Below are positions 1 through 64,000 of a stretch of DNA of 64,000 bases, one piece after another. Positions within the stretch are counted from its first letter, which is position 1, and each line of letters begins with the position of its first letter. A model generated the notes under the pieces. That model did not search any database, was not told the origin of the DNA, and saw only the letters and a list, made by a program, of their open reading frames with translations. Both the position numbers and the translations under genes were made by a program. The stretch lies in contig NZ_GL882637.1 in assembly GCF_000195635.1 (NCBI RefSeq), positions 1 through 64,000 on the forward strand, given 5' to 3'. The stretch is from Bacteroides fluxus YIT 12057 (GTDB lineage Bacteria > Bacteroidota > Bacteroidia > Bacteroidales > Bacteroidaceae).

Positions 1-1
1 T

Positions 2-739
2 TATCAACTTAAATTAATTCCGCCAACGGGTTATATTAAGATATTGAAGCAGGATAATAGTTCTGTAGAAGATTTTTATGCCAATATCTTTATGTTTGAG
101 CAATTTCTTTCATTAGCAACGTTACATACTGTAAACTGTTCCCAAATATTGCTATATGATAAAACAATAAATAATGAGAAAAGATTTTGTCATCCAATAC
201 AATTCCTCTATATTCAAGAAAAGATGGATATATCTACTGAAGTTAAAAGACATGAATTTTTGTTTGATTATAATCTAATTTCTGAGCAATATCCGAAAAT
301 AATTCATAAATGGTATAATGACAAAGAGGATATAGCACCAATAAGAGCACATCTTATTGATAGCATTCAAAATACAAAAATATTTTCAAGTATAGATTTC
401 CTTATTGTAGTACAAGCTCTTGAGGGATTTTGTACTCGATTTAGAACAGAAGCAAGTCTTACAAAAATGCTTGAAGCAATTATATCCGAATTTTCAGATA
501 TTGATAAATTGAAGAATGATAATATAAAAATCAAACAAGTTGTAGATTCAAGGCATTACTACTCTCATTTTATGAATAAATCAAAGAAACCTAATACCCT
601 TGATGGGTGGGAATTATATAATTTAACCTTTAATCTAAGAAAACTCTTAATTTGCTGTATTCTTAAATTTATAGGTTTCAATAATACACAAATAAATCAG
701 ATTTTAAATAATAGTCATAGTAATTTGTTGCATAAATGA
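2..739 (+). CDS. ApeA/HEPN-type defence protein, 3' part (5' end outside window)
   Basis: The reading frame is open from the first bases of the window, so the true start lies upstream and only the C-terminal ~245 residues are seen. The C-terminal part has the HEPN signature of ApeA-family proteins: helices around 'VVQALEGFCTRF' followed by 'VVDSRHYYSHF', an R-x4-H motif at residues R170 and H175 counted from the TTG at 44. HEPN domains with this motif are usually RNases, and ApeA proteins are known single-gene abortive-infection defences. The N-terminal ApeA domain cannot be checked. Position in an AT-rich integrative element fits a defence cargo role. Family call is fairly firm; anti-phage function is inferred. 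Confidence 0.6.
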   Translation, partial: YQLKLIPPTGYIKILKQDNSSVEDFYANIFMFEQFLSLATLHTVNCSQILLYDKTINNEKRFCHPIQFLYIQEKMDISTEVKRHEFLFDYNLISEQYPKIIHKWYNDKEDIAPIRAHLIDSIQNTKIFSSIDFLIVVQALEGFCTRFRTEASLTKMLEAIISEFSDIDKLKNDNIKIKQVVDSRHYYSHFMNKSKKPNTLDGWELYNLTFNLRKLLICCILKFIGFNNTQINQILNNSHSNLLHK

Positions 740-969
740 AAATAGAAGGTTGGTAAAAATAGTCAGAAAATAGAGCCTTTCCCATTATTTATTTTTGAAT
801 TATATATGTAATAGTATAACTGTTTTTACTGACCTAAAAGAATTATCCAAAATTATTTTTTTATTTTTTTCTCTTCTGGAGCCATGAGTGTTATGCACTC
901 CAACCAATCACCTCCCCCATCACTCAAGGTGGGGATAGTCCCCTCTACAACAATAATAAATTTACAATT
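740..969. other. AT-rich spacer with first copy of the GCTCCAGAAG word
   Basis: No coding potential was seen. The spacer contains the word CTTCTGGAGC (reverse complement GCTCCAGAAG) at 873-882, which recurs in this element. A C/G-rich inverted pair (CCTCCCCCATC near 912 and GGTGGGGA near 930) lies upstream of the next gene and could form a small hairpin. Confidence 0.4.
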
Positions 970-1242
970 ATGGAAAGAAACTTGAAGTTCTTAAAAACAA
1001 TGAGTGTAGCTGAATTTAAAGCACAGCACAATGTGGAAAAGATTGAAGTGAAAAGAAATGAGCACACAGGCAAGTGTTTCTTTGTCTATGGCTTTGAAAC
1101 TGGAGCTTGTTCAAGGAAGGTGGAGACTGGAGAGCTGACAATACCAGTCATTTCAGAAGTATGCTCTGCTGAAACTGGAGATATATTCCTTCTGTTACAT
1201 CAGAAAGGGGAAGGAGGGGCTACTACATTGGCAACTCTATAG
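970..1242 (+). CDS. Hypothetical protein of a Bacteroides mobile element (90 aa)
   Basis: A 90-residue protein beginning MERNLKFLKTMSVAEFKAQH. I do not recognise a defined domain. It has a charged N-terminal half, then a short beta-rich stretch ('KCFFVYGFETGACSRKV') and no signal peptide or membrane segment. It is followed within 15-20 bases by a likely terminator and precedes the RecA-like ATPase by 90 bases, so it is probably its own transcription unit in the accessory element. The ATG at 970 is the first in frame after an AT-rich spacer. It is a plausible real gene because codon use is coherent and nothing better lies on either strand. Confidence 0.55.
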   Translation: MERNLKFLKTMSVAEFKAQHNVEKIEVKRNEHTGKCFFVYGFETGACSRKVETGELTIPVISEVCSAETGDIFLLLHQKGEGGATTLATL

Positions 1243-1255
1243 AAACTAATAAAAA

Positions 1256-1305
1256 TGCTCCAGAAGGGCAGTTGGATTAATAGTCTGACTGCCTTTTTTT
1301 TCTAA
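1256..1305 (+). terminator. Intrinsic terminator-like hairpin after the 90-aa gene
   Basis: GGGCAGTTGG near 1266 pairs with CTGACTGCC near 1284 across a short loop, followed by eight T residues. The upstream flank carries one of the GCTCCAGAAGG words (1257-1267). Confidence 0.6.
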
Positions 1306-1332
1306 GTAGTTAATCATTAATAGAATATAGTC

Positions 1333-2223
1333 ATGTTAAATTTAAGAGTATCATCAAAGAAGCAGGCTAAAATAAAACTTGCTCTACAAGGCTGTGCAGG
1401 CTCAGGAAAGACCTATTCTGCACTATTATTAGCCTATGGTCTGACAAATGACTGGACCAAAATTGCCATTATTGACAGTGAAAATGGGAGTGCTGATTTG
1501 TATGCCAGTTTAGGCAACTACAATGTATTACCCCTTCAAGACAACTTCACACCTGAAACCTATATTGAAGCTATAAAGATATGTGAGGATGCTAAAATGG
1601 AGGTGATAATCATAGACAGCATTTCTCAATGTTGGGATAACCTTCTGGAATACCATGCTAACCTACAAGGCAATTCATTCACTAATTGGCAGAAGATTAC
1701 ACCAAGAATTAATGCCTTCATGCAGAAGATTCTACAATCTCCAAGCCATGTTATTTGTACCATGAGGTGCAAGCAGGATTATGTTCTTAGTGAAAAAAAT
1801 GGCAAGATGATTCCTGAGAAAGTGGGATTAAAGGCTGTCATGAGGGATGGAATAGACTATGAATTTACTATAGTCCTTGATATTAATATGAAGCATCAAG
1901 CCATTGCATCAAAGGATAGAACAAGTCTATTCATGGGTAAACCAGACTTTACTATTACACCCACTACTGGGCAAATAATACTGGATTGGTGTAATAATGG
2001 AGTAAACTTGGATATGATAAGGCAGAAGATAAGTCAAGCTAAAACTATTGAAGAACTTACCTCCATTTATCACCAATACCCAGAATGGTATCAGCAACTT
2101 ACATCAGATTTCATGCAGAAGAAGATGCAGTTACAAGAAGAGAACAATAAACCTATTATCAACTATAATCCTAATTTTATACATTATGGAAGCAATGCAG
2201 TTAATGCCAGTACACAGAACTAA
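1333..2223 (+). CDS. AAA-family / RecA-like ATP-binding protein (phage nucleotide-binding type)
   Basis: A 296-residue P-loop ATPase. Walker A is 'GCAGSGKT' near residues 20-27, and Walker B is 'MEVIIIDSIS' near residues 92-101. The layout (short N-terminal strand, P-loop, 'AIIDSENGSADLY', Walker B followed by S/Q-W-D) matches the AAA_24/Sak4-like ATPases of phages and integrative elements, which act with single-strand annealing or recombination functions. The protein is cytosolic. The next gene (DUF3871) begins two bases after its stop, so the two are almost certainly co-transcribed; this pair is common on Bacteroides mobile elements. Its exact DNA substrate is unknown. The domain call is firm; a recombination or replication role is inferred. 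Confidence 0.8.
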   Translation: MLNLRVSSKKQAKIKLALQGCAGSGKTYSALLLAYGLTNDWTKIAIIDSENGSADLYASLGNYNVLPLQDNFTPETYIEAIKICEDAKMEVIIIDSISQCWDNLLEYHANLQGNSFTNWQKITPRINAFMQKILQSPSHVICTMRCKQDYVLSEKNGKMIPEKVGLKAVMRDGIDYEFTIVLDINMKHQAIASKDRTSLFMGKPDFTITPTTGQIILDWCNNGVNLDMIRQKISQAKTIEELTSIYHQYPEWYQQLTSDFMQKKMQLQEENNKPIINYNPNFIHYGSNAVNASTQN

Positions 2224-2224
2224 C

Positions 2225-3238
2225 ATGTTGATACAAACCTTCAATCAGCCAAAGTTTGAGGTTGAAACCCCAGTTGAAACTATAGAGACTGAAATTATCA
2301 GCTCCAGAAGGGAAAACAAAAGATTACCTTTTATAGAAGCCAATACCAAAGAAGTCACTATACAGCATCTAAGGGAGGAATGTGTAGTGCCAGTATTCAG
2401 TAAGGATAATGAGATTACTATCAGTCACCCTTCATTTATTGAAACTGTTTGGGAAGCTGCCAATCAGATATTTCCCAATGAGAGGATTGAAGAACCTGCA
2501 ATCAGAGTAAGCCATGTCATTAAAGGCAGAACACCCGAAGCTATTCATAAACCAGTGAAGGATTTACTTGAATCAGACAAGACTATTTACTATGAAAGAA
2601 TGATGTTCTGTTTTGAAATTCCCACTATCCATGAAGATATAATGGGCAATAGATTGAATCTTACTATTGGTGGAGTAAGGGCATATAATCATGAGAATCT
2701 ATATAGTAAGAAAGGTGCAGAAAAGTTCAAGGTATTTATAGGCTTTAAGAACATGGTTTGCTGTAATATGTGTGTATCAAGTGATGGTTACAAGTCAGAA
2801 TTAAAGGTGATGAGCACTACTGATTTATTTAGTTCAGTGATGAGGCTATTTCAAGAATACAATATAGCCAAGCACCTATACTACATGAGTGCTTATAAGG
2901 ATAGTTATATGACTGAAAGCCAATTTGCACAGTTCTTGGGAAAGAGTAGATTATACCAATATCTCCCAATTGAACAGAAGAAAAGACTTCCTCAAATGCT
3001 GATGACTGATACTCAGATAGGGCTTGTAGCCAAGGCATATTACAATGATGATAATTTTGCCCTTCCTGAGAATCAGAATGCTATTTCCATGTGGAATGTA
3101 TATAATCTGCTCACTGGAGCCAACAAAAGCAGCTATATAGATAATTTCTTGGATAGGTCACTCAATGCCACACAGCTTACAGAAGGACTAAATAAGGCTC
3201 TGTATGGAGAAAATGAATATTCATGGTTTATACAATAA
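2225..3238 (+). CDS. DUF3871 family protein
   Basis: A 337-residue protein matching the DUF3871 family, which is largely limited to Bacteroidales mobile elements. Recognisable stretches are 'FIEANTKEVTIQHLREECVVPVFSKDNEITISH', 'NLTIGGVRAYNHENLYSKK' and 'FIGFKNMVCCNMCVSSDG' (given here in part). The open frame starts upstream at 2048 inside the ATPase gene, but the ATG at 2225, one base past the preceding stop, gives the expected N-terminus and operon spacing; an ATG at 2186 is a weaker alternative. The family has no established biochemical function; tight linkage with a RecA-like ATPase suggests a DNA-maintenance role for the element. The coding sequence includes one copy of the GCTCCAGAAGG word at 2301. 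Confidence 0.8.
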   Translation: MLIQTFNQPKFEVETPVETIETEIISSRRENKRLPFIEANTKEVTIQHLREECVVPVFSKDNEITISHPSFIETVWEAANQIFPNERIEEPAIRVSHVIKGRTPEAIHKPVKDLLESDKTIYYERMMFCFEIPTIHEDIMGNRLNLTIGGVRAYNHENLYSKKGAEKFKVFIGFKNMVCCNMCVSSDGYKSELKVMSTTDLFSSVMRLFQEYNIAKHLYYMSAYKDSYMTESQFAQFLGKSRLYQYLPIEQKKRLPQMLMTDTQIGLVAKAYYNDDNFALPENQNAISMWNVYNLLTGANKSSYIDNFLDRSLNATQLTEGLNKALYGENEYSWFIQ

Positions 3239-3564
3239 TCTTATATTTTCTATTTCCTTCCGGAGTATCTACTCTTATTTATCCATTATGTTAGGAAATT
3301 CTGTAGTGTCGAAAAAACTTGTAATGCACCTTATAGGAATAAAAATAAAAATTCGACACTTTACACTTACTTGGTTATATTTATATAGGAAGTAAGTGAG
3401 CAAGAGGTATTTTCTATGGTGACTGAATGGAGAACTGGAAAACAAGCTCCAGAAGGTAGTTTGGAAGAAAGATTGGATATGAAATGTCTTCCATCTTTTT
3501 CTTGTTATTCCTTCTGGAGTAGCTGGCTGTAGTTGGGTATTAAGATATTTGAACTGATTATAAC

Positions 3565-3642
3565 ATGGAGATAATGATAAAAGGCATTTTGAATATCACT
3601 ATTGGATTGATATTCATGTGTATAATGGCTAAAGAAAGATAA
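3565..3642 (+). CDS. Possible small single-pass membrane peptide (25 aa)
   Basis: A 25-codon open frame beginning MEIMIKGILN, with a hydrophobic core of about 15 residues (ILNITIGLIFMCIM) and a basic tail ending KER. Its stop is followed within 50 bases by a terminator-like hairpin, giving a self-contained unit in an otherwise empty stretch. Length and composition resemble small membrane peptides or type I toxin-like peptides, but I see no matching antisense RNA. There is no comparative evidence, so this could be chance. Confidence 0.3.
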   Translation: MEIMIKGILNITIGLIFMCIMAKER

Positions 3643-3691
3643 AGGTGAACAGCCTTTGTATTGTGTTTATTGTTGTTGTAAGCCTCGGTTC

Positions 3692-3725
3692 CAGCATGGA
3701 ATTGGGGCTTTTATTTTGAAAATAT
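3692..3725 (+). terminator. Terminator-like hairpin
   Basis: AAGCC...TTCCA, loop GCA, TGGAA...GGCTT, followed by TTATTTT. It lies downstream of the 25-codon frame and is oriented to end plus-strand transcription. Confidence 0.5.
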
Positions 3726-4179
3726 ATGAGAATCAGAGATATGTAATAGAATAAATGGTACATTTGCCAGTGGTGGATATGAAGGTTATTATTACTTTTC
3801 CACTTCAAGAGCCTTAATGATAGATAAGAGAATAAGCTCATGCCTATGGTACTAATATGGATTGAAACCTATTAAAAGTAGCTTTCAGATGATTGTTTAT
3901 ATGTGGAAAGTTTTAACTTTGCAACAGAAACAATCAAATGATTGCTAATGAAATAGAAGTTTAACAAGACATATTAGATAAAGAAGTGTTTGCTTCTTAC
4001 TTGTGAAGTCCTAAAATCACCACTTTGAAGACTAACAATCACAGCAGTAAGGGAGTGAATGCTCATACCATCAGGTGTGGGCTTTCCTTGTTTGTGATTG
4101 TAGGTGTTGTGGTGATACCTTGGACTCAGCAGGAAAGCACCACACTTTCTTTTTTGTAGTATGGCTACAAAAAGGCAGC

Positions 4180-5046
4180 ATGGATAAGGACTATATTATA
4201 TTTCAAGAGGATGGCTTATTTGGAGCTAAGAACCAAAGAGGGGAAGTTATCATTCAACCTCAATATATGGAAATGCAGCCATTCAGTTGTGGTCTATCTT
4301 TGGTCAGGAATCATCAATATCAGTATGCTTACATTGATATTGACAATAAACAAGTAGTTCCTTTTGGCAAATATTCTTGGTGTGACCCGCAATTTACTTG
4401 TGGTTTTTCTCGTGTAATGGAATATCATTATCTTGAAGAAAAGAATAAATGGGGTATCATTGACACATTGGAAAATATTGTTGTTCCTCTGAAATATGAT
4501 AAAATATGGGCTATAAAGGAAGATTCTCTTTTTTCTCTCAAGGCTTTTCTCGGTGATAAAGAAGAAAGAATAAACCTTCACCAATTAGGCAATAAAGTCA
4601 TTTTTGATGGTTTAACCTACATCTGTACTTATTCAGTAGAGGCATTTAAAGAATTAGCACATTGCAAGAAACTGTATGTCAAAGCTCAACCTAATACAAG
4701 GCAATTGTATTTTACTTACGGAGCTAATATAGGTTTTGTTTCTTTAAGAAGGATTCCCAAAGAACCAGTCATATCCATTGTTGCCAATAGTAGTGGTAAG
4801 ATTTTCCCTTTACTGATGGAAAAGTCAGATATAGGGAAAACAACATTGCCTATTGCCAAGGTAACTTCTAACAAGAAAAAGACTTCCAAAACATATTCAC
4901 ATAGAACTTCTTTCTGGGATTATGAAGAAGAAAGGATGAATGATGTAGATAATTGGGATGACCCTTATGGAGATGAGCAAGCTTTCTATGATGGTTGGAG
5001 TAGGGAAGATGTAGAAAGTGGATTAGCAGATGCTTATGAGGGGTAA
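4180..5046 (+). CDS. WG-repeat-containing protein
   Basis: A 288-residue protein with two or three WG-type beta repeats in the N-terminal half: 'FQEDGLFGAKNQRGEVIIQPQYM', 'YAYIDIDNKQVVPFGKY' and 'KWGIIDTLENIVVPLKYD' (shown in part), each a short hairpin ending in V-P/Q-x-Y. The C-terminal third is acidic and low-complexity (DVDNWDDPYGDEQ...). There is no signal peptide. I start at the ATG at 4180 (MDKDYIIFQEDG) because the 35 residues upstream in the open frame are Cys/Trp-rich and not protein-like. WG repeats are mostly of unknown function and are common in Bacteroidetes and in effector or conflict contexts. The gene leads a tight four-gene cluster with two retropepsin-like proteins. Family call is good; role unknown. 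Confidence 0.7.
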   Translation: MDKDYIIFQEDGLFGAKNQRGEVIIQPQYMEMQPFSCGLSLVRNHQYQYAYIDIDNKQVVPFGKYSWCDPQFTCGFSRVMEYHYLEEKNKWGIIDTLENIVVPLKYDKIWAIKEDSLFSLKAFLGDKEERINLHQLGNKVIFDGLTYICTYSVEAFKELAHCKKLYVKAQPNTRQLYFTYGANIGFVSLRRIPKEPVISIVANSSGKIFPLLMEKSDIGKTTLPIAKVTSNKKKTSKTYSHRTSFWDYEEERMNDVDNWDDPYGDEQAFYDGWSREDVESGLADAYEG

Positions 5047-5090
5047 TTTAGATATAAAATGAAATAATGATTGATTATAAATGAATAAAA

Positions 5091-5498
5091 ATGGAATTTC
5101 CACTAACATTTGGTCTGCAAAAAACAGGTTTACCACTGATACTGACATCAGGAAAAACAAATAACTTTTGTTTCTTGATTGATACTGGTGCTACTCATAA
5201 CACCCTATTTGACTTTGTATATGAACATTTTAAGAGTGAGTTTAAGCTACTTGAAGGGACATATAGAACAATGGGGATAGAGGGACACTACAAAGAAACC
5301 CCTATCATTGAAGCTACATTCAATTTTGAAGGGAGGGATTATACTTCCACCTTTTCTGTATTGGATGCTTCTGAGGCTATAAAACAAGTGCAGGATGAAA
5401 CTGGGATACAGATTCATGGGGTACTTGGGGTACAATTTTTGATAGAGAATAAATGGATTATTGATTTTGAAACTTATAATGTAAAATGTAATGATTGA
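5091..5498 (+). CDS. Retropepsin-like aspartic protease domain protein
   Basis: A 135-residue single-domain protein with the aspartic protease signature 'FLIDTGATHNTLF' (catalytic Asp in D-T-G-A, near residue 30) and the later family motif 'IHGVLGVQFL...KWIIDFETYNV', as in bacterial retropepsin-like (gag-asp) proteins. It has no signal peptide or transmembrane helix, so it appears cytosolic. Retropepsins act as homodimers with one DTG per chain. Its stop overlaps the start of the next gene by 8 bases (ATGATTGA), indicating translational coupling. Its substrate is unknown; the neighbouring degenerate copy (5765) suggests a duplicated pair. Domain call is firm; activity is inferred from the intact motif. 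Confidence 0.7.
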   Translation: MEFPLTFGLQKTGLPLILTSGKTNNFCFLIDTGATHNTLFDFVYEHFKSEFKLLEGTYRTMGIEGHYKETPIIEATFNFEGRDYTSTFSVLDASEAIKQVQDETGIQIHGVLGVQFLIENKWIIDFETYNVKCND

Positions 5499-5790
5499 GG
5501 GCATAGCAATACTTGCCGTAGGAGCTGCAATACTTCTATATGCAGAGATGAAATCTAATAGGAAAACCATAGAGCAACAAGACTATAGGATAAGACATCT
5601 CACTGGTAATCTTAATGAGGAAGATGAGAGGGAAAATCAACAGCTCAGGGATGATTATCACTTTGACAAAATAATTAGGCAGATAAAATCAGCAGATGAA
5701 TATGCAGAGTTTATTCCAGATGATATAGTTGAAGAACAAGCAAAGGATAAGTTCAAAAAGCTGTATGGATATGACTATAAGAAACGATGA
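5491..5790 (+). CDS. Small membrane-anchored hypothetical protein (99 aa)
   Basis: A 99-residue protein with one N-terminal hydrophobic helix (residues ~3-18, 'EGIAILAVGAAILLYAEM') and a highly charged, probably helical remainder ('NRKTIEQQDYRIRHLTGNLNEEDERENQQLRDDYHFDKI'). This looks like an inner-membrane anchor with a cytosolic coiled-coil-like tail. It overlaps the gene before by 8 bases and the gene after by about 25, so it is part of one coupled operon with the two retropepsin-like proteins and could tether them. I do not recognise a named family. Confidence 0.55.
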   Translation: MIEGIAILAVGAAILLYAEMKSNRKTIEQQDYRIRHLTGNLNEEDERENQQLRDDYHFDKIIRQIKSADEYAEFIPDDIVEEQAKDKFKKLYGYDYKKR

Positions 5791-6205
5791 AATAGAAGTA
5801 TTTATTCAAGTAAAAGGTTTAGGCTTTACATTCCTTCTGGACAAAAGAATGAAACACAATTTGATTAGCCCTACTTTCTTAGCTTTCTTCAAAACAGATA
5901 AGCAGAAGGATTCTCTTTTGAATAATGGTATAGGAGAGGTAAATGTAAAACCTAAATATAATCCCTCCCTTCCTTTTCTTCCTGCTTATGTAGATAGTAT
6001 TTCACTGGAAGATACATTCCATTATGTTGGGAAGAAAGTTGTTTGGTGCAGTGATAATAAGTTTAGAGAGCGTAAGGCAGTCAAACTCAATTTTGAATAT
6101 GAGGGACACCCTTACTCTGAACTATTCTTTGTTGATAAGAGTGTTGAAGAGAACTATGCTATCTTAGGCTCTACCTTCTGGAGCAAATGTGATATTTTAA
6201 AATAA
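5765..6205 (+). CDS. Degenerate retropepsin-like protein (catalytic Asp motif altered)
   Basis: A 146-residue protein that aligns by eye with the retropepsin-like protein at 5091. 'FTFLLDKRMKHNLISPTFLAFF' (in part) occupies the place of 'FLIDTGATHNTLF...', and the C-terminal 'YAILGSTFWSKCDIL' matches 'HGVLGVQFLIENKWI'. The D-T-G-A triad reads D-K-R-M, so the flap and active-site turn are lost and it is unlikely to be a protease. It could be a regulatory or heterodimeric partner, or a decaying copy. The start is ATG 5765 or 5771; both overlap the upstream gene. Its last codons include CCTTCTGGAGC, the recurring element word. Confidence 0.5.
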   Translation: MDMTIRNDEIEVFIQVKGLGFTFLLDKRMKHNLISPTFLAFFKTDKQKDSLLNNGIGEVNVKPKYNPSLPFLPAYVDSISLEDTFHYVGKKVVWCSDNKFRERKAVKLNFEYEGHPYSELFFVDKSVEENYAILGSTFWSKCDILK

Positions 6206-6363
6206 TAGAAATTGTTATGAGAAAGAAACAAGAAACTTAGCATTACTAAATGCTGCTATTGGTATTGTATAAACCTTGCCAATGTTGGTCAATAGTTGTT
6301 CTATTGGCATTTTAAGAGAGTATTAATAGGCTGACAATCAACTATTTTTAGCATAATTTCTTG

Positions 6364-6410
6364 TAGACTCATAATCTGGAGGTCCCTGGTTCAAGCCCAG
6401 GCTGGTCCAC
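6364..6410 (+). other. tRNA 3' fragment (CAT anticodon): attachment site
   Basis: The sequence reads as the 3' half of a tRNA: loop CTCATAA with anticodon CAT, variable loop, T-stem CCTGG, T-loop TTCAAGC, T-stem CCAGG, and acceptor strand CTGGTCC plus discriminator A. No matching 5' half (an acceptor starting GGACCAG, D-arm) lies upstream; the preceding bases are AT-rich element DNA. This is the direct-repeat copy expected at the distal end of an element integrated in a tRNA gene. Pairing of the anticodon stem breaks at its first base, consistent with the crossover being in the anticodon region. Confidence 0.75.
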
Positions 6411-6431
6411 AAGACAAAAGCAAAGAAAATT

Positions 6432-6466
6432 AAGCCGTTACAAGTACCTTGTAGCGGCTTTTTTCT
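6432..6466 (+). terminator. Intrinsic terminator downstream of the tRNA locus
   Basis: AAGCCGTTACAAG and CTTGTAGCGGCTT form a near-perfect stem around a TAC loop, followed by a T-run (TTTTT). It is the original terminator of the tRNA transcription unit. Confidence 0.8.
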
Positions 6467-6482
6467 TGCACACCGAAACTCC

Positions 6483-6502
6483 TTGCACAGAATTTGCACA
6501 CA
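6483..6502 (+). repeat. Direct repeat copy 1 (TTGCACA-rich, att-like)
   Basis: TTGCACAGAATTTGCACACA differs from copy 2 at 9143-9162 by one base in 20. TTGCACA also occurs at 6466, giving three copies within 35 bases. This resembles integrase arm-site or attachment DNA and bounds the region that holds the XRE/ImmA/PIN operon. Confidence 0.5.
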
Positions 6503-6549
6503 ACCTTTGGAAAGTGGTCATAATCAATGATAAACGTGACACACCGGTA

Positions 6550-7092
6550 AATGATATTCTTTATTCTTCACCTATCAACTTCATACCTCTGTTTTCTGTC
6601 TCACAAAACATATTTCACCGTCCACAATATCCGAGAACTTCAATTTCAGCATGTCTGTCGGATTGATGCCGTTGCACAAGTAAATGAATATCCAGAGGTC
6701 TTTATATCTGTTAGTGGTTTCATTTTCACTCTTATAATCAAAAAATGGCCTTCAACTGTTTCTTTGTCAATCCTTTCTTTCTTCGTTTTTCAGTTCCTCA
6801 ATCTTAGCTCGTATGGCACTGTTCAGAGTATCACCGGTAGCTTTTCCCAAACGTAAATTGAGCATATTGAAAGAGAATGTTCCTTTCTATGCCAGAGCTT
6901 CAACATTCATACGGACTAAAGATCCGGCAGCTTGTTCCATTCTTCTTTCGTCATGCAGATACCAATAGAATAATACGTGGGCTTTCTTTGATAATAAACC
7001 TTGATTTTAACAGGATATTTGCCTTCTTTGTTGGCAGTACGTGCATCAAGTACCGTAGAGACTACGATACCGTCTTTTGAAAAATTATACAT
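6550..7092 (-). pseudogene. Decayed tyrosine recombinase (integrase) of Bacteroides mobile-element type
   Basis: The minus strand from ATG 7092 encodes a typical N-terminal arm-binding domain (MYNFSKDGIVVSTVLDAR..., 'KEEWNKLPDL'), then hits a stop. Further down, in another frame, 'FNMLNLRLGKATGDTL' and 'LWIFIYLCNGINPTDMLKLK', then 'GEICFVRQKTEV', match core-binding and catalytic-domain segments of the same integrase family. Intervening parts are missing and several stops and frameshifts separate the pieces; no catalytic R-H-R-Y set remains. It is the dead integrase of a small element that once used this tRNA-proximal site. Its orientation and its place between the direct repeats link it to the operon at 7581. 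Confidence 0.75.
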
Positions 7093-7113
7093 GGTTTTAG
7101 TGATTACCCGCAA

Positions 7114-7580
7114 GCGGAATTGCTTACGATAGTCTATATATCCTCATTTGTATGGAATATAAACGTTTTAAAGTCTTTTGAATATTGGTTTTGAGTAGTT
7201 TAGACGTCAGTTTCAAACGGGTAAAAGACAATAGCAAGAATAGCATAAGAGTATAAACAGCTGTAATACAACAATATACTACAAAAACGAGAAGGCAAAG
7301 CTCTCTCAACAATCATAAGAAAGTGTCGAAAAACCGTATAAAACTAAATATTAAAAAACATCAAATAGCTTATAACCAATAGATACAGATAGTTCCCTTT
7401 GTTAATATACAATACGCTTATAAAAAGAGAATCAAACATCTATACAACGAATAATGATTACTGTAAAATATCTCGAAACATGTAATCTAAATAACTATAA
7501 ATAAGCAAACTCTTTGTGGCAGTATTTGTATATACAACAAATTATAGGTAATTTTGCCACAGAAATTAAAGGAGACACTC
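7114..7580. other. AT-rich non-coding spacer upstream of the XRE operon
   Basis: About 470 bases of very AT-rich DNA with no credible gene on either strand. The last 60 bases hold a palindrome and a -7 promoter element for the XRE operon; the rest shows nothing I can name. Confidence 0.5.
7526..7577 (+). promoter_or_regulatory. Promoter, likely XRE operator and RBS of the XRE-ImmA-PIN operon
   Basis: The perfect 12-base palindrome TTGTATATACAA (7526-7537) lies just upstream of a Bacteroides -7-like element TAATTTTG (7549-7556), where an autorepressor would block transcription. AAAGGAG at 7571-7577 is an unusually good ribosome-binding site for this phylum and fixes the start at ATG 7581 rather than the in-frame TTG at 7554. 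Confidence 0.55.
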
Positions 7581-7934
7581 ATGAAAACGATTAATCAAAT
7601 TATTGGAGAAAATCTAAAGAAAATTAGAGAGTTATCCGGTTTTACGCAAGAACAGATAGCTAAATCCATTGGGATAGAACGTTCTGCATATAGTAATTAT
7701 GAAGGAGGAACAAGAGAAGTTCCATACGATATTTTAGAACGGCTTTCAAGTCTATTTGGTTGTGAGCCTTTTATTCTGTTTGAAGATAATATTCAAGCTG
7801 ATAATGAAATTATGGCCACCGCTTTTAGAATTTCCGATTTAGAAGACGGTGATTTGAAAGAAATAGCTAATTTCAAGGATATTGTGAAATCATACCTAAA
7901 AATGGAACGAATAGCCCAAAATGAAGCTGAATAA
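7581..7934 (+). CDS. XRE-family helix-turn-helix regulator
   Basis: A 117-residue protein with an N-terminal XRE/Cro-type HTH (residues ~5-60: 'IGENLKKIRELSGFTQEQIAKSIGIERSAYSNYEGG...'). It is followed by a short acidic linker and a C-terminal helix probably used for dimerisation. It is the first gene of a three-gene operon whose members overlap by 14 and 38 bases, which indicates translational coupling. Such regulators normally repress their own operon and are cut or antagonised by the partner ImmA/IrrE peptidase. The palindrome at 7526-7537 is the likely operator. Family call is firm; which partner acts on it is inferred from family precedent. Confidence 0.85.
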   Translation: MKTINQIIGENLKKIRELSGFTQEQIAKSIGIERSAYSNYEGGTREVPYDILERLSSLFGCEPFILFEDNIQADNEIMATAFRISDLEDGDLKEIANFKDIVKSYLKMERIAQNEAE

Positions 7935-8655
7935 ATTTATTATAGAAAGACAAGTATCAGAGTTTCGTACAGATAATGGACTTAGTTCATCCGAGCCTAT
8001 TACATTGAAAAGTTTGCTCCTAAAACTGAATGTACTTACAATTTTCAGACCCCTGTCTGAAAATTTTTCAGGTATGTGTTTAAAAGATAATTCCGGACAC
8101 CGTTTTATGCTCATCAATTCTAATCAACCGCAAGGAAGACAGCATTTTACGATTGCCCACGAATTATATCACTTATTTATAGAAGAAAAACCGACACCAC
8201 ATAAATGCAATCCAGGATACAGTAAAAATAAAATAGAGCAGAATGCGGATATGTTTGCCTCCTCCTTATTAATGCCAGAAGCCGGAATTTGTCAGTTAAT
8301 ACCAGAAACAGAACTAAATACCAGAAACATTTCCATAGCAACGATTTTAAAACTTGAACACTATTTTTCTGTCTCTCGTTCGGCTCTATTATATCGATTA
8401 TTAAATATTGGCCTCATATCAGAAAACACACGTACCCAACTTGCTGAAATAGGAGTAAAACACTCTGCAAGATGTTTCGGATATGATACAGCTCTATACG
8501 AAGCTGCAAATGAGGGGCTGGTTATCGGTGATTTTGGAGAGAAGGCACGTAATTTATTCGATAAAGAAAAAATTTCAGAAAGCCATTATATGGAGCTACT
8601 CAGTAAAATAAGCATCAATGGAACACAAGAAAACGAAAATAGTACTCGATGCTGA
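7921..8655 (+). CDS. ImmA/IrrE-family zinc metallopeptidase
   Basis: A 244-residue protein of the ImmA/IrrE (COG2856) family. The zinc motif 'HFTIAHELYHLF' (HELYH, residues ~80-84) and the downstream 'EQNADMFASSLLMP' segment are both intact. The family cleaves partner XRE repressors in mobile elements and stress responses. The C-terminal ~90 residues beyond the peptidase core contain no named domain. The start overlaps the XRE gene by 14 bases, and its end overlaps the PIN gene by 38. An XRE, ImmA, nuclease order fits a derepressible toxin or defence module. The peptidase assignment is firm; cleavage of this XRE protein is expected from family behaviour, not shown. Confidence 0.85.
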   Translation: MKLNKFIIERQVSEFRTDNGLSSSEPITLKSLLLKLNVLTIFRPLSENFSGMCLKDNSGHRFMLINSNQPQGRQHFTIAHELYHLFIEEKPTPHKCNPGYSKNKIEQNADMFASSLLMPEAGICQLIPETELNTRNISIATILKLEHYFSVSRSALLYRLLNIGLISENTRTQLAEIGVKHSARCFGYDTALYEAANEGLVIGDFGEKARNLFDKEKISESHYMELLSKISINGTQENENSTRC

Positions 8656-9142
8656 TGTAATTATCCATTTTATAGAAGCGGGTAACTTTTCACTATTGCC
8701 TGATATATTCCCCGAATATGAATATATAATATTGGACGTGGTTTACAATGAAGTTTCAAAGAACTCTAAAACAAGAGGTTTCATAGATAATTATCTCTGC
8801 TACTTTTCTAAATTAAGAAAAGAGATATTTTCTCCCAAAGGAGAATCTATGAAAGAGTATTTCTCGTTGCAACGTAGATTGGGGCAAGGGGAAAGTGCGT
8901 GTATGATTTATTGCAGAGATAACCAAGATGTATTAGGGAGTAGCAATTTAAAAGACATAAAAGAATATTGTTCCCAAAACAATATCACTTATCTGACAAC
9001 CCTTGACTTTCTGTATTATGCTTATTGTAGAAAGAAAATGACACAACAAGAATGTACCGAATTTATGCAAGCTGTAAATGATGCAGGAAGTAAACTTCCT
9101 ATTATTGATATAACCCAATATATATGTACCGTACAAATCTAA
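8618..9142 (+). CDS. PIN-domain protein (putative ribonuclease, toxin-like)
   Basis: A 174-residue protein with PIN-fold landmarks: first acidic residue in 'IVLDADVIIHFIEAG' (residues ~8-22), second in 'VVYNEVSKNS' (~45), third in 'RRLGQGESACMIYCRD' (~90-105). The usual fourth acidic position ('TDD'-like) reads 'VLGSSNLKDIKEY', so one metal ligand may be replaced. PIN proteins are Mg-dependent RNases, often toxins. Here the usual small antitoxin is absent; the XRE/ImmA pair is the only partner. It overlaps the ImmA gene by 38 bases. A direct repeat begins one base after its stop. Fold call is good; activity uncertain. Confidence 0.7.
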   Translation: MEHKKTKIVLDADVIIHFIEAGNFSLLPDIFPEYEYIILDVVYNEVSKNSKTRGFIDNYLCYFSKLRKEIFSPKGESMKEYFSLQRRLGQGESACMIYCRDNQDVLGSSNLKDIKEYCSQNNITYLTTLDFLYYAYCRKKMTQQECTEFMQAVNDAGSKLPIIDITQYICTVQI

Positions 9143-9162
9143 TTGCACACAATTTGCACACA
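9143..9162 (+). repeat. Direct repeat copy 2 (TTGCACA-rich, att-like)
   Basis: TTGCACACAATTTGCACACA is 19/20 identical and in the same orientation as 6483-6502. It starts immediately after the PIN stop codon and lies about 75 bases upstream of a truncated integrase. Confidence 0.5.
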
Positions 9163-9237
9163 TCTTAGGAAAATAGAAGAAAACAAGAGATATTATTTGA
9201 AAAGGAAATATTATTTTTGGGCTTGGAAATCAAGAGG

Positions 9238-9410
9238 TATGGATATGAAAACTGAAATTAATAGAAGTGAGCTAAAAGCTGACGGAACATATAACGCCAA
9301 TATTAGATTCACATTAGACCGCAAGACAAAACACTTATCCACCAACTTGTTTGCAACTCAACAAGATCTAACCCCATCCTTCAAACTTAAAGAAGACACT
9401 TTCATTAAGA
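9238..9410 (+). pseudogene. Truncated tyrosine recombinase (N-terminal fragment)
   Basis: From ATG 9238 the frame reads MDMKTEINRSELKADGTYNA, then '..NIRFTLDRKTKHLSTNLFATQQDLTPSFKL'. This matches the N-terminal arm-binding domain of a Bacteroides integrase, a different subtype from the one at 6550-7092. After about 57 codons similarity ends and the frame runs into sequence antisense to a metallophosphoesterase remnant, so the core and catalytic domains are deleted. The fragment marks the right junction of the insertion scar. Confidence 0.6.
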
Positions 9411-9665
9411 GAAAGGTATATGCCAAGAGAACATTATACCACATTAAGGCATAATCATTGTCGTGATCATGACCAACGAAGCAGGCCATGATGTCGCCCT
9501 GCTCCTTAATGGCAGTAAAGAATCCACTATTGAGAAGAGGAGAACAGGCAGTTTCCATACGGGTACCGCGGAGGATGCCTTTTTCGTCGCATACCGCTTG
9601 GCTATATTCGGGAAGGGGAATTAAGAATGGCTGTCAATGAGATAGAGTAAGGCGGCACCTTTCGA
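9411..9665 (-). pseudogene. Metallophosphoesterase fragment
   Basis: On the minus strand the frame reads 'PLPEYSQAVCDEKGILRGT', then 'METACSPLLNSGFFTAIKEQ', then 'VGHDHDNDYALMWYNVLLAY'. This is the central and metal-binding (GHDHDNDY) part of a calcineurin-like phosphodiesterase. Upstream, 'AALLYLIDSHS' continues the same protein in another frame after a frameshift and stop. The 5' part and the C-terminus are absent, the latter cut exactly where the integrase fragment begins (~9411). It is an ancestral chromosomal gene destroyed by insertion and deletion. Confidence 0.65.
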
Positions 9666-9782
9666 CTCCTGCAAAAATGATGAAATGCAGGCTCCTGTCA
9701 CTTTGAGAAAACTTTTGGTTTAACAAAAGAGCAGAAGCCTGTATCTTCATTCTATCGGTTATGCCAAGTAGTCCTTCTGAAC

Positions 9783-11654
9783 TTATTTGAATTGAGGCAT
9801 GGTACTCAGTCTTCCTCCTTCGTTATACCGCTGGTTGTTTGGCAATCCGGGAAGTGCCACCCCTTTAGTCATAAGTTGTTTCAGTTCTTCCAGATGATAA
9901 CGATAGACAGCCCTTGGTTCTACACCATGCTTTCGGCAGATTGACGCAGCCATACCGACAACTTCACCCATTGCGCCTGTGGTGCGCATGACACGTACAG
10001 TGCCTAAAGCGACATGCGTTACGCTGATGTTGCGGCCAGCCATGAAGAGATTATCCACATTGCGCGAATACAGGCAGCGGTAAGGCACAGGATAGGGATA
10101 GATGACAACATGATCCGTCGTGGCCTTAAACTCTCTACCAGGGAAGTGGTTGCTGTTTTCGGGATCCGGACGATGGAGGTCGATACTCCATGTCGCGGTA
10201 AACGACGCATCTTCGTGAGCGACATGTTTCGTCAAGTCATCCTCTTTCAAAATGTAGTCACCCATCAATCTGCGTGATTCACGTTTACCGGCAATATAGC
10301 CTACCCATCCCAAAGACCGTTTAGCATATTCAGCGTGTTTTGTACTGTGATTCTTCAAGTAGCTCCAGTTGGCATAGACAACCATCATACCGTAATCGCG
10401 AATCTCTTCTGCCTTGGTGATTTGATTGGCGTACATACCCGTTTCCCAAGTCCATTCACCTTGGGTAACCTGTTCACAGTTGGCCTCGTTGAAAACAATA
10501 CCATAGTTAAACTCCGGGAATACGGTTTTATGTTTCCCTTCCTCGGAGTACCATTGAATTGAGGCTCCCATCGTCATACTATCTGGCCTTTCTGGTGCAG
10601 TCGCTTCACCGAATTCATCGTGACCTTCACGCCCCATGCGGTAATCAGCTCCAGCCAGATACCCTACTGTTCCGTCACCAGTACAGTCGGCAAAGAGGGG
10701 GGCTTCCAAAGCGATGCCTTCTCCTGTTTCAATATGACGGGCTGTCAAGGAAACGATACGGTCACCCTCTTTTTCCACAGCAACTACATGATACCCAAGG
10801 AAGCAGGTTACACCCTGTTCTGCCTTGAGCCAATTCATTTTTTTCTCATCTTCATAGTTGGCAGCAGGTTGCGCATTACCCTCTTTTAGAGGACCAAATT
10901 CCTTCTGCATTGCACCCAAAGCAGGATACTTCCCCAACTCAAGTGCACCGCCCAGATGCACACGCACCTCAGAGCTGTTGTTCCCACCGACTATAGGGCG
11001 GTCGCTAACCAAAGCTACCTTACAACCCAAACGGGCTGCAGCTACCGCCGCACTCATACCTGCCAACCCGGCACCTGCGACAACCATGTCGTAGCCACGT
11101 TCCACACGCGGTGTGGGAAGTAGGCCCATACTCTGACGGAAGGCATTCAAATCAGCCACATCAGAGGGAGGAACGGCCTCTTTATCAGTAGTCAGCCATA
11201 TTGCATCCACACGGCCATCAAATCCGGTCATATCATGAATCAGCAGAGTAGCCGTCTTCTTGGATGCGCGAAAGGAACCGGCGTATTGCCATATCCACCC
11301 CTTTCCCTCGATACCTAAGCGGTCAGAGAGCCTTTTCGCATTGACAGAAATGGTAAAGCGTCCGGGTCCCTCACCCTCATGCCAAGGAGAAGTCCAGTTG
11401 TAGGTTCTAACGTAGGCATGCCAAACGCCTGTTTCAGGTAAGGCTACTTCTGTTTTTGCATCCGCTACAGGGCAACCTAAGCCGTGAGCTAGCAAATAAG
11501 GTGATCCCATCAAATCCATAAATTGCTGATCGACCACCCATCCGCCTTTAGAAGCAAAGTTCTCAGCTTCTACCATGAGGCCGGCGGCATATGTCATCTT
11601 TCCCATAGAAAGGGATAAGAAGATTAGGATAAAAAGTACTTGTTTTCTCATCAT
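9783..11654 (-). CDS. Secreted FAD-dependent oxidoreductase of a glycan-utilisation locus
   Basis: A 623-residue protein. Signal peptide at residues ~1-24 (basic start, LFILIFLSLSMG...YAAG). A ~150-residue beta-sandwich, carbohydrate-binding-like region ('MVEAENFASKGGWVVD...FTISVNAKRL') precedes an FAD_oxidored domain with dinucleotide motif 'DMVVAGAGLAGMSAAVAAARLG' (shown in part near residue 190) and the 'GGNNSSEVRVHLGG' signature. Family members are flavoproteins found in Bacteroidetes glycan loci; substrates are mostly unknown, with oxidation of a sugar hydroxyl a reasonable guess. It is the last gene of the operon SusC-SusD-GH20-oxidoreductase, 22 bases after the GH20 stop. The first in-frame codon is TTG; ATG at 11654 or 11651 is more likely. 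Role in the pathway is inferred from context. Confidence 0.8.
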   Translation of the reverse strand: MMRKQVLFILIFLSLSMGKMTYAAGLMVEAENFASKGGWVVDQQFMDLMGSPYLLAHGLGCPVADAKTEVALPETGVWHAYVRTYNWTSPWHEGEGPGRFTISVNAKRLSDRLGIEGKGWIWQYAGSFRASKKTATLLIHDMTGFDGRVDAIWLTTDKEAVPPSDVADLNAFRQSMGLLPTPRVERGYDMVVAGAGLAGMSAAVAAARLGCKVALVSDRPIVGGNNSSEVRVHLGGALELGKYPALGAMQKEFGPLKEGNAQPAANYEDEKKMNWLKAEQGVTCFLGYHVVAVEKEGDRIVSLTARHIETGEGIALEAPLFADCTGDGTVGYLAGADYRMGREGHDEFGEATAPERPDSMTMGASIQWYSEEGKHKTVFPEFNYGIVFNEANCEQVTQGEWTWETGMYANQITKAEEIRDYGMMVVYANWSYLKNHSTKHAEYAKRSLGWVGYIAGKRESRRLMGDYILKEDDLTKHVAHEDASFTATWSIDLHRPDPENSNHFPGREFKATTDHVVIYPYPVPYRCLYSRNVDNLFMAGRNISVTHVALGTVRVMRTTGAMGEVVGMAASICRKHGVEPRAVYRYHLEELKQLMTKGVALPGLPNNQRYNEGGRLSTMPQFK

Positions 11655-11676
11655 CAAGAAAAGATTTTGTTGTTAT

Positions 11677-13593
11677 TCAATAGCTAATAAAAGAGATTTC
11701 CTTGATACTCAGTCTTGCCATCATCGACTTGGGGAGTGTAAACTTGACAGCTTTCACCTCCTGAGGTTGATTGAAGGAGGCAGTAAGAATCCCGTCTTTC
11801 AGAGAGGAAGGTACAGGAACAAACAAACCATCTCGCTTGCTTATTAGCAGTTCCACCATATCTGGATATTCCTTAGAGGCATCAAACAGTATTTGTATAT
11901 ATTTCACAGTTTTTAAATCCTTGAGTGTCACCGTAAAACTGCTGCCAGCAGGAACAGAATAGGGCGTAGCAAAGAAAGTCGTTTCGTCTCCATCAAAGGC
12001 ATACTCTTTATGGTAGTAGCGTATTCCTTCGATATCAGTGGTAATGTCAGCAGCTTCTTTTAGAGATGGTATGGCTTCTTCAGTGGGCACAAAGCCTAGG
12101 TTGTCCAAATGGCTTTCTTCTGTGAAATCAGTATCAGTCCAGCCAAACAGTTTTTTGATTGAAGCCAGCTTTTTCTTGAAACATTCCCACGATTTTTGTT
12201 CAGGTTGATACCAAAGCACCTCCGCAAGGGCACAGGCACGCGGCCAAAGCATACGCTCTACTTCCTCTTGGGTGGTCACAAATTCTGTCCAAAGATTAGC
12301 CTGTCCTCCCAACACATACCCTATATCGCAACCATTCAGAGTCTTATCCAGTGGCTCCCATTCATAGACGCGACGGGTTGAGTTGCGCGAATAGCCAAAG
12401 TCGAAATAGCAGGGATCCTTTGGTGACAGTATCATCTGTAGTCCACGCTCTGTAGCCATGCGTTGTTGCTTTCTACCGTCGGTCTGCCATATCATAATGA
12501 CGTCCTTCTGAGAAGCCGCCTGTCGGTCATTGATTTCATCCCAACCAATCATAAGCCGTCCTTTGGACCGAACCATTTGGCTGACACGTTGTGTGAAATA
12601 GTCTTGCAGTTCATGCCAGGAAGTCATCTTCTCGCGAGCATAGAGAGCTTGGCAACGAGGACACCTTTCCCAAATATGAGTAGCCACTTCGTCGCCTCCC
12701 AAATGAATGAGCTTGGAGGGGAAGATCGCTGTCAGTTCGTCTATTATGTCGTTGATGAAGACGTAGGTATCCGGATTGGATACGCAAATCATATTCTCTC
12801 CTGGACGTGTCCGTACCCCTTCATATTCTTCTGGATAGACTTGAAATGTACCACCGTGGCACGATAGTTCCGGCCTGGCTGTCAACAGAGCCTGGCAATG
12901 TCCCGGGAGATCTATTTCAGGAATAATATCAATTCCTGCTGCAGCGGCATAATTGACCAAATCAATGAGTTCCTCGCGGGAATAGTAACGATCTGACAGT
13001 TCAGGCACTTCTTCATAATGAGTCCCTTTGAGTGCCACTTCCGGATGGGTTTTCATATAGAAGCGCCAGCCTTGGTTATCCGTTAGGTGGAGATGCAAGC
13101 GGTTAAATCGGAACAAGGCCATCATGCGGATATCGCGTTTCAGCTCATTGATGCTCCAGAAGTGTCTGCTGCAATCAATCATCAATCCACGATAAACAAA
13201 ACGGGGTGTCTCTTTGATGTATGTACAGGGGATCTTTTGCTCATCAGCAGCAGCTATTAGCTGGGCCAAATGAGCCAATGCTCGACTAGCCCCCTCTTTC
13301 GTTCCCGCTTGAATGGTCACACCCTTACGGGTAATCTCCATTTGGTAGGTTTCGTTTGTCAATGTTTTCACTTGGCGCAGGCGGATAGAAGCTGTCGATT
13401 CGGTGGATAATGTCAGCGGTTGTTTTATCAAGGGTGTCATGACCTCCTGCCAAAACTCCGTTGTGGTTCTCCAGTCATAAGGCGCCTGAATTGTCTTTAT
13501 CTGACGGATGGCGAGTTCATTTTGAGTATCTATTCCAACAACCGGGAAAGGCCAAAGCAGCAAGATCGTGAGGATACAAATCGAATATCTCAT
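11677..13593 (-). CDS. GH20 beta-N-acetylhexosaminidase
   Basis: A 638-residue glycoside hydrolase family 20 enzyme that releases terminal GlcNAc or GalNAc from glycans. Signal peptide at residues 1-20 (RYSICILTILLLWPFPVVG). GH20b N-terminal domain to ~125, then a TIM barrel from 'PRFVYRGLMIDCSRHFW' with 'HLHLTDNQGWRF'. The catalytic Asp-Glu pair lies in 'HLGGDEVATHIW' (about D301-E302), where Asp positions the substrate acetamido group. A C-terminal beta domain follows, as in chitobiase-like enzymes. The open frame begins 21 codons earlier, but ATG 13593 gives a clean signal sequence. Placement after a SusC/SusD pair makes it the depolymerising or trimming enzyme of this locus, probably periplasmic or surface-bound. 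Confidence 0.93.
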   Translation of the reverse strand: MRYSICILTILLLWPFPVVGIDTQNELAIRQIKTIQAPYDWRTTTEFWQEVMTPLIKQPLTLSTESTASIRLRQVKTLTNETYQMEITRKGVTIQAGTKEGASRALAHLAQLIAAADEQKIPCTYIKETPRFVYRGLMIDCSRHFWSINELKRDIRMMALFRFNRLHLHLTDNQGWRFYMKTHPEVALKGTHYEEVPELSDRYYSREELIDLVNYAAAAGIDIIPEIDLPGHCQALLTARPELSCHGGTFQVYPEEYEGVRTRPGENMICVSNPDTYVFINDIIDELTAIFPSKLIHLGGDEVATHIWERCPRCQALYAREKMTSWHELQDYFTQRVSQMVRSKGRLMIGWDEINDRQAASQKDVIMIWQTDGRKQQRMATERGLQMILSPKDPCYFDFGYSRNSTRRVYEWEPLDKTLNGCDIGYVLGGQANLWTEFVTTQEEVERMLWPRACALAEVLWYQPEQKSWECFKKKLASIKKLFGWTDTDFTEESHLDNLGFVPTEEAIPSLKEAADITTDIEGIRYYHKEYAFDGDETTFFATPYSVPAGSSFTVTLKDLKTVKYIQILFDASKEYPDMVELLISKRDGLFVPVPSSLKDGILTASFNQPQEVKAVKFTLPKSMMARLSIKEISFISY

Positions 13594-13688
13594 ATAAATC
13601 TTTAAAAATAGAGGAGATAACCAATCATCGAGAGAGAATGAACGATGACTGGTCATCTCTGTGAGTTTATGGTATCAAGATTGAAAAC

Positions 13689-13738
13689 GGGCGTGTAAAG
13701 AAGTGAGGGAGCCTTCCTCCTTTTATTCTCACACGCCC
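13689..13738 (-). promoter_or_regulatory. Intercistronic hairpin between susD and GH20
   Basis: GGGCGTGT (13689-13696) and ACACGCCC (13731-13738) form an 8-bp GC-rich stem with further partial pairing inside. On the transcribed (minus) strand it lies 24 bases after the SusD stop and ~95 before the GH20 start, followed by a weak U-run. It probably works as a partial terminator or 3'-end stabiliser that keeps SusC/SusD mRNA above enzyme mRNA. Confidence 0.5.
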
Positions 13739-13761
13739 TTCTTATGAAAAGGCTTGAATCA

Positions 13762-15483
13762 TTAATAACCGGGGTTATTAGGTTTCAAGTTGCCGTTAGT
13801 CAGGATTTCGGTAGTCGGTATAGGCCACAAGTATTGACGGTCGTTCCAACTGCGAGTGGCAAGTGCTTGACATTTGCCGGCAGCCTCCAAACGTGAGAAG
13901 TCTGCACAGCCGTCCTCATCCACATCAGGAGTGAATGCCCAGAACCAGTCACCAGTCGCTACGACATTATCTATGCAGTCGCTAGCAGGATAAGGCATAC
14001 CGTAAGTCTTGCGGCTCATAACCTTCTCAGCCAGTTTCCAGCGGATGATGTCGGTATAGCGCATGTGCTCCTTAGCCAACTCCATACGGCGCTCTACGCG
14101 CAACTGGTGACGCAAAGTGTTCTGGTCAGTCGAGGTGAATGCCGGATAGAGAGTGGTTTGACTCTTATCCACCCCATAGGCACGTGCACGCACGCTATTA
14201 AGCGCGTCGAGTACCGACTGGTCAATTTGATTCATCTCAATCTTTGCTTCAGCATAAGTAAGCAATACCTCTGCATAGCGGCAGTAGATAATATCTTGAC
14301 TCACCTTAAAGCCATTCTGGAGCCATGTCTCATCAATGCCTTTTTTCCAAATCAGCTGATTGAACGAGGCGTATTGTTGGTTGGCACGTGTATCCTTGTT
14401 ATAAACCATAGTACCCGTGTTATAGTTAAAGCACTCCAGAGCCTCCGGGTGGGGATTGTATTCATAGCCTAGCCAGCTTGACCCAAAGGGTACAATTGTT
14501 TCAGAAAGGCGTGGATCACGATTGGCAAACGGATTGTGAGGGTCAAAAAGCGGTGATTCATCGATTAACTTACCATCGGTGCAGGTGAAGGCCGCCAGTA
14601 ACTCCCATGAAGGGCAAATCTGCATCCATCCACCTGGATTACGAGGCAGCTCATTGTACACGGCATTTACACCGCCATTATTCGTACCATAGTAAATATC
14701 ATAAGAAGCATCGCGGGGCACCTTGAAGATAAATTCACTAGAGGTCTTGGTTGTAGAAAGGAAAAGGGAGCGGAAGTCCGGATGGAGGCTGTAAATGCCC
14801 AGATCCATGACGGCCTTGGCAGACGCAGCCGCTACAGTCCAATCCTCCATAATCAGAGCAACACGTGCTTTCAACGCAAGTGCAGCACCTTTGGTGGCAC
14901 GCTGCAATTCGGAATAAGAGGTAGGTAAGACACAAATAGCATCATCGAAGTCTTGATAGATTTGCTTCAATACAATCGCCTTGTCTGTACGTCCCATAGT
15001 CAATGCTTCTTCAGTGCTCACGTCCTTGAGAACCAGAGGCAGGTCGCCAAACTTGATAATCAGTTTGGCGTATGCTGCTGCACGGTGAAATTTAGCTTCG
15101 GCAATCAGACGATTGATAACCTCGGCAGAAGCTCCGTTGTCGATGGCACGATGAGCTTTATCGATGACATTATTGGCTCGTGCAATAGCCTGATACTGTC
15201 CATTCCATAATCCGGTGACCCAGGCATTTTGTCCGTTTAGTGTTCCATTGTCAAAGTCAGTCAGGGTACTGCGGCAGATATAGTCGTCCGACCAGTCACC
15301 CTGTTGCTGTCCATCTTCCGGCCAGAACTCATACTTATAGAGCTCGTTCACGGCCATTTCCACTTCATTCTCAGTAGAATACCAGTTTCCGGTAGAACCG
15401 CTGGATAGCGGATTCAGATTGAGATCATGGCAGGCGGATAGCATCATGGCACCGCCCAACAGGTAGGTATATATCTTTTTCAT
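13762..15483 (-). CDS. SusD/RagB-family glycan-binding lipoprotein
   Basis: A 573-residue outer-surface lipoprotein. Signal peptide and lipobox 'MMLSAC' put the lipidated Cys at residue ~18. The typical SusD layout follows: TPR-rich helical N-terminal half ('AEAKFHRAAAYAKLIIKFGDLPLVL', given in part), then the C-terminal RagB part with 'RYAEVLLTYAEAKIEMNQID' and 'RRMELAKEHMRYTDIIRWK', ending 'LWPIPTTEI..NGNLKPNNPGY'. SusD proteins lid the SusC barrel and bind the incoming oligosaccharide. It lies 17 bases after the SusC stop, so the pair is co-transcribed and should form one transporter. With the GH20 downstream, the ligand is probably an N-acetylhexosamine-containing oligosaccharide. Confidence 0.95.
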   Translation of the reverse strand: MKKIYTYLLGGAMMLSACHDLNLNPLSSGSTGNWYSTENEVEMAVNELYKYEFWPEDGQQQGDWSDDYICRSTLTDFDNGTLNGQNAWVTGLWNGQYQAIARANNVIDKAHRAIDNGASAEVINRLIAEAKFHRAAAYAKLIIKFGDLPLVLKDVSTEEALTMGRTDKAIVLKQIYQDFDDAICVLPTSYSELQRATKGAALALKARVALIMEDWTVAAASAKAVMDLGIYSLHPDFRSLFLSTTKTSSEFIFKVPRDASYDIYYGTNNGGVNAVYNELPRNPGGWMQICPSWELLAAFTCTDGKLIDESPLFDPHNPFANRDPRLSETIVPFGSSWLGYEYNPHPEALECFNYNTGTMVYNKDTRANQQYASFNQLIWKKGIDETWLQNGFKVSQDIIYCRYAEVLLTYAEAKIEMNQIDQSVLDALNSVRARAYGVDKSQTTLYPAFTSTDQNTLRHQLRVERRMELAKEHMRYTDIIRWKLAEKVMSRKTYGMPYPASDCIDNVVATGDWFWAFTPDVDEDGCADFSRLEAAGKCQALATRSWNDRQYLWPIPTTEILTNGNLKPNNPGY

Positions 15484-15500
15484 ATATCTTCTTTATAGTT

Positions 15501-18500
15501 TTAGAAATTCACAGAAACGCCAAATACAACAGATGTGGTAATCGGATAGCCATCCGAGTTCACTTCAGGGTCCCAACCCTTGGGAGCACTACTGATGCAG
15601 AAAAGGTCGCTGCCGCTCACGTAGAAGCGTACATTGTTCATATTCACCTTCTTCACCCAAGCCTTGGGTAGAGTGTAACCCAACGACAGGTTTTTCAATC
15701 GGATGTAGCGGCTATTGTAGAGCCAGTAGTCAGACATACAATAGTTAGCATCACGACTCGTACGTGATAGACGGGGGTAGATAGCTACCGCATTCTCCGC
15801 ATCACTCTTATAGGCACTCCAATAGTTGTTGTCGAGGAGGGTGGGAAAGTTCAGCCAGTTGTCTTGTAGTCCTTCAATCATGTTGGCGTCAATGCGTGAG
15901 TTTTGGCTACCTACACCTTGAAAGGTGATACCAAAGTCAACCCCTTTGTAGGCTGCATTGAAAGAAAGACCATAGATAAAGTGGGGCAGAGAACCACCGA
16001 GCAGAACGCGGTCATATTCAGGTGTAATAACACCATCGGGCACACCGTCGGGACCGGAGATATCCTTGTACTTGATATCACCGACCTGGACGTTATTGTT
16101 CAGTTTCGGAGAACTCTCGACATCCTTTTGTGTCAGGAATAGACCATCGCTCAGATAGCCGTACCATTCGTTGAACTCACTGCCTTCCATCTTGACCTGA
16201 CTACCCAGAAATTGCGTACCGTTAAGATTACCCATCTTAGAGGTGAAGTCAGAGAGGTTAGCGGTAACGGAGTAGGAGAAATTACCACGAGAGTCACGCC
16301 ATGTAAGTTCCAGATCCCAGCCTGTGGTGTTCATCTTGCCAGCATTGACTTCTGGGTTGTTGTAACCAATGAAGTGAGGAATCTCGAGTGCCAAAAGCAT
16401 ATCCTTGGTCATTTTCTTATAGTAGTCAGCAGAAAGATGCAGACGGCTATCCAAGAAACTGGCATCCAAACCGACATCCCAGGTCTCGGTAGTTTCCCAA
16501 GAAATGTTATGTACGGCATAATTCAATTGTGCGGCCGTAGTCACGGATGAAACGACGCCATTGGCATTTTCAAACAGTGCATTGCCGTAGTTAATAGAAG
16601 CTTGGTAAGGATAATAATTGGGAACCCAGTTGTTATCCTCGTCATAACCACCAATACGTTCGTTGCCCAAGCGCCCCCAAGAACCTCTCAACTTTAAGTA
16701 AGAAAACCAATCCATATGGGCTTTTTTGAAGAAACTCTCTTCAGATACAACCCAACCCAAGGATACACTGGGAAAGTTGGCCCAACGGCAATCAGAAGCA
16801 AAGCGTGAACTTCCATCGCGTCGGAAGTTAACCTGCAGCAGATAGCGGTTGTCGTAGCTGTAGGTTGCGCGCCCAAAGAGTGAACGGTAAGCATACTCCT
16901 CTGCATTACCGCTGTTGTCACGGTAGTCTTTTGACCCTAAATCGAGATAGGGGTAATTGCTCAGTTGGTATTGGTCACGTGAAGCCATTAGGTTTTCCCA
17001 CTTGATATAGTAGTCCTCATAACCGGCCATTACAGTGAAGTCATGCTTGCCAAGTGTCTTAGCGTAGTTGGCAAAGAACTGCGTAGTGATATCATTCCAA
17101 TCATTACGGTTTTCCTTCAGGCTGGTGGTTTTGTAGCCACCCATATAACCTGCAATGGATGTAGGATCGTCAGCTGTGCTGTAGGGTATTTGCTTATTGA
17201 AGATTTTCTTCTTGACATTATTGAAGTTAGGCGCAACGACAGCAGAAATTTTCAGTCCTTCAATCGGTGTAATATCCAAGCCAGCCTTTCCGCCGACATT
17301 CATATCATACGTTGTTTGTGTGCCACCGTCAGTAATTTTGGCAAGCATATTTTCACCATCCTTCACATCGCCCCATCCGCCATGGCTCCATCGTACGGCA
17401 TAGATAGCGGGAATCTTCATACCACCTGCACCCATCGGGTTTGAGTTAGGCGTAATGGACTTGGCGCGCGAGAAGTTGAAATCAAGGTTAGCAGAAATGT
17501 ATTTGTTTATTTTAAAGTCGTTGTTTACACGCACCAGGAAGCGATTATAGTTCTTATTAATATAAAGCCCGTTGGTCTCGTCGTAGCGGAATGATGCTTT
17601 TGTACGCACGATTTCCCCACCGCCTGCGATATTGACCGTATGCGTCTGTCGGGGTGCTGAACTTTTGAGCAATACATCCTTCCAGTTCGTGATGGGATAG
17701 TTGTCCGGATCGGTCATGTTGTTGGTAACCCAGCTATTAATCAAATTTTCAGGATAGGTCTGAAAGCGTCCACCATCAGGGTTATCGTTGTATCGCGTTT
17801 CATTGAGCATCTCCATATATCGTATGGCACCTACGTAAGTCGGGAGTTTTGTCGGGAGTTCCCAACCATACTCAAAGTTGTAGCTCATAGCCATATCACC
17901 TTTCTTGGCGCGTTTGGTCGTGATGACGATAACACCGGCAGCGGCACGGCTACCATAGATAGAGGCCGAGGCTGCATCCTTGAGGACAGACATACTTTCC
18001 ACATCTTCTGGATTTACCTGGTCAATATCACCGGGAATACCGTCAATGATAACTAGCGGACTTGTATCACCGATGGTAGTCACACCACGCACTTGGATAG
18101 AGGCTTTCGCACCTGGAGCTCCATTGTTGCGGCTCACAGTGACACCAGACATCATACCTTGCAGTGAAGAAGAAAGTTGGGTGGTGCGGCGAGCTGCGAT
18201 GTCGTCACCCTTAACAGCTGTCATAGCACCGGTTAGGTCTTTCTTTTTCATCGTACCATAACCGACTACAACCACCTCGTCCAACATGGAGGCATCCTCT
18301 TTCAGTACGATGTCTAATGAGCGGCGATTGCCAACACTTATGATTTGAGCTTGATAACCGATGAACGTAATATGTAAGCGGGCACCAACGGGAACTTCAA
18401 GGGTAAAATCACCATCAATGTTGGTAATTGTACCCATGGTAGTACCTTCAATAACGATGTTAGCACCGACAATAGGGTCATCATTGACGTCTTTGACTAC

Positions 18501-18875
18501 ACCCTTTATTGTAACGGACTGCATGGCATCGCTATCTTCTTTTTGTTGGCCGTGCTGAGACAATATCATAATATTTTTCCCCTCCAGGATATAGCGTAAT
18601 TTTGCTTTCTTGAGGACCTCATTCAGAATTTCGCTTACCGGCTTATTTTGAGCATTAATGGTTACTTTCTGCTGAATATCAACATCTTCTCCCGAGAAGA
18701 CGAACAGATAATCTGTCTTCTTTTCTATTTCGTCAAATACTTTGCGTAAAGAGGCTTGTTCCAAAAAGAGACTTACTTTGGTCGATTGTGCCCATAAATG
18801 CGTGTAAGTTGTCTGTAAAAAGAAACACACGCAAAAAAATGCAAATCTTACTATGTGATTCAAAGAATTATTCAT
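15501..18875 (-). CDS. SusC/RagA TonB-dependent transporter with STN signalling domain
   Basis: A 1124-residue outer-membrane transporter. Order: signal peptide (1-30); STN domain (~32-105, 'LFLEQASLRKVFDEIEKKTD') that contacts the FecR anti-sigma factor; CarboxypepD_reg-like domain (~122-208, 'IKGVVKDVNDDPIVGANIVI'); TonB box-like 'LDEVVVVGYG'; plug domain; 22-strand barrel ending in aromatic 'GVSVNF'. Presence of an STN domain and an adjacent FecR gene mean ligand import is coupled to sigma-factor activation. It is followed by its SusD partner. The pathway is PUL glycan uptake energised by TonB. Length and domain order are normal. Very high confidence for family; the glycan is inferred from the GH20. 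Confidence 0.95.
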   Translation of the reverse strand: MNNSLNHIVRFAFFCVCFFLQTTYTHLWAQSTKVSLFLEQASLRKVFDEIEKKTDYLFVFSGEDVDIQQKVTINAQNKPVSEILNEVLKKAKLRYILEGKNIMILSQHGQQKEDSDAMQSVTIKGVVKDVNDDPIVGANIVIEGTTMGTITNIDGDFTLEVPVGARLHITFIGYQAQIISVGNRRSLDIVLKEDASMLDEVVVVGYGTMKKKDLTGAMTAVKGDDIAARRTTQLSSSLQGMMSGVTVSRNNGAPGAKASIQVRGVTTIGDTSPLVIIDGIPGDIDQVNPEDVESMSVLKDAASASIYGSRAAAGVIVITTKRAKKGDMAMSYNFEYGWELPTKLPTYVGAIRYMEMLNETRYNDNPDGGRFQTYPENLINSWVTNNMTDPDNYPITNWKDVLLKSSAPRQTHTVNIAGGGEIVRTKASFRYDETNGLYINKNYNRFLVRVNNDFKINKYISANLDFNFSRAKSITPNSNPMGAGGMKIPAIYAVRWSHGGWGDVKDGENMLAKITDGGTQTTYDMNVGGKAGLDITPIEGLKISAVVAPNFNNVKKKIFNKQIPYSTADDPTSIAGYMGGYKTTSLKENRNDWNDITTQFFANYAKTLGKHDFTVMAGYEDYYIKWENLMASRDQYQLSNYPYLDLGSKDYRDNSGNAEEYAYRSLFGRATYSYDNRYLLQVNFRRDGSSRFASDCRWANFPSVSLGWVVSEESFFKKAHMDWFSYLKLRGSWGRLGNERIGGYDEDNNWVPNYYPYQASINYGNALFENANGVVSSVTTAAQLNYAVHNISWETTETWDVGLDASFLDSRLHLSADYYKKMTKDMLLALEIPHFIGYNNPEVNAGKMNTTGWDLELTWRDSRGNFSYSVTANLSDFTSKMGNLNGTQFLGSQVKMEGSEFNEWYGYLSDGLFLTQKDVESSPKLNNNVQVGDIKYKDISGPDGVPDGVITPEYDRVLLGGSLPHFIYGLSFNAAYKGVDFGITFQGVGSQNSRIDANMIEGLQDNWLNFPTLLDNNYWSAYKSDAENAVAIYPRLSRTSRDANYCMSDYWLYNSRYIRLKNLSLGYTLPKAWVKKVNMNNVRFYVSGSDLFCISSAPKGWDPEVNSDGYPITTSVVFGVSVNF

Positions 18876-19041
18876 ATATTAGCATTCGTTTTATTTTATT
18901 TCTTAAGACTAAAAAAGGTTTGTCACCATATACTTTTGGTGATAGGCGTATTAATGAGGTCATGTTGCAGCATGGCCTCATTTTATCTGAGAGGTTGTTA
19001 CATTTCTTTGTGTATATCCATAGGCATTCTCATTTTAAATG

Positions 19042-19989
19042 TTAATTAATAGTAATCGTATTGGTTTCTTCATCCTTTTCAAAGGTGAAATTCCGACCAA
19101 TGCTCAATACCCGCATCACGTGCATGATACCATCGGTGATATGGAATTTACCGGTGAAGCGCGTTTGGAGTATATTATTGTTGTTTGTCACAAAGTGAAC
19201 ATCGTAATAGAGTTCCAATTTGTTCAACATGGCGCTGAAAGGGGTATTCTCGAAGCAGATTAGTCCTTCACGCCAGCGGAAGTGTTCATCTGCAAGGAGC
19301 TTCTTCTTGACTAAAATGCCATTCTTCTCAGTGACAAGTTGACCAGGGGACATCTTCATGAGCGTCTTGCTGTCGTTTGCTCTTATGATATCAATTGCTC
19401 CTGTAACCAGGGAAGCCTCCCAGACGGAGTCTTTATGGTAGGCCATGACATTGAATTCTGTACCTGTTACACGAATATGATGTTTACAGGTCTCCACAAT
19501 AAAAGGTGATTTCTTGTTTGGTGCGACTTTAAAGTAGCCCTCTCCATCGAGGTTGACTTTCCGTTTAGATGAGAAGAAACCATTGCTAAAAGACAGTCGG
19601 CTACCAGAATTTAGCCAAACATGTGTTCCATCAGACAAGAGTAACTCTACATGTTGTCCTGCTGGCACAACGATGGTTTGTTTCCCATGATTTTTCTGAA
19701 AGAATGAGGCCATGCCTGTCATATAGGTTACTCCGACCGCAATCAAAATCATAGCGGCAATTCTCACCCCCCAAGCAATCCATCGGCCAATCCGACGAGT
19801 AGTGGGCATCACTACCGTTCTCTCCTTCTTTTTTTCATCTCCTGTTTGCCAAAGCGTAAGGTCATAGAGGTGGCGCATGGCACGGTATTCGTGCATGTGC
19901 TCTTCATCTTCAGCTAACCAATCCATGACTTGTTGGATCTCTTCCGCCGATGCCTCACCGGCAATGTACTTTTGTAATAATTCTGTCAT
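19042..19989 (-). CDS. FecR-family anti-sigma factor
   Basis: A 315-residue inner-membrane regulator. The cytosolic N-terminal part ('LLQKYIAGEASAEEIQQVMDW') binds the ECF sigma factor. One transmembrane helix lies near residues 90-110 ('IAAMILIAVGVTYMTGM'). The periplasmic FecR domain ('VVPAGQHVELLLSDGTHVWL', 'GEGYFKVAPNKKSPFIVET', 'VTGTEFNVMAY') is followed by a C-terminal STN-like domain ('LICFENTPFSAMLNKLELYY') that receives the signal from SusC. It lies 166 bases upstream of the STN-type SusC on the same strand and divergent from the ECF sigma gene. Function as the transmembrane relay of the locus is well established for the family. Confidence 0.93.
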   Translation of the reverse strand: MTELLQKYIAGEASAEEIQQVMDWLAEDEEHMHEYRAMRHLYDLTLWQTGDEKKKERTVVMPTTRRIGRWIAWGVRIAAMILIAVGVTYMTGMASFFQKNHGKQTIVVPAGQHVELLLSDGTHVWLNSGSRLSFSNGFFSSKRKVNLDGEGYFKVAPNKKSPFIVETCKHHIRVTGTEFNVMAYHKDSVWEASLVTGAIDIIRANDSKTLMKMSPGQLVTEKNGILVKKKLLADEHFRWREGLICFENTPFSAMLNKLELYYDVHFVTNNNNILQTRFTGKFHITDGIMHVMRVLSIGRNFTFEKDEETNTITIN

Positions 19990-20311
19990 TCTTTTTGCTT
20001 TAGTTATAAGTAAAACGTATCATCGTTCCGATACCCTAAACAGGATATTTGTTTTTGCGTTTATTAACGCTTTCATCCGGTAAAATATAGTAATCATTTA
20101 AATTTATGGCCTTCAATTTATTATAAACGATCTTAGAGCCTACGGATTTGAACCAAAAGAATATCAACGATATCAAAGCCCTCTATAATTCAAGGGAAGT
20201 GAATTTATTTAATTTCCAATCACGGCCATTTTTAGTGGACAGCAGTAATTTATTAAGAGAAAATCTATATCTTTGCGCTACGTCAAACAATCTAAAAACG
20301 GCTATTGCAAC
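19990..20311. other. Divergent regulatory region between fecR-like gene and ECF sigma gene
   Basis: 322 bases without a gene. It carries the promoter of the sigma gene (-7 element at 20268-20275) and must hold the minus-strand promoter for the FecR-SusC-SusD operon, for which I see no unambiguous element. The interval is AT-rich with no clear dyad. Confidence 0.5.
20268..20275 (+). promoter_or_regulatory. Bacteroides -7 promoter element of the ECF sigma gene
   Basis: TATCTTTG matches the TAnnTTTG consensus of the Bacteroides housekeeping sigma factor, 37 bases upstream of the ATG at 20312. The in-frame start at 20273 would lie inside this element, which rules it out. Confidence 0.75.
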
Positions 20312-20929
20312 ATGTCTGTATTGGAGAGGAAGAACACGTTCAATGAGATTTATACGGCCTATTACAGGCGGTCATTTCTCTTTGTGCGCTCCTATATACA
20401 TGATCCAATGACTTCTGAGGACATCGCTTCAGAATCACTAATAAAATTATGGCAATATTTGCCTGACCATCCAGAAATAAACATAGAGCTTTTTTTACTG
20501 ACCATCTTGAAGAATAAGGCCTTGGATTACCTTCGTCACGAGCAGACGAAACAACGGGCTTTGAAGCACTTGGAGGAAACACACCAAAGAGAGTTGGATT
20601 TGCGCATTTCTTCTTTGCAGAATTGTGACCCAGACCAGATATTCTCCAAGGAGATACTTTATCTCATTAACCAGACTCTTGACTCACTTCCTGAACGCAC
20701 ACGTTCAATCTTCAAGATGAACCGTTTCGAGAATTTAACCAACCGTGAGATAGCCGATAAGATTGGACTCTCGGTTAAGGATGTTGAGTATCACATGAGC
20801 AAATCGCTTAAAATACTTCGTATTGCGCTGAAAGATTATCTACCTGTCCTTGCTTTCTTTTCTAATGACGCATTTCAGCGTATTCTTTCTCTAATCAATC
20901 CTGTATTTACTGACAATCTAATGAAATAA
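20312..20929 (+). CDS. ECF-type RNA polymerase sigma factor (FecI-like)
   Basis: A 205-residue extracytoplasmic-function sigma factor. Sigma region 2 spans ~10-80 ('FNEIYTAYYRRSFLFVRSYI', 'SESLIKLWQYLPDH', 'LLTILKNKALDYLRHEQ'). Region 4 spans ~125-175 ('TLDSLPERTRSIFKMNRFE', 'NREIADKIGLSVKDVEYHMS'). The start is ATG 20312 because the promoter -7 element overlaps the earlier in-frame start. It is transcribed divergently from the FecR gene, whereas most Bacteroides glycan loci place sigma and anti-sigma in tandem. It should direct transcription of the SusC-SusD-GH20-oxidoreductase operon when FecR is triggered. A ~30-residue hydrophobic tail extends past region 4. Confidence 0.93.
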   Translation: MSVLERKNTFNEIYTAYYRRSFLFVRSYIHDPMTSEDIASESLIKLWQYLPDHPEINIELFLLTILKNKALDYLRHEQTKQRALKHLEETHQRELDLRISSLQNCDPDQIFSKEILYLINQTLDSLPERTRSIFKMNRFENLTNREIADKIGLSVKDVEYHMSKSLKILRIALKDYLPVLAFFSNDAFQRILSLINPVFTDNLMK

Positions 20930-20971
20930 AAATAGGTTCCTCTCTCTCATTTCAGTAGAATAATGCTTGAC

Positions 20972-21002
20972 TTGCTGATAAGAGTAGAATTTCATACCTT
21001 TG
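20972..21002 (+). promoter_or_regulatory. Bacteroides promoter for the membrane protein gene
   Basis: TTG at 20972-20974, a 20-base spacer and TACCTTTG at 20995-21002 fit the TTG-N19-20-TAnnTTTG promoter. Transcription should start near 21009, upstream of the ATGs at 21059 and 21071. Confidence 0.7.
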
Positions 21003-21058
21003 CCATCAAACAAATGTCTGCCGATGGCTTACTTATTTGTTTTAATAGAGTTCATTAA

Positions 21059-21502
21059 ATGGTTAGTATCATGAAATATGGAGTAACCCAACATACATTA
21101 CTCATCACAGCCGGAACCATCTGGTTGTTGGCCGGCATAAACATCCTGCGCATTGGTTTGACTTGCTGGATAGGCGACCATCAATATTGGCTGTTCAAGG
21201 TCTGCGAAGCAACTCTTGTTTTTCTTTTGTTTTTCGGCATTATCTTCCACAAACTATATAAGAAACATACGTTCCGCATCTCACAAAAGCAAGGAAAACA
21301 TTGTCCTTTCTCCTTCTTTGATATAAAGGGATGGATCATTATGATATCCATGATTACAATCGGAATAGTTGCACGGGGCTACCACCTGCTTCCCGATTCT
21401 TTCATTGCCGTATTCTATACCGGATTATCCCTGGCACTTATCGGCACCGGATTACGCTTCATCAAGTATGGGTGGAAAAATAAAAGGCGAAACAAACTTT
21501 AA
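21059..21502 (+). CDS. Four-helix membrane protein of unknown function
   Basis: A 147-residue protein with four predicted membrane helices: ~12-34 ('LLITAGTIWLLAGINILRIGL'), ~45-65 ('FKVCEATLVFLLFFGIIF'), ~92-108 ('GWIIMISMITIGIVARG') and ~115-135 ('SFIAVFYTGLSLALIGTGL'). The C-terminus is very basic. I do not recognise a named domain. It has its own promoter and is separated by 336 bases from the SusC gene downstream, so it is probably monocistronic and not part of either glycan locus. Start at 21059 or at 21071 (MKYGVTQ); the second gives a shorter leader. Confidence 0.65.
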   Translation: MVSIMKYGVTQHTLLITAGTIWLLAGINILRIGLTCWIGDHQYWLFKVCEATLVFLLFFGIIFHKLYKKHTFRISQKQGKHCPFSFFDIKGWIIMISMITIGIVARGYHLLPDSFIAVFYTGLSLALIGTGLRFIKYGWKNKRRNKL

Positions 21503-21838
21503 AACACATATACACAAAAGAACCGTTTGCATTTGACATTCTTCTTAACAGAACAATTTCTAATATTTATTAAAACAACCTGTTTTCTTATGCTATGGGC
21601 GGGAGCCTTTATTTCCAAACTCATTGTCAGACAACATCTTTCTTTTTAGATGGTATGTTTTAGGGGAAATGATGTATTTTCAACTTCCTTTGATAGCTTT
21701 TCAACTTATGCGACATTGAAATGCAAATATTAGCGCTTTTTTAAACCTCAAATGTCATTTTTTACCCACTATTGAAAAAATCTTATTAATATTTTTGTAA
21801 AAAATCTAGTACTAATAATTTTATTTAATTTTAATGCT
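21503..21838. other. 336-bp leader/promoter region of the second glycan locus
   Basis: AT-rich and without coding sequence. A candidate -7 element TATTTTTG lies at 21790-21797, about 42 bases before the SusC ATG, but there is no clear upstream TTG at the normal distance, so an activator may be needed. I see no strong hairpin or riboswitch-like fold. Confidence 0.4.
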
Positions 21839-24800
21839 ATGGGAAAGTTTTGCAGATTACATCTCCTTTTGTTGGCTTTGTTGCTACCGGGAGTGTCCTT
21901 CGCACAAAATCTTATTAAAGTGCAAGGTTGTGTTACCGACGAGCAGAACGAACCACTTATCGGGGCTACCGTGCAGACTAAAGACAAGTCGAAAGGCACG
22001 ATAACAGATAGCGGTGGCAACTATGTTTTGTCGGGAGTTCCCAAGGGTTCAACCTTGGTGTTTTCGTATATCGGCTACAAGTCGAAAGAAGTAAAGGCAA
22101 CATCAACTTCTCTTAATGTTGTTATGGAATCGGATGATGAGATGCTTGATGAAGTGGTTGTCATCGGCTATGGCCAGCAGCGTAAGGTGACGCTGACGGG
22201 GTCTGTCTCCAACGTAGGCGGTAAGGAACTTCTCAAATCGCCAGCCGCATCGCTTGGTAACACCCTTTCGGGTAAACTTCCAGGTCTCCAGTCAGTGCAG
22301 TACACCGGTGTTCCTGGTGCCGACGACCCTGTTATCCGCATCCGTGGTGTCGGTTCGTTCAACAGTGCCGAACCTCTCGTGCTTGTCGATGGTGTCGAGC
22401 GTGAGTTCAGTCAAATAGACCCGAATGAGGTACAGGACATTTCTATTCTTAAGGATGCCTCCGCTACGGCTGTCTTCGGTGTACGTGGTGCCAACGGTGT
22501 TATTCTCGTTACAACGCGTCGCGGTAAGATAGGCAAGCCTACCATCACACTGACAACTTCAGTAGGTCTTCAGCAGATTTCCAAATTCCTTGAGCCGGCA
22601 AACTCCTACGAATATGCAACGGCTTACAACCATGCTCAGGAAGTGGAAGGAGTAGCCGAAGACGGATGGAAGTTCTCAAAAGAAGCTATACAACACTGGA
22701 AGGACATGGATATGCCCACCGTTTATCCAAGCACCAACTGGTTCAAGTACTTGATGAACGACCACGCATGGCAGGAACAATATAATATTAATGTGTCGGG
22801 GGGTACTGAACGCGCCCGCTATTTCGTTTCTGTCGGTATGCTCAATCAGAACGGTCTTTTCAAAACCTTCGACCAAGGCGATGACGCAAACTTCAAATAT
22901 CGCCGTTACAACTTCCGTGCCAACCTTGATGTAGATTTCTCTAAGCTGAGTACGCTTTCTGTCGGCATCGGTGGACGCATTGGCAGACGCAACTCTATCG
23001 GTAATGGTGAGTATAATGGTCAGTCAGGCGTCTTTGGTGTTGAGGGGCTTCTCAACAATGGTACGCCAATGTCAGGCTACGGTCTTGACAGTGAGGGGCG
23101 TCGCATTGTTTCCGACCCTGATCTTGTTGGTGCAGTTGGCTCCGATGGTCTCGGCCTTATCTACCAGCACGGTTATACTATTCAGCGTCAAAATGTTGTA
23201 AACCTTGATCTTCAGTACAAGCTCAAGCTCGACTTTATCACCAAAGGTCTTGATTTTCGTATCAAGGGTTCCTATAACTCTGACTATACACAGCAGAAAA
23301 CACGTACTACCGACGGTGGTATCAGCTACAAAGCCACCATCGCTAAGGGTGAATACAAGGAGGACGGTTCTCCAAAGATTGTTTATGTCCGCCAGGGTGA
23401 CTCATGGCCTCTTGGCTATAATGAGTCCAAATGGGGGGGAAGAAACTGGTATGCAGAGGCGAGTCTAAATTATGCCCGCAAATTTGGTGACCACAATTTC
23501 GGTGCACTCGTTCTTTATAATGAATCTAAAAACTACTATCCCGGCGGTGTCTACAATTCTATCCCCCGTGGTTATGTAGGCATGGTAGGCCGTATTACCT
23601 ACGACTATCAGACTAAGTATATGATAGACCTCAACATGGGCTATAACGGCTCAGAGAACTTCGCCAAAGGTAAACGCTTCGGCTTTTTCCCTTCTGCTTC
23701 TCTCGGCTGGATAGTCTCTTCTGAAAAATTCTGGGAACCTATCCGCAGCGTTGTTTCCTATTTCAAACTTCGCGGTTCTATCGGTAAGGTAGGTAATGAC
23801 CAGGGAGTAGGTCGTTTCCTCTATCTGCCTGGCACATGGCAGTTCTACACCAACAACGGTGGTGCATGGTGGACCAACGACCGTACAGGTAACTTCGGTA
23901 CCAACAATGGTGTGTTCATGCCTGGAGCACGCGAATCTAGCAACGGTAACCCTGATGTAACTTGGGAAACAGCTACCAAGCAGAACTATGGTGTCGATGT
24001 ACGCTTCTTTGGAGATCGCCTGAGTCTCGGTGTCGATCTCTTCTGGGAAGACCGCAAGAATATCCTCGTTTCCAACGAAACAACCGTCGCAGGTATTTCC
24101 GCTCTTAAACCCAACTCCATCAATTTCGGCCGTGTCAAGAACCATGGTTATGAAATGACCCTACGCTGGGCCGACCGCATAGGTAAAGTGGACTACTCGA
24201 TAGCTCCTACATTCGCTTTCGCACGCAACAAGGTTGTAGAAATGGCGGAAGTGAAGAAAGAATTCCCACACATGTACCATACAGGTCATCCCGTAGGTCA
24301 GCCTTTCGGCTACGACTTCTTTGAGTTCTATGTTCCTGGTGAAACCGAACAGCATTACAAGGAAGTTTACGGTGTTGACATGCCAGACCAACAGATTACA
24401 TTGCGTCCTGGTGACAGTGTATTCGTTGACCTCACAGGTGATGGTAAGGTGGATGCCAACGATGTACATGCTATCGGCTACAGCGATATTCCTGAGTATA
24501 CCGGCAGCATAAACGCAACGCTCAACTGGAAGGGTCTCGACTTCTCCATGACTTGGGTAGGTGCTACCCACGTCAACCGTCAACTCAGTTCTTTCTATAC
24601 TCCAGCCTTCGGTACAGGTAACCAGTCAATGCTCAACAAATGGGTCTATGACAATTCTTGGACCGAGGACAACCCCGGTGCCTGCCTGCCACGTATCTCT
24701 CTTGAGAAATCGGCACGCGAACATAACGGTTCACTTTCGGATCCGTGGATGGTCGATGCATCGTACATCCGTCTGAAGAACCTTGAGATTGGTTATTCGT

Positions 24801-24970
24801 TCCGCATACCCGGTGTGCCCATCAATAGCATCCGTGTTTATGCCAATGGTTATAACCTACTTACTTTCACAAGCTTCAAGGCCAATGACCCAGAGGCACA
24901 AGCCGGCTATGGTAGCACGCGTTATCCTATGACTCGTGTTTACAACTTCGGTATCAACTTAAACTTCTAA
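21839..24970 (+). CDS. SusC/RagA-family TonB-dependent transporter (first of two in this locus)
   Basis: A 1043-residue outer-membrane transporter. Signal peptide ~1-22 (LLLLALLLPGVSFAQ). CarboxypepD_reg-like domain ~27-105 ('VQGCVTDEQNEPLIGATVQT'). TonB box-like 'LDEVVVIGYG', plug from 'RKVTLTGSVSNVGGKEL' with 'VRGANGVILVTTRRGK', and a barrel ending in 'YNFGINLNF'. There is no STN domain, so it does not signal through a FecR partner, unlike the SusC at 15501. It is followed after 11 bases by its SusD partner, then by a second SusC/SusD pair. The locus has no recognisable hydrolase, so the glycan cannot be guessed from neighbours. Family call very firm. Confidence 0.95.
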   Translation: MGKFCRLHLLLLALLLPGVSFAQNLIKVQGCVTDEQNEPLIGATVQTKDKSKGTITDSGGNYVLSGVPKGSTLVFSYIGYKSKEVKATSTSLNVVMESDDEMLDEVVVIGYGQQRKVTLTGSVSNVGGKELLKSPAASLGNTLSGKLPGLQSVQYTGVPGADDPVIRIRGVGSFNSAEPLVLVDGVEREFSQIDPNEVQDISILKDASATAVFGVRGANGVILVTTRRGKIGKPTITLTTSVGLQQISKFLEPANSYEYATAYNHAQEVEGVAEDGWKFSKEAIQHWKDMDMPTVYPSTNWFKYLMNDHAWQEQYNINVSGGTERARYFVSVGMLNQNGLFKTFDQGDDANFKYRRYNFRANLDVDFSKLSTLSVGIGGRIGRRNSIGNGEYNGQSGVFGVEGLLNNGTPMSGYGLDSEGRRIVSDPDLVGAVGSDGLGLIYQHGYTIQRQNVVNLDLQYKLKLDFITKGLDFRIKGSYNSDYTQQKTRTTDGGISYKATIAKGEYKEDGSPKIVYVRQGDSWPLGYNESKWGGRNWYAEASLNYARKFGDHNFGALVLYNESKNYYPGGVYNSIPRGYVGMVGRITYDYQTKYMIDLNMGYNGSENFAKGKRFGFFPSASLGWIVSSEKFWEPIRSVVSYFKLRGSIGKVGNDQGVGRFLYLPGTWQFYTNNGGAWWTNDRTGNFGTNNGVFMPGARESSNGNPDVTWETATKQNYGVDVRFFGDRLSLGVDLFWEDRKNILVSNETTVAGISALKPNSINFGRVKNHGYEMTLRWADRIGKVDYSIAPTFAFARNKVVEMAEVKKEFPHMYHTGHPVGQPFGYDFFEFYVPGETEQHYKEVYGVDMPDQQITLRPGDSVFVDLTGDGKVDANDVHAIGYSDIPEYTGSINATLNWKGLDFSMTWVGATHVNRQLSSFYTPAFGTGNQSMLNKWVYDNSWTEDNPGACLPRISLEKSAREHNGSLSDPWMVDASYIRLKNLEIGYSFRIPGVPINSIRVYANGYNLLTFTSFKANDPEAQAGYGSTRYPMTRVYNFGINLNF

Positions 24971-24981
24971 CATTCAAGATT

Positions 24982-26952
24982 ATGAATCTTATAAAGAAAC
25001 TTAAAATAAAAACTGCTACTATCATATGTGTAGCTGGCACCATGATAGGGATGGGTTCGGTGAGCTCTTGTGTTGATGATATCAACGTTGGAAATGGCTT
25101 CCTCGACAAGCAGCCAGGCGTCGACGTAACCGTAGACACCATCTTTGCCAAGGGAGAGAATGCAAAGCGTTTCCTCTGGCACATGTACGGTGCCATGCAC
25201 AACCCTTTCACCTATACAGGTGCAGTATGGTATTCTCATCCCGATGCCCTTACCGATATTTGCCAATCGTACTGCGGATGGCATAATCTTGGAAAGTACT
25301 ACGGTGGTGACCTCACTGAGACCGACCAGGATAACGGCGGTTTCGTCAAGTTCCCCTTCATCGCCAACGGTGACGGCAATGCCCGTGCAGGTATCTGGCG
25401 TACCATCCGTGAAGGTTGGATTTTCATCGAGAACATCAATCGCGTTCCCGACTTGAACGAATCAGAGAAAAGCCAGCTCCGTGGCGAGGTGTATGTCATC
25501 ATGGCGTCGCGCTATCTCGATGCTTTCCGCAACTTCGGAGGTCTTCCAAAAGTTGACCGTTCATTCTTGGCTGCTGATATTGTAGATGGCAAACGCATGA
25601 GTGTAATCGAGACAGCAGAGTTCATCGACGAGCTTATCCAGGCTGCCATTGACGAGCCGGGTCTTCCTTTCTTTGTGCAGGATCAGGCCACCAACTCCGG
25701 ACGTCTGACCAAAGGCTCAGCCTATGGTTTGCGCGTAAGGCTGTGGAACTTCGTGGCTTCGCCTCTGTTTAATAGTGACAAACCTTATCTTGAATTCACT
25801 CGCAACGAGGAGAATCAGGATATCAACCAGATATGGACTGGCGGTTACAAGTCCGAACTTTGGCAGAAAGCACTGAAAGCTTGTGAGGATTTCTTCCAAG
25901 CCAATAGCGCCAATGGCAACTATTTCGCCCTTGTACAGCCCACCGGCAACGGTGAACAAGATTATTGCAACGCTTTCCGTGCCGCCTACTGGTTCCGTGG
26001 CAATAGCGAGAAGGTAATTGAAGTTCATGCGGGTCCGGGTACAGACGCTTGGAATGGCGACTGGAACGTAGAAGGTATGGATGAGTTCGGCATGGCTCTC
26101 TTCACCCTTGAATATATGGAAATGTTTGGCATGGCAGACGGTCGTAACTTCCCTTACGACGGTGTGTTCAATACCGATAACCCCAACAACGTAGACATCT
26201 TTGTCAATCGCGACCCACGCCTCTACGAGACAATGGTGGTGAACCGCAACAATCTTGTCGAGCAATATCAAGGACTTTCAAGTACCGAGATGTGGCAAGG
26301 TGGCAATGTTGACCAGACCTTCAATCCTGCTGTTACTGACAATCCATGGTCTACCCGTATGAAACTGTTCAAGTATCTCCGCGATAACGGCTATGCAGCA
26401 TATTATCCGACCAACTATGCTTACTTGCGTATGGCTGACATTCACCTTTGCTACGCTGAGGCACTCGCACAGACAGGCAATCTGCAGAAAGCCTGCGACG
26501 AAATGAACAAGGTGCGCGCACGTGTAGGCCTTGGCAAGGTAGAGGTCATGAACCCAGAGCTCAACCTAACCACCAACAAGGATAACTTCATCGAGCAACT
26601 CCTTAAGGAACGTGCCTGTGAATTCGGTTATGAAGACTCCCGCTGGTATGACCTCATCCGCTACAAGAGATCCGATATATTCAAGAAACAGGTACACCAG
26701 TTGCGTGTATGGCGCAAGGATGCCAACGGCAACAAGATGAATCCCGCCGACTACAATGGCAACACAAGTCTTGAACCCGGTGAACCTTGGCCGAACTGCA
26801 TCTATGAGAAGATACCTTGTACCAACAATATCCGCGTATGGTGGGATACTGACAACCAGACGAGCAAGTGGACCGACAAATGGTATCTCTCGCCTATTTC
26901 ACGTGATGAGATCAACAAGGGTTATGGCCTGAACCAGAACCCAGGTTGGTAA
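24982..26952 (+). CDS. SusD/RagB-family lipoprotein (partner of SusC at 21839)
   Basis: A 656-residue surface lipoprotein, on the long side for SusD. Lipoprotein signal 'MGSVSSC' puts the modified Cys near residue 30. SusD-like TPR helices ('RGEVYVIMASRYLDAFRNFG') and the C-terminal RagB region follow ('YAYLRMADIHLCYAEALAQ', 'LLKERACEFGYEDSRWYDL'), ending 'YLSPISRDEINKGYGLNQNPGW'. It binds the glycan delivered to the SusC barrel. It starts 11 bases after the SusC stop and precedes the second SusC by 34 bases, so all four Sus genes form one operon. Confidence 0.95.
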   Translation: MNLIKKLKIKTATIICVAGTMIGMGSVSSCVDDINVGNGFLDKQPGVDVTVDTIFAKGENAKRFLWHMYGAMHNPFTYTGAVWYSHPDALTDICQSYCGWHNLGKYYGGDLTETDQDNGGFVKFPFIANGDGNARAGIWRTIREGWIFIENINRVPDLNESEKSQLRGEVYVIMASRYLDAFRNFGGLPKVDRSFLAADIVDGKRMSVIETAEFIDELIQAAIDEPGLPFFVQDQATNSGRLTKGSAYGLRVRLWNFVASPLFNSDKPYLEFTRNEENQDINQIWTGGYKSELWQKALKACEDFFQANSANGNYFALVQPTGNGEQDYCNAFRAAYWFRGNSEKVIEVHAGPGTDAWNGDWNVEGMDEFGMALFTLEYMEMFGMADGRNFPYDGVFNTDNPNNVDIFVNRDPRLYETMVVNRNNLVEQYQGLSSTEMWQGGNVDQTFNPAVTDNPWSTRMKLFKYLRDNGYAAYYPTNYAYLRMADIHLCYAEALAQTGNLQKACDEMNKVRARVGLGKVEVMNPELNLTTNKDNFIEQLLKERACEFGYEDSRWYDLIRYKRSDIFKKQVHQLRVWRKDANGNKMNPADYNGNTSLEPGEPWPNCIYEKIPCTNNIRVWWDTDNQTSKWTDKWYLSPISRDEINKGYGLNQNPGW

Positions 26953-26986
26953 TCCAGATTTTAAATATCAATAAGACTTATAGAAT

Positions 26987-29764
26987 ATGAATATAAATAG
27001 AATGTTGATGCTTGCGACTGCTGTTGTCTCTCTCACGGCAAATGCGCAGGTAAAACTCAACGATAAGAATGCAAATGCCTATGATTTGGGTTACGGTGTG
27101 GAAATAAGCAATTTCCTCAGCACCGCTTCCGCAACCACAATCACAGGCGAGGAATTGCAGCAGACTTCGGCTACTAACCTTGCCCAGGCCCTCTATGGAC
27201 GTCTGCCAGGTCTCACAGCTCTATCGCAAGGTGGCTTCTCAGGCGACGAAAACAAGGGTGCCTCGTTTAATATTCGTGGCTATCACACGCTTAACGATAA
27301 AAGTATTCTCATCCTCGTCGATGGCTACGAGCGTCCCATCGACCGCCTCAGTGTAGAGGAAGTAGAAAGCGTTACTATCCTCAAGGATGCCGCTGCCACA
27401 GCACTTCTTGGCCATGAGGGTATCAATGGTGCCATACTTGTGAAAACAAAGCGCGGCGTTGAAGGCAAGACACACATCAAGGTGAACTATAGCCATAAGT
27501 TCCAGTTCGACCCTGAATTCGCAGACATGGTAAACGGTTACGGATATGCCAATGCTTTCAACCATGCCCGTCACAATGACGGACTCTCTGCCGCATACAC
27601 CGAGCAGGAACTTAACCTTTTCAAAGACGGTTCTGACCCGTACTTCTATCCTAACGTGAATTGGCGCGATCTCACTTTCAAGAACAGTGCCGAGGAAGAC
27701 CATGCATACGTTTCGGTTTACGGAGGTACGAACAAGGTGAAATACTACACCAATATCGATTATACCGATGTGCGCGGTGCTTTCAAGGATACCAAACAAG
27801 CAGACTACAATGCGCAGCTACGCCAGTCGAAGGCCAATATCCGTACCAACCTTGACTTCAACATCACCAACACAACTCTCATGTCGGTGAACCTCTTCGG
27901 TATGTTCCAAGAGACCAAGCGGCCCTCCGACATCGGTGCTGATGATGCTACAGCTGCCATCTACAACCTGCCGGCAAGTGCTTTCCCCTACAAGACCTCA
28001 ACAGGTATCTGGGGTGGTAACGAGGCATATGGTGCTGCCAACCCCATTGCCAAGATTCAGGAGTCCGGCTTTTACAAGACCCATCAGCGCCAACTGTGGG
28101 TAGATGCCAAACTATCACAAAAACTCGACTTCCTGCTCGATGGTTTGAGCGTATTTGTCAGTGCCGGTTATGCCAATTCATCAATTTATGCGGAAAACTC
28201 CCACAAGGCATACCAGTACGGCTACGAACGTTACACCGGTAGCATTGGCGACAAGAACAACGTATCTCTGAACACATTCGGTAACAAGGAGACCAACCTC
28301 ACCTTCAGCAACTGGAATGCCGGTCAATGGTGGAAAGCAAAGGCTAACATAGGTATTAACTACAAACGTTCGTTCTTCGGCAACGACCACTTCAATGCTA
28401 CAGTTGTTTACGACAACAGCGGCGTGAGCACTGATGGACGTGGAAACACCTTCTACCGTCAGAACATCATGGGAGCCTTCCACTACGATTTTCAGAACCG
28501 CTATGTTGCCGACCTTGTGCTTGCAGGTAACGGCTCCAGCCGTACCTATCCTTCCAAGTGGGCATTCTCACCCACACTGTCGCTCGGCTGGATTTACGCT
28601 GACAACAACGATGGTCTGCTCAACTACGGTAAGCTGCGTACATCGGCTGGCATCCAGCATACCGACTATATGCCTACCTATGGCATGTGGCTTCCTACAT
28701 GGGATGTTTCGCACGGTTACGTGATTATCGGCAACAACTACGGTGCCACATGGGGTGCATCGCTTGGCTCCTTCCCAACTACCAATTTCTCGCAGGAGAC
28801 ATCTACGAGCTTCAACCTTGGTACCGACCTTCGTCTGGCAAATGCTCTTGACATCTCAGTTGATGCTTTCTACCAGCTTCGCAGCCACATCATGCTCTCT
28901 GCAAGTTACGAGAACTCATCGGTGGTTGGTATACAATCGTCATACAACGATGTTGGTGAGGTCAAGAGTTATGGTTTTGAGGTAAGCGCCAAGTATGTGA
29001 AGAAAATCATTCCCGACCTCAATCTCAACTTGGGTGCCAGTTTGTCGTGGGCACGCAATGAAGTGGTCAAGTATATCGGCACACCGACCTATCCGCTGAG
29101 CAACCCTGTAGGTCATCGTGTAAACGAGGCATGGGGACTCAAGTCGGCAGGCTTTTTCAAGGATCAGGCCGACATCAACGCCAGCTACCGCCAGGAATAC
29201 TCTACCGTAAGCCCCGGTGACATCAAGTACCAAGACCTCAACGGTGACCAAGTAATCAACGAGTTCGATATAACCAGTCTCGATGGTGCTACTGACATTC
29301 CTGAGCTCAATTACGCCTTCAATGTCGGTATAGAGTATAAAGGCTTCGGTCTAAACGCATGGTTCCAGGGCACTGGTAACCACATGAAGTATCTCCCGTC
29401 AGCTATATGGGGGGGCATGGCCGACAACGGCAACCTTTCAGTAGACTACTACAACAACTGTTGGGATGTGGCCGGCGACAACGCTCTCTACCCACGTCTG
29501 ACAACTCAGAACAACAGCAACAACAGCCAGGCAAGCAACGTATGGTACAAGCCTGTTCACTTCTTGAAGATGCGCAACATCGAGGTTTACTATAAAGTTC
29601 CCGCAACGGTACTCTCGAAGCTTTCTCTTACTGCAGCCAAGGTGTTTGTCCAGGGCGAAAACCTTCTTTCCTTCGACAACGTTGACGCCATGGATGCTGA
29701 GATACTTTCGACGGCATATCCCATGTTCAAGGGTGTCAACATAGGTGTCACATTAACTTTCTAA
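26987..29764 (+). CDS. Short SusC-like TonB-dependent transporter lacking the CarboxypepD_reg domain
   Basis: A 925-residue SusC homologue. The signal peptide (~1-21, ending 'LTANAQ') is followed almost directly by the plug ('TASATTITGEELQQTSATNL', 'ILVDGYERPIDRLSVEEVES', 'LGHEGINGAILVKTKRG'); the usual ~80-residue N-terminal beta domain is missing and no clear 'DEVVVxGYG' TonB box is present. The barrel is complete and ends 'FKGVNIGVTLTF'. Shortened SusCs of this kind accompany a full-length pair in some loci. It is co-transcribed with the SusD 14 bases downstream. Whether it is TonB-coupled in the usual manner is unclear. Confidence 0.9.
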   Translation: MNINRMLMLATAVVSLTANAQVKLNDKNANAYDLGYGVEISNFLSTASATTITGEELQQTSATNLAQALYGRLPGLTALSQGGFSGDENKGASFNIRGYHTLNDKSILILVDGYERPIDRLSVEEVESVTILKDAAATALLGHEGINGAILVKTKRGVEGKTHIKVNYSHKFQFDPEFADMVNGYGYANAFNHARHNDGLSAAYTEQELNLFKDGSDPYFYPNVNWRDLTFKNSAEEDHAYVSVYGGTNKVKYYTNIDYTDVRGAFKDTKQADYNAQLRQSKANIRTNLDFNITNTTLMSVNLFGMFQETKRPSDIGADDATAAIYNLPASAFPYKTSTGIWGGNEAYGAANPIAKIQESGFYKTHQRQLWVDAKLSQKLDFLLDGLSVFVSAGYANSSIYAENSHKAYQYGYERYTGSIGDKNNVSLNTFGNKETNLTFSNWNAGQWWKAKANIGINYKRSFFGNDHFNATVVYDNSGVSTDGRGNTFYRQNIMGAFHYDFQNRYVADLVLAGNGSSRTYPSKWAFSPTLSLGWIYADNNDGLLNYGKLRTSAGIQHTDYMPTYGMWLPTWDVSHGYVIIGNNYGATWGASLGSFPTTNFSQETSTSFNLGTDLRLANALDISVDAFYQLRSHIMLSASYENSSVVGIQSSYNDVGEVKSYGFEVSAKYVKKIIPDLNLNLGASLSWARNEVVKYIGTPTYPLSNPVGHRVNEAWGLKSAGFFKDQADINASYRQEYSTVSPGDIKYQDLNGDQVINEFDITSLDGATDIPELNYAFNVGIEYKGFGLNAWFQGTGNHMKYLPSAIWGGMADNGNLSVDYYNNCWDVAGDNALYPRLTTQNNSNNSQASNVWYKPVHFLKMRNIEVYYKVPATVLSKLSLTAAKVFVQGENLLSFDNVDAMDAEILSTAYPMFKGVNIGVTLTF

Positions 29765-29778
29765 TTAAAGATATATTT

Positions 29779-31473
29779 ATGAACAAGATAAAATATGCTC
29801 TTTTAAGTATGGCGGCAGTAGTCTTTGCAGGCTGCGCCGACCTAAATTACAACGAAGCCTCGAATCGTGACGAGGACTGGACCTACAACAGCCCCCTCAA
29901 TGGTGTCAAGGCTCTTGTCTACGATGTCTACGCACAAATGCCTAGCGAATTCAAGGACAATTCCTACGGTGATGGCGCCATGATAGCCAGTGCTACAGAC
30001 GAGTCTGAGTTTGCGCTTTCCTTCTCACCCATTCACAAGTATTTCAATGGTGGTTGGACTCCTTCTAATCCTTTCTCGGCCACATGGGACAGGTCATACC
30101 GTGCCATCACTCAAGTACACATGTACCTTGAGCGCATCCACAAGATAGACCTGTCGGATTATGAATATGATCCCGACTATCAGACGATGGTGCAGCAGTT
30201 TGAGATATTCCCTTACGAGTTGCGTTTCCTCCGTGCCTATTTTTACTTCGAGTTGGTACGTGCCTACGGCGATGTACCTTTGGTGACCACAACCCTCACC
30301 AATGAACAGGCCAACAGCGTGGAACGCACTCCAGCCAAGGATGTGTTCAAGTTCATCATCAATGAATTGGATGCCGTGGCTGAATATCTGCCCGTATCGT
30401 ATAATGACATTCCTGGTCAGGAAATTGGTCGTGCCACCCGTGGTGCCGCCCTTGCATTGAAGGCACGCGCACTTCTTTATCAAGCTTCACCCTTGTTTAA
30501 TGCAGACAACAACAAGGAACTTTGGAAAGAGGCCGCTGCTGCCAGCAAGGTAATCATCGATAATGCACAGCGCTGGGGCTACAAACTCAGCGAATATGCC
30601 AACCTATGGGGGCACGATACATTCACCAATCCTGAATTTATCTTTGTTCTTGGCACCCAGGCAAGCAACACCTTCGAGCAGTACAATTATCCAGTGGGTG
30701 TAGAGAACGGCAACTCCGGCAACTGCCCTACGCAAGCACTGGTGGACGCATACGAATATCAAGCCGACGGCAAAACATTCAAGGAGAAACATCCTGGAGA
30801 TGTTGATGTGACTACTGAGAATCCATACGATGGCCTCGACCCACGTTTCGAACTCACTGTAGTGAAGAACGGCGATCTTTGGCCGTCTAACACAGCTCAG
30901 CAGATTGCCATTGAAACGTATCAGAGTGGCTTCAACGGTGCTCCCAAGTATGGCGCAACTCCCACGGGCTACTACCTGAAGAAGTTTGTGGACGGCAACT
31001 GTGTCACCACTGCCAACAACCAGACTACAACACGCCACAACTGGATTGTAATGCGTCTGGCTGAGGTTTACCTCAACTATGCAGAGGCCATGTACAACTA
31101 CTACGGTAATGCTGACGAACAGGGCGATTTTGGCATGTCGGCCAACGAGGCTATCAATGTGCTTCGTAACCGTCCCGACATCATGATGCCTGAATTCCAA
31201 GGAAACAATGATTTCGAAGAGCGCTACATGCGTGAGCGTATGGTAGAGCTTGCTTTCGAAGGTCAGCGTTTCTGGGATGTACGTCGATGGAAAAAAGGGG
31301 GCGAGTTCTTCAAGAATGTTGATGTGGCAGACTTCAAACTGAATGGGAACGGCAATTTGATTCTCAATCGGGTTACTAAGACTCGCCAGTGGGACGAGAA
31401 GTACAACCTGTACCCGATTCCGCAATCTGAAATTCAGAAGAATGGCAATCTGAAGCAGAACCCCAATTGGTAA
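29779..31473 (+). CDS. SusD/RagB-family lipoprotein (partner of the short SusC)
   Basis: A 564-residue surface lipoprotein. Signal and lipobox 'VVFAGC' give lipidation at residue ~19. TPR-type helices ('RFLRAYFYFELVRAYGDVPL', 'GAALALKARALLYQASPLF') are followed by the RagB C-terminal region ('RMRLAEVYLNYAEAMYNYYG'-like, 'MRERMVELAFEGQRFWDVRRW') and the family-typical end 'LYPIPQSEIQKNGNLKQNPNW'. It forms the second importer with the SusC at 26987. The TIG-type lipoprotein gene begins 36 bases after its stop, consistent with a surface glycan-binding protein encoded at the SusE/SusF position. Confidence 0.95.
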   Translation: MNKIKYALLSMAAVVFAGCADLNYNEASNRDEDWTYNSPLNGVKALVYDVYAQMPSEFKDNSYGDGAMIASATDESEFALSFSPIHKYFNGGWTPSNPFSATWDRSYRAITQVHMYLERIHKIDLSDYEYDPDYQTMVQQFEIFPYELRFLRAYFYFELVRAYGDVPLVTTTLTNEQANSVERTPAKDVFKFIINELDAVAEYLPVSYNDIPGQEIGRATRGAALALKARALLYQASPLFNADNNKELWKEAAAASKVIIDNAQRWGYKLSEYANLWGHDTFTNPEFIFVLGTQASNTFEQYNYPVGVENGNSGNCPTQALVDAYEYQADGKTFKEKHPGDVDVTTENPYDGLDPRFELTVVKNGDLWPSNTAQQIAIETYQSGFNGAPKYGATPTGYYLKKFVDGNCVTTANNQTTTRHNWIVMRLAEVYLNYAEAMYNYYGNADEQGDFGMSANEAINVLRNRPDIMMPEFQGNNDFEERYMRERMVELAFEGQRFWDVRRWKKGGEFFKNVDVADFKLNGNGNLILNRVTKTRQWDEKYNLYPIPQSEIQKNGNLKQNPNW

Positions 31474-31508
31474 AACGGATTCAACGAATTTTCAAACGAA
31501 TAAGATTT

Positions 31509-31868
31509 ATGAAAAAACATATTATATATCTTCTGGTCTCAGTATTCACATTGCTGTCGAACATGGCACTGATCTCGTGCAGCGATGACGATGTGGCGGA
31601 CGCCAACGATGTGCTTGTGGTAAAGTCTGTCCTGCCTATAAAAGTCATGGAAGGACAAGTTGTCACCATCGCTGGTACGGGTCTTGAGAAGGCCACTTCC
31701 GTCGTATTTCCCGGTAATGTCTCTGTGAACAACATTACCAAAGTAGGCAACGGCTATATCTCTGTAATAACTCCTGCCGGCATCTCTGCAGAGGGGGGAA
31801 CAGTGACAATCGAAGCCGACGGCGAATCGGCAGAGTCGGTCATGGCGCTGACTGTCGGCAAGCCTTAA
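31509..31868 (+). CDS. TIG/IPT-domain surface lipoprotein, N-terminal part (gene split by in-frame TAA)
   Basis: A 119-residue product. Lipoprotein signal (MKKHIIYLLVSVF... 'MALISC', Cys at ~24) and one IPT/TIG immunoglobulin-like domain ('VLPIKVMEGQVVTIAGTGLE', 'GYISVITPAGISAEGGTVTI'). The frame stops at TAA 31866-31868, but the next codon is CCT and the same frame continues with a second TIG-like domain and the C-terminal part at 31872. The expected intact protein of 450 residues would be the surface glycan-binding protein at the SusE/F position. As read, it makes a truncated lipoprotein. The interruption may be a real nonsense mutation, a sequencing error, or a split that still works. Start ATG 31509, not the TTG upstream overlapping SusD. 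Confidence 0.75.
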   Translation: MKKHIIYLLVSVFTLLSNMALISCSDDDVADANDVLVVKSVLPIKVMEGQVVTIAGTGLEKATSVVFPGNVSVNNITKVGNGYISVITPAGISAEGGTVTIEADGESAESVMALTVGKP

Positions 31869-31871
31869 CCT

Positions 31872-32864
31872 ATGCGCGTGGCCCCTCTTGACAAAGCAAT
31901 AAAAATCAACGAATGTATGGAGGTATATGGCAATGACCTTGAATTTATTACCAAAGCTTATTTCCCCGGTGAAGACGGCAAGGACATTGTTGTAGATGCA
32001 AGCGACTTTAAGCGCAAAGCCACCGGTTCTCTATACATCTATTCGCCAATGGGCATAAAAGCCGGACCTGCCCAAGTTGTCCTTGAAGACTGTAGTGGCA
32101 AGAAATATACTTTACCAGAGGTTACGTTGTCTGACGAGGTTGTAGGCGGCAGCGGAGAAACTGGAGGTGAAGGATACGCTCCAATCTGGGAAGGAGATGT
32201 CTATATCTATGATTGGGCTAACTGGCAGTATCTGACATCAGACCAGCTTAGTCTTGAAGATATTCAGATTCACGAAGGTCTCATGATCCGTCTTACCTTC
32301 GATAATCCCGACGGTGCCAGCGTATGCGTATGTGATGCCAATTGGGGGGCACCCGATATTGACGGCGAAGGCAATAACAGTGTATGGGTTGCTGCAGGTA
32401 CTACCGAACTTGAATTCCCCATATCGCAGGGTATGGCAGAAACTCTGAAAGCTGGTGGTGGTATCATTGTCGGCGGTGGTAACTACACACTAAAGAAGAT
32501 TGAGCTGTTCCGCGAGTATCCTACACTTTGGGCGGGCGAATACACTACTGGCTGGTGGTGGTATCTCCCGGCATCTGAGCTTGACCTCTCGGCAATCACG
32601 CCAGAAGCCGGCCAAACCATCAGGTTCACGTTCACTCACCATGATGCTCCTCAGACTTTCTGCCTGTGTGATGGTTGGTGGGGGGCTCCTTTCATCCGAG
32701 ACGGCGGTGAAAGCGACAATAACATCGTTCTTGCTGCCGGTGAGGACTTCCTGGAATTCGAAATCTCGGAAGGTATGGCGGCAACAATGAATGGCGAATC
32801 TGAAACAGCTCTCATCATCGGCGGTGACATAACAATCACCAAGATTCAGATTAAGACAGATTAA
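31872..32864 (+). CDS. Surface glycan-binding protein, C-terminal part (two tandem beta domains)
   Basis: 330 residues in the same frame as the TIG lipoprotein, separated only by TAA-CCT. Residues ~1-90 resemble a second TIG domain ('NECMEVYGNDLEFITKAYFP'). Residues ~105-213 and ~217-328 are a duplicated module: 'SVCVCDANWGAPDIDGEGNN' against 'TFCLCDGWWGAPFIRDGGES', each followed by 'ELEFPISQGMAETL' or 'FLEFEISEGMAATM' and ending in a G-G-beta strand. They are rich in surface Trp, as expected of carbohydrate-binding domains. The piece lacks its own signal peptide, so on its own it would stay cytosolic; the stop codon therefore probably inactivates surface display. It is the last gene of the operon. 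Confidence 0.7.
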   Translation: MRVAPLDKAIKINECMEVYGNDLEFITKAYFPGEDGKDIVVDASDFKRKATGSLYIYSPMGIKAGPAQVVLEDCSGKKYTLPEVTLSDEVVGGSGETGGEGYAPIWEGDVYIYDWANWQYLTSDQLSLEDIQIHEGLMIRLTFDNPDGASVCVCDANWGAPDIDGEGNNSVWVAAGTTELEFPISQGMAETLKAGGGIIVGGGNYTLKKIELFREYPTLWAGEYTTGWWWYLPASELDLSAITPEAGQTIRFTFTHHDAPQTFCLCDGWWGAPFIRDGGESDNNIVLAAGEDFLEFEISEGMAATMNGESETALIIGGDITITKIQIKTD

Positions 32865-32908
32865 ACTTTATACAAAGAAGTCATAGTCTGGTATCTGTAA
32901 ACATTTCA

Positions 32909-32948
32909 AGTCTGCCGGAGAGCTGAAGTTCTTCGGCGGACTTTTTGT
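32909..32948 (+). terminator. Intrinsic terminator of the double SusC/SusD operon
   Basis: AAGTCTGCCG pairs with CGGCGGACTT around a ~16-base loop, followed by a short T-run (TTTTTG). It lies 45 bases after the last stop codon. Confidence 0.65.
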
Positions 32949-33206
32949 AACGTATTTGGAACAAGGATGATTGTATCATTGTGTTTATAGATCTTGGTGA
33001 TAATAGCGTTGGCATTTGCTTGTGTTTTACTGCTTCTTCGCCTGAAGGCTTTGGAGCAACGAACAGTAGCACAGCCTACGGAGACGGAACGAAAACTCAA
33101 TTTGCAGAATCTCCTAATAAAAAAGAGACGGGAAACTTACCATCCGGCCATCGGGACCGTAGCCATAATCTGCGTGCATAGTGCATTCAGATGACGAAAA
33201 ATACTT

Positions 33207-33214
33207 TATCTTTG
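33207..33214 (+). promoter_or_regulatory. -7 promoter element of the dipeptidase gene
   Basis: TATCTTTG fits TAnnTTTG. Transcription would start near 33221, leaving the ATG at 33243 as the first good start and making the TTG at 33228 unlikely. Confidence 0.7.
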
Positions 33215-33242
33215 CCGACAAACATATTTGCAAGATATCAGG

Positions 33243-34052
33243 ATGAAGAAAAATCTATCCTTACCACCAAGAACATCCTGTAAGATGGAACGATATTTCT
33301 ATTACCTGCCACTTCTGCTGTCGGGCTGTCTAATGTGCGGTTGCGGCGGAAAGCAAGCGTCCGGGCAAATGCAGAGCCCGGACACGGAAGAAACCATCCC
33401 GCACACCGGCACCATGGCGGCACCTGCCCCTCCGGCCCCGCCCAAGAGCCATACTGCCCGTTACCTGGACTCCCTCGGTTTGGTCAACATCGCCGAGGCG
33501 GACAGCAGCATTGCCATTGAATTGATGTACACCCACGCCGACAACTTCACCGGAATCCTGTTGTATGAAGACTTGAAGGAAGCCTATCTGCACCCCGATG
33601 CCATGGAAAGTCTGAAGCAGGCGCAACGTCTTCTGAAAGAACGGCATCCCGGTTACAGCCTCATCGTATATGACGCCGCGCGCCCCATGTCCGTACAGCA
33701 GAAGATGTGGAACGCCGTGAAAGGCACTTCCAAGTACATATATGTCTCCAACCCTTCCCGTGGCGGCGGACTGCATAATTACGGACTGGCAGTAGATATC
33801 AGTATTCTCGATGAGAAAGGAGTGCCGCTACCCATGGGCACCCCGGTAGATTACCTGGGCAAAGAAGCCCATATCACGGAAGAGTCCCGGCTCGTAGCAC
33901 AAGGCAAAATCACGGAACAGGAACGGAAGAACCGGTTACTGCTGCGGCAAGTAATGAAAGAAGCCGGATTCCGCCCGCTGCCCAGTGAGTGGTGGCACTT
34001 CAACCGGTACAGCAGGCAGACGGCGCGGGAGAGATATCGGGTCATTCCCTAA
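33243..34052 (+). CDS. M15D-family D-alanyl-D-alanine dipeptidase (VanX-like), lipoprotein
   Basis: A 269-residue zinc dipeptidase. A leader and lipoprotein-like signal ('YLPLLLSGCLMCGCGG', Cys near residues 29-35) precede a Pro/Ala-rich linker and the M15D domain. The domain has 'IAIELMYTHADNFTG', 'LIVYDAARPMSVQQKMW', 'SRGGGLHNYGLAVDIS' (His and Asp zinc ligands) and 'SEWWHFNRY' (catalytic Glu, final zinc His). VanX-type enzymes cut D-Ala-D-Ala; a cell-envelope version in Bacteroides probably takes part in peptidoglycan peptide turnover, not vancomycin resistance, since no VanH/VanA genes are near. An in-frame ATG at 33285 would remove the first 14 residues. It converges on the GH3 gene. Confidence 0.88.
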   Translation: MKKNLSLPPRTSCKMERYFYYLPLLLSGCLMCGCGGKQASGQMQSPDTEETIPHTGTMAAPAPPAPPKSHTARYLDSLGLVNIAEADSSIAIELMYTHADNFTGILLYEDLKEAYLHPDAMESLKQAQRLLKERHPGYSLIVYDAARPMSVQQKMWNAVKGTSKYIYVSNPSRGGGLHNYGLAVDISILDEKGVPLPMGTPVDYLGKEAHITEESRLVAQGKITEQERKNRLLLRQVMKEAGFRPLPSEWWHFNRYSRQTARERYRVIP

Positions 34053-34094
34053 AGCCCAGCCCCGATTCTTCCCCTTTAAAGGCAAGTATGACCC

Positions 34095-36422
34095 TTATTC
34101 CAAGCTCATACCAGGTTTCAACACGTCATTCACCTTCTGAGTGAACTCCTTGGAAAGTGTATAGACCGAAGTTGCACGGATATCCTCTACAGACGCACCG
34201 AACTTCACCGTATAACGTCCCTTCGCACTGACCCAGCTTTGTACGGCCTCGTCGAAAGAAGCCAAAGCATAATTGGTGACATCAAAAGTCAGCGTTTCAC
34301 TCTCACCCGGCTGAAGGAGACGGGTCTTGGCAAATGATTTCAACTCAAGGGCCGGTTTCTGCAACCCGCCTCCGGGAGCCGATACATAAAGCTGCACAAC
34401 TTCCTTGCCCGCCACCTTTCCGGTATTGGTCACAACAATACTGGCCTTGAAACCATCGGCAGATGCTTTCACAGCCGATTTGCCATAACTGAAAGTAGTG
34501 TAACTCAAGCCATAACCGAAAGGATAGGACACCTTCTTGCCTGCCGTGGCAAAATAACGGTAGCCCACATTGATGCCCTCTTGATGGAGTGTATAGTCCA
34601 CATTCCGTTTAGCCCATTTCCCGGCGCCTTCAACGGGCTTTCCCGGTACTTGGGACGCTGTGGTGGGGAAATTCAATGAAGAGGGATGATCCATTGCACT
34701 GACAGGGAAAGTCATGGTCAGCTTGCCGGAAGGATTTTCCTTGCCCACCAGCAAATCGGTTACCGAGTTCCCGCCTTCCTCTCCGGGCTGCCATGCCAAA
34801 AGGATGGCATCGGGAAGTTCCTTCCAGGAAGCAGTCTCTATCACGCCGCCCGCATTGATGACCACTACCACCTTTTTGCCCTCGGCATGGAAAGCAGCGC
34901 ACAAGTCATCCAGCAGCTGGCGTTCCTGTGCAGTGAGGTTAAAGTCATCTTTTACCTTCCGATCCCATGCTTCCCCGCCCTGTCTCCCGACAGTAAAGAC
35001 AGCGACATCCGCTTTCTTGGCCTGCTTGTCAATGCAAGTTCTCGATACGCTCATTTCCGGAAAAATATCACGTCCCCAACGCCAGTCGAAGGAAAGGCGT
35101 TCGCTTTCGGTCTTGGCTTCCTGGTAATCCTTATAGGCAAGATAGAGTTTCTTCAAGTCTTCCGTCACTTCCAGTCCGGCATTGTCCAGCCCCTGCATCA
35201 GATTTACCACATAAGGCTTGCAGACATTGCCCGAGCCCATACCGCCGGCAATGAAGTCATAGGAAGTGATGCCGAACAAGGCAACTTTCTTCAAGTCCTT
35301 CAACGGCAAAGTATTGTCTTCATTCTTCAGCAATACCATACCTTCAGCTGCCGAACGGCGTGTCACGGCCGCATGGGCCTCCAAGGCAGGTTGCTCACTG
35401 TATTTATAGCCACGGAAACGGGGAGTCTTCACAATGTATTCCAATATCCGCCTCACGCAAGCGTCCACATCCTCTACAGACAGTTCACCGCTTTTCACCT
35501 TGGCAATGATTTCTTCACTCTGGGCAGGCATTCCCGGCTCCATCAGGTCATTGCCCGCATGCACCTGGGCGGCAGTATTACGCTGTCCTATCCAATCGGT
35601 CATCACAATGCCGTCGAAGCCCCACTCGTCCCGCAGGACGGTAGTCAGCAGCTCACGGTTTTCCTGTGTGTAAACGCCGTTCAACCGGTTGTAAGAAGAC
35701 ATCACTGTCCACGGTTTCCCTTCCTTGACAGCTATTTCAAAACCTTTCAAATAGATTTCACGGACGGCACGCTGAGACACGACCTCATCCACATGGTTGC
35801 GGTTGGTCTCCTGGCTGTTGACGGCAAAGTGCTTGATGCTGGTTCCCACTCCGTTCTTCTGGATGCCCCTTACAAAAGCGGCAGCCATCTTGCCCGTCAC
35901 CAACGGGTCTTCGGAATAGTATTCAAAGTTACGCCCGCAAAGCGGAGAACGGTGAATGTTCATGCCCGGTGCCAGAAGGACATCAATGCCATAATCCAGC
36001 ACTTCTTCTCCCATAGCCTTTCCTACGGACTCCACCAAATCCACGTTCCAGGTTGTGGCAAGGGAGGTACCTACCGGGAAACCGGTAGCATGATAGGGAC
36101 GGGAACTGCCTTCACGTGTAGGCTGGATACGAACTCCGGCAGGACCGTCCGACAGGACGGTGGGAGGGATTCCCAAACGCTCGATGCCCTGCGTAAGTCC
36201 TGCGGCTCCCGGTACCACAGCTTCAGTGAAACCGATGGTAGTGGCATTTCCGCCGCCGTACGACTTGTTGCGTCCACCTACCAGCAGGGAGGCTTTCTCT
36301 TCCAGGGTCATTGCCTTCAGGATTTCATCTACATTACCGGCATTCAGTTTGAGTTGTTGCGCTTCAGCCCGTCCTACCCCGGACAGCAGCAAAGCGACGA
36401 TAGTAATTTTGTACAGTTTCAT
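34095..36422 (-). CDS. GH3-family beta-glucosidase/glycosidase
   Basis: A 775-residue secreted glycoside hydrolase. Signal peptide at 1-21 ('VALLLSGVGRAEAQ'). GH3 N-terminal barrel with 'LSDGPAGVRI', 'SIKHFAVNSQETNRN' (conserved KH) and the nucleophile Asp in 'GFDGIVMTDW' (about D276). GH3 C-terminal domain ('AAEGMVLLKNEDNTLPL'). Fibronectin III-like domain at the end ('VVQLYVSAPGGGLQKPALEL'). Family enzymes release terminal beta-linked glucose, xylose or similar sugars. There is no Sus pair on its strand, so it stands alone and its substrate is unclear. Two long antisense frames over it are shadows of its high GC content. Family call is very firm. Confidence 0.93.
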   Translation of the reverse strand: MKLYKITIVALLLSGVGRAEAQQLKLNAGNVDEILKAMTLEEKASLLVGGRNKSYGGGNATTIGFTEAVVPGAAGLTQGIERLGIPPTVLSDGPAGVRIQPTREGSSRPYHATGFPVGTSLATTWNVDLVESVGKAMGEEVLDYGIDVLLAPGMNIHRSPLCGRNFEYYSEDPLVTGKMAAAFVRGIQKNGVGTSIKHFAVNSQETNRNHVDEVVSQRAVREIYLKGFEIAVKEGKPWTVMSSYNRLNGVYTQENRELLTTVLRDEWGFDGIVMTDWIGQRNTAAQVHAGNDLMEPGMPAQSEEIIAKVKSGELSVEDVDACVRRILEYIVKTPRFRGYKYSEQPALEAHAAVTRRSAAEGMVLLKNEDNTLPLKDLKKVALFGITSYDFIAGGMGSGNVCKPYVVNLMQGLDNAGLEVTEDLKKLYLAYKDYQEAKTESERLSFDWRWGRDIFPEMSVSRTCIDKQAKKADVAVFTVGRQGGEAWDRKVKDDFNLTAQERQLLDDLCAAFHAEGKKVVVVINAGGVIETASWKELPDAILLAWQPGEEGGNSVTDLLVGKENPSGKLTMTFPVSAMDHPSSLNFPTTASQVPGKPVEGAGKWAKRNVDYTLHQEGINVGYRYFATAGKKVSYPFGYGLSYTTFSYGKSAVKASADGFKASIVVTNTGKVAGKEVVQLYVSAPGGGLQKPALELKSFAKTRLLQPGESETLTFDVTNYALASFDEAVQSWVSAKGRYTVKFGASVEDIRATSVYTLSKEFTQKVNDVLKPGMSLE

Positions 36423-36491
36423 AATTGTGTCATTAGTAAATCAGATAATCAGTTTCACCTGCAATATTACCACATTTTTTCGGGATTACAC

Positions 36492-36499
36492 TATCTTTG
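36492..36499 (+). promoter_or_regulatory. -7 promoter element of the methyltransferase gene
   Basis: TATCTTTG, 20 bases before the ATG at 36520. Together with the divergent GH3 start at 36422 it argues against the long upstream extension of the methyltransferase frame. Confidence 0.75.
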
Positions 36500-36519
36500 C
36501 ACCTCCATTCAACAAGATT

Positions 36520-37731
36520 ATGACATTGAACGAAGACACCCTCCGCTTTATCCGCGAACACCGTCGAGACGACGTGCGTGCCCTTGCCCTGCAGGCACGG
36601 AAATATCCGTCGGTGAACATGCCCGCCGCCATCACGCAGATAGCAGGCTGGCAGGCGGCAAAGGAAAAAGTGCCTGCATGGGCACAGACAGAAGGAATTC
36701 TCTACCCCGCCCATCTCTCATTGGAACAGTGCTCGTCGGAGCTGACGGCACGCTACAAAGCAGGAATCATCCAAGAGCTGGAAGGGAAAGCATCCGCCGG
36801 CACTTTCACCGACCTTACCGGAGGCTTCGGCATAGATTGTGCCTTCCTGTCCTCCTGTTTCCGGAAGGCAACCTACGTGGAACGGCAGGAGCCCCTTTGC
36901 GAAATCGCCGCGCATAACTTCCCGCTGCTGGGGCTCGGCCACATCACCGTATGTCATGAAGACAGCGTCCGGTACCTGCAGGAAATGCAGCCTGCCGACT
37001 GGATATTCATAGATCCTGCCCGCCGTGACAGCCATGGCGGCAAGACGGTTGCCATCAGCGACTGCGAACCGGACGTGTCCGCACTCGAAGAGTTATTGCT
37101 CAAGAAAGCACGGCATATACTCGTCAAGCTGTCCCCCATGCTGGACCTTACTCTGGCATTGAAGGATCTGGAACATGTACAAGAAGCCTGCATCGTATCC
37201 GCAGGAAACGAATGCAAGGAATTGCTGCTTGTCTTAGGACGCGGGGAGAGCCCCCGGCCGGAGGACATACCTGTCCGCTGCATAAACCTTGCCGGCGCTT
37301 CTTCCGTCCAGTCGCTCACTTTTACCCGCAGACAGGAGAAAGACAGCGCATGCCGGTTGGCCCCCGCACTGCAGTCTTACCTTTACGAACCCAACGCTTC
37401 TGTACTGAAAGCCGGTGCATTCCGCAGTGTTTCCCATATATATAAGGTAGAGAAACTGCACCCCAACAGCCACCTTTACACCTCGGACCAGCTCATACCC
37501 GACTTTCCGGGACGTAAATTCAAGATTACCGGGCACTGTAGCTTCAACAAGAAAGAGGTGAAAGAGATGATAGGCACAGAAAAAAAGGCAAACCTCACCG
37601 TACGCAACTTTCCCGCCAGTGTGGCCGAACTGCGCAAACGGCTGAAGCTGGCAGAGGGGGGAGAGACTTATCTCTTCGCCACGACATTGGCCGACGAGAA
37701 AAAAGTATTGATTGGCTGCCGCACGGTCTGA
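36520..37731 (+). CDS. THUMP-like-domain class I SAM-dependent methyltransferase
   Basis: A 403-residue protein of the Bacteroidetes family with a helical N-terminal part, a Rossmann methyltransferase core ('TFTDLTGGFGIDCAFLSSCF' as SAM motif I, 'ADWIFIDPARRDSHGGK' as the D-P-A-R catalytic-type loop) and a C-terminal THUMP-like domain ('FKITGHCSFNKKEVKEMIG'). Members are thought to modify RNA, but the target is not established. The open frame extends 120 codons upstream across the GH3 start; the promoter element 20 bases before ATG 36520 and the protein-like N-terminus 'MTLNEDTLRFIREHR' fix the start. Monocistronic. Confidence 0.85.
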   Translation: MTLNEDTLRFIREHRRDDVRALALQARKYPSVNMPAAITQIAGWQAAKEKVPAWAQTEGILYPAHLSLEQCSSELTARYKAGIIQELEGKASAGTFTDLTGGFGIDCAFLSSCFRKATYVERQEPLCEIAAHNFPLLGLGHITVCHEDSVRYLQEMQPADWIFIDPARRDSHGGKTVAISDCEPDVSALEELLLKKARHILVKLSPMLDLTLALKDLEHVQEACIVSAGNECKELLLVLGRGESPRPEDIPVRCINLAGASSVQSLTFTRRQEKDSACRLAPALQSYLYEPNASVLKAGAFRSVSHIYKVEKLHPNSHLYTSDQLIPDFPGRKFKITGHCSFNKKEVKEMIGTEKKANLTVRNFPASVAELRKRLKLAEGGETYLFATTLADEKKVLIGCRTV

Positions 37732-37815
37732 ACCGGCTCCCGCAGTTCCATGTCCTCCCGGAAGCGAAGCTCTCTTTTCGCCATTCTTAGGCTTTATGCA
37801 CCCGCTTACTAAAAG

Positions 37816-37911
37816 TTATTCGTCCGACAATCGTCTAATTATCGTCCGACACCTGTTGCATTATCGTCCGACAGTTGTCGGACGATAATGCAACAGGTGT
37901 CGGACGAATAA
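37816..37911. repeat. 22-bp periodic CGTCCGAC array with perfect 31-bp inverted repeat
   Basis: CGTCCGAC starts at 37821, 37843 and 37865 (steps of exactly 22), and its reverse complement GTCGGACG starts at 37877 and 37899 (again 22). The arms 37843-37873 and 37876-37906 are perfectly complementary over 31 bases with a 2-base loop, so the RNA or DNA could form a very stable hairpin. The outer TTATTCGTCCGAC (37816-37828) is also complementary to 37899-37911. There is no T-run, so it is not an ordinary terminator. Confidence 0.85.
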
Positions 37912-38011
37912 ATTTATTCCAAGGAGAAATTAACTGACGGCAACTCCCGGAAGAGTCCAATGCCACAACGGCTCCAGACCGAGCGCCACACGTCCTGCAT
38001 AACGTGGAAGC

Positions 38012-38072
38012 CGTAACCGTATCGTAACAGAATCGTTACCCGTTCTTCAACCCACCGTAAAACACACGTAAC
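38012..38072 (+). promoter_or_regulatory. 11-bp-phased CGTAAC array (Pho-box-like) upstream of TonB receptor
   Basis: CGTAAC starts at 38012 and 38023, CGTTAC at 38034, CGTAAA at 38056 and CGTAAC at 38067; only the 38045 position is degenerate. Period 11 is the spacing of direct-repeat half-sites bound by PhoB-type (OmpR-family) regulators. The array ends 11 bases before the -7 element at 38083, the position of an activator overlapping the -33 region. Confidence 0.6.
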
Positions 38073-38082
38073 GGGAACCCTC

Positions 38083-38090
38083 TACTTTTG
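38083..38090 (+). promoter_or_regulatory. -7 promoter element of the TonB receptor-phosphatase operon
   Basis: TACTTTTG fits TAnnTTTG, 30 bases before the ATG. No TTG lies at the -33 position; that place is occupied by the phased CGTAAC sites, which suggests activator dependence. Confidence 0.7.
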
Positions 38091-38119
38091 CGGCAGATTA
38101 TTAACGGATAATAACAAGT

Positions 38120-40888
38120 ATGAAACAGGTTTTAAGAGCATTCTTATTCTTGCTCCTTTTCACAACAGCCGGCAACGGGGCCATGGCTGACGAAAAAGCA
38201 AATATCATCAAACAAGGAACAGTGCGCGGACGTATCATCGACGCAGCCAAACAAACCCTCCCGGGTGCTTCTATCTACATCGAGAAACTACACACCGGCG
38301 TAACAAGCGACGTCAACGGCTTCTACACTTTCTCTAACCTTGACCCGGGAACCTATACAGTAAAGGTGAGCTACGTGGGTTACTCCCCCGTGGAACTGAA
38401 AATCACCATCCCCGCCGGACGGACACTGGAAAAAGACGTTGTACTGAATGAAGGCGTAGAGCTGCAGGAGGTAGTGATAGGCGGCGCCTTCCAGGGACAG
38501 CGACGTGCCATCAACTCACAAAAAAGCACCATGGGAATCACCAACGTCGTCTCTGCCGACCAAGTGGGCAAGTTTCCCGACTCCAACATCGGTGACGCCC
38601 TGAAACGCATATCCGGCATCAACGTGCAGTATGACCAGGGTGAGGCACGCTTCGGACAAGTGCGCGGCACAAGCGCAGACCTCAGTTCCGTGACCATCAA
38701 CGGCAACCGCGTCCCTTCCGCCGAAGGCGACACACGGAATGTACAGCTCGACCTTATCCCCGCCGACATGATCCAGACCATCGAAGTGAACAAAGTGGTG
38801 ACCTCCGACATGGACGGCGATGCCATCGGCGGATCCATCAACCTGGTCACGAAAAACTCTCCCTACAAACGTACTGTCGCCGCCACCGCCGGAACCGGCT
38901 ACAACTGGATAAGCGAGAAAGCACAGCTGAACCTTGGGTTTACCTACGGAGACCGTTTCTTCAACGACAAACTGGGGCTGATTGTATCCGCTTCTTACCA
39001 GAACGCCCCTTCGGGCTCCTACGACACGGAATTTACCTGGGAGCAGGACGACAACGGAAAAACATACGTCAACGACTACCAAATCCGCCAATATTACGTC
39101 ACCCGCGAACGCCAAAGCTACTCTGCCGCACTGGACTGGGACCTCAGCGCCAACCACAAACTGACTTTCAAGGGTATCTTCAACAACCGCAACGACTGGG
39201 AGAACCGGTACCGCACTACACTGAAAGACCTTGATTCCGACGGCAACGCCACCGTACGCGTGCAGACCAAAGCCGGTACACCGGACAACCGCAACGCCCG
39301 CCTGGAGCGCCAGCGCACCATGGACTTCGCCCTCGGCGGCGAACACCTCTTCGGAGCACTTTCCATGGACTGGCACGCAAGCTATGCCAAAGCTACCGAA
39401 GAACGCCCGAACGAACGCTACATCGACTTCCAGCTGAAAAAGCAAAAGTTCAACATGGACCTGAGCGACGGACGCCGGCCATACGCCACTCCCAAAGACG
39501 GCTATACCATGACGCTGAATGATGAGTTCAGCCTGAAAGAACTGACCGAACAACAAGAGGACATCAAAGAGCAGGACCTCAAGTTTGCAGCCAACTTCAA
39601 ATTGCCTTTCAAGAACGGAAACAAACTGAAATTCGGCGCCAAGGTAGTGCGCAAGACCAAAGACAAAGAAGTCGATTTCTATGAATACTCCCCGCTGGAC
39701 GAGGATGCCTTCATGACCAACAGCCTGAAGAACACGGTGGACCAGACCAACAAGAATTTCATGCCCGACAATAAATACCAAGCAGGAATCTATGCCGGCA
39801 AGGAATATGTAGGCTCACTGAATCTGAACGACCCTTCCCTCTTCGAGAAAGAACAGGTGCAAGAGGAATTGGCAGGCAACTTCGAAGCCCGCGAGACAGT
39901 CACTTCCGGCTACATCCGCTTCGACCAGAAACTGACAAGGAATGTGGAGCTGATGTCCGGCCTCCGCATAGAAAACACCAGCCTTGCCTATACCGGACGC
40001 ACATACGACGCCGATGAAGACCTGACCAGCAAGACAGACCGCCAACGCAACAGTTACGTCAACTTCCTGCCGTCACTGCTCGTCAAATGGAATGTAAACG
40101 ATGACTTCAAGGTACGCGGTTCGTTTACCCAGACCTTGTCACGCCCCAAATACTCGGCACTTGTACCCAGCGTCAACATCAAACGTTCCGACAATGAAAT
40201 CACCATCGGAAACTCCGACTTGAAGCCGACCGTATCCTACAACTTCGACCTCAGCGCCGACTACTACTTCCGCAGCATCGGTCTGGTCAGCGCCGGCCTC
40301 TTCTACAAAAAAATCGATGACTTCATCGTAAACCAGATCAGCACCAACTACGAGTACCAGGGCAATGTATATACCCGCTTCACACAACCCAAGAATGCAG
40401 GCAATGCCAATCTGATAGGCCTGGAGCTCTCCTATCAACGTGATTTCAGCTTCATAGCACCGGCCTTGAAGTGTGTAGGTTTCTACGGGACATATACTTA
40501 TACCCACTCCCGCATAGAGAATTTCAACTTCGAAGGACGCGAGAACGAAAAAAATCTCAGCATGCCGGGTTCACCCGAACATACGGCCAACGCCTCGCTC
40601 TACTTCGAGAAAGGCGGACTGAACCTGCGCCTGAGCTACAACTTCGCTTCCGACTTCATCGACGAAATGGGCGAGAGCACCTTCTATGACCGCTACTATG
40701 ACAAAGTGAACTACATGGATGCCAATGCCAGCTATACCTTCGGAAAGAAAGTGAAGACTACCTTCTATGCCGAAGCCAACAACCTGCTGAACCAACCGCT
40801 GCGTTACTACCAGGGAACGAAGGACCGTACCATGCAGGCCGAATACTATGGAGTGAAGGTTAATGCCGGAGTGAAAATCAATTTTTAA
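38120..40888 (+). CDS. TonB-dependent receptor with CarboxypepD_reg domain (not SusC type)
   Basis: A 922-residue outer-membrane receptor. Signal peptide ~1-24. CarboxypepD_reg-like domain ~35-115 ('VRGRIIDAAKQTLPGASIYI'). Plug ('VSADQVGKFPDSNIGDALKR', 'GISVNV..QVRGTSADLSSVTING'-like, 'VTSDMDGDAIGGSINLVTK'). Large barrel ending 'GVKVNAGVKINF'. The 'FPDSNIGDALKRISGI' and 'DGDAIGGSINLVTK' segments mark the TonB receptor group found beside phosphatases and phytase-like enzymes, distinct from SusC; there is no SusD neighbour. It starts 15 bases before the metallophosphoesterase gene ends the operon spacing. The Pho-like array upstream suggests import of a phosphorylated compound or phosphate scavenging. 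Family firm, substrate inferred. Confidence 0.88.
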   Translation: MKQVLRAFLFLLLFTTAGNGAMADEKANIIKQGTVRGRIIDAAKQTLPGASIYIEKLHTGVTSDVNGFYTFSNLDPGTYTVKVSYVGYSPVELKITIPAGRTLEKDVVLNEGVELQEVVIGGAFQGQRRAINSQKSTMGITNVVSADQVGKFPDSNIGDALKRISGINVQYDQGEARFGQVRGTSADLSSVTINGNRVPSAEGDTRNVQLDLIPADMIQTIEVNKVVTSDMDGDAIGGSINLVTKNSPYKRTVAATAGTGYNWISEKAQLNLGFTYGDRFFNDKLGLIVSASYQNAPSGSYDTEFTWEQDDNGKTYVNDYQIRQYYVTRERQSYSAALDWDLSANHKLTFKGIFNNRNDWENRYRTTLKDLDSDGNATVRVQTKAGTPDNRNARLERQRTMDFALGGEHLFGALSMDWHASYAKATEERPNERYIDFQLKKQKFNMDLSDGRRPYATPKDGYTMTLNDEFSLKELTEQQEDIKEQDLKFAANFKLPFKNGNKLKFGAKVVRKTKDKEVDFYEYSPLDEDAFMTNSLKNTVDQTNKNFMPDNKYQAGIYAGKEYVGSLNLNDPSLFEKEQVQEELAGNFEARETVTSGYIRFDQKLTRNVELMSGLRIENTSLAYTGRTYDADEDLTSKTDRQRNSYVNFLPSLLVKWNVNDDFKVRGSFTQTLSRPKYSALVPSVNIKRSDNEITIGNSDLKPTVSYNFDLSADYYFRSIGLVSAGLFYKKIDDFIVNQISTNYEYQGNVYTRFTQPKNAGNANLIGLELSYQRDFSFIAPALKCVGFYGTYTYTHSRIENFNFEGRENEKNLSMPGSPEHTANASLYFEKGGLNLRLSYNFASDFIDEMGESTFYDRYYDKVNYMDANASYTFGKKVKTTFYAEANNLLNQPLRYYQGTKDRTMQAEYYGVKVNAGVKINF

Positions 40889-40903
40889 AATAAGTACCAG
40901 AAC

Positions 40904-41839
40904 ATGATGAAGAAACTATACCTTTTATTATTCGCCGCCCTGCTTTGCCAGGCGGCAACCGCCCAGATCACCGACTATTCCATCTTTGACAAGAAGTTCA
41001 ACTTCTACGTTGCCAACGACCTGGGACGCAACGGCTACTATGACCAGAAGCCCATTGCCGAACTGATGGGGCAGATGGCCGAGAACGGAGCGGATCCCGA
41101 ATTCGTACTTGCCACCGGAGATGTACACCACTTTGAAGGCGTACGCAGTGTGAACGACCCGCTTTGGATGACCAACTACGAACTGATTTACAGCCATCCG
41201 GAGCTGATGATTGACTGGTTCCCCTTATTGGGAAACCATGAATACCGCGGCAATACGCAGGCCGTACTCGACTACAGCAAGATCAGCCGCCGCTGGACAA
41301 TGCCCGCCCGTTATTATACCAAGACTTTCGAAGACAAAGGCGCCACTATCCGCATTGTCTGGGTGGACACCGCCCCGATGATCGACAAATACCGCAACGA
41401 AAGCGAGACTTATCCCGATGCCTGCAAGCAGGATTGCCAAAAGCAGCTTGCCTGGGTGGACTCCGTATTGACTGCCGCCAAGGAAGACTGGGTCATCGTG
41501 GCCGGACACCATCCCATCTATGCCGAAACCCCGAAGGACGAAAGCGAACGCCGGGATATGCAAAACCGTCTCGACCCCGTCTTGCGCAAGCACAAGGTGG
41601 ATATGTATATCTGCGGGCATATCCATAACTTCCAGCATGTACGCGTGGCAAGCAGCGACATCGACTATATCACCAATTCAGCCGGCTCACTCGCCCGCAA
41701 GGTGAAGCCCATCGAAGGAACCGTATTCTGTAGTCCCGAACCGGGCTTCTCTATCGTGTCGGCCAACAAACGAACACTGGAGCTGCGCATGATCGACAAG
41801 AAAGGAAACGTACTGCACACGGTGACACGCAGCAAATAA
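40904..41839 (+). CDS. Secreted metallophosphoesterase (purple-acid-phosphatase-like)
   Basis: A 311-residue calcineurin-like phosphatase. Signal peptide ~1-20 ('LLLFAALLCQAATAQ'). Metal-binding motifs in order: 'VANDLGRNG' (variant first Asp block), 'ATGDVHHFEG', 'LLGNHEYRGN', 'VAGHHPIYAE' and 'CGHIHNFQHV'. This layout matches acid phosphatases that release phosphate from organic esters in the periplasm. It begins 15 bases after the TonB receptor stop, so the two form one operon; receptor plus phosphatase behind a Pho-box-like array implies phosphate acquisition. Family firm. Confidence 0.9.
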   Translation: MMKKLYLLLFAALLCQAATAQITDYSIFDKKFNFYVANDLGRNGYYDQKPIAELMGQMAENGADPEFVLATGDVHHFEGVRSVNDPLWMTNYELIYSHPELMIDWFPLLGNHEYRGNTQAVLDYSKISRRWTMPARYYTKTFEDKGATIRIVWVDTAPMIDKYRNESETYPDACKQDCQKQLAWVDSVLTAAKEDWVIVAGHHPIYAETPKDESERRDMQNRLDPVLRKHKVDMYICGHIHNFQHVRVASSDIDYITNSAGSLARKVKPIEGTVFCSPEPGFSIVSANKRTLELRMIDKKGNVLHTVTRSK

Positions 41840-41899
41840 TCCACCGCACCTCAACATAACTTTTTCATGCAAAAAGGAAGGTTCTGTTGAGGTTTGCAC

Positions 41900-41907
41900 T
41901 ATCTTTG
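41900..41907 (+). promoter_or_regulatory. -7 promoter element of the Na/Ca exchanger gene
   Basis: TATCTTTG, 20 bases before the ATG at 41928, fits the TAnnTTTG consensus. A TTG lies at 41887-41889, closer than the optimum. Confidence 0.65.
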
Positions 41908-41927
41908 TATCCAAAATAAACATTCTT

Positions 41928-42899
41928 ATGGATATATTGTTTCTTGTCGGAGGACTGCTCCTCATTCTTCTGGGTGCCAACGGACTGACTGACGGCGCCG
42001 CTTCTGTCGCCAAACGTTTCCGCATACCGTCCATCGTCATCGGGCTTACCATCGTCGCTTTCGGTACTTCCGCACCGGAGCTTACCGTCAGCATATCTTC
42101 TGCCCTGAAAGGCAGTGCAGACATCGCCATCGGCAATGTGGTAGGAAGCAATATATTCAACACCTTGATGATCGTGGGCTGTACAGCCCTTTTTGCCCCG
42201 ATAGCCATCACCCGCAATACGCTGAAGCGCGAAATCCCCCTTTGCATCCTCTCGTCCTTCGCCTTGCTGATTTGCGCCAACGACATTTTCCTGGACGGTA
42301 GCCGGGAAAACATACTCAGCATCACCGATGGACTGTTGCTGCTGTGCTTCTTTGCCATCTTCCTAAGCTACACCTTCGCCATCGCAAAAAGAGACGGAGA
42401 AATGAAGGAAACCTCGCAGAGTGAGGAGGAAGAAATCAGACAACTGCCTATGTGGAAATCTGCCTTGTACATTCTCGGCGGACTTGCCGGACTCATCGTC
42501 GGAGGCAACTTCTTTGTAGAGGGCGCCAGCGGCATAGCCCGCAGTCTGGGTGTCAGCGAGTCTGTCATCGGCCTCACGCTCGTGGCAGGCGGAACTTCGC
42601 TGCCCGAACTTGCCACCTCCATCGTCGCCGCCTTGAAGAAAAACCCCGAAATAGCCATCGGCAACGTCATCGGCAGCAATCTCTTCAATATATTCTTCGT
42701 GCTGGGCTGTTCGGCTTCCATCACTCCGCTGCACCTGACGGGCATCACCAATTTCGACCTGTGGGTACTGGTCGGCTCCAGCCTCCTGCTCTGGCTGTTC
42801 GGCGTGTTTTTCGGGAAACGCACCATCACCCGGATGGAAGGGAGCATTCTGATTCTCTGCTATGTGGCTTACACGGCTGTACTGATATATAGTCTCTGA
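41928..42899 (+). CDS. Calcium/sodium antiporter (YrbG/NCX family)
   Basis: A 323-residue inner-membrane exchanger with about ten helices and the two inverted alpha repeats of the Ca2+:cation antiporter family: 'VAFGTSAPELTVS' with 'GNVVGSNIFNTL' in the first half, and 'VAGGTSLPELATS' with 'GNVIGSNLFNIF' in the second. The conserved Glu/Asn in each repeat form the cation site. A charged loop ('KRDGEMKETSQSEEEEIRQL') separates the halves. It is monocistronic, with its own promoter, and neighbours do not point to a pathway. Confidence 0.92.
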   Translation: MDILFLVGGLLLILLGANGLTDGAASVAKRFRIPSIVIGLTIVAFGTSAPELTVSISSALKGSADIAIGNVVGSNIFNTLMIVGCTALFAPIAITRNTLKREIPLCILSSFALLICANDIFLDGSRENILSITDGLLLLCFFAIFLSYTFAIAKRDGEMKETSQSEEEEIRQLPMWKSALYILGGLAGLIVGGNFFVEGASGIARSLGVSESVIGLTLVAGGTSLPELATSIVAALKKNPEIAIGNVIGSNLFNIFFVLGCSASITPLHLTGITNFDLWVLVGSSLLLWLFGVFFGKRTITRMEGSILILCYVAYTAVLIYSL

Positions 42900-43019
42900 C
42901 AACAAATCTCCAGACACCCTGCAAGGCATTTTAAAGGTTATCACGTCTCTCCAAATAAGGCAAGCCGCACCTCGGCATAAAAAATAAGCAAGCTTATTTT
43001 TTTATGCCCTCAGTTTGCA

Positions 43020-43027
43020 TTACCTTT
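43020..43027 (+). promoter_or_regulatory. -7 promoter element of the GNAT-like gene
   Basis: TACCTTTG, 23 bases before the ATG at 43050, fits TAnnTTTG. A small AT-rich inverted repeat (AAAAAATAAGC and GCTTATTTTTTT near 42979-43003) lies just upstream and may terminate the previous gene. Confidence 0.65.
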
Positions 43028-43049
43028 GTCGCCTCAATATTAAACAACT

Positions 43050-44186
43050 ATGGCAATTACAATCAAAAAAGTAACCACAAGACGGGAGCTGGAGCGCTTC
43101 ATCCGTTTCAACTACCTGCTATACAAAAACAACCCTTATTCCGTCCCCGACCTCTTCGATGACATGCTCAATACCTTCAACAAGAAGAAGAACGCTGCAT
43201 TCGAATTCTGCGAAGCCGACTATTTCCTGGCTTATCGGGAAGGTAAAATCGTAGGACGCGTAGCTGCCATCATCAACCACAAGGCCAACCAAACCTGGAA
43301 CAAGAAGGAAGTCCGCTTCGGCTGGATAGACTTCATCGACGATGCGGAAGTTTCCGACGCCTTGATTCGCACCGTGGAAAAATGGGGAAAGGAACGGGGA
43401 ATGACACATATACAAGGCCCGCTGGGATTCACCGACTTCGATGCCGAAGGCATGCTTGTCGAAGGATTCGACCAGCTCAGCACCATGGCCACCATCTACA
43501 ACTATCCCTACTACCCGCAGCACATGGAGCGCATGGGATTCGGGAAGGATGCCGATTGGGTGGAATACAAAATCTACATCCCGGATGCCATACCGGACAA
43601 GCACAAGCGTATCTCCGACCTCATCCAACGCAAATATAACCTCAAGATAAAGAAATATACGTCTGCCAAGAAGATTGTCCGCGACTACGGCCAAGCCATT
43701 TTCGAACTGATGAACGAAGCCTATCAGCCACTCTACGGCTATTCTGCACTGTCACAACAGCAGATTGACCAGTACCTCAAGATGTACCTGCCCATCCTCG
43801 ACCTGCGCATGGTGACGCTGATTACCGATGCCGACGACCAACTGCTTGCCGTAGGAATCTCCATGCCGTCCCTCGCCGAGGCCTTGCAGAAAGCCCACGG
43901 CCGTCTGCTTCCTATGGGCTGGTACCATCTCCTCAAAACTATCTTCTTGAGAAAATACCCGAAAATGCTTGACCTGCTGCTGGTTGCCGTAAAACCGGAA
44001 TACCAGAACAAGGGCGTCAATGCACTGCTGTTCTCCGACCTTATCCCCGTCTATCAGAAACTTGGTTTCGAGTATGCCGAAAGTAATCCGGAACTGGAAC
44101 TGAACGGCAAAGTACAAGCCCAATGGGAGTACTTCAAGACGGAACAGCACAAACGGAGAAGATGCTTCGTGAAGGAAATCCAATGA
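43050..44186 (+). CDS. GNAT-superfamily N-acetyltransferase-like protein
   Basis: A 378-residue protein conserved in Bacteroidetes and annotated as an N-acetyltransferase. The N-terminal half has a GNAT-like sheet ('YFLAYREGKIVGRVAAIINH') and 'IQGPLGFTDFDAEGMLVEGF'. The C-terminal half has the acetyl-CoA site-like 'VKPEYQNKGVNALLFSDLIP' and 'LGFEYAESNPELE'. It is cytosolic with no signal peptide. The substrate is unknown. It is monocistronic upstream of parE, which has its own promoter. Fold call is good; activity is not established. Confidence 0.8.
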   Translation: MAITIKKVTTRRELERFIRFNYLLYKNNPYSVPDLFDDMLNTFNKKKNAAFEFCEADYFLAYREGKIVGRVAAIINHKANQTWNKKEVRFGWIDFIDDAEVSDALIRTVEKWGKERGMTHIQGPLGFTDFDAEGMLVEGFDQLSTMATIYNYPYYPQHMERMGFGKDADWVEYKIYIPDAIPDKHKRISDLIQRKYNLKIKKYTSAKKIVRDYGQAIFELMNEAYQPLYGYSALSQQQIDQYLKMYLPILDLRMVTLITDADDQLLAVGISMPSLAEALQKAHGRLLPMGWYHLLKTIFLRKYPKMLDLLLVAVKPEYQNKGVNALLFSDLIPVYQKLGFEYAESNPELELNGKVQAQWEYFKTEQHKRRRCFVKEIQ

Positions 44187-44238
44187 AAACAGTTTCTTAA
44201 AAACTTCCTTGTTTTTTGCGAACCTCCGATTTTATAGT

Positions 44239-44246
44239 TACTTTTG
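44239..44246 (+). promoter_or_regulatory. -7 promoter element of parE
   Basis: TACTTTTG, 40 bases before the ATG at 44286, fits TAnnTTTG and should drive the parE-coaD-S41 peptidase operon. Confidence 0.65.
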
Positions 44247-44285
44247 CGCAAAGCACCTATAAATAGGCATTTAACAACAAACTAA

Positions 44286-46220
44286 ATGGAAGATAACAAT
44301 AATATGACCCTGCCGCTGGAAGAGGCTGACCACAACATCACAGAAACCTCTGCTTCCAGCGTGGAATATACCGACGACAACATCCGCCATCTGGACGACA
44401 TGGAGCATATCCGTGTCCGTTCAGGCATGTACATAGGCCGTCTGGGCGACGGCTCGCAGAACGATGACGGCATCTATGTGCTGCTGAAGGAAGTTATGGA
44501 CAACAGCATCGACGAGTTCAAGATGGGCGCCGGAAAGCGTATAGAAGTGACTATAGAAGACAGTCTGCGCGTCAGCGTCCGCGACTACGGACGAGGCATT
44601 CCGCAAGGCAAACTGGTAGAGGCGGTCAGCAAGCTGAATACCGGAGGTAAATATGACTCGAAGGCTTTCAAGAAAAGCGTCGGGCTGAACGGCGTGGGCA
44701 TCAAGGCTGTCAATGCGCTGAGCAGCCGTTTCGAGGTACGCAGCTACCGTGAAGGCAAGGTACGTACCGCCATCTTTGAAAAAGGCACGCTGTTAAGTGA
44801 CGTGACCGAAGACTCGGCGGAAGAGAACGGGACCTATATCTTCTTCGAACCGGACGCCACACTCTTTCTGAACTACTCCTTCCAGAACCAGTTTGTAGAA
44901 ACGCTGTTGCGTAACTACACGTATCTGAACACGGGACTTACCTTCATCTACAACGGCCAGCGCATCGTTTCCCGCCACGGACTGGAGGACTTGCTGAAAG
45001 ACAACATGACCAGCGAAGGCCTCTACGACATCATCCACCTGAAAGGAGAGGACATCGAGATAGCCTTCACACACACCAACCAATACGGCGAGGAGTACTA
45101 CTCCTTTGTCAACGGACAGCACACTACCCAGGGCGGTACGCACCAGACTGCCTTGAAAGAGCACATTGCCCGCACCATCAAAGAGTTCTACAACAAGAAC
45201 CAGGAGTATGCCGACATACGCAACGGGCTGGTGGCCGCCATCGCCATCGACGTGGAGGAACCCATGTTCGAGAGCCAAACCAAAACGAAACTGGGAAGCA
45301 ACAACATGTGGCCCGCCGCACCGCAGGAGCACAAGCCCGCGGGTCCCACAGTGAACAAATACGTAGGAGACTTCATCAAGACGGAAGTAGATAATTACCT
45401 CCACAAGAACCCGCTTGTGGCCGAAGTGATGCTGCAAAAGATACAGGACTCCGAGAAAGAGCGCAAAGCCATTGCCGGGGTCACCAAGCTGGCACGCGAA
45501 CGCGCCAAGAAGGCCAACCTGCACAACCGCAAGCTGCGCGACTGCCGCTACCACTTGAGTGACGGCAAAGGCAAGGACCAGGAGGCCGAATCGTGCATCT
45601 TCATCACCGAGGGAGACTCCGCCAGCGGTTCCATCACCAAGAGCCGTGATGTAAATACCCAAGCGGTATTCAGCCTGCGCGGCAAACCGCTCAACTCTTA
45701 CGGCCTGACCAAAAAAGTGGTTTATGAGAATGAGGAATTTAACCTGCTGCAGGCAGCCTTGAATATAGAAGACGGCATAGAAACACTGCGCTACAACAAA
45801 GTCATCGTCGCCACCGATGCCGATGTGGACGGCATGCACATCCGCCTGCTGATCATCACTTTCTTCCTGCAGTTCTTCCCCGACCTGATAAAGAAAGGGC
45901 ACGTATATATCCTGCAAACCCCCTTGTTCCGTGTACGCAACAAGAAGAAAACCAACTATTGCTATACAGAGGACGAACGCATCAAGTCCATCGAGGAACT
46001 GGGTCCCAACCCCGAAATCACGCGATTCAAAGGTCTGGGAGAAATCTCGCCCGACGAGTTCAGGCATTTCATCGGCAAGGACATGCGTCTGGAACAAGTG
46101 TCTCTCCGTAAGACAGACCTCGTAAAGGAACTGCTGGAATTCTACATGGGCAAGAATACCATGGAACGGCAAAACTTTATCATCAACAATTTAGTTATAG
46201 AAGAAGATTTGGCATCATGA
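44286..46220 (+). CDS. parE: DNA topoisomerase IV subunit B
   Basis: A 644-residue type IIA topoisomerase ATPase subunit. GHKL ATP-binding domain: '[20 protein letters not shown]', '[10 protein letters not shown]', 'VRDYGRGIP' and '[14 protein letters not shown]'. Transducer domain in the middle. TOPRIM domain: '[19 protein letters not shown]', '[15 protein letters not shown]', '[13 protein letters not shown]'. Topo IV decatenates daughter chromosomes together with ParC. GyrB is the alternative, but the S-I-T-K-S-R-D form of the TOPRIM motif and the gene order parE-coaD-S41 peptidase typical of Bacteroides favour ParE. The stop overlaps the coaD start (ATGA), so the two are coupled. Confidence 0.92.
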
Positions 46221-46669
46221 GAAGAGCAATCTTTCCGGGAACATTCGACCCCTTTACCATCGGGCACTCCTCGGTAATAAACCGCGCGCTGACCTTTATA
46301 GACGAGATCGTCATAGGAATCGGTATCAACGAGAACAAAAACACGTATTTCCCTACCGAGAAGCGCGAAGATATGATACGGAACCTCTACCGGAACGAGC
46401 CGCGCATCATTGTACAGTCGTATGACTGCCTGACCATTGACTTTGCCAAGCAGATGAATGCCAATCTGATCATACGTGGCATCCGTACCGTAAAGGACTT
46501 CGAATACGAGGAAACCATTGCGGACATCAACCGGAAACTGACCGGCATCGAGACCATCCTGCTCTTCACCGAGCCGGAACTTACCTGTGTCAGTTCCACT
46601 ACCGTGCGCGAACTGCTGAAATACGGCAAGGACATAAGCATGTTCATACCGGAAGGAATGGAAATATAA
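46217..46669 (+). CDS. coaD: Phosphopantetheine adenylyltransferase
   Basis: A 150-residue nucleotidyltransferase that transfers AMP from ATP to 4'-phosphopantetheine, the penultimate step of coenzyme A synthesis. Motifs: '[16 protein letters not shown]' (T/HxGH nucleotide site), '[20 protein letters not shown]' and '[14 protein letters not shown]' (the I/V-S-S-T-x-V-R motif). Normal family length. It overlaps the parE stop by four bases and is followed 11 bases later by the S41 peptidase gene. Confidence 0.95.
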
Positions 46670-46680
46670 AGAAACAAGAT

Positions 46681-48297
46681 ATGAAAAAAGTTCTATTCAT
46701 TATTATATGTATGTGCGCCGTGACAGTACGGGCGCAAAAACCGAATAACGAGGCTATACGCAAGTTGCAGATGGCAGAGTTTGCCATAGCCAACTTATAT
46801 GTAGATAAGGTGGACGAAAACAAACTGGTGGAAGAAGCCATCATTAAAATGCTGGCACAACTCGATCCGCATTCTACCTATAACAATGCAGAAGAGGTAA
46901 AGAAAATGAACGAGCCCCTGCAAGGTAATTTCGAGGGTATCGGCGTACAGTTCCAGATGATAGAAGATACCCTGCTCGTGATACAGCCCGTAAGCAACGG
47001 GCCGTCCGAAAAAGTGGGCATCCTTGCCGGAGACCGTATCGTGGCAGTCAACGACAGCGCCATCGCCGGAGTCAAGATGGGTACGGAGGATATCATGGCA
47101 CGGCTGCGCGGCCCGAAAAACTCGGAAGTCAAACTTACCATTGTACGGCGCGGCGTGGACGACGCACTGCACTTCACCGTAAAACGTGACAAGATTCCCA
47201 TCCTCAGCCTGGATGCAGCCTACATGATACAACCCAAGACAGGGTATATACGTATCAACCGTTTTGCCGCTACTACCGCCGAAGAATTTACACAGGCGTT
47301 GAAAGAGCTCCAGAAGAAAGGCATGAAAGACCTGATCCTCGACCTGCAAGGAAACGGCGGAGGCTATCTGAATGCAGCCATAGACCTTGCCAACGAGTTT
47401 CTCGGGCAGAAGGAACTGATTGTCTATACCGAAGGACGTGCCGCCCGTCGCAGCGATTTCTTCGCCAAGGGTACCGGAAACTTCAAGGAAGGACGTCTCA
47501 TTGTCCTGGTAGATGAATATTCGGCTTCTGCCAGCGAAATTGTGACCGGCGCCATACAAGACTGGGACAGAGGAGTCGTGGTAGGACGCCGTACTTTCGG
47601 AAAAGGACTGGTACAACGTCCCATCGATTTGCCGGACGGTTCCATGATACGCCTGACCATAGCGCGCTACTATACTCCTGCCGGACGTTGCATCCAGAAG
47701 CCCTACGACAACACCGCCAATCTTGACGGTAGAGTGAAAGGCGGAGACAGCCAGGAAAAATACAACCAGGAACTGATAGACCGCTTCAACCATGGAGAAA
47801 TGATCCATGCGGACAGCATTCACTTTGCCGACTCCCTGAAAGTGCAGACCAAACGCCTGGCACGCACCGTTTACGGTGGAGGCGGCATTATGCCGGATTT
47901 CTTTGTCCCGATAGATACCGCCCAATACACAGACTATCACCGGAACCTTGTAGCCAAGGGCGTAGTCATCAAGGCAACAACCGGTTATATCGAAAAACAC
48001 CGGAAAGAATTGCAGAACAGATACAAAAAGTTCGAAGCTTTCAACGACAAGTTTGAGATAGACGATGACTTCCTTGCCGAAATCCGTGCCCTTGCGGACA
48101 AAGAGAAAATCAAATTCAACGAAAAGCAATATAACCAATCGCTGCCGCTGATCAAGACACAACTCAAAGCCCTGATCGCCCGTGACCTATGGGACATGGA
48201 TGAGTACTTCCAAGTGATGAACGCCACAAACAACAGCGTGCAGCAGGCTTTGAAGGTGTTGAATGAAGATATCTACAGCACTATGATCCGACAGTAA
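46681..48297 (+). CDS. S41-family carboxyl-terminal processing peptidase (CtpA-like)
   Basis: A 538-residue periplasmic serine peptidase. Signal peptide ~1-19 ('VLFIIICMCAVTVRA'). PDZ domain ~85-165 ('GVQFQMIEDTLLVIQPVSNG'). S41 catalytic core ('DLQGNGGGYLNAAIDLANEF'), with the catalytic Ser in 'VDEYSASASEIVTGAIQDW' and the Lys in 'GRRTFGKGLVQRP'. The C-terminal helical extension is longer than in CtpA of Proteobacteria but normal in Bacteroidetes. It processes the C-termini of envelope proteins. Third gene of the parE-coaD operon. Family firm, target unknown. Confidence 0.92.
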   Translation: MKKVLFIIICMCAVTVRAQKPNNEAIRKLQMAEFAIANLYVDKVDENKLVEEAIIKMLAQLDPHSTYNNAEEVKKMNEPLQGNFEGIGVQFQMIEDTLLVIQPVSNGPSEKVGILAGDRIVAVNDSAIAGVKMGTEDIMARLRGPKNSEVKLTIVRRGVDDALHFTVKRDKIPILSLDAAYMIQPKTGYIRINRFAATTAEEFTQALKELQKKGMKDLILDLQGNGGGYLNAAIDLANEFLGQKELIVYTEGRAARRSDFFAKGTGNFKEGRLIVLVDEYSASASEIVTGAIQDWDRGVVVGRRTFGKGLVQRPIDLPDGSMIRLTIARYYTPAGRCIQKPYDNTANLDGRVKGGDSQEKYNQELIDRFNHGEMIHADSIHFADSLKVQTKRLARTVYGGGGIMPDFFVPIDTAQYTDYHRNLVAKGVVIKATTGYIEKHRKELQNRYKKFEAFNDKFEIDDDFLAEIRALADKEKIKFNEKQYNQSLPLIKTQLKALIARDLWDMDEYFQVMNATNNSVQQALKVLNEDIYSTMIRQ

Positions 48298-48337
48298 TCG
48301 GAAGAGCGTCAAAAGTATATGGATACTTTCATTTTTC

Positions 48338-48387
48338 AGGCGCGGATTTCATGGATTAGGTAAACAAAATCCATGAGATCCGCGCCT
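48338..48387. terminator. 20-bp inverted repeat between convergent genes
   Basis: AGGCGCGGATTTCATGGATT (48338-48357) and its complement at 48368-48387 pair over 20 bases with a single G-U. It sits between the S41 peptidase and PAP2 genes, which converge, and probably ends transcription from both sides, although neither flank has a strong T-run. Confidence 0.5.
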
Positions 48388-48391
48388 AAAA

Positions 48392-48994
48392 TCAATCTCC
48401 GAACAGCCATTTGTTCAGCCAGCGGTTCACGTAGATATTAAGGACGGCGCATCCTGCACCGATGGCAGCACCCGCCAATACATCCGACGGATAATGCACC
48501 CCCTCGTTCATGCGTGATACCCCTACTGAACAAGCCCACAGGGCAGAGGGGGCAATGACATACCATTTGGGATATTTCACACTCAAGGAAGTGGCAAGTG
48601 CAAAAGCCGTTGCCGTATGCCCGGAAGGAAACGACGGACTGCTTTCACGGCTATACGGATGTATCCTGTCAGGATATTTATCGTATGGCCGTTCACGGTC
48701 CACCAAATATTTCATGCCGTATGTCACCACAAACGCACCTGCCACACTGGTACCCACATATACGGCGTCCTTCAACAAGTCTTTGTCATGCCTGATCCAC
48801 GCAGCTACCGCCATCGCCACCGGCACGCCGACAGCAACGTAGGGCTCCGAACGGGAAATCACCTTATTATAATTGCGAATAAACTTACCGTCCCAACTAT
48901 TTATTTGATGTACAGTATTGACATCCCAATTCTGTGCTGATAAATTTGATACAACAAGGAAAACAAGATATACAAAAAAAATACTCCTTTTCAT
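48392..48994 (-). CDS. PAP2-family phosphatase (lipid phosphatase-like)
   Basis: A 200-residue membrane phosphatase. Signal or first helix ~1-18. The three PAP2 active-site blocks are intact: 'KYLVDRERPYDK' (K-x6-RP), 'SSPSFPSGHTATAFALA' (PSGH) and 'SVGVSRMNEGVHYPSDVLAG' (SR-x5-H-x3-D). It hydrolyses phosphate esters at the membrane, possibly undecaprenyl pyrophosphate or phosphatidic acid. The minus-strand -7 element TATCTTTG (complement at 49018-49025) lies 24 bases before its ATG. It is monocistronic and divergent from the AraC gene. Confidence 0.9.
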   Translation of the reverse strand: MKRSIFFVYLVFLVVSNLSAQNWDVNTVHQINSWDGKFIRNYNKVISRSEPYVAVGVPVAMAVAAWIRHDKDLLKDAVYVGTSVAGAFVVTYGMKYLVDRERPYDKYPDRIHPYSRESSPSFPSGHTATAFALATSLSVKYPKWYVIAPSALWACSVGVSRMNEGVHYPSDVLAGAAIGAGCAVLNIYVNRWLNKWLFGD

Positions 48995-49017
48995 AAAATC
49001 TTCGTATTAAGTGATTG

Positions 49018-49066
49018 CAAAGATAGCCCAAATAGTAATAGTATTCACAAAAAAATTCTATCTTTG
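49018..49066. promoter_or_regulatory. Divergent -7 elements for PAP2 (minus) and AraC (plus) genes
   Basis: CAAAGATA at 49018-49025 is TATCTTTG on the minus strand, and TATCTTTG at 49059-49066 is on the plus strand. Both fit TAnnTTTG; they lie back to back, 34 bases apart. Confidence 0.7.
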
Positions 49067-49099
49067 TTCCCGTATTTATAATAATCCGCCTATCATTTC

Positions 49100-50020
49100 A
49101 TGACAATGGATACTTGTTGCACCCGGCAAATCAATTGTACTACATGTCCCAAAATCTCAGAAGGAGTGTTGGTGTATAACCAATTCTCGCAAGGGCAATA
49201 TTTCCCTGCCGAAAAATGCACACAGAACTGCATGATCTTCATGCTGAAAGGTGACCTGCTCATAAACAGCGCAGAGTATCCGGGAACCACTCTGCACAGC
49301 AACCAGATCATACTGCAAGCCATCGGCTCCACAATGGAACTGCTGGCCCTTACCGATGTGGAATACATTGTTTACCGGTTCACCGAGCTCCCCGCGCTTT
49401 GCGAGGAGCGCTATAAGGAAATACTCAACCGTTCCGAAGCCCCCTTGACCTACACTCCCCTGACAGCTATTCCAAAGCTGAAATATCTGCTGAAAGACCT
49501 TGCCGAGTATCTGAGGGAACAGTCTCCGGCCTGCGGCAAATACATCGACATCAAATGCCAGGAGCTGGTTTACATTCTCACATGCTATTATCCGTTGCCC
49601 CAGATCAGTACATTCTTCTACCCCATCAGTACCTATACCGAAAGTTTCCATTATTTCGTCATGCAGAATTATGACAAAGTAAAGAATGTGGAGGAGTTTG
49701 CCCACCTTGGAGGATATACGACGACCACCTTCCGGCGACTGTTTAAAAACATGTATAACGTACCGGTATATGAATGGATTCTGGACAAGAAACGTGAAGG
49801 TATCCTGAACGACCTGCAACATACCAAACAACGCATATCCGCCATCAGCGCCCGCTATGGCTTCGACTCCCTGTCCCACTTCGCACACTTCTGCAAAGAC
49901 TCTTTCGGGGATACGCCCCGTTCTCTGCGTAAACGCTCCGCCAATGGAGAAAGGATCACCATCATCTGCAAAGAGAAGGCCGGAGAGGACAACAGCGGCA
50001 CAAAACCTGCTGATCTGTAA
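49100..50020 (+). CDS. AraC-family transcriptional regulator with Cys cluster at N-terminus
   Basis: A 306-residue regulator. The N-terminal ~190 residues form a cupin-like sensor ('FMLKGDLLINSAEYPGTTLH', 'QIILQAIGSTMELLALTDVE'). The C-terminal AraC HTH runs from ~205 to 290 ('NVEEFAHLGGYTTTTFRRLF', 'RISAISARYGFDSLSHFAHF' and 'CKDSFGDTPRSLRKR'). Four cysteines lie in the first 16 residues (MDTCCTRQINCTTCPK), which could bind metal or respond to redox. It lies just upstream of the fumarate reductase operon and of a 22-bp periodic array that starts two dozen bases after its stop, so it may control that operon, but this is inferred from position only. Confidence 0.85.
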   Translation: MTMDTCCTRQINCTTCPKISEGVLVYNQFSQGQYFPAEKCTQNCMIFMLKGDLLINSAEYPGTTLHSNQIILQAIGSTMELLALTDVEYIVYRFTELPALCEERYKEILNRSEAPLTYTPLTAIPKLKYLLKDLAEYLREQSPACGKYIDIKCQELVYILTCYYPLPQISTFFYPISTYTESFHYFVMQNYDKVKNVEEFAHLGGYTTTTFRRLFKNMYNVPVYEWILDKKREGILNDLQHTKQRISAISARYGFDSLSHFAHFCKDSFGDTPRSLRKRSANGERITIICKEKAGEDNSGTKPADL

Positions 50021-50021
50021 T

Positions 50022-50145
50022 ATCTATATCCCTGACTTACGGGATATATAGATGCAACATACGGGATCTATAGATACAACGTGTCAGGAATATAGATGTG
50101 ACAAGTCGGGCATATAGATACGACAAGTCAAATATATAGATACAA
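50022..50145. repeat. 22-bp periodic TATAGAT array between the AraC and frd genes
   Basis: TATAGAT starts at 50047, 50069, 50091, 50113 and 50135, each exactly 22 bases apart, followed by purine/pyrimidine alternatives and AAC or GAC. An inverted copy ATCTATA at 50022-50028 forms a hairpin with the first unit (ATCTATATCCC with GGGATATATAGAT). The rest of each 22-base unit varies. It begins two bases after the AraC stop and ends about 60 bases before the frd promoter. Confidence 0.85.
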
Positions 50146-50182
50146 TCCCCCGGACTTATTACGGAATTATTTCTTTAATTCC

Positions 50183-50213
50183 TTGTTTAATCAATGGATT
50201 TCCCCTATTTTTG
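50183..50213 (+). promoter_or_regulatory. Promoter of the fumarate reductase operon
   Basis: TTG at 50183-50185, a 20-base spacer and TATTTTTG at 50206-50213 fit the Bacteroides promoter consensus. The leader before the ATG at 50284 is about 64 bases. Confidence 0.7.
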
Positions 50214-50283
50214 CGAAACATTTACATAAGTGTCTTTGTAGAAAATATTTTCTAACTATTAAATAATTTAAATTCAATCATTT

Positions 50284-50988
50284 ATGTGGTTAAGTAATTC
50301 ATCTGTAGGAAGGAAAGTGGTGATGAGTATTACCGGTATCGCCCTTGTCCTGTTTCTGACATTTCACATGGCGATGAACCTTGTTGCATTAATCTCCGCC
50401 GAGGGATACAACATGGTTTGTGAGTTCCTGGGAGCAAACTGGTATGCATTGGTGGCAACGGCAGGTCTGGCTGCCTTGTTTATCATCCATATCATCTACG
50501 CTTTCTGGTTGACTATGCAAAACCGCAAGGCACGCGGTAACGAGCGTTATGCCGTAGTAGAAAAACCGAAAACCGTAGAATGGGCTTCCCAAAACATGCT
50601 CGTATTGGGTATCATCGTAATCGTAGGCTTAGGTCTGCACCTGGTAAACTTCTGGTCCAAGATGCAGCTCCCCGAGTTGATGCACAACATGGGTGCACAT
50701 GCCGACACGCTGACTCTGGCTTATGCAGCCAACGGTGTCTATCACATCCAGAACACTTTCTCCAACCCGGTATTTGTAGTGCTTTACCTCATCTGGCTGG
50801 GCGCGCTGTGGTTCCACCTGACTCACGGTTTCTGGAGCTCCATGCAGTCTCTGGGCTGGAACAACAAAGTATGGATTAACCGTTGGAAATGTATTTCCGG
50901 CATCTACTCCACTATCGTTGTTGTATGCTTCGCTCTGGTAGTTGTCGTATTCTTCATCAAATCACTGATGTGCGGCGGCGCTTGCTAA
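50284..50988 (+). CDS. frdC: Succinate dehydrogenase/fumarate reductase cytochrome b subunit
   Basis: A 234-residue membrane subunit with five helices that anchors the enzyme, binds heme and reacts with menaquinone. Helices include 'VVMSITGIALVLFLTFHMAM' and 'LVATAGLAALFIIHIIYAFW'. Conserved His are in 'FHMAMN', 'FIIHIIY', 'VYHIQN' and 'WFHLTHG', as in di-heme Wolinella/Bacteroides-type subunits. It is the first gene of frdCAB. In Bacteroides the complex reduces fumarate to succinate during anaerobic fermentation. The gene symbol sdhC is equally used. Confidence 0.93.
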   Translation: MWLSNSSVGRKVVMSITGIALVLFLTFHMAMNLVALISAEGYNMVCEFLGANWYALVATAGLAALFIIHIIYAFWLTMQNRKARGNERYAVVEKPKTVEWASQNMLVLGIIVIVGLGLHLVNFWSKMQLPELMHNMGAHADTLTLAYAANGVYHIQNTFSNPVFVVLYLIWLGALWFHLTHGFWSSMQSLGWNNKVWINRWKCISGIYSTIVVVCFALVVVVFFIKSLMCGGAC

Positions 50989-51025
50989 GAAAGTAAATTG
51001 TAAATGATTAAATTGTAATAGCATT

Positions 51026-52972
51026 ATGACTAAGATAGATTCTAAAATACCGGAAGGACCGGTAGCTGAGAAATGGACCAATTATAAAGCTCACCAAAAA
51101 TTAGTGAACCCTGCCAACAAACGCCGTCTGGACATCATCGTAGTAGGAACCGGACTTGCCGGTGCCAGTGCTGCCGCTTCCCTCGGTGAAATGGGTTTCA
51201 GAGTATTCAACTTCTGCATCCAGGATTCTCCGCGCCGTGCACACTCTATCGCTGCACAGGGCGGTATCAATGCTGCAAAGAATTACCAAAACGACGGTGA
51301 CTCCGTTTACCGTCTGTTCTACGATACAGTAAAGGGCGGTGACTACCGTGCCCGCGAGGCCAACGTTTACCGTCTGGCTGAAGTATCCAACAATATCATC
51401 GACCAATGCGTTGCACAAGGCGTTCCTTTCGCCCGCGAATACGGCGGTACGCTGGACAACCGTTCTTTCGGTGGCGCACAGGTATCCCGTACTTTCTACG
51501 CTAAAGGCCAGACCGGACAGCAGCTGCTGCTGGGCGCATACTCTGCATTGAGCCGCCAGGTGAACGTAGGTACCGTGAAACTATATACCCGCTATGAGAT
51601 GGAAGACGTTGTCCTCATTGACGGACGCGCCCGCGGTATCATTGCAAAGAACCTCGTTACCGGTAAATTGGAACGTTTTGCCGCCCATGCAGTAGTTATC
51701 GCTACCGGAGGTTACGGCAACGCCTACTTCCTTTCTACCAACGCCATGGCATGTAACTGCTCTGCAGCAATGGCTTGCTACCGTAAAGGTGCGTGGTTTG
51801 CCAACCCGGCTTACGTGCAGATTCACCCCACTTGTATTCCGGTTCACGGTGACAAGCAGTCCAAGTTGACTTTGATGTCCGAATCTCTGCGCAACGACGG
51901 ACGTATCTGGGTTCCGAAGAAGCTGGAAGACGCCAAGAAACTGCAAGAAGGTACACTGCAAGGAAAAGACATTCCCGAAGAAGACCGCGACTACTATCTG
52001 GAACGCCGCTATCCGGCATTCGGTAACCTCGTTCCGCGTGACGTTGCCAGCCGTGCCGCCAAAGAACGTTGCGACAAAGGCTATGGCGTGAACAACACAG
52101 GCCTTGCCGTATTCCTTGACTTCAGCGATGCCATCAACCGCTTAGGTGTCGACGTGGTGCGTCAGCGTTACGGCAACCTCTTCGACATGTATGAAGAAAT
52201 CACCGACGTGAACCCCGAACACAACCCGATGATGATTTATCCGGCTATCCACTACACCATGGGTGGTATCTGGGTTGACTACGAACTGATGACCTCCGTC
52301 AAGGGTCTGTTCGCTATCGGTGAATGCAACTTCTCCGACCACGGTGCAAACCGCCTCGGCGCTTCCGCACTGATGCAAGGTTTGGCCGACGGTTACTTCG
52401 TATTGCCCTATACTATCCAGAACTATCTGGCCGACCAGATTACCGTTCCCCGCTTCTCTACCGACCTGCCTGAATTTGCTGCTGCAGAAAAGGCTATCCA
52501 GGACAAGATTGACTGGATGATGAACATCAAGGGTAAAAAGTCCGTTGACTCCATCCACAAAGAGCTGGGTCATGTAATGTGGGAATATGTAGGTATGGGA
52601 CGTACCGCAGAAGGTCTGAAAGAAGGCTTGAAGAGACTGAAAGAAATCCGTAAAGAGTTCGAAAAAGAACTGTTCATCCCCGGTGAAAAAGAAGGCATGA
52701 ACGTAGAGCTTGACAAAGCTATCCGTCTGTACGACTTTATCATAATGGGCGAGCTTGTTGCTTACGACGCCTTGAACCGCAACGAAAGCTGCGGTGGCCA
52801 CTTCCGTGAAGAATACCAGACTGAAGAAGGCGAAGCCAAGCGTGACGACGAGAACTACTTCTACGTTGCTTGCTGGGAATACCAAGGCTCTGATGAAAAA
52901 GAACCGGTATTGCTGAAAGAACCTTTGGTTTACGAAGCGATCAAAGTACAGACTCGTAACTATAAGAGCTAA
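51026..52972 (+). CDS. frdA: Succinate dehydrogenase/fumarate reductase flavoprotein subunit
   Basis: A 648-residue catalytic subunit with covalently bound FAD. N-terminal dinucleotide motif '[20 protein letters not shown]', then '[20 protein letters not shown]' (His linking the flavin), '[20 protein letters not shown]', and the capping and active-site segment '[38 protein letters not shown]' (in part). It oxidises or reduces succinate/fumarate on the cytosolic face; as in other Bacteroides, fumarate reduction is the likely direction. It lies 37 bases after frdC and 79 before frdB. Confidence 0.95.
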
Positions 52973-53051
52973 GTAAGTTAGTTATTATTAACCCGCTATG
53001 AGCAGGAGTTCCCGTAACTCGCTGCTTGTAGCCCATAACAGTTCTAAAACA

Positions 53052-53807
53052 ATGGATAAAAATATATCATTTACGCTCAAGGTATGGCGCCAGAAGGGTC
53101 CGAAAGCAAAAGGCGCTTTTGAAACATACCAAATGAAAGATATTCCGGGCGATACTTCATTCCTCGAAATGCTGGATATTCTGAACGAACAACTCATCAG
53201 CGAGGGCAAGGAGCCGGTTGTGTTTGACCATGACTGCCGCGAAGGTATCTGCGGTATGTGCTCTCTTTACATCAACGGTCATCCGCACGGTCCTGCAACA
53301 GGTGCCACTACCTGTCAGATTTATATGCGCCGTTTCAACGACGGTGACACTATCACTGTTGAGCCATGGCGTTCTGCCGGCTTCCCGGTAATCAAGGACT
53401 TGATGGTGGATCGTACCGCTTTCGACAAGATCATGCAGGCCGGCGGTTACGTCAGCGTACGCACGGGAGCTCCCCAGGATGCCAACGCGATCTTGATTCC
53501 GAAGCCCATTGCCGATGAAGCTATGGATGCCGCTTCCTGTATCGGTTGCGGTGCTTGTGTAGCTGCTTGTAAGAATGGTTCGGCCATGCTGTTCGTTTCC
53601 GCTAAAGTCAGCCAGCTGAATCTGCTGCCCCAAGGCAAGCCGGAAGCGTTACGCCGTGCAAAAGCCATGTTGAGCAAGATGGATGAGCTGGGATTCGGTA
53701 ACTGTACAAACACTCGTGCTTGTGAGGCAGAATGTCCGAAGAACGTTTCTATCAGCAACATTGCCCGCTTGAACCGTGACTTCATCATTGCGAAGTTGAA
53801 AGACTGA
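53052..53807 (+). CDS. frdB: Succinate dehydrogenase/fumarate reductase iron-sulfur subunit
   Basis: A 251-residue electron-transfer subunit. The [2Fe-2S] ferredoxin domain has cysteines in '[18 protein letters not shown]'. The C-terminal alpha-helical ferredoxin domain has '[14 protein letters not shown]' and '[15 protein letters not shown]' for the [4Fe-4S] and [3Fe-4S] clusters. It passes electrons between frdC menaquinol and frdA FAD. The frame opens at 52998, but ATG 53052 ([16 protein letters not shown]) gives the family N-terminus. Last gene of the operon, followed by an intrinsic terminator. Confidence 0.95.
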
Positions 53808-53841
53808 TCAGCACTTTCTACATTTGATTAATATCACAAAG

Positions 53842-53880
53842 AACTCCTCTTCCGGGAAACCGGCGGGGGAGTTTTTTTTA
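53842..53880 (+). terminator. Intrinsic terminator of frdCAB
   Basis: AACTCC pairs with GGAGTT and CCGG with CCGG around a GAAA loop, followed by nine T residues. It lies 34 bases after the frdB stop. Confidence 0.85.
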
Positions 53881-54007
53881 TGAGGAAGCTTTATTATCAT
53901 TTCGCCACCCATTTAACGCATATGGAATACAAAAAGATAACTCGTGTGCGAAAACAGCAAAAAATCAGTGAAATAGTTTTAAAAGGAACGCCGTGACAGG
54001 ACTGATA

Positions 54008-54039
54008 TTTGGAAGATACGGACAGAACCTTTACATTTG
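54008..54039 (+). promoter_or_regulatory. Strong Bacteroides promoter of a candidate small RNA
   Basis: TTTG at 54008-54011, a 20-base spacer and TACATTTG at 54032-54039 match both promoter boxes. No plus-strand gene follows, only a hairpin-terminator 47 bases downstream. Confidence 0.65.
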
Positions 54040-54045
54040 CAATGT

Positions 54046-54110
54046 GATTTTTTTCATAGTATTAGATTTAAGGTTAACAAAGGTTGGAGTACAGCGGTAC
54101 TCCTTTTTTT
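54046..54110 (+). ncRNA. Candidate small RNA of ~65 nt
   Basis: A transcript starting about 7 bases after TACATTTG would run to a compact intrinsic terminator: GGAGTAC (54086-54092), loop AGCG, GTACTCC (54097-54103), T x7. The body is AT-rich (TGATTTTTTTC...) with no open frame of note. It lies in the 326-base gap between convergent frdB and dprA. It is either an independent sRNA or, less likely, the remnant of a leader. No known family is recognised. Confidence 0.5.
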
Positions 54111-54133
54111 ATGCCTCCCAATAAGGAGTCCTT

Positions 54134-55249
54134 TTATCTTAAGTGATAGACTCCGCCCACCAACGCTTTCACCACCCCTTTCATTTCCAGTTCAAAAAGT
54201 AAGGCACTCATCCGGTTTACCGGCAGGTTGGCCTCTACCACCAGTGTATTGATGTGCAGGTCGCCCCGACAGGACAGGATATGCACCACCCCCTCTTCCT
54301 CCTCCGACAGATCCGGAAAAAGATTCCGCTGGACGGCTTCGGGTTTTTCCGCTTTTGAAACAGGCATCCATCCCATAGCGCAGACCAGATCCTCCGCAGA
54401 CTGGATCAACGCCGCCTTATTGTCACGTATCAACCGGTTACAACCGATAGAAGCAGCATCCGACGCACGCCCCGGAACGGCAAAACAATCACGGTGATAT
54501 CCCACCGCCAAATCAGCGGTGATGAGCGAACCTCCTTTTTCGGAAGACTCTACCACCACCGTAGCGTCACACATACCCGCCACGATGCGGTTGCGGCTGA
54601 CAAAGTTGAAGCGGTCAGGATTGGTTTCGGTAAGAAATTCTGTAAGCAGGCCACCATCCGCCAACATATCGACAGCCGTCTTGCGGTGTACGAATGGATA
54701 AATACGGTCCATCCCATGCGCCAGCACCGCCACGGTGGAAAGCCGGTTTGCCAGCGCAGCACGATGTGCGTGGATATCAATTCCATACGCCAGCCCGCTG
54801 ACAACCAACACATCCGGGCAAAGCACAGCCATCTCATGCAGGAAATCGGCACAAAACTGTTTCCCGTAATCGGTGGCACGGCGAGTACCGACCATATTGA
54901 TAACCCGGAGCCGGTTAAAGTCTGTATTTCCTTTGAAGAACAATACGATGGGAGCATCCTCACACTCTCGCAAACGAGAAGGATAAGCCTCATCTTTCAA
55001 CGTCAGACAAGAGATACGGTTTTTCTCCACAAATTCCATCTCCTGCCCGGCACGAAGAAAGGCGGCAGGACAATCAAGTGCAGTGACCGTGGCAGGATTG
55101 ATGCCCGGAAGAATTTCAGGAAGCTCCTTACGGTTGCGGAACACCTCTACGGCACTGCCCGCCCCCTCTATCAAACGTTTCGCCCCGATATGTCCTATAC
55201 CGGGGCAAAGCGTGAGGGCTATACTGCATATGCGTTCGTCACTGTTCAT
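54134..55249 (-). CDS. dprA: DNA-processing protein DprA
   Basis: A 371-residue single-stranded DNA-binding protein that loads RecA during uptake and recombination of transforming DNA. It has a SAM-like N-terminal part ('LCPGIGHIGAKRLIE'), the Rossmann-type core ('VINMVGTRRATDYGKQFCAD', 'VVSGLAYGIDIHAHRAAL', 'VLAHGMDRIYP', 'GGSLITADLAVGYHRDCFAV') and a C-terminal winged helix ('DLHINTLVVEANLPVNRMSA'). The start is ATG 55249, 11 bases inside the end of the thioesterase gene, so the two are coupled. In Bacteroides it is present without an obvious full competence operon. Confidence 0.93.
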   Translation of the reverse strand: MNSDERICSIALTLCPGIGHIGAKRLIEGAGSAVEVFRNRKELPEILPGINPATVTALDCPAAFLRAGQEMEFVEKNRISCLTLKDEAYPSRLRECEDAPIVLFFKGNTDFNRLRVINMVGTRRATDYGKQFCADFLHEMAVLCPDVLVVSGLAYGIDIHAHRAALANRLSTVAVLAHGMDRIYPFVHRKTAVDMLADGGLLTEFLTETNPDRFNFVSRNRIVAGMCDATVVVESSEKGGSLITADLAVGYHRDCFAVPGRASDAASIGCNRLIRDNKAALIQSAEDLVCAMGWMPVSKAEKPEAVQRNLFPDLSEEEEGVVHILSCRGDLHINTLVVEANLPVNRMSALLFELEMKGVVKALVGGVYHLR

Positions 55250-55664
55250 GATTGAGGTAGGGGGCAAAGACGTTGTCAAATAACTCGCTGTCGCTCAAAC
55301 GTCCGTTTACCACACATACCGTTTCAACCACCGACTTAATGGCTACTTTATTATCACACTTGCGGAAAATATCCTGGTAGAAAACATACTTGATGCCTTC
55401 CTTTTTCATGTACAATCTGGATACAAATTCATCGCCGCTCTTCAGAGGTGTCTTGAATGCCATGCTGATGCGTGCCACCACCGGATCCACTCCCTGTTCA
55501 TGGAGCCCGGCAAAGCTGACGCCCGCGCTCAACAAGAACTCATGGCGCGTATGTTCCAGATAGTGCTGATAGTTGGCATTGTTGACAATACCCTGCAGGT
55601 CGCATTCATAATCACGCACCTTCATCTCCAGTTCATAAATATACTTCTCCATAATGGTCTTCAT
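55239..55664 (-). CDS. Acyl-CoA thioesterase (4HBT hotdog fold)
   Basis: A 141-residue hotdog-fold thioesterase. The 4-hydroxybenzoyl-CoA thioesterase-type motif 'RDYECDLQGIVNNANYQHYL' (active-site Asp region) is followed by the helix 'EHTRHEFLLSAG' and the sheet 'VARISMAFKTPLKSGDEFVS'. It hydrolyses acyl-CoA or acyl-ACP thioesters in the cytosol; substrate not evident. It lies between the U32 peptidase gene (21 bases upstream) and dprA (overlap) on the minus strand, forming a likely three-gene operon. An alternative start is ATG five codons later (MEKYIYELEM). Confidence 0.88.
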   Translation of the reverse strand: MKTIMEKYIYELEMKVRDYECDLQGIVNNANYQHYLEHTRHEFLLSAGVSFAGLHEQGVDPVVARISMAFKTPLKSGDEFVSRLYMKKEGIKYVFYQDIFRKCDNKVAIKSVVETVCVVNGRLSDSELFDNVFAPYLNHEQ

Positions 55665-55685
55665 ATTGTATCATTTTCTGATAGG

Positions 55686-56975
55686 TCAACCTCGTTGCTT
55701 CTCCACATCCAGGCCCTTGAACTTTTTCAGTTCTTCTACGGAAACCAGCTTGTAAAGCTTGTCGCTCGGACGTATCTTCACCGATTTCATCGAGAAATGC
55801 TGCCCTTTCCTTACAGTCTGTACGGGCTTCAAGTCAACACGCGCCTCGTCCAAAGTGACGAATTCCGCACCGGTCGTAGGTCCTGTTATCAGCAACTTGT
55901 CTCCTACACTGACTTCGGCAGCCTCTACCAGGAACTCCGCCACACCGATATTGCTGAAATAGCGGATGCCCTTACCCACATAAATCTTACGCTCTGTGGC
56001 GGCGGAACCGTAATTCCTGGTCCATTCGCCCAAGCGTTGTCCCAAGTAGTAGCCGTCCCAGAAGCCACGGTTAAAGACCGTCTTCAGCCGTTCGTCCCAA
56101 ACGGTGATCTTCTCGTCGGTGAAGGTACCGTCCAAATAAGCACGGATAGCTTCCTTGTAACATTCTACTACGGTACGCACATATTCGGGGCCGCGGGCAC
56201 GCCCTTCTATCTTGAACACACGCACACCGGCATCCAGCATCTTGTTCATGAAGTGAATGGTCTTCAGGTCCTTGGGCGACATGATATATTGGTTGTCCAC
56301 TTCCAGTTCCACATCCGTCTCCTTGTCGCGCACGGTGTAGCTGCGGCGGCAAACCTGCATGCAGGCTCCCCGGTTGGCAGAGTGGTTCATTTCGTGCAAG
56401 GAAAGGTAACACTTGCCGGACACTGCCATGCAGAGCGCACCGTGGCAGAACATCTCTATACGTATCTGCTCCCCGCCGGGGCCGCAGATATTCTCCTCAC
56501 GGATATGGCGGTAGATTTCCGCCACCTGCTCCAGATTCAGTTCGCGTGCCAGCACCACCACATCGGCAAACTGCGCATAGAAGCGCAGCGCCTCCACATT
56601 GCTGATGTTGAGCTGTGTGCTGAGGTGCACCTCCTGCCCTATACTGCGGGCATAGCTCATCACCGCCACGTCCGCCGCAATCACGGCGGAAATGCCGGCC
56701 TCATGAGCGGCATCCACGATGGTGCGCATCAAGGGTATATCATTGTCGTAGATGATGGTATTTACCGTAAGATAACTTTTCATCCCGTGCTCGTCACACG
56801 TCCGGGCTATCTCGCGCAAATCATCAATCGTAAAGGTATTCGCCGAACGGGCACGCATGTTCAGGTTCTCGATGCCGAAATAGACAGAGTCGGCACCTGC
56901 CTGTATGGCTGCCGCAAGCGACTCGCGTGAGCCTACCGGAGCCATGATTTCGAAATCTTTTATTGTAGCGTTCAT
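55686..56975 (-). CDS. U32-family peptidase / tRNA hydroxylation-type protein
   Basis: A 429-residue protein. The N-terminal TIM-barrel region ('IMAPVGSRESLAAAIQAGAD', 'VYFGIENLNMRARSANTFT') carries the U32 signature 'EMFCHGALCMAVSGKCYLS' near residue 165, with Cys residues in 'NRGACMQVCRRSY' that probably bind an Fe-S cluster. The C-terminal beta domain starts near 'YVGKGIRYFSNIGVAEFLV'. YegQ/TrhP-type relatives are needed for tRNA wobble-uridine hydroxylation, though the family was first described as collagenase-like. The open frame continues upstream over the dusB gene, but ATG 56975 preceded by a minus-strand -7 element fixes the start. Divergent dusB is also a tRNA-modifying enzyme. Confidence 0.88.
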   Translation of the reverse strand: MNATIKDFEIMAPVGSRESLAAAIQAGADSVYFGIENLNMRARSANTFTIDDLREIARTCDEHGMKSYLTVNTIIYDNDIPLMRTIVDAAHEAGISAVIAADVAVMSYARSIGQEVHLSTQLNISNVEALRFYAQFADVVVLARELNLEQVAEIYRHIREENICGPGGEQIRIEMFCHGALCMAVSGKCYLSLHEMNHSANRGACMQVCRRSYTVRDKETDVELEVDNQYIMSPKDLKTIHFMNKMLDAGVRVFKIEGRARGPEYVRTVVECYKEAIRAYLDGTFTDEKITVWDERLKTVFNRGFWDGYYLGQRLGEWTRNYGSAATERKIYVGKGIRYFSNIGVAEFLVEAAEVSVGDKLLITGPTTGAEFVTLDEARVDLKPVQTVRKGQHFSMKSVKIRPSDKLYKLVSVEELKKFKGLDVEKQRG

Positions 56976-56999
56976 ATTATCTTCTTTAATAAACATGTA

Positions 57000-57028
57000 C
57001 AAAGGTAGGCTTTTTTTCCGTACTTTTG
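57000..57028. promoter_or_regulatory. Overlapping divergent promoters of the U32 peptidase and dusB genes
   Basis: CAAAGGTA at 57000-57007 is TACCTTTG on the minus strand (25 bases before ATG 56975). TACTTTTG at 57021-57028 is on the plus strand (44 before ATG 57072). With about 20 bases between them the two RNA polymerases must compete for the same DNA. Confidence 0.7.
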
Positions 57029-57071
57029 CACGAAACAGACAGGCACTTGTGTCTGATTTCCTATTAAATTT

Positions 57072-58049
57072 ATGAAAATCAAAGAAATAGAATTTGGCAA
57101 GTATCCTACATTCCTCGCTCCGATGGAGGATGTCACCGACCCGGCTTTCCGCCTGATGTGCAAGCAGTTCGGGGCAGACATGGTATATACCGAGTTCGTT
57201 TCTGCAGACGCCTTGATACGTTCTGTAGGCAAGACCCGGCAGAAGCTGAACATCAGCGACGCAGAACGGCCCGTAACCATACAGATATACGGGCGGGACA
57301 CGGAAACGATGGTGGAAGCCGCCCGCATCGTGGAACAGGCACGCCCGGACATACTGGACATCAACTTCGGCTGTCCCGTGAAGCGCGTGGCAGGCAAGGG
57401 CGCCGGCGCAGGCATGTTGCAGAATGTACCCTTGATGCTTGAAATCACCCGTGCCGTGGTGGATGCCGTGAAGATACCCGTCACCGTGAAGACACGGCTG
57501 GGCTGGGATGCCAACAATAAAATCATCGTCGACCTTGCCGAACAGCTGCAGGACTGCGGCATCGCCGCCCTTACCATACACGGACGCACCCGTGCGCAGA
57601 TGTACACCGGCGAGGCGGACTGGACGCTCATCGGCGAGGTAAAGAAGAACCCTCGCATGCGCATCCCCATCATCGGCAACGGAGACATCACCACTCCCCA
57701 ACGCGCCAAGGAGTGTTTCGACCTCTACGGCGTAGATGCCATCATGATAGGCCGCGCCAGCTTCGGACGCCCGTGGATATTCAAGGAAGTGAAGCATTAT
57801 CTGGAAACGGGCGAGGAACTGCCCCCGCTAAGCAGTGAATGGCGGATGGAGGTGCTGCGCCGGGAAGTGGAAGATAGCGTCAACCTGCTGGACGAGCGCC
57901 GGGGCATCCTGCACGTACGCCGCCACCTGGCGGCAAGCCCGCTGTTCAAGGGCATTCCCAACTTCCGGGATACAAGGATAGCCATGCTACGGGCAGAGAC
58001 CAAAGAGGAACTGTACCGCATCTTCGACACCATCGCCCCGTTACTCTGA
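57072..58049 (+). CDS. dusB: tRNA-dihydrouridine synthase (DusB type)
   Basis: A 325-residue FMN-dependent enzyme that reduces uridine to dihydrouridine in the tRNA D-loop. TIM barrel with 'FLAPMEDVTDPAFRLMCKQF', the active-site Cys in 'DILDINFGCPVKRVAGKGAG' (about C101), 'VTVKTRLGWD', 'TIHGRTRAQMYTGEADW' and 'PIIGNGDITTPQRAKE'. The C-terminal helical RNA-binding domain has 'RRHLAASPLFKGIPNFR'. Length and motif order fit DusB. Monocistronic, divergent from the U32 peptidase gene. Confidence 0.93.
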   Translation: MKIKEIEFGKYPTFLAPMEDVTDPAFRLMCKQFGADMVYTEFVSADALIRSVGKTRQKLNISDAERPVTIQIYGRDTETMVEAARIVEQARPDILDINFGCPVKRVAGKGAGAGMLQNVPLMLEITRAVVDAVKIPVTVKTRLGWDANNKIIVDLAEQLQDCGIAALTIHGRTRAQMYTGEADWTLIGEVKKNPRMRIPIIGNGDITTPQRAKECFDLYGVDAIMIGRASFGRPWIFKEVKHYLETGEELPPLSSEWRMEVLRREVEDSVNLLDERRGILHVRRHLAASPLFKGIPNFRDTRIAMLRAETKEELYRIFDTIAPLL

Positions 58050-58082
58050 TAAACCGTTTTCTTTATCCGTCGAGCTGACGTT

Positions 58083-58172
58083 ACCTTAGGGATGGCAAAG
58101 TTGTGCCACCGTGTTGGCAAAGTTGTGCCACAGGCAAGGCACAGTTGTGCCATCCCTAAGGCACAAATATCG
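58083..58172. repeat. 22-bp periodic GTTGTGCCA array between convergent dusB and PAP2 genes
   Basis: GTTGTGCCA starts at 58100, 58122 and 58144, exactly 22 bases apart. The preceding GGCAAAG/GGCACAG words follow the same phase (units at 58092, 58114, 58136, with AAGGCACA again at 58158). Each unit is itself palindromic (TGGCA ... TGCCA). The whole is bounded by the 14-bp inverted repeat CCTTAGGGATGGCA and TGCCATCCCTAAGG. No T-run follows. Confidence 0.85.
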
Positions 58173-58206
58173 TGTCACCACATCCGGCGGCATCAGATGC
58201 CTGCCG

Positions 58207-59193
58207 TCACTTGAACATCGGTTGTGCAAACCATCGCTTGAACATCCACGTGGCAAGGATATAGATGCCGAAAGCCGATACGAACCCCACGATAGAGTCT
58301 ATCAGGTAATGCGCCTGGATATAGACCGTAGCCCCGCACAGCAGCAGGTAGAAAGGAAACAGGCAGGCAAACAGACGCTTGCTGCCACGCCATGCCATGA
58401 TCATCAGTACCGTGGACATCCCGACGTGCGAACTGGGGAAAGCCGCCGTAGGCCGCTCGCCCACCTGCTGGGAACTCTCCACCAGATTGTAGAAGAAGCC
58501 GTGCTCATAGCCCGGTCCGGGAAGAAGCTCCTGATGATGGTGGAAATAGTCGCCGATAGAGGGGAAGATGCCCTGCGCCACACGGTCGCTTCCGATGGCG
58601 GGGAAATAGAACTGCGGCCCGGCAACGGGGACGAATATATAGATAAGGTAATAGACGAAGAAAGCGGTGACGATGACAAACGAGACCTTCTCGAAAAGGT
58701 CGAAACGATAGAGGAAGTACCACACCACTACCAACAATATCATCGGATAATAGAAGAAATACCCCATATTGAACGGCTCGCTCACCCACATCTGCGGGAA
58801 TCTTTCACAGAACCATACGGCAGGCTGCCCGCCGAACATCCACTGCTCCGCCGAAGCGAACACATGGTCGAGGTTGGGGAATATCCGGTTGAATTCAAAG
58901 GTATCGGGATACCAGTAGGAAAGCAGCGACATCTGGATGGCTATACGCACAAAAGCAGAAAACCGGCAGGGCGCCAGCCGGTAAAGGTACATCAGCAGGA
59001 AAGTCATTGCCGCAATCATCGCGCGGTCAACCAACATCTGCACCGGATGATCCATTTCCTGAAAAAGAAACAGAATGAGTATGGAAGTCAACAGGTTGTA
59101 TATCAACGTGATCTTCTCAACCGCAAAAAGCCCTTTACGGGTTTCTACCCTTTTAAATAAATTTATCATGTGTTCTTTGTCCCGACCTTTCAT
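58207..59193 (-). CDS. PAP2-superfamily integral membrane protein (phospholipid-head transferase-like)
   Basis: A 328-residue membrane protein with six or more helices. PAP2_3-type motifs: 'FPSSHVGMSTVLMIM' (S-S-H block) and 'YIQAHYLIDSIVGFVSAF' (H-x3-D block); the K-x6-RP block is replaced by 'VGERPTAA'-like residues, as in the inositol-phosphorylceramide synthase-related branch. Such proteins can act as phosphatases or as head-group transferases on membrane lipids. The first in-frame codon is TTG at 59217; ATG 59193 is used here and ATG 59169 (MINLFKRVETRKG) is also plausible. The epimerase gene lies immediately upstream on the same strand. Confidence 0.8.
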   Translation of the reverse strand: MKGRDKEHMINLFKRVETRKGLFAVEKITLIYNLLTSILILFLFQEMDHPVQMLVDRAMIAAMTFLLMYLYRLAPCRFSAFVRIAIQMSLLSYWYPDTFEFNRIFPNLDHVFASAEQWMFGGQPAVWFCERFPQMWVSEPFNMGYFFYYPMILLVVVWYFLYRFDLFEKVSFVIVTAFFVYYLIYIFVPVAGPQFYFPAIGSDRVAQGIFPSIGDYFHHHQELLPGPGYEHGFFYNLVESSQQVGERPTAAFPSSHVGMSTVLMIMAWRGSKRLFACLFPFYLLLCGATVYIQAHYLIDSIVGFVSAFGIYILATWMFKRWFAQPMFK

Positions 59194-59221
59194 AATGTGC
59201 CAACTACCGATTGTCAATTAC

Positions 59222-60229
59222 TCAAAGCCATCCTTTGTCTTTATACCAGGCAATTGTTTCTTTTACTCCCCGTTCCAGTTTATATTCGGGGCTGTAACCC
59301 AGTTCCTCGATAGCCGGAGTAATATCACACTGCCAATTGCGTTGTCTCATTATTCTATATTTATCTGAATTGAGCGTACTGGTCTTGCCCCGACGTTTTG
59401 CCCAGAATTCAGCGAGCAAAGATACGACTTTCAATACAATTAACGGACACTTCAAGCGAATAAGCAACGGATTACCCAGTTCTTTCCGTATCAAGTCCGA
59501 AAAAGCACGGCTCCGGTACACCTCTCCGTCCGCCAGAAAATAAGCGCGACGGGACACTCCTTTCCCGATACCCAGAAATACGGCCTGCACAATATCCTTG
59601 ACATAAACGAAAGTAAGGTCCTGCCGACGGAAGCCGACGGAAAAATCGATATGCTGCCGGATAGACTTCGCCATAAGGAAATAGTCTTTCTCACGCGGCC
59701 CGTAAACACCCGTAGGACGATAGATGACATAGGGGAAACCCGGAATGCTCTGCAAATACAACTCCGCCTTCAGCTTGCTCAGGCCATAGGCCGTATTGGG
59801 CGCAGGAGTGTCATTCTCCGTAATGGGTTCGTAGTTCTTTTCATGAATGGGGCCGAATACGCTGAGCGTGCTGATGAAGATAAACTGTTTGGGAACCATG
59901 TTCAATTCTCTCAGCGTATCTATGAAATACTTGGTCTGGAGATAGTTCACCAGCTCAAACTCTCCTTTATCCACACATTTGGTGACACCGGCACAATGGA
60001 CGATGTAATCGAACTTATCGTAAGTGCTCTTATGACCGGAAAGCTGCGCCCGAAGTTCGTTGGGATGCGCAAAGTCAAGTTCAAGAACATGTATCCTGCG
60101 GTCACTCAAATATTCACGGCTGCTGGACGAACGGATACCCGCCCATACAGCGAACTTGCGTCTCAGCGCCTCTTCGACGATGAAACTTCCTATAAACCCG
60201 CTTGCGCCTGTAACTAATATACTTTCCAT
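59222..60229 (-). CDS. NAD-dependent epimerase/dehydratase (extended SDR)
   Basis: A 335-residue extended short-chain dehydrogenase. Nucleotide site 'ILVTGASGFIGSFIVEEALR', 'VHCAGVTKC', catalytic Ser in 'FIFISTLSVFGP', Tyr and Lys in 'NTAYGLSKLKAELYL', and 'VIYRPTGVYGPREKDYFLMA'. Extended SDRs act on nucleotide sugars or on sterol- and flavonoid-like alcohols; the substrate here is unknown. It lies one base from the CDF transporter stop upstream and about 28 bases before the PAP2-like gene, so the three are probably one operon; this may hint at an envelope glycolipid job. Confidence 0.87.
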   Translation of the reverse strand: MESILVTGASGFIGSFIVEEALRRKFAVWAGIRSSSSREYLSDRRIHVLELDFAHPNELRAQLSGHKSTYDKFDYIVHCAGVTKCVDKGEFELVNYLQTKYFIDTLRELNMVPKQFIFISTLSVFGPIHEKNYEPITENDTPAPNTAYGLSKLKAELYLQSIPGFPYVIYRPTGVYGPREKDYFLMAKSIRQHIDFSVGFRRQDLTFVYVKDIVQAVFLGIGKGVSRRAYFLADGEVYRSRAFSDLIRKELGNPLLIRLKCPLIVLKVVSLLAEFWAKRRGKTSTLNSDKYRIMRQRNWQCDITPAIEELGYSPEYKLERGVKETIAWYKDKGWL

Positions 60230-60230
60230 C

Positions 60231-61145
60231 CTATTTTGTCGGTTCTACATGAATACCTATATGAGTTCCTTCACCAAACTTCTCCTTCAGCTTGTCCTCT
60301 ATGGCCGTTGCCGTACGGTGAGCCTCTTCCAGCGTGATTTTCCCATCCATACGCACATGCACCTCTATGGCATAATGATTGCCTATACGGCGCGTACGGA
60401 GATGATGCGGGGAACTCACGTCCGGAAAGGACAGGATGATCTCCTGTATCTCTTCCTCCACATCAGCGGGCAGCGACTTTTCCAACAATTCGTCCACGCA
60501 AGGTATCAGCAGTCCAACCGCCACCTTCATGATGAAGAAGCTGACAATCACCGCCGCAGCCGGATCGAGCACCCTCCAATGACTGCCCAGCAAGATAGCC
60601 CCGCCGATGCCTACGGCCGTACCGATGGAAGAAAGCGCGTCACTCCGATGATGCCATGCGTTGGCCACGACCGCCTGCGAATTCAGTTTCTTCCCCTTGA
60701 ATACCGTATATTGATAGAGTATCTCCTTGGATACGATGGATACCAGCGCCGCTGCCAGTGCCAGCATGCCCGGCTCGGGCAAAGAGCCGCCCTGCAAGAA
60801 AAGATAGACGGACGAAGCCCCATTCCAGAAAATGCCGAAGCCCACAAACAGGAGAAAGATGCCGATGATGGCTGTCGCCAGCGTTTCATATTTGCCATGG
60901 CCATAATCGTGTCCCTCGTCCTGCGGTTTTGATGAAATACGGACAAATACAAGAACAATGATATCCGTCACAAAGTCCGACAACGAATGAACGGCATCCG
61001 CCAGCATGGCAGCGCTGTGCCCCATGATTCCCGCAAAGAACTTGAAAACGAGCAAGAGGAAGTTAACCACACTTCCCACAATCGTCACCCGGTAAATCCC
61101 CCTCTCACGTGCGATGCCTGCTTTGTCCAGAGTTTGCATTTTCAT
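60231..61145 (-). CDS. Cation diffusion facilitator (CDF) transporter
   Basis: A 304-residue divalent-metal exporter. Six helices with the metal sites 'AMLADAVHSLSDFVTD' (H/D in helix 2) and 'NAWHHRSDALSSIGTAVG' (H/D in helix 5). A cytosolic C-terminal ferredoxin-like domain follows ('VSSPHHLRTRRIGNHYAIEV', 'GTHIGIHVEPT'). Probably Zn2+ or Fe2+/Mn2+ efflux. The promoter on the minus strand (TATCTTTG, complement at 61168-61175) lies 23 bases before its ATG. It is the first gene of a likely operon with the epimerase and PAP2-like genes. Confidence 0.92.
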   Translation of the reverse strand: MKMQTLDKAGIARERGIYRVTIVGSVVNFLLLVFKFFAGIMGHSAAMLADAVHSLSDFVTDIIVLVFVRISSKPQDEGHDYGHGKYETLATAIIGIFLLFVGFGIFWNGASSVYLFLQGGSLPEPGMLALAAALVSIVSKEILYQYTVFKGKKLNSQAVVANAWHHRSDALSSIGTAVGIGGAILLGSHWRVLDPAAAVIVSFFIMKVAVGLLIPCVDELLEKSLPADVEEEIQEIILSFPDVSSPHHLRTRRIGNHYAIEVHVRMDGKITLEEAHRTATAIEDKLKEKFGEGTHIGIHVEPTK

Positions 61146-61167
61146 CTGTTTTCTTGCTTAATCGTTG

Positions 61168-61175
61168 CAAAGATA
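61168..61175 (-). promoter_or_regulatory. -7 promoter element of the CDF transporter operon
   Basis: CAAAGATA on the plus strand is TATCTTTG on the minus strand, 23 bases upstream of the CDF ATG (61145). Confidence 0.7.
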
Positions 61176-61280
61176 GTACATAAATCCGTTACATACAGCC
61201 GTTCTTCCATTATTTTCCGGTCGGGCAGCAATATTTCGGGGGCAGATTGAACGAGTGAACCCATTTATTTGTTTACTTTG

Positions 61281-61326
61281 TAGTCCCCTCCGGCTCTTCT
61301 TTCGGAAAAGACCCGGGGAGGGACTA
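61281..61326 (+). promoter_or_regulatory. 5'-UTR hairpin upstream of rnr
   Basis: TAGTCCCCTCCGG (61281-61293) pairs with CCGGGGAGGGACTA (61313-61326) with a one-base bulge, and lies just behind a possible promoter (TTTACTTTG at 61272-61280). It ends 20 bases before the RNase R ATG. A stable 5' stem on the mRNA of a structure-degrading RNase may regulate its stability. Confidence 0.5.
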
Positions 61327-61345
61327 AAACAAAACGATATATATT

Positions 61346-63493
61346 ATGGCTAAGACAAAAAAAGAAAAGAAGGCCGGCAAGCGCATGAAGAAGAAAGAGC
61401 TTGTCAAAGCACTGCTGGATTTTTTCCACACAAAACAAGACGAAGTACTGTCCCTGAAATACATTTTTGAGCAACTGCATCTCACGACACATCCGCTGAA
61501 GATGTTGTGTATGGATATTCTGTCCGAACTTTCGGATGACGACTACATCACGGAAATAGACAAGCACAAATATAAGCTGAACAACCACGGTATTGAGATG
61601 ACCGGCACCTTCCAGCGCAAAAGCAACGGAAAGAACTCCTTCATCCCCGAAGGCGGAGGCGACCCCATCTTCGTTGCCGAACGCAACTCGGCGCATGCCA
61701 TGAACAACGACAAAGTGCGTATCGCCTTTTACGCCAAACGCCGCGGACGTGAAGCCGAAGGAGAAGTCATCGAGATCCTGGAACGTGCCAACGACACCTT
61801 TGTAGGCACATTGGAAGTAGCCAAGTCATACGCTTTTCTGGTAACGGAGAACCGTACGCTTGCCAATGACATCTTCATCCCCAAAGAGAAACTGAAAGGC
61901 GGAAAGACGGGCGACAAAGCCATCGTGAAGATCGTGGAATGGCCCGACAAGGCGAAGAACCCCATCGGGCAAGTCATCGATATCCTGGGACGTGCCGGAG
62001 ACAACACCACCGAGATGCACGCCATTCTGGCCGAATTCGGCCTGCCGTATGTATATCCGTCCGCCGTAGAGAAGGCCGCCGACAAGATACCCGATGAAAT
62101 TCCCGCCGAAGAGATTGCCAGACGCGAGGATTTCCGGAACGTCACCACCTTCACCATCGACCCCAAGGATGCAAAGGACTTTGACGATGCCTTGTCCATC
62201 CGCAGACTGAAAGACAATCTGTGGGAGGTAGGCGTACACATTGCCGACGTCACCCATTACGTGAAAGAAGGCGGTATCATCGACAAGGAAGCCGAGAAAC
62301 GGGCCACCTCCGTTTACCTTGTGGACCGCACCATACCGATGTTGCCCGAACGGTTGTGCAATTTCATCTGTTCCCTCCGTCCCGACGAAGAAAAACTGGC
62401 TTATTCCGTAATCTTCGAAATGACGGAAAAAGGGGAAATCAAGCATTCGCGTGTCGTACACACCGTCATCAAGAGCAACCGCCGCTTCACCTACGAAGAA
62501 GCCCAGGACATCATAGAAACGGGGAAAGGTGATTTCAAGGAAGAAATCCTCCAGTTGGACAGATTCGCCAAGATATTGCGTGACAATCGTTTCAAGGCAG
62601 GAGCCATCAACTTTGACCGTTACGAAGTGAAATTCGAGATTGACGAAAAAGGCAAGCCCGTCAGCGTTTATTTCAAAGTATCGAAAGACGCCAACAAACT
62701 GGTAGAGGAATTCATGCTGCTCGCCAACCGCACCGTAGCCGAGAAAATCGGGCGTGTGCCCAAAGGCAAGAAAGCCAAAGTGCTTCCCTACCGTATCCAC
62801 GACCTCCCCGATCCGGAAAAGCTGGACAACCTGGCACAATTCATCGCCCGCTTCGGCTACAAGCTGCGAACCGGCGGCACAAAGACGGACATATCCAAAT
62901 CCATCAACCATCTGTTGGACGATATCCAAGGAAAGAAAGAGGAGAATCTGATTGAAACCGTATCTATCCGCGCCATGCAGAAAGCGCGCTATTCCGTGCA
63001 CAACGTGGGTCATTACGGCCTGGCATTCGATTATTATACACACTTCACTTCGCCCATCCGCCGTTTCCCGGATATGATGGTGCACCGCCTGCTTACCAAG
63101 TATCTGGACCAGGGCGGACGCAGCGTATCCGAACAGAAATACGAAGCGCTCTGCGAGCATTCCAGCTCCATGGAGCAGATAGCCGCCAATGCAGAACGTG
63201 CCTCCATCAAGTACAAGCAGGTGGAATTCATGACGGAGCATCTGGGACAGACCTTTGACGGGGTAATCTCCGGCGTTACCGAATGGGGACTCTATGTGGA
63301 ACTGAACGAGAACAAGTGTGAAGGAATGATCCCTATCCGCGACCTTGACGATGATTATTACGAGTTCGACGAGAAGAACTACTGTCTGCGCGGACGCCGC
63401 AAGAACCGCATTTACAGCCTGGGTGACGAGATTACAGTCAAAGTGGCACGCGCCAATCTGGAAAAGAAACAGCTGGACTTCGCACTGGTATAG
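61346..63493 (+). CDS. rnr: Ribonuclease R
   Basis: A 715-residue 3'-to-5' exoribonuclease that degrades structured RNA and rRNA/tRNA. The N-terminal region is strongly basic (KKEKKAGKRMKKKELVKAL), followed by the helix-turn-helix and cold-shock domains. The RNB catalytic domain has 'TFTIDPKDAKDFDDALSIRR' with the Asp cluster and 'WEVGVHIADVTHYVKEGGII'. Then comes 'YSVHNVGHYGLAFDYYTHFTSPIRRFPDMMVHR' (in part), and a C-terminal S1 domain ('FDGVISGVTEWGLYVEL') ends near the stop. Length is typical. Monocistronic with a structured leader. Confidence 0.95.
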   Translation: MAKTKKEKKAGKRMKKKELVKALLDFFHTKQDEVLSLKYIFEQLHLTTHPLKMLCMDILSELSDDDYITEIDKHKYKLNNHGIEMTGTFQRKSNGKNSFIPEGGGDPIFVAERNSAHAMNNDKVRIAFYAKRRGREAEGEVIEILERANDTFVGTLEVAKSYAFLVTENRTLANDIFIPKEKLKGGKTGDKAIVKIVEWPDKAKNPIGQVIDILGRAGDNTTEMHAILAEFGLPYVYPSAVEKAADKIPDEIPAEEIARREDFRNVTTFTIDPKDAKDFDDALSIRRLKDNLWEVGVHIADVTHYVKEGGIIDKEAEKRATSVYLVDRTIPMLPERLCNFICSLRPDEEKLAYSVIFEMTEKGEIKHSRVVHTVIKSNRRFTYEEAQDIIETGKGDFKEEILQLDRFAKILRDNRFKAGAINFDRYEVKFEIDEKGKPVSVYFKVSKDANKLVEEFMLLANRTVAEKIGRVPKGKKAKVLPYRIHDLPDPEKLDNLAQFIARFGYKLRTGGTKTDISKSINHLLDDIQGKKEENLIETVSIRAMQKARYSVHNVGHYGLAFDYYTHFTSPIRRFPDMMVHRLLTKYLDQGGRSVSEQKYEALCEHSSSMEQIAANAERASIKYKQVEFMTEHLGQTFDGVISGVTEWGLYVELNENKCEGMIPIRDLDDDYYEFDEKNYCLRGRRKNRIYSLGDEITVKVARANLEKKQLDFALV

Positions 63494-63662
63494 CCTCACC
63501 CCCTCTTCCCTCTCCGGAAAAGAGAGGAGAGAGGAGAAGAGAGCAATGAATCGAGAACTTGCGAAACTTGAATGAAATAAAGAATAACCCGACAACATTA
63601 AAATACCCCCACTCCCTTACTCCCCTCTCTTCCGGAGAGGGGGCGGGAATGAAGCTTTGCCC
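63494..63662. repeat. Intergenic pair of CTCCGGAA palindromes
   Basis: CCTCTCCGGAAAAGAGAGG (63509-63527) and CCTCTCTTCCGGAGAGG (63624-63640) are inverted copies of one another, each also forming a small hairpin, about 100 bases apart between rnr and the next gene. The pair may form a long stem or represent a small mobile repeat. No gene is present. Confidence 0.5.
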
Positions 63663-64000
63663 ATGAAGACAATTACTATTACAGACCCCGTACAGATTGA
63701 AGAAATCATCCGCAAATGTCCGTACTGCATCGTAAGCATTACCGACCCGGAAGGAAACCCGTATGCGGTTCCCATGAATTTTGCTTACCAAGACGGAGTG
63801 ATATACCTGCATTCCGGACCGGAAGGCAGTAAAGTGGAAATGGTGACAAAGCATCCGCAAGTCTGCATCACCTTCTGCGAAGGGCACGAACTGGTATATA
63901 TGCACCGGCAGGTAGCATGCAGCTACAGCATGAAGTCACGCAGCGTCATCTGCCGCGGAAAGGTGCGCTTTGTGGAGGACATGGAAGAGAAACGCCACGT
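63663..64000 (+). CDS. Pyridoxamine 5'-phosphate oxidase-family (FMN-binding) protein, 5' part
   Basis: The first 112 codons; the gene continues past the window. MKTITITDPVQIEEIIRKCP is followed by a split-barrel start ('CPYCIVSITDPEGNPYAVPM', 'FAYQDGVIYLHSGPEGSKVE', 'HPQVCITFCEGHELVYMH', 'CSYSMKSRSVICRGKVRFVE'). This matches the PNPOx-like / NimA-related flavin-binding family of Bacteroides. Members reduce nitro compounds or bind FMN and heme; NimA-type genes confer nitroimidazole tolerance, but most relatives are housekeeping. Function is not assigned beyond the fold. Confidence 0.8.
   Translation, partial: MKTITITDPVQIEEIIRKCPYCIVSITDPEGNPYAVPMNFAYQDGVIYLHSGPEGSKVEMVTKHPQVCITFCEGHELVYMHRQVACSYSMKSRSVICRGKVRFVEDMEEKRH

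Follow-up and report, generated by a model that had tools for sequence, protein, structure and literature searches.

Arrays of 22-bp phased palindromic units between Bacteroidaceae genes: probable cores of many short dispersed element families

Three intergenic arrays, each built on its own short word repeated at an exact 22-bp step, lie in a 64,000-nt stretch of Bacteroides fluxus YIT 12057 (contig NZ_GL882637.1, positions 1 to 64,000; hereafter the window), and raise the question of what would hold unrelated words to one spacing. Every window position given in an earlier sequence-only reading was rechecked, and all words and coordinates were as stated. In a lag scan of the window (44 columns, lags 8–60), 32/44 was reached at lag 22 only, and the three top places of the scan were the three arrays.

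Array 1 (37820..37907; strand is unassigned for all array features given here) is exactly 88 bp long and comprises four 22-bp units of the CGTCCGAC family (family 1), with CGTCCGAC at 37821, 37843 and 37865, and reverse copies at 37877 and 37899. Each unit is composed of 10 + 2 + 10 bp (half, spacer, half), with the half-site TCGTCCGACA forward in units 1–3 and inverted in units 3–4; the pivot unit (37864..37885), which has both, is palindromic save for its central 2 bp (TCGTCCGACA-GT-TGTCGGACGA). A perfect 32-bp inverted repeat is contained within the array, bearing out the dyad symmetry claimed earlier. The left outer flank (37806..37819, TTACTAAAAGTTAT) is inverted-repeat-like and was found in diverged form in other family-1 copies, and the right outer flank (37908..37921, ATAAATTTATTCCA) is its diverged counterpart, both judged from an 8-copy alignment. 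The array is preceded by a putative methyltransferase gene (36520..37731, + strand, PG_1098_Fer and THUMP-like domains) and followed by a TonB-dependent receptor gene (38120..40888, +). Array 2 (50022..50155) carries five TATAGAT words at 22-bp steps (50047, 50069, 50091, 50113 and 50135), and begins 1–2 bases past the stop of an AraC-type gene (49100..50020, +, HTH_18); next comes a gene for a succinate dehydrogenase cytochrome b subunit (50284..50988, +, Pfam match below the curated cut-off). Array 3 (58079..58171) carries three GTTGTGCCA words at 22-bp steps (58100, 58122 and 58144) with partial units on both sides, and lies between convergent genes, encoding a tRNA-dihydrouridine synthase (Dus; 57072..58049, +) and a PAP2 superfamily protein (58207..59217, −). 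The window's only Rfam match at the gathering threshold is the FopS small RNA (54044–54113, +, RF04319, 72.5 bits).

Whether 22 is commoner than other lags, the comparison on which the sequence-only reading had staked its claim, was examined in this genome and in relatives, and lag 22 was outstanding in both. For B. fluxus, 820 kb were scanned (the window and stretches partly picked for holding family 1, about one fifth of the genome), giving 18 regions at lag 22 (32/44) versus 1–5 at any other lag, the floor of 1 probably arising from N runs scored as matches. Four 200-kb stretches from congeners (G044, G021, G047 and G042), located via synteny with one methyltransferase gene, gave 24 regions at lag 22, two of them non-independent since the G044 and G021 stretches each end at a locus with a known array, and 20 at lag 44 (2 × 22), with all remaining lags in 10–60 scoring 0–3. 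This density, 24 in 800 kb or ~30 arrays per Mb, would correspond to well over a hundred per genome if the stretches are typical. Among 80 named dusB loci (1.42 Mb, mostly Bacteroidaceae, 29/44), 46 regions were found at lag 22, 31 at lag 44, and 0–8 at the rest; 271 kb from other families of the order gave 2 regions each at lags 22 and 23, and 200 kb of E. coli K-12 gave none at lag 22. A fixed 22-bp geometry in unrelated words points to one protein or one physical constraint. Also present in B. fluxus is a second dispersed family, of period 21 (L020, L029, L044, L048, L050 and L053), made of TTC-N9-GAA palindromes with 6-bp spacers, e.g. TATCCG and TATATA, often close past stops.

Searches of the genus showed why the three window words share nothing: they are three of many dispersed families, and the impression of a different word at each site, true within the window, reflects these families. 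The family 1 pattern had 19 matches in B. fluxus and 0 in a reversed control, with 0 exact matches in 48 congeners and a single odd match among 32 genomes from other families; diverged members were recovered by DNA search in 7 of 50 genus genomes, B. fluxus included. The array 3 family was found in 12 of the 50 (B. fluxus included, up to 18 matches in one genome), and the array 2 family in 6 of 6 searched genomes, with 33 matches in G042, 24 in G047 and 2 in B. fluxus, where one locus can contain several matches. The earlier suggestion of a family of palindromic repeats is supported, with many families in place of one. Some G042 copies have a common unit order and leader sequence over up to about 300 bp (77–86% identity for the four longest copy pairs), which points to whole-element copying. 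In B. cellulosilyticus (L253, L255 and L256), the leader of one array subfamily has an inverted repeat of its own, AACAAGCAATGTAAT and its inverse. Plasmids gave no match to array 1, and a phage search gave one record, MT838822 (unannotated, 4.8 kb), which is identical to a B. cellulosilyticus array locus and is probably a chromosomal fragment.

A regulon was considered and rejected, the 10 proteins beside eight family-1 arrays being unrelated in kind: a TonB receptor, a DUF5686 protein, a PAS/histidine-kinase-type ATPase, another TonB receptor and an aminotransferase, as well as leucyl-tRNA synthetase, HU-HIG, DUF4925, chorismate synthase and RNase Y. No transposase was found by a Pfam scan of 20 proteins around 11 arrays, a set that includes a few second neighbours; two of the proteins had no match at all, and one gene (L028:10898-11461) is possibly not real. 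At one family-1 locus (L034:9524-15168, contig C92), the array separates a HU-HIG gene from a Cas9 gene in divergent orientation (RuvC_III, HNH_4, bridge helix).

Gene calls for the positional analysis were rough and script-made; they missed dusB in the window, and some starts were called late, lengthening the distances to starts. None of 106 distinct lag-22 arrays lay inside a called gene. In co-directional gaps, 39 of 44 arrays were closer to the upstream stop, at medians of 52 bp from the stop and 204 bp to the next start, and the claim that arrays sit close behind stops therefore holds on average. All three window arrays follow plus-strand stops (37731, 50020 and 58049), as the sequence-only reading had it, but arrays elsewhere also occupy divergent gaps (19 of 93 distinct arrays with known context). 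Convergent gaps were mildly enriched (22/95, versus 15% of intergenic bases; p = 0.045 by bases, 0.009 by number), and divergent gaps showed no significant depletion (19/95, p = 0.16–0.20), two arrays being counted twice in these 95-array tests, whereas the 106- and 93-array counts are free of duplicates.

Unit numbers, taken from rounded core length, were four in 49 of the 106 arrays, three in 28, five in 17, and other in 12. The best-phase dyad score was 0.60 (66 arrays) versus 0.47 for column-permuted units, with 67% of the 66 arrays above the control's 95th percentile, and the palindrome was even in 47 of the 66. An operator array bound by a dimer could well show such even palindromes at a constant step, and the nucleoid- or transposon-protein binding array suggested by the sequence-only reading would likewise be compatible with the findings. 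Within arrays of the 8 family-1 copies, pivot units left out, units in opposite orientation matched at ≥21/22 in 5 of 14 pairs, compared with 1 of 10 direct pairs within an array and 2.8% of 252 pairs between arrays. These near-exact inverted units (5/14 versus 2.8%) lend limited support to the proposal that the repeats evolve in concert, and may be read as the product of hairpin-templated copying.

Comparison of sister species provided one site with both an occupied and an empty form. A TATAGAT element between two convergent genes is present in G042 and absent in G047, where the stop codons of the two genes overlap (CTTTAATTGCC); the G042 element has CTTTAAT on one side and TTAATTGCC on the other, giving a 5-bp duplication (TTAAT), and both genes keep their stops. 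From this two-species comparison the G042 copy is read as a probable insertion, the alternative being that G047 lost the element through a deletion across the paired TTAAT copies. This was the one clean target-site duplication found; two further array-bearing segments were present in one species and absent in the other, with untidy junctions. Between G021 and G044, five array comparisons aligned as shared (in one, the array itself reached just 61% likeness), and one array occurred in G021 only, some arrays being unplaced where flanks were not found.

Taken together, these observations suggest, with a probability of roughly 0.6, that each array forms the core of a short intergenic element, non-autonomous and dispersed, and that Bacteroidaceae carry many families of such elements, which behave like MITEs or REPs and have their core of phased dimer sites mobilised in trans. 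Three features speak for mobile DNA elements: strand-neutral symmetry, the lack of T tracts, and the copy that one species has and its sister lacks, with its 5-bp duplication. The copies are short, non-coding, dispersed and intergenic, as MITEs are, and are shared unevenly between species; the family-1 copies have inverted-repeat-like outer flanks in the 8-copy alignment, and no autonomous partner copy was found. In the mechanism proposed, the elements would insert at new sites with the aid of a factor acting in trans, a dimeric protein requiring a two-turn spacing of its sites along one face of the DNA would bind the palindromes, insertion would be tolerated, or preferred, at gene ends, and hairpin-templated copying during replication could keep the inverted units of an array alike. 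Repeated sites ~22 bp apart on one helical face are familiar from the 22-bp TnsB sites of Tn7, from MuA sites and from plasmid iterons, and Tn7 and Mu insertions give 5-bp duplications; those sites are not known to be palindromic, each kind typically serving a single element, and no such protein is linked to the arrays here.

No published description of such 22-bp phased arrays was found in the open-licence papers searched. Among the described elements found, BrickBuilt of Porphyromonas gingivalis comes nearest. BrickBuilt is a MITE with an internal 23-nt minisatellite, and in the part of its description used here it forms one family with 19 copies in P. gingivalis and strong hits also in P. 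gulae, each with 1 to 22.8 repeats, a leader, a tail, and terminal inverted repeats resembling ISPg1 and ISPg9 ends (PMC4596501). As far as that part of the source goes, the two share an order (Bacteroidales), a dispersed, intergenic, non-autonomous element with no transposase inside, and an imperfect direct-repeat array with a step of about two helical turns and with conserved and variable repeat positions. The arrays here differ in forming many families across Bacteroidaceae, in having a period of 22 and mostly three to five palindromic units, and in showing unrelated words in the same gaps of sister species; none of the three window words occurs in the BrickBuilt consensus as given there, and the 23-nt repeat of BrickBuilt is not the period of these arrays. 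One locus from another family of the order (L300:8223-8310 and 9623-9765) has a single word, CTCACAAGTTTGTCAG, in two arrays with a period of 23, as in BrickBuilt.

The strongest rival, itself rather unlikely, is that the arrays are functional gene-end modules (transcription roadblocks, insulators, or docks for nucleoid proteins), in which a slot needs some phased palindrome array and the word is replaceable. Support for it comes from 31 orthologous G047/G042 gaps (150–1500 bp), with arrays in both species in 4, in one in 3, and in neither in 24. All four gaps with arrays in both had unrelated words, with a best 22-mer of 12–16/22 versus 12–19 for non-orthologous arrays (n = 20), and 22/22 was reached by two shared G021/G044 arrays; in one of the gaps, both species have the beginning of the array no more than about 15 bp from a common stop codon (stop placed by eye). 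A fifth gap, less securely aligned, showed the same pattern of unlike words, and L098/L110 gave another example of one gap with different words, behind dusB. Position sharing with unlike words was significant in one species pair only, G047/G042 (p = 0.002; p = 0.11 with gaps ≥ 220 bp only). Over the dusB loci sharing was not significant (both 2, one 46, neither 632; p = 0.11), which makes slot conservation suggestive only, and the excess of loci with an array in one species (46 versus 2) speaks against a required slot. The clustering behind stops (39/44) and the mild convergent-gap enrichment (p = 0.045) would fit such modules, but insertion tolerance at gene ends predicts identical clustering, and divergent gaps are not significantly depleted.

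Preservation of the 22-bp step also fits gene-end modules. Orthologous arrays of ≥75% identity had 0 indels in 518 bp versus 18 in 1535 bp of flank (0 in 625 bp versus 19 in 1827 bp with a doubly counted array, A199242 = L162:462), a sum that left out four aligned arrays below 75% identity (three C/D, one A/B) with 4 to 11 indels each, and that is partly biased because detection requires an intact step in one species. Substitutions in seven aligned orthologous arrays were 27/249 in the word versus 29/207 in the rest of the unit (p = 0.32), and words were thus not significantly slower, a result that does not demonstrate continuous selection on the word; the lack of extra word conservation weakens present-day sequence-specific binding, and so counts against the mobile-element reading with its dimer sites. 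A first count in favour of selection on the word (14/306 versus 24/185) was withdrawn, its classes having been defined by the scored base. In a rather unlikely version, Bacteroidaceae chromosomes would carry, by extrapolation from the sampled stretches, well over a hundred exchangeable gene-end modules; each word would have its own member of a diversified family of dimeric DNA-binding proteins, with spreading and boundary roles, and slots would persist as words were swapped between sister species. If that were true, an array would be kept as a local chromatin or transcription boundary.

Structured 3′ UTR RNA elements (terminators, stabilisers, or sites for RNase III or RNA-binding proteins), for which 22 nt would be two A-form turns, are improbable. 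The window arrays fold strongly (z of −12.7, −3.2 and −6.7 for arrays 1, 2 and 3), and many arrays lie just past stops, but they show no strand bias: after arrays inside called genes were dropped, folding energy was better on the sense strand in 19 and on the antisense strand in 23 of 42 co-directional arrays, and sense-strand G·U and A·C mismatches numbered 131 and 125 (31 arrays). An intrinsic terminator, a hairpin with a U tract, was rejected on an outward T tract at 19 of 212 array ends versus 23 for an A control. Arrays in divergent gaps, and the lack of any Rfam match on the window arrays at the gathering threshold, count further against the structured 3′ UTRs proposed by the sequence-only reading. 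The arrays do occupy gaps that are searched for terminators and promoters in a much-studied gut genus, and may confuse terminator and small-RNA annotation.

A very small probability is assigned to REPs mobilised by RAYT (Y1) transposases, or CGTC-tagged REPs. In the part of the source consulted, REPs are GTAG- or CGTC-tagged hairpins of 20–40 bp, often dimers, the CGTC-tagged kind having an unpaired CGTC tag, an 8–9 bp stem and a 4–5 nt loop and being reported from Bacteroidetes (PMC3733652). The likeness, to that extent, lies in small palindromes between genes, mostly downstream, in species-specific families with inverted partners, and the arrays here show lineage-specific expansion and placement behind genes, with CGTC in the family-1 word. 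That CGTC is no unpaired tag, but pairs with GACG in the pivot (TCGTCCGACA-NN-TGTCGGACGA), and 22-bp phasing is unmentioned in the same part of PMC3733652. Membership of the RAYT/REP group was rejected on the cognate transposase: no Y1_Tnp match was found in B. fluxus, G021 or G042, all array-bearing, and 12 of 50 genus genomes have one.

Simple minisatellites, in which arbitrary 22-mers would have been duplicated locally in tandem and then decayed, are similarly implausible, for although a few arrays, at L098 and L075, are long or close to perfect and substitution rates in conserved and variable columns do not differ significantly, the period is 22 whatever the word, the same word occurs at many loci, the units are palindromic beyond the column-permuted control, and G042 copies agree in unit order and leader sequence.

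Arrays of unlike words or periods directly abut at L080:20557-20878, L083:11862-12111, L126:3303-3533 and L143:482-682, as if one array were a target or a safe place for another. Palindromic arrays may also break assemblies: two contigs (C31 and C40; L030 and L035) each begin within a family-1 array, apparently one and the same.
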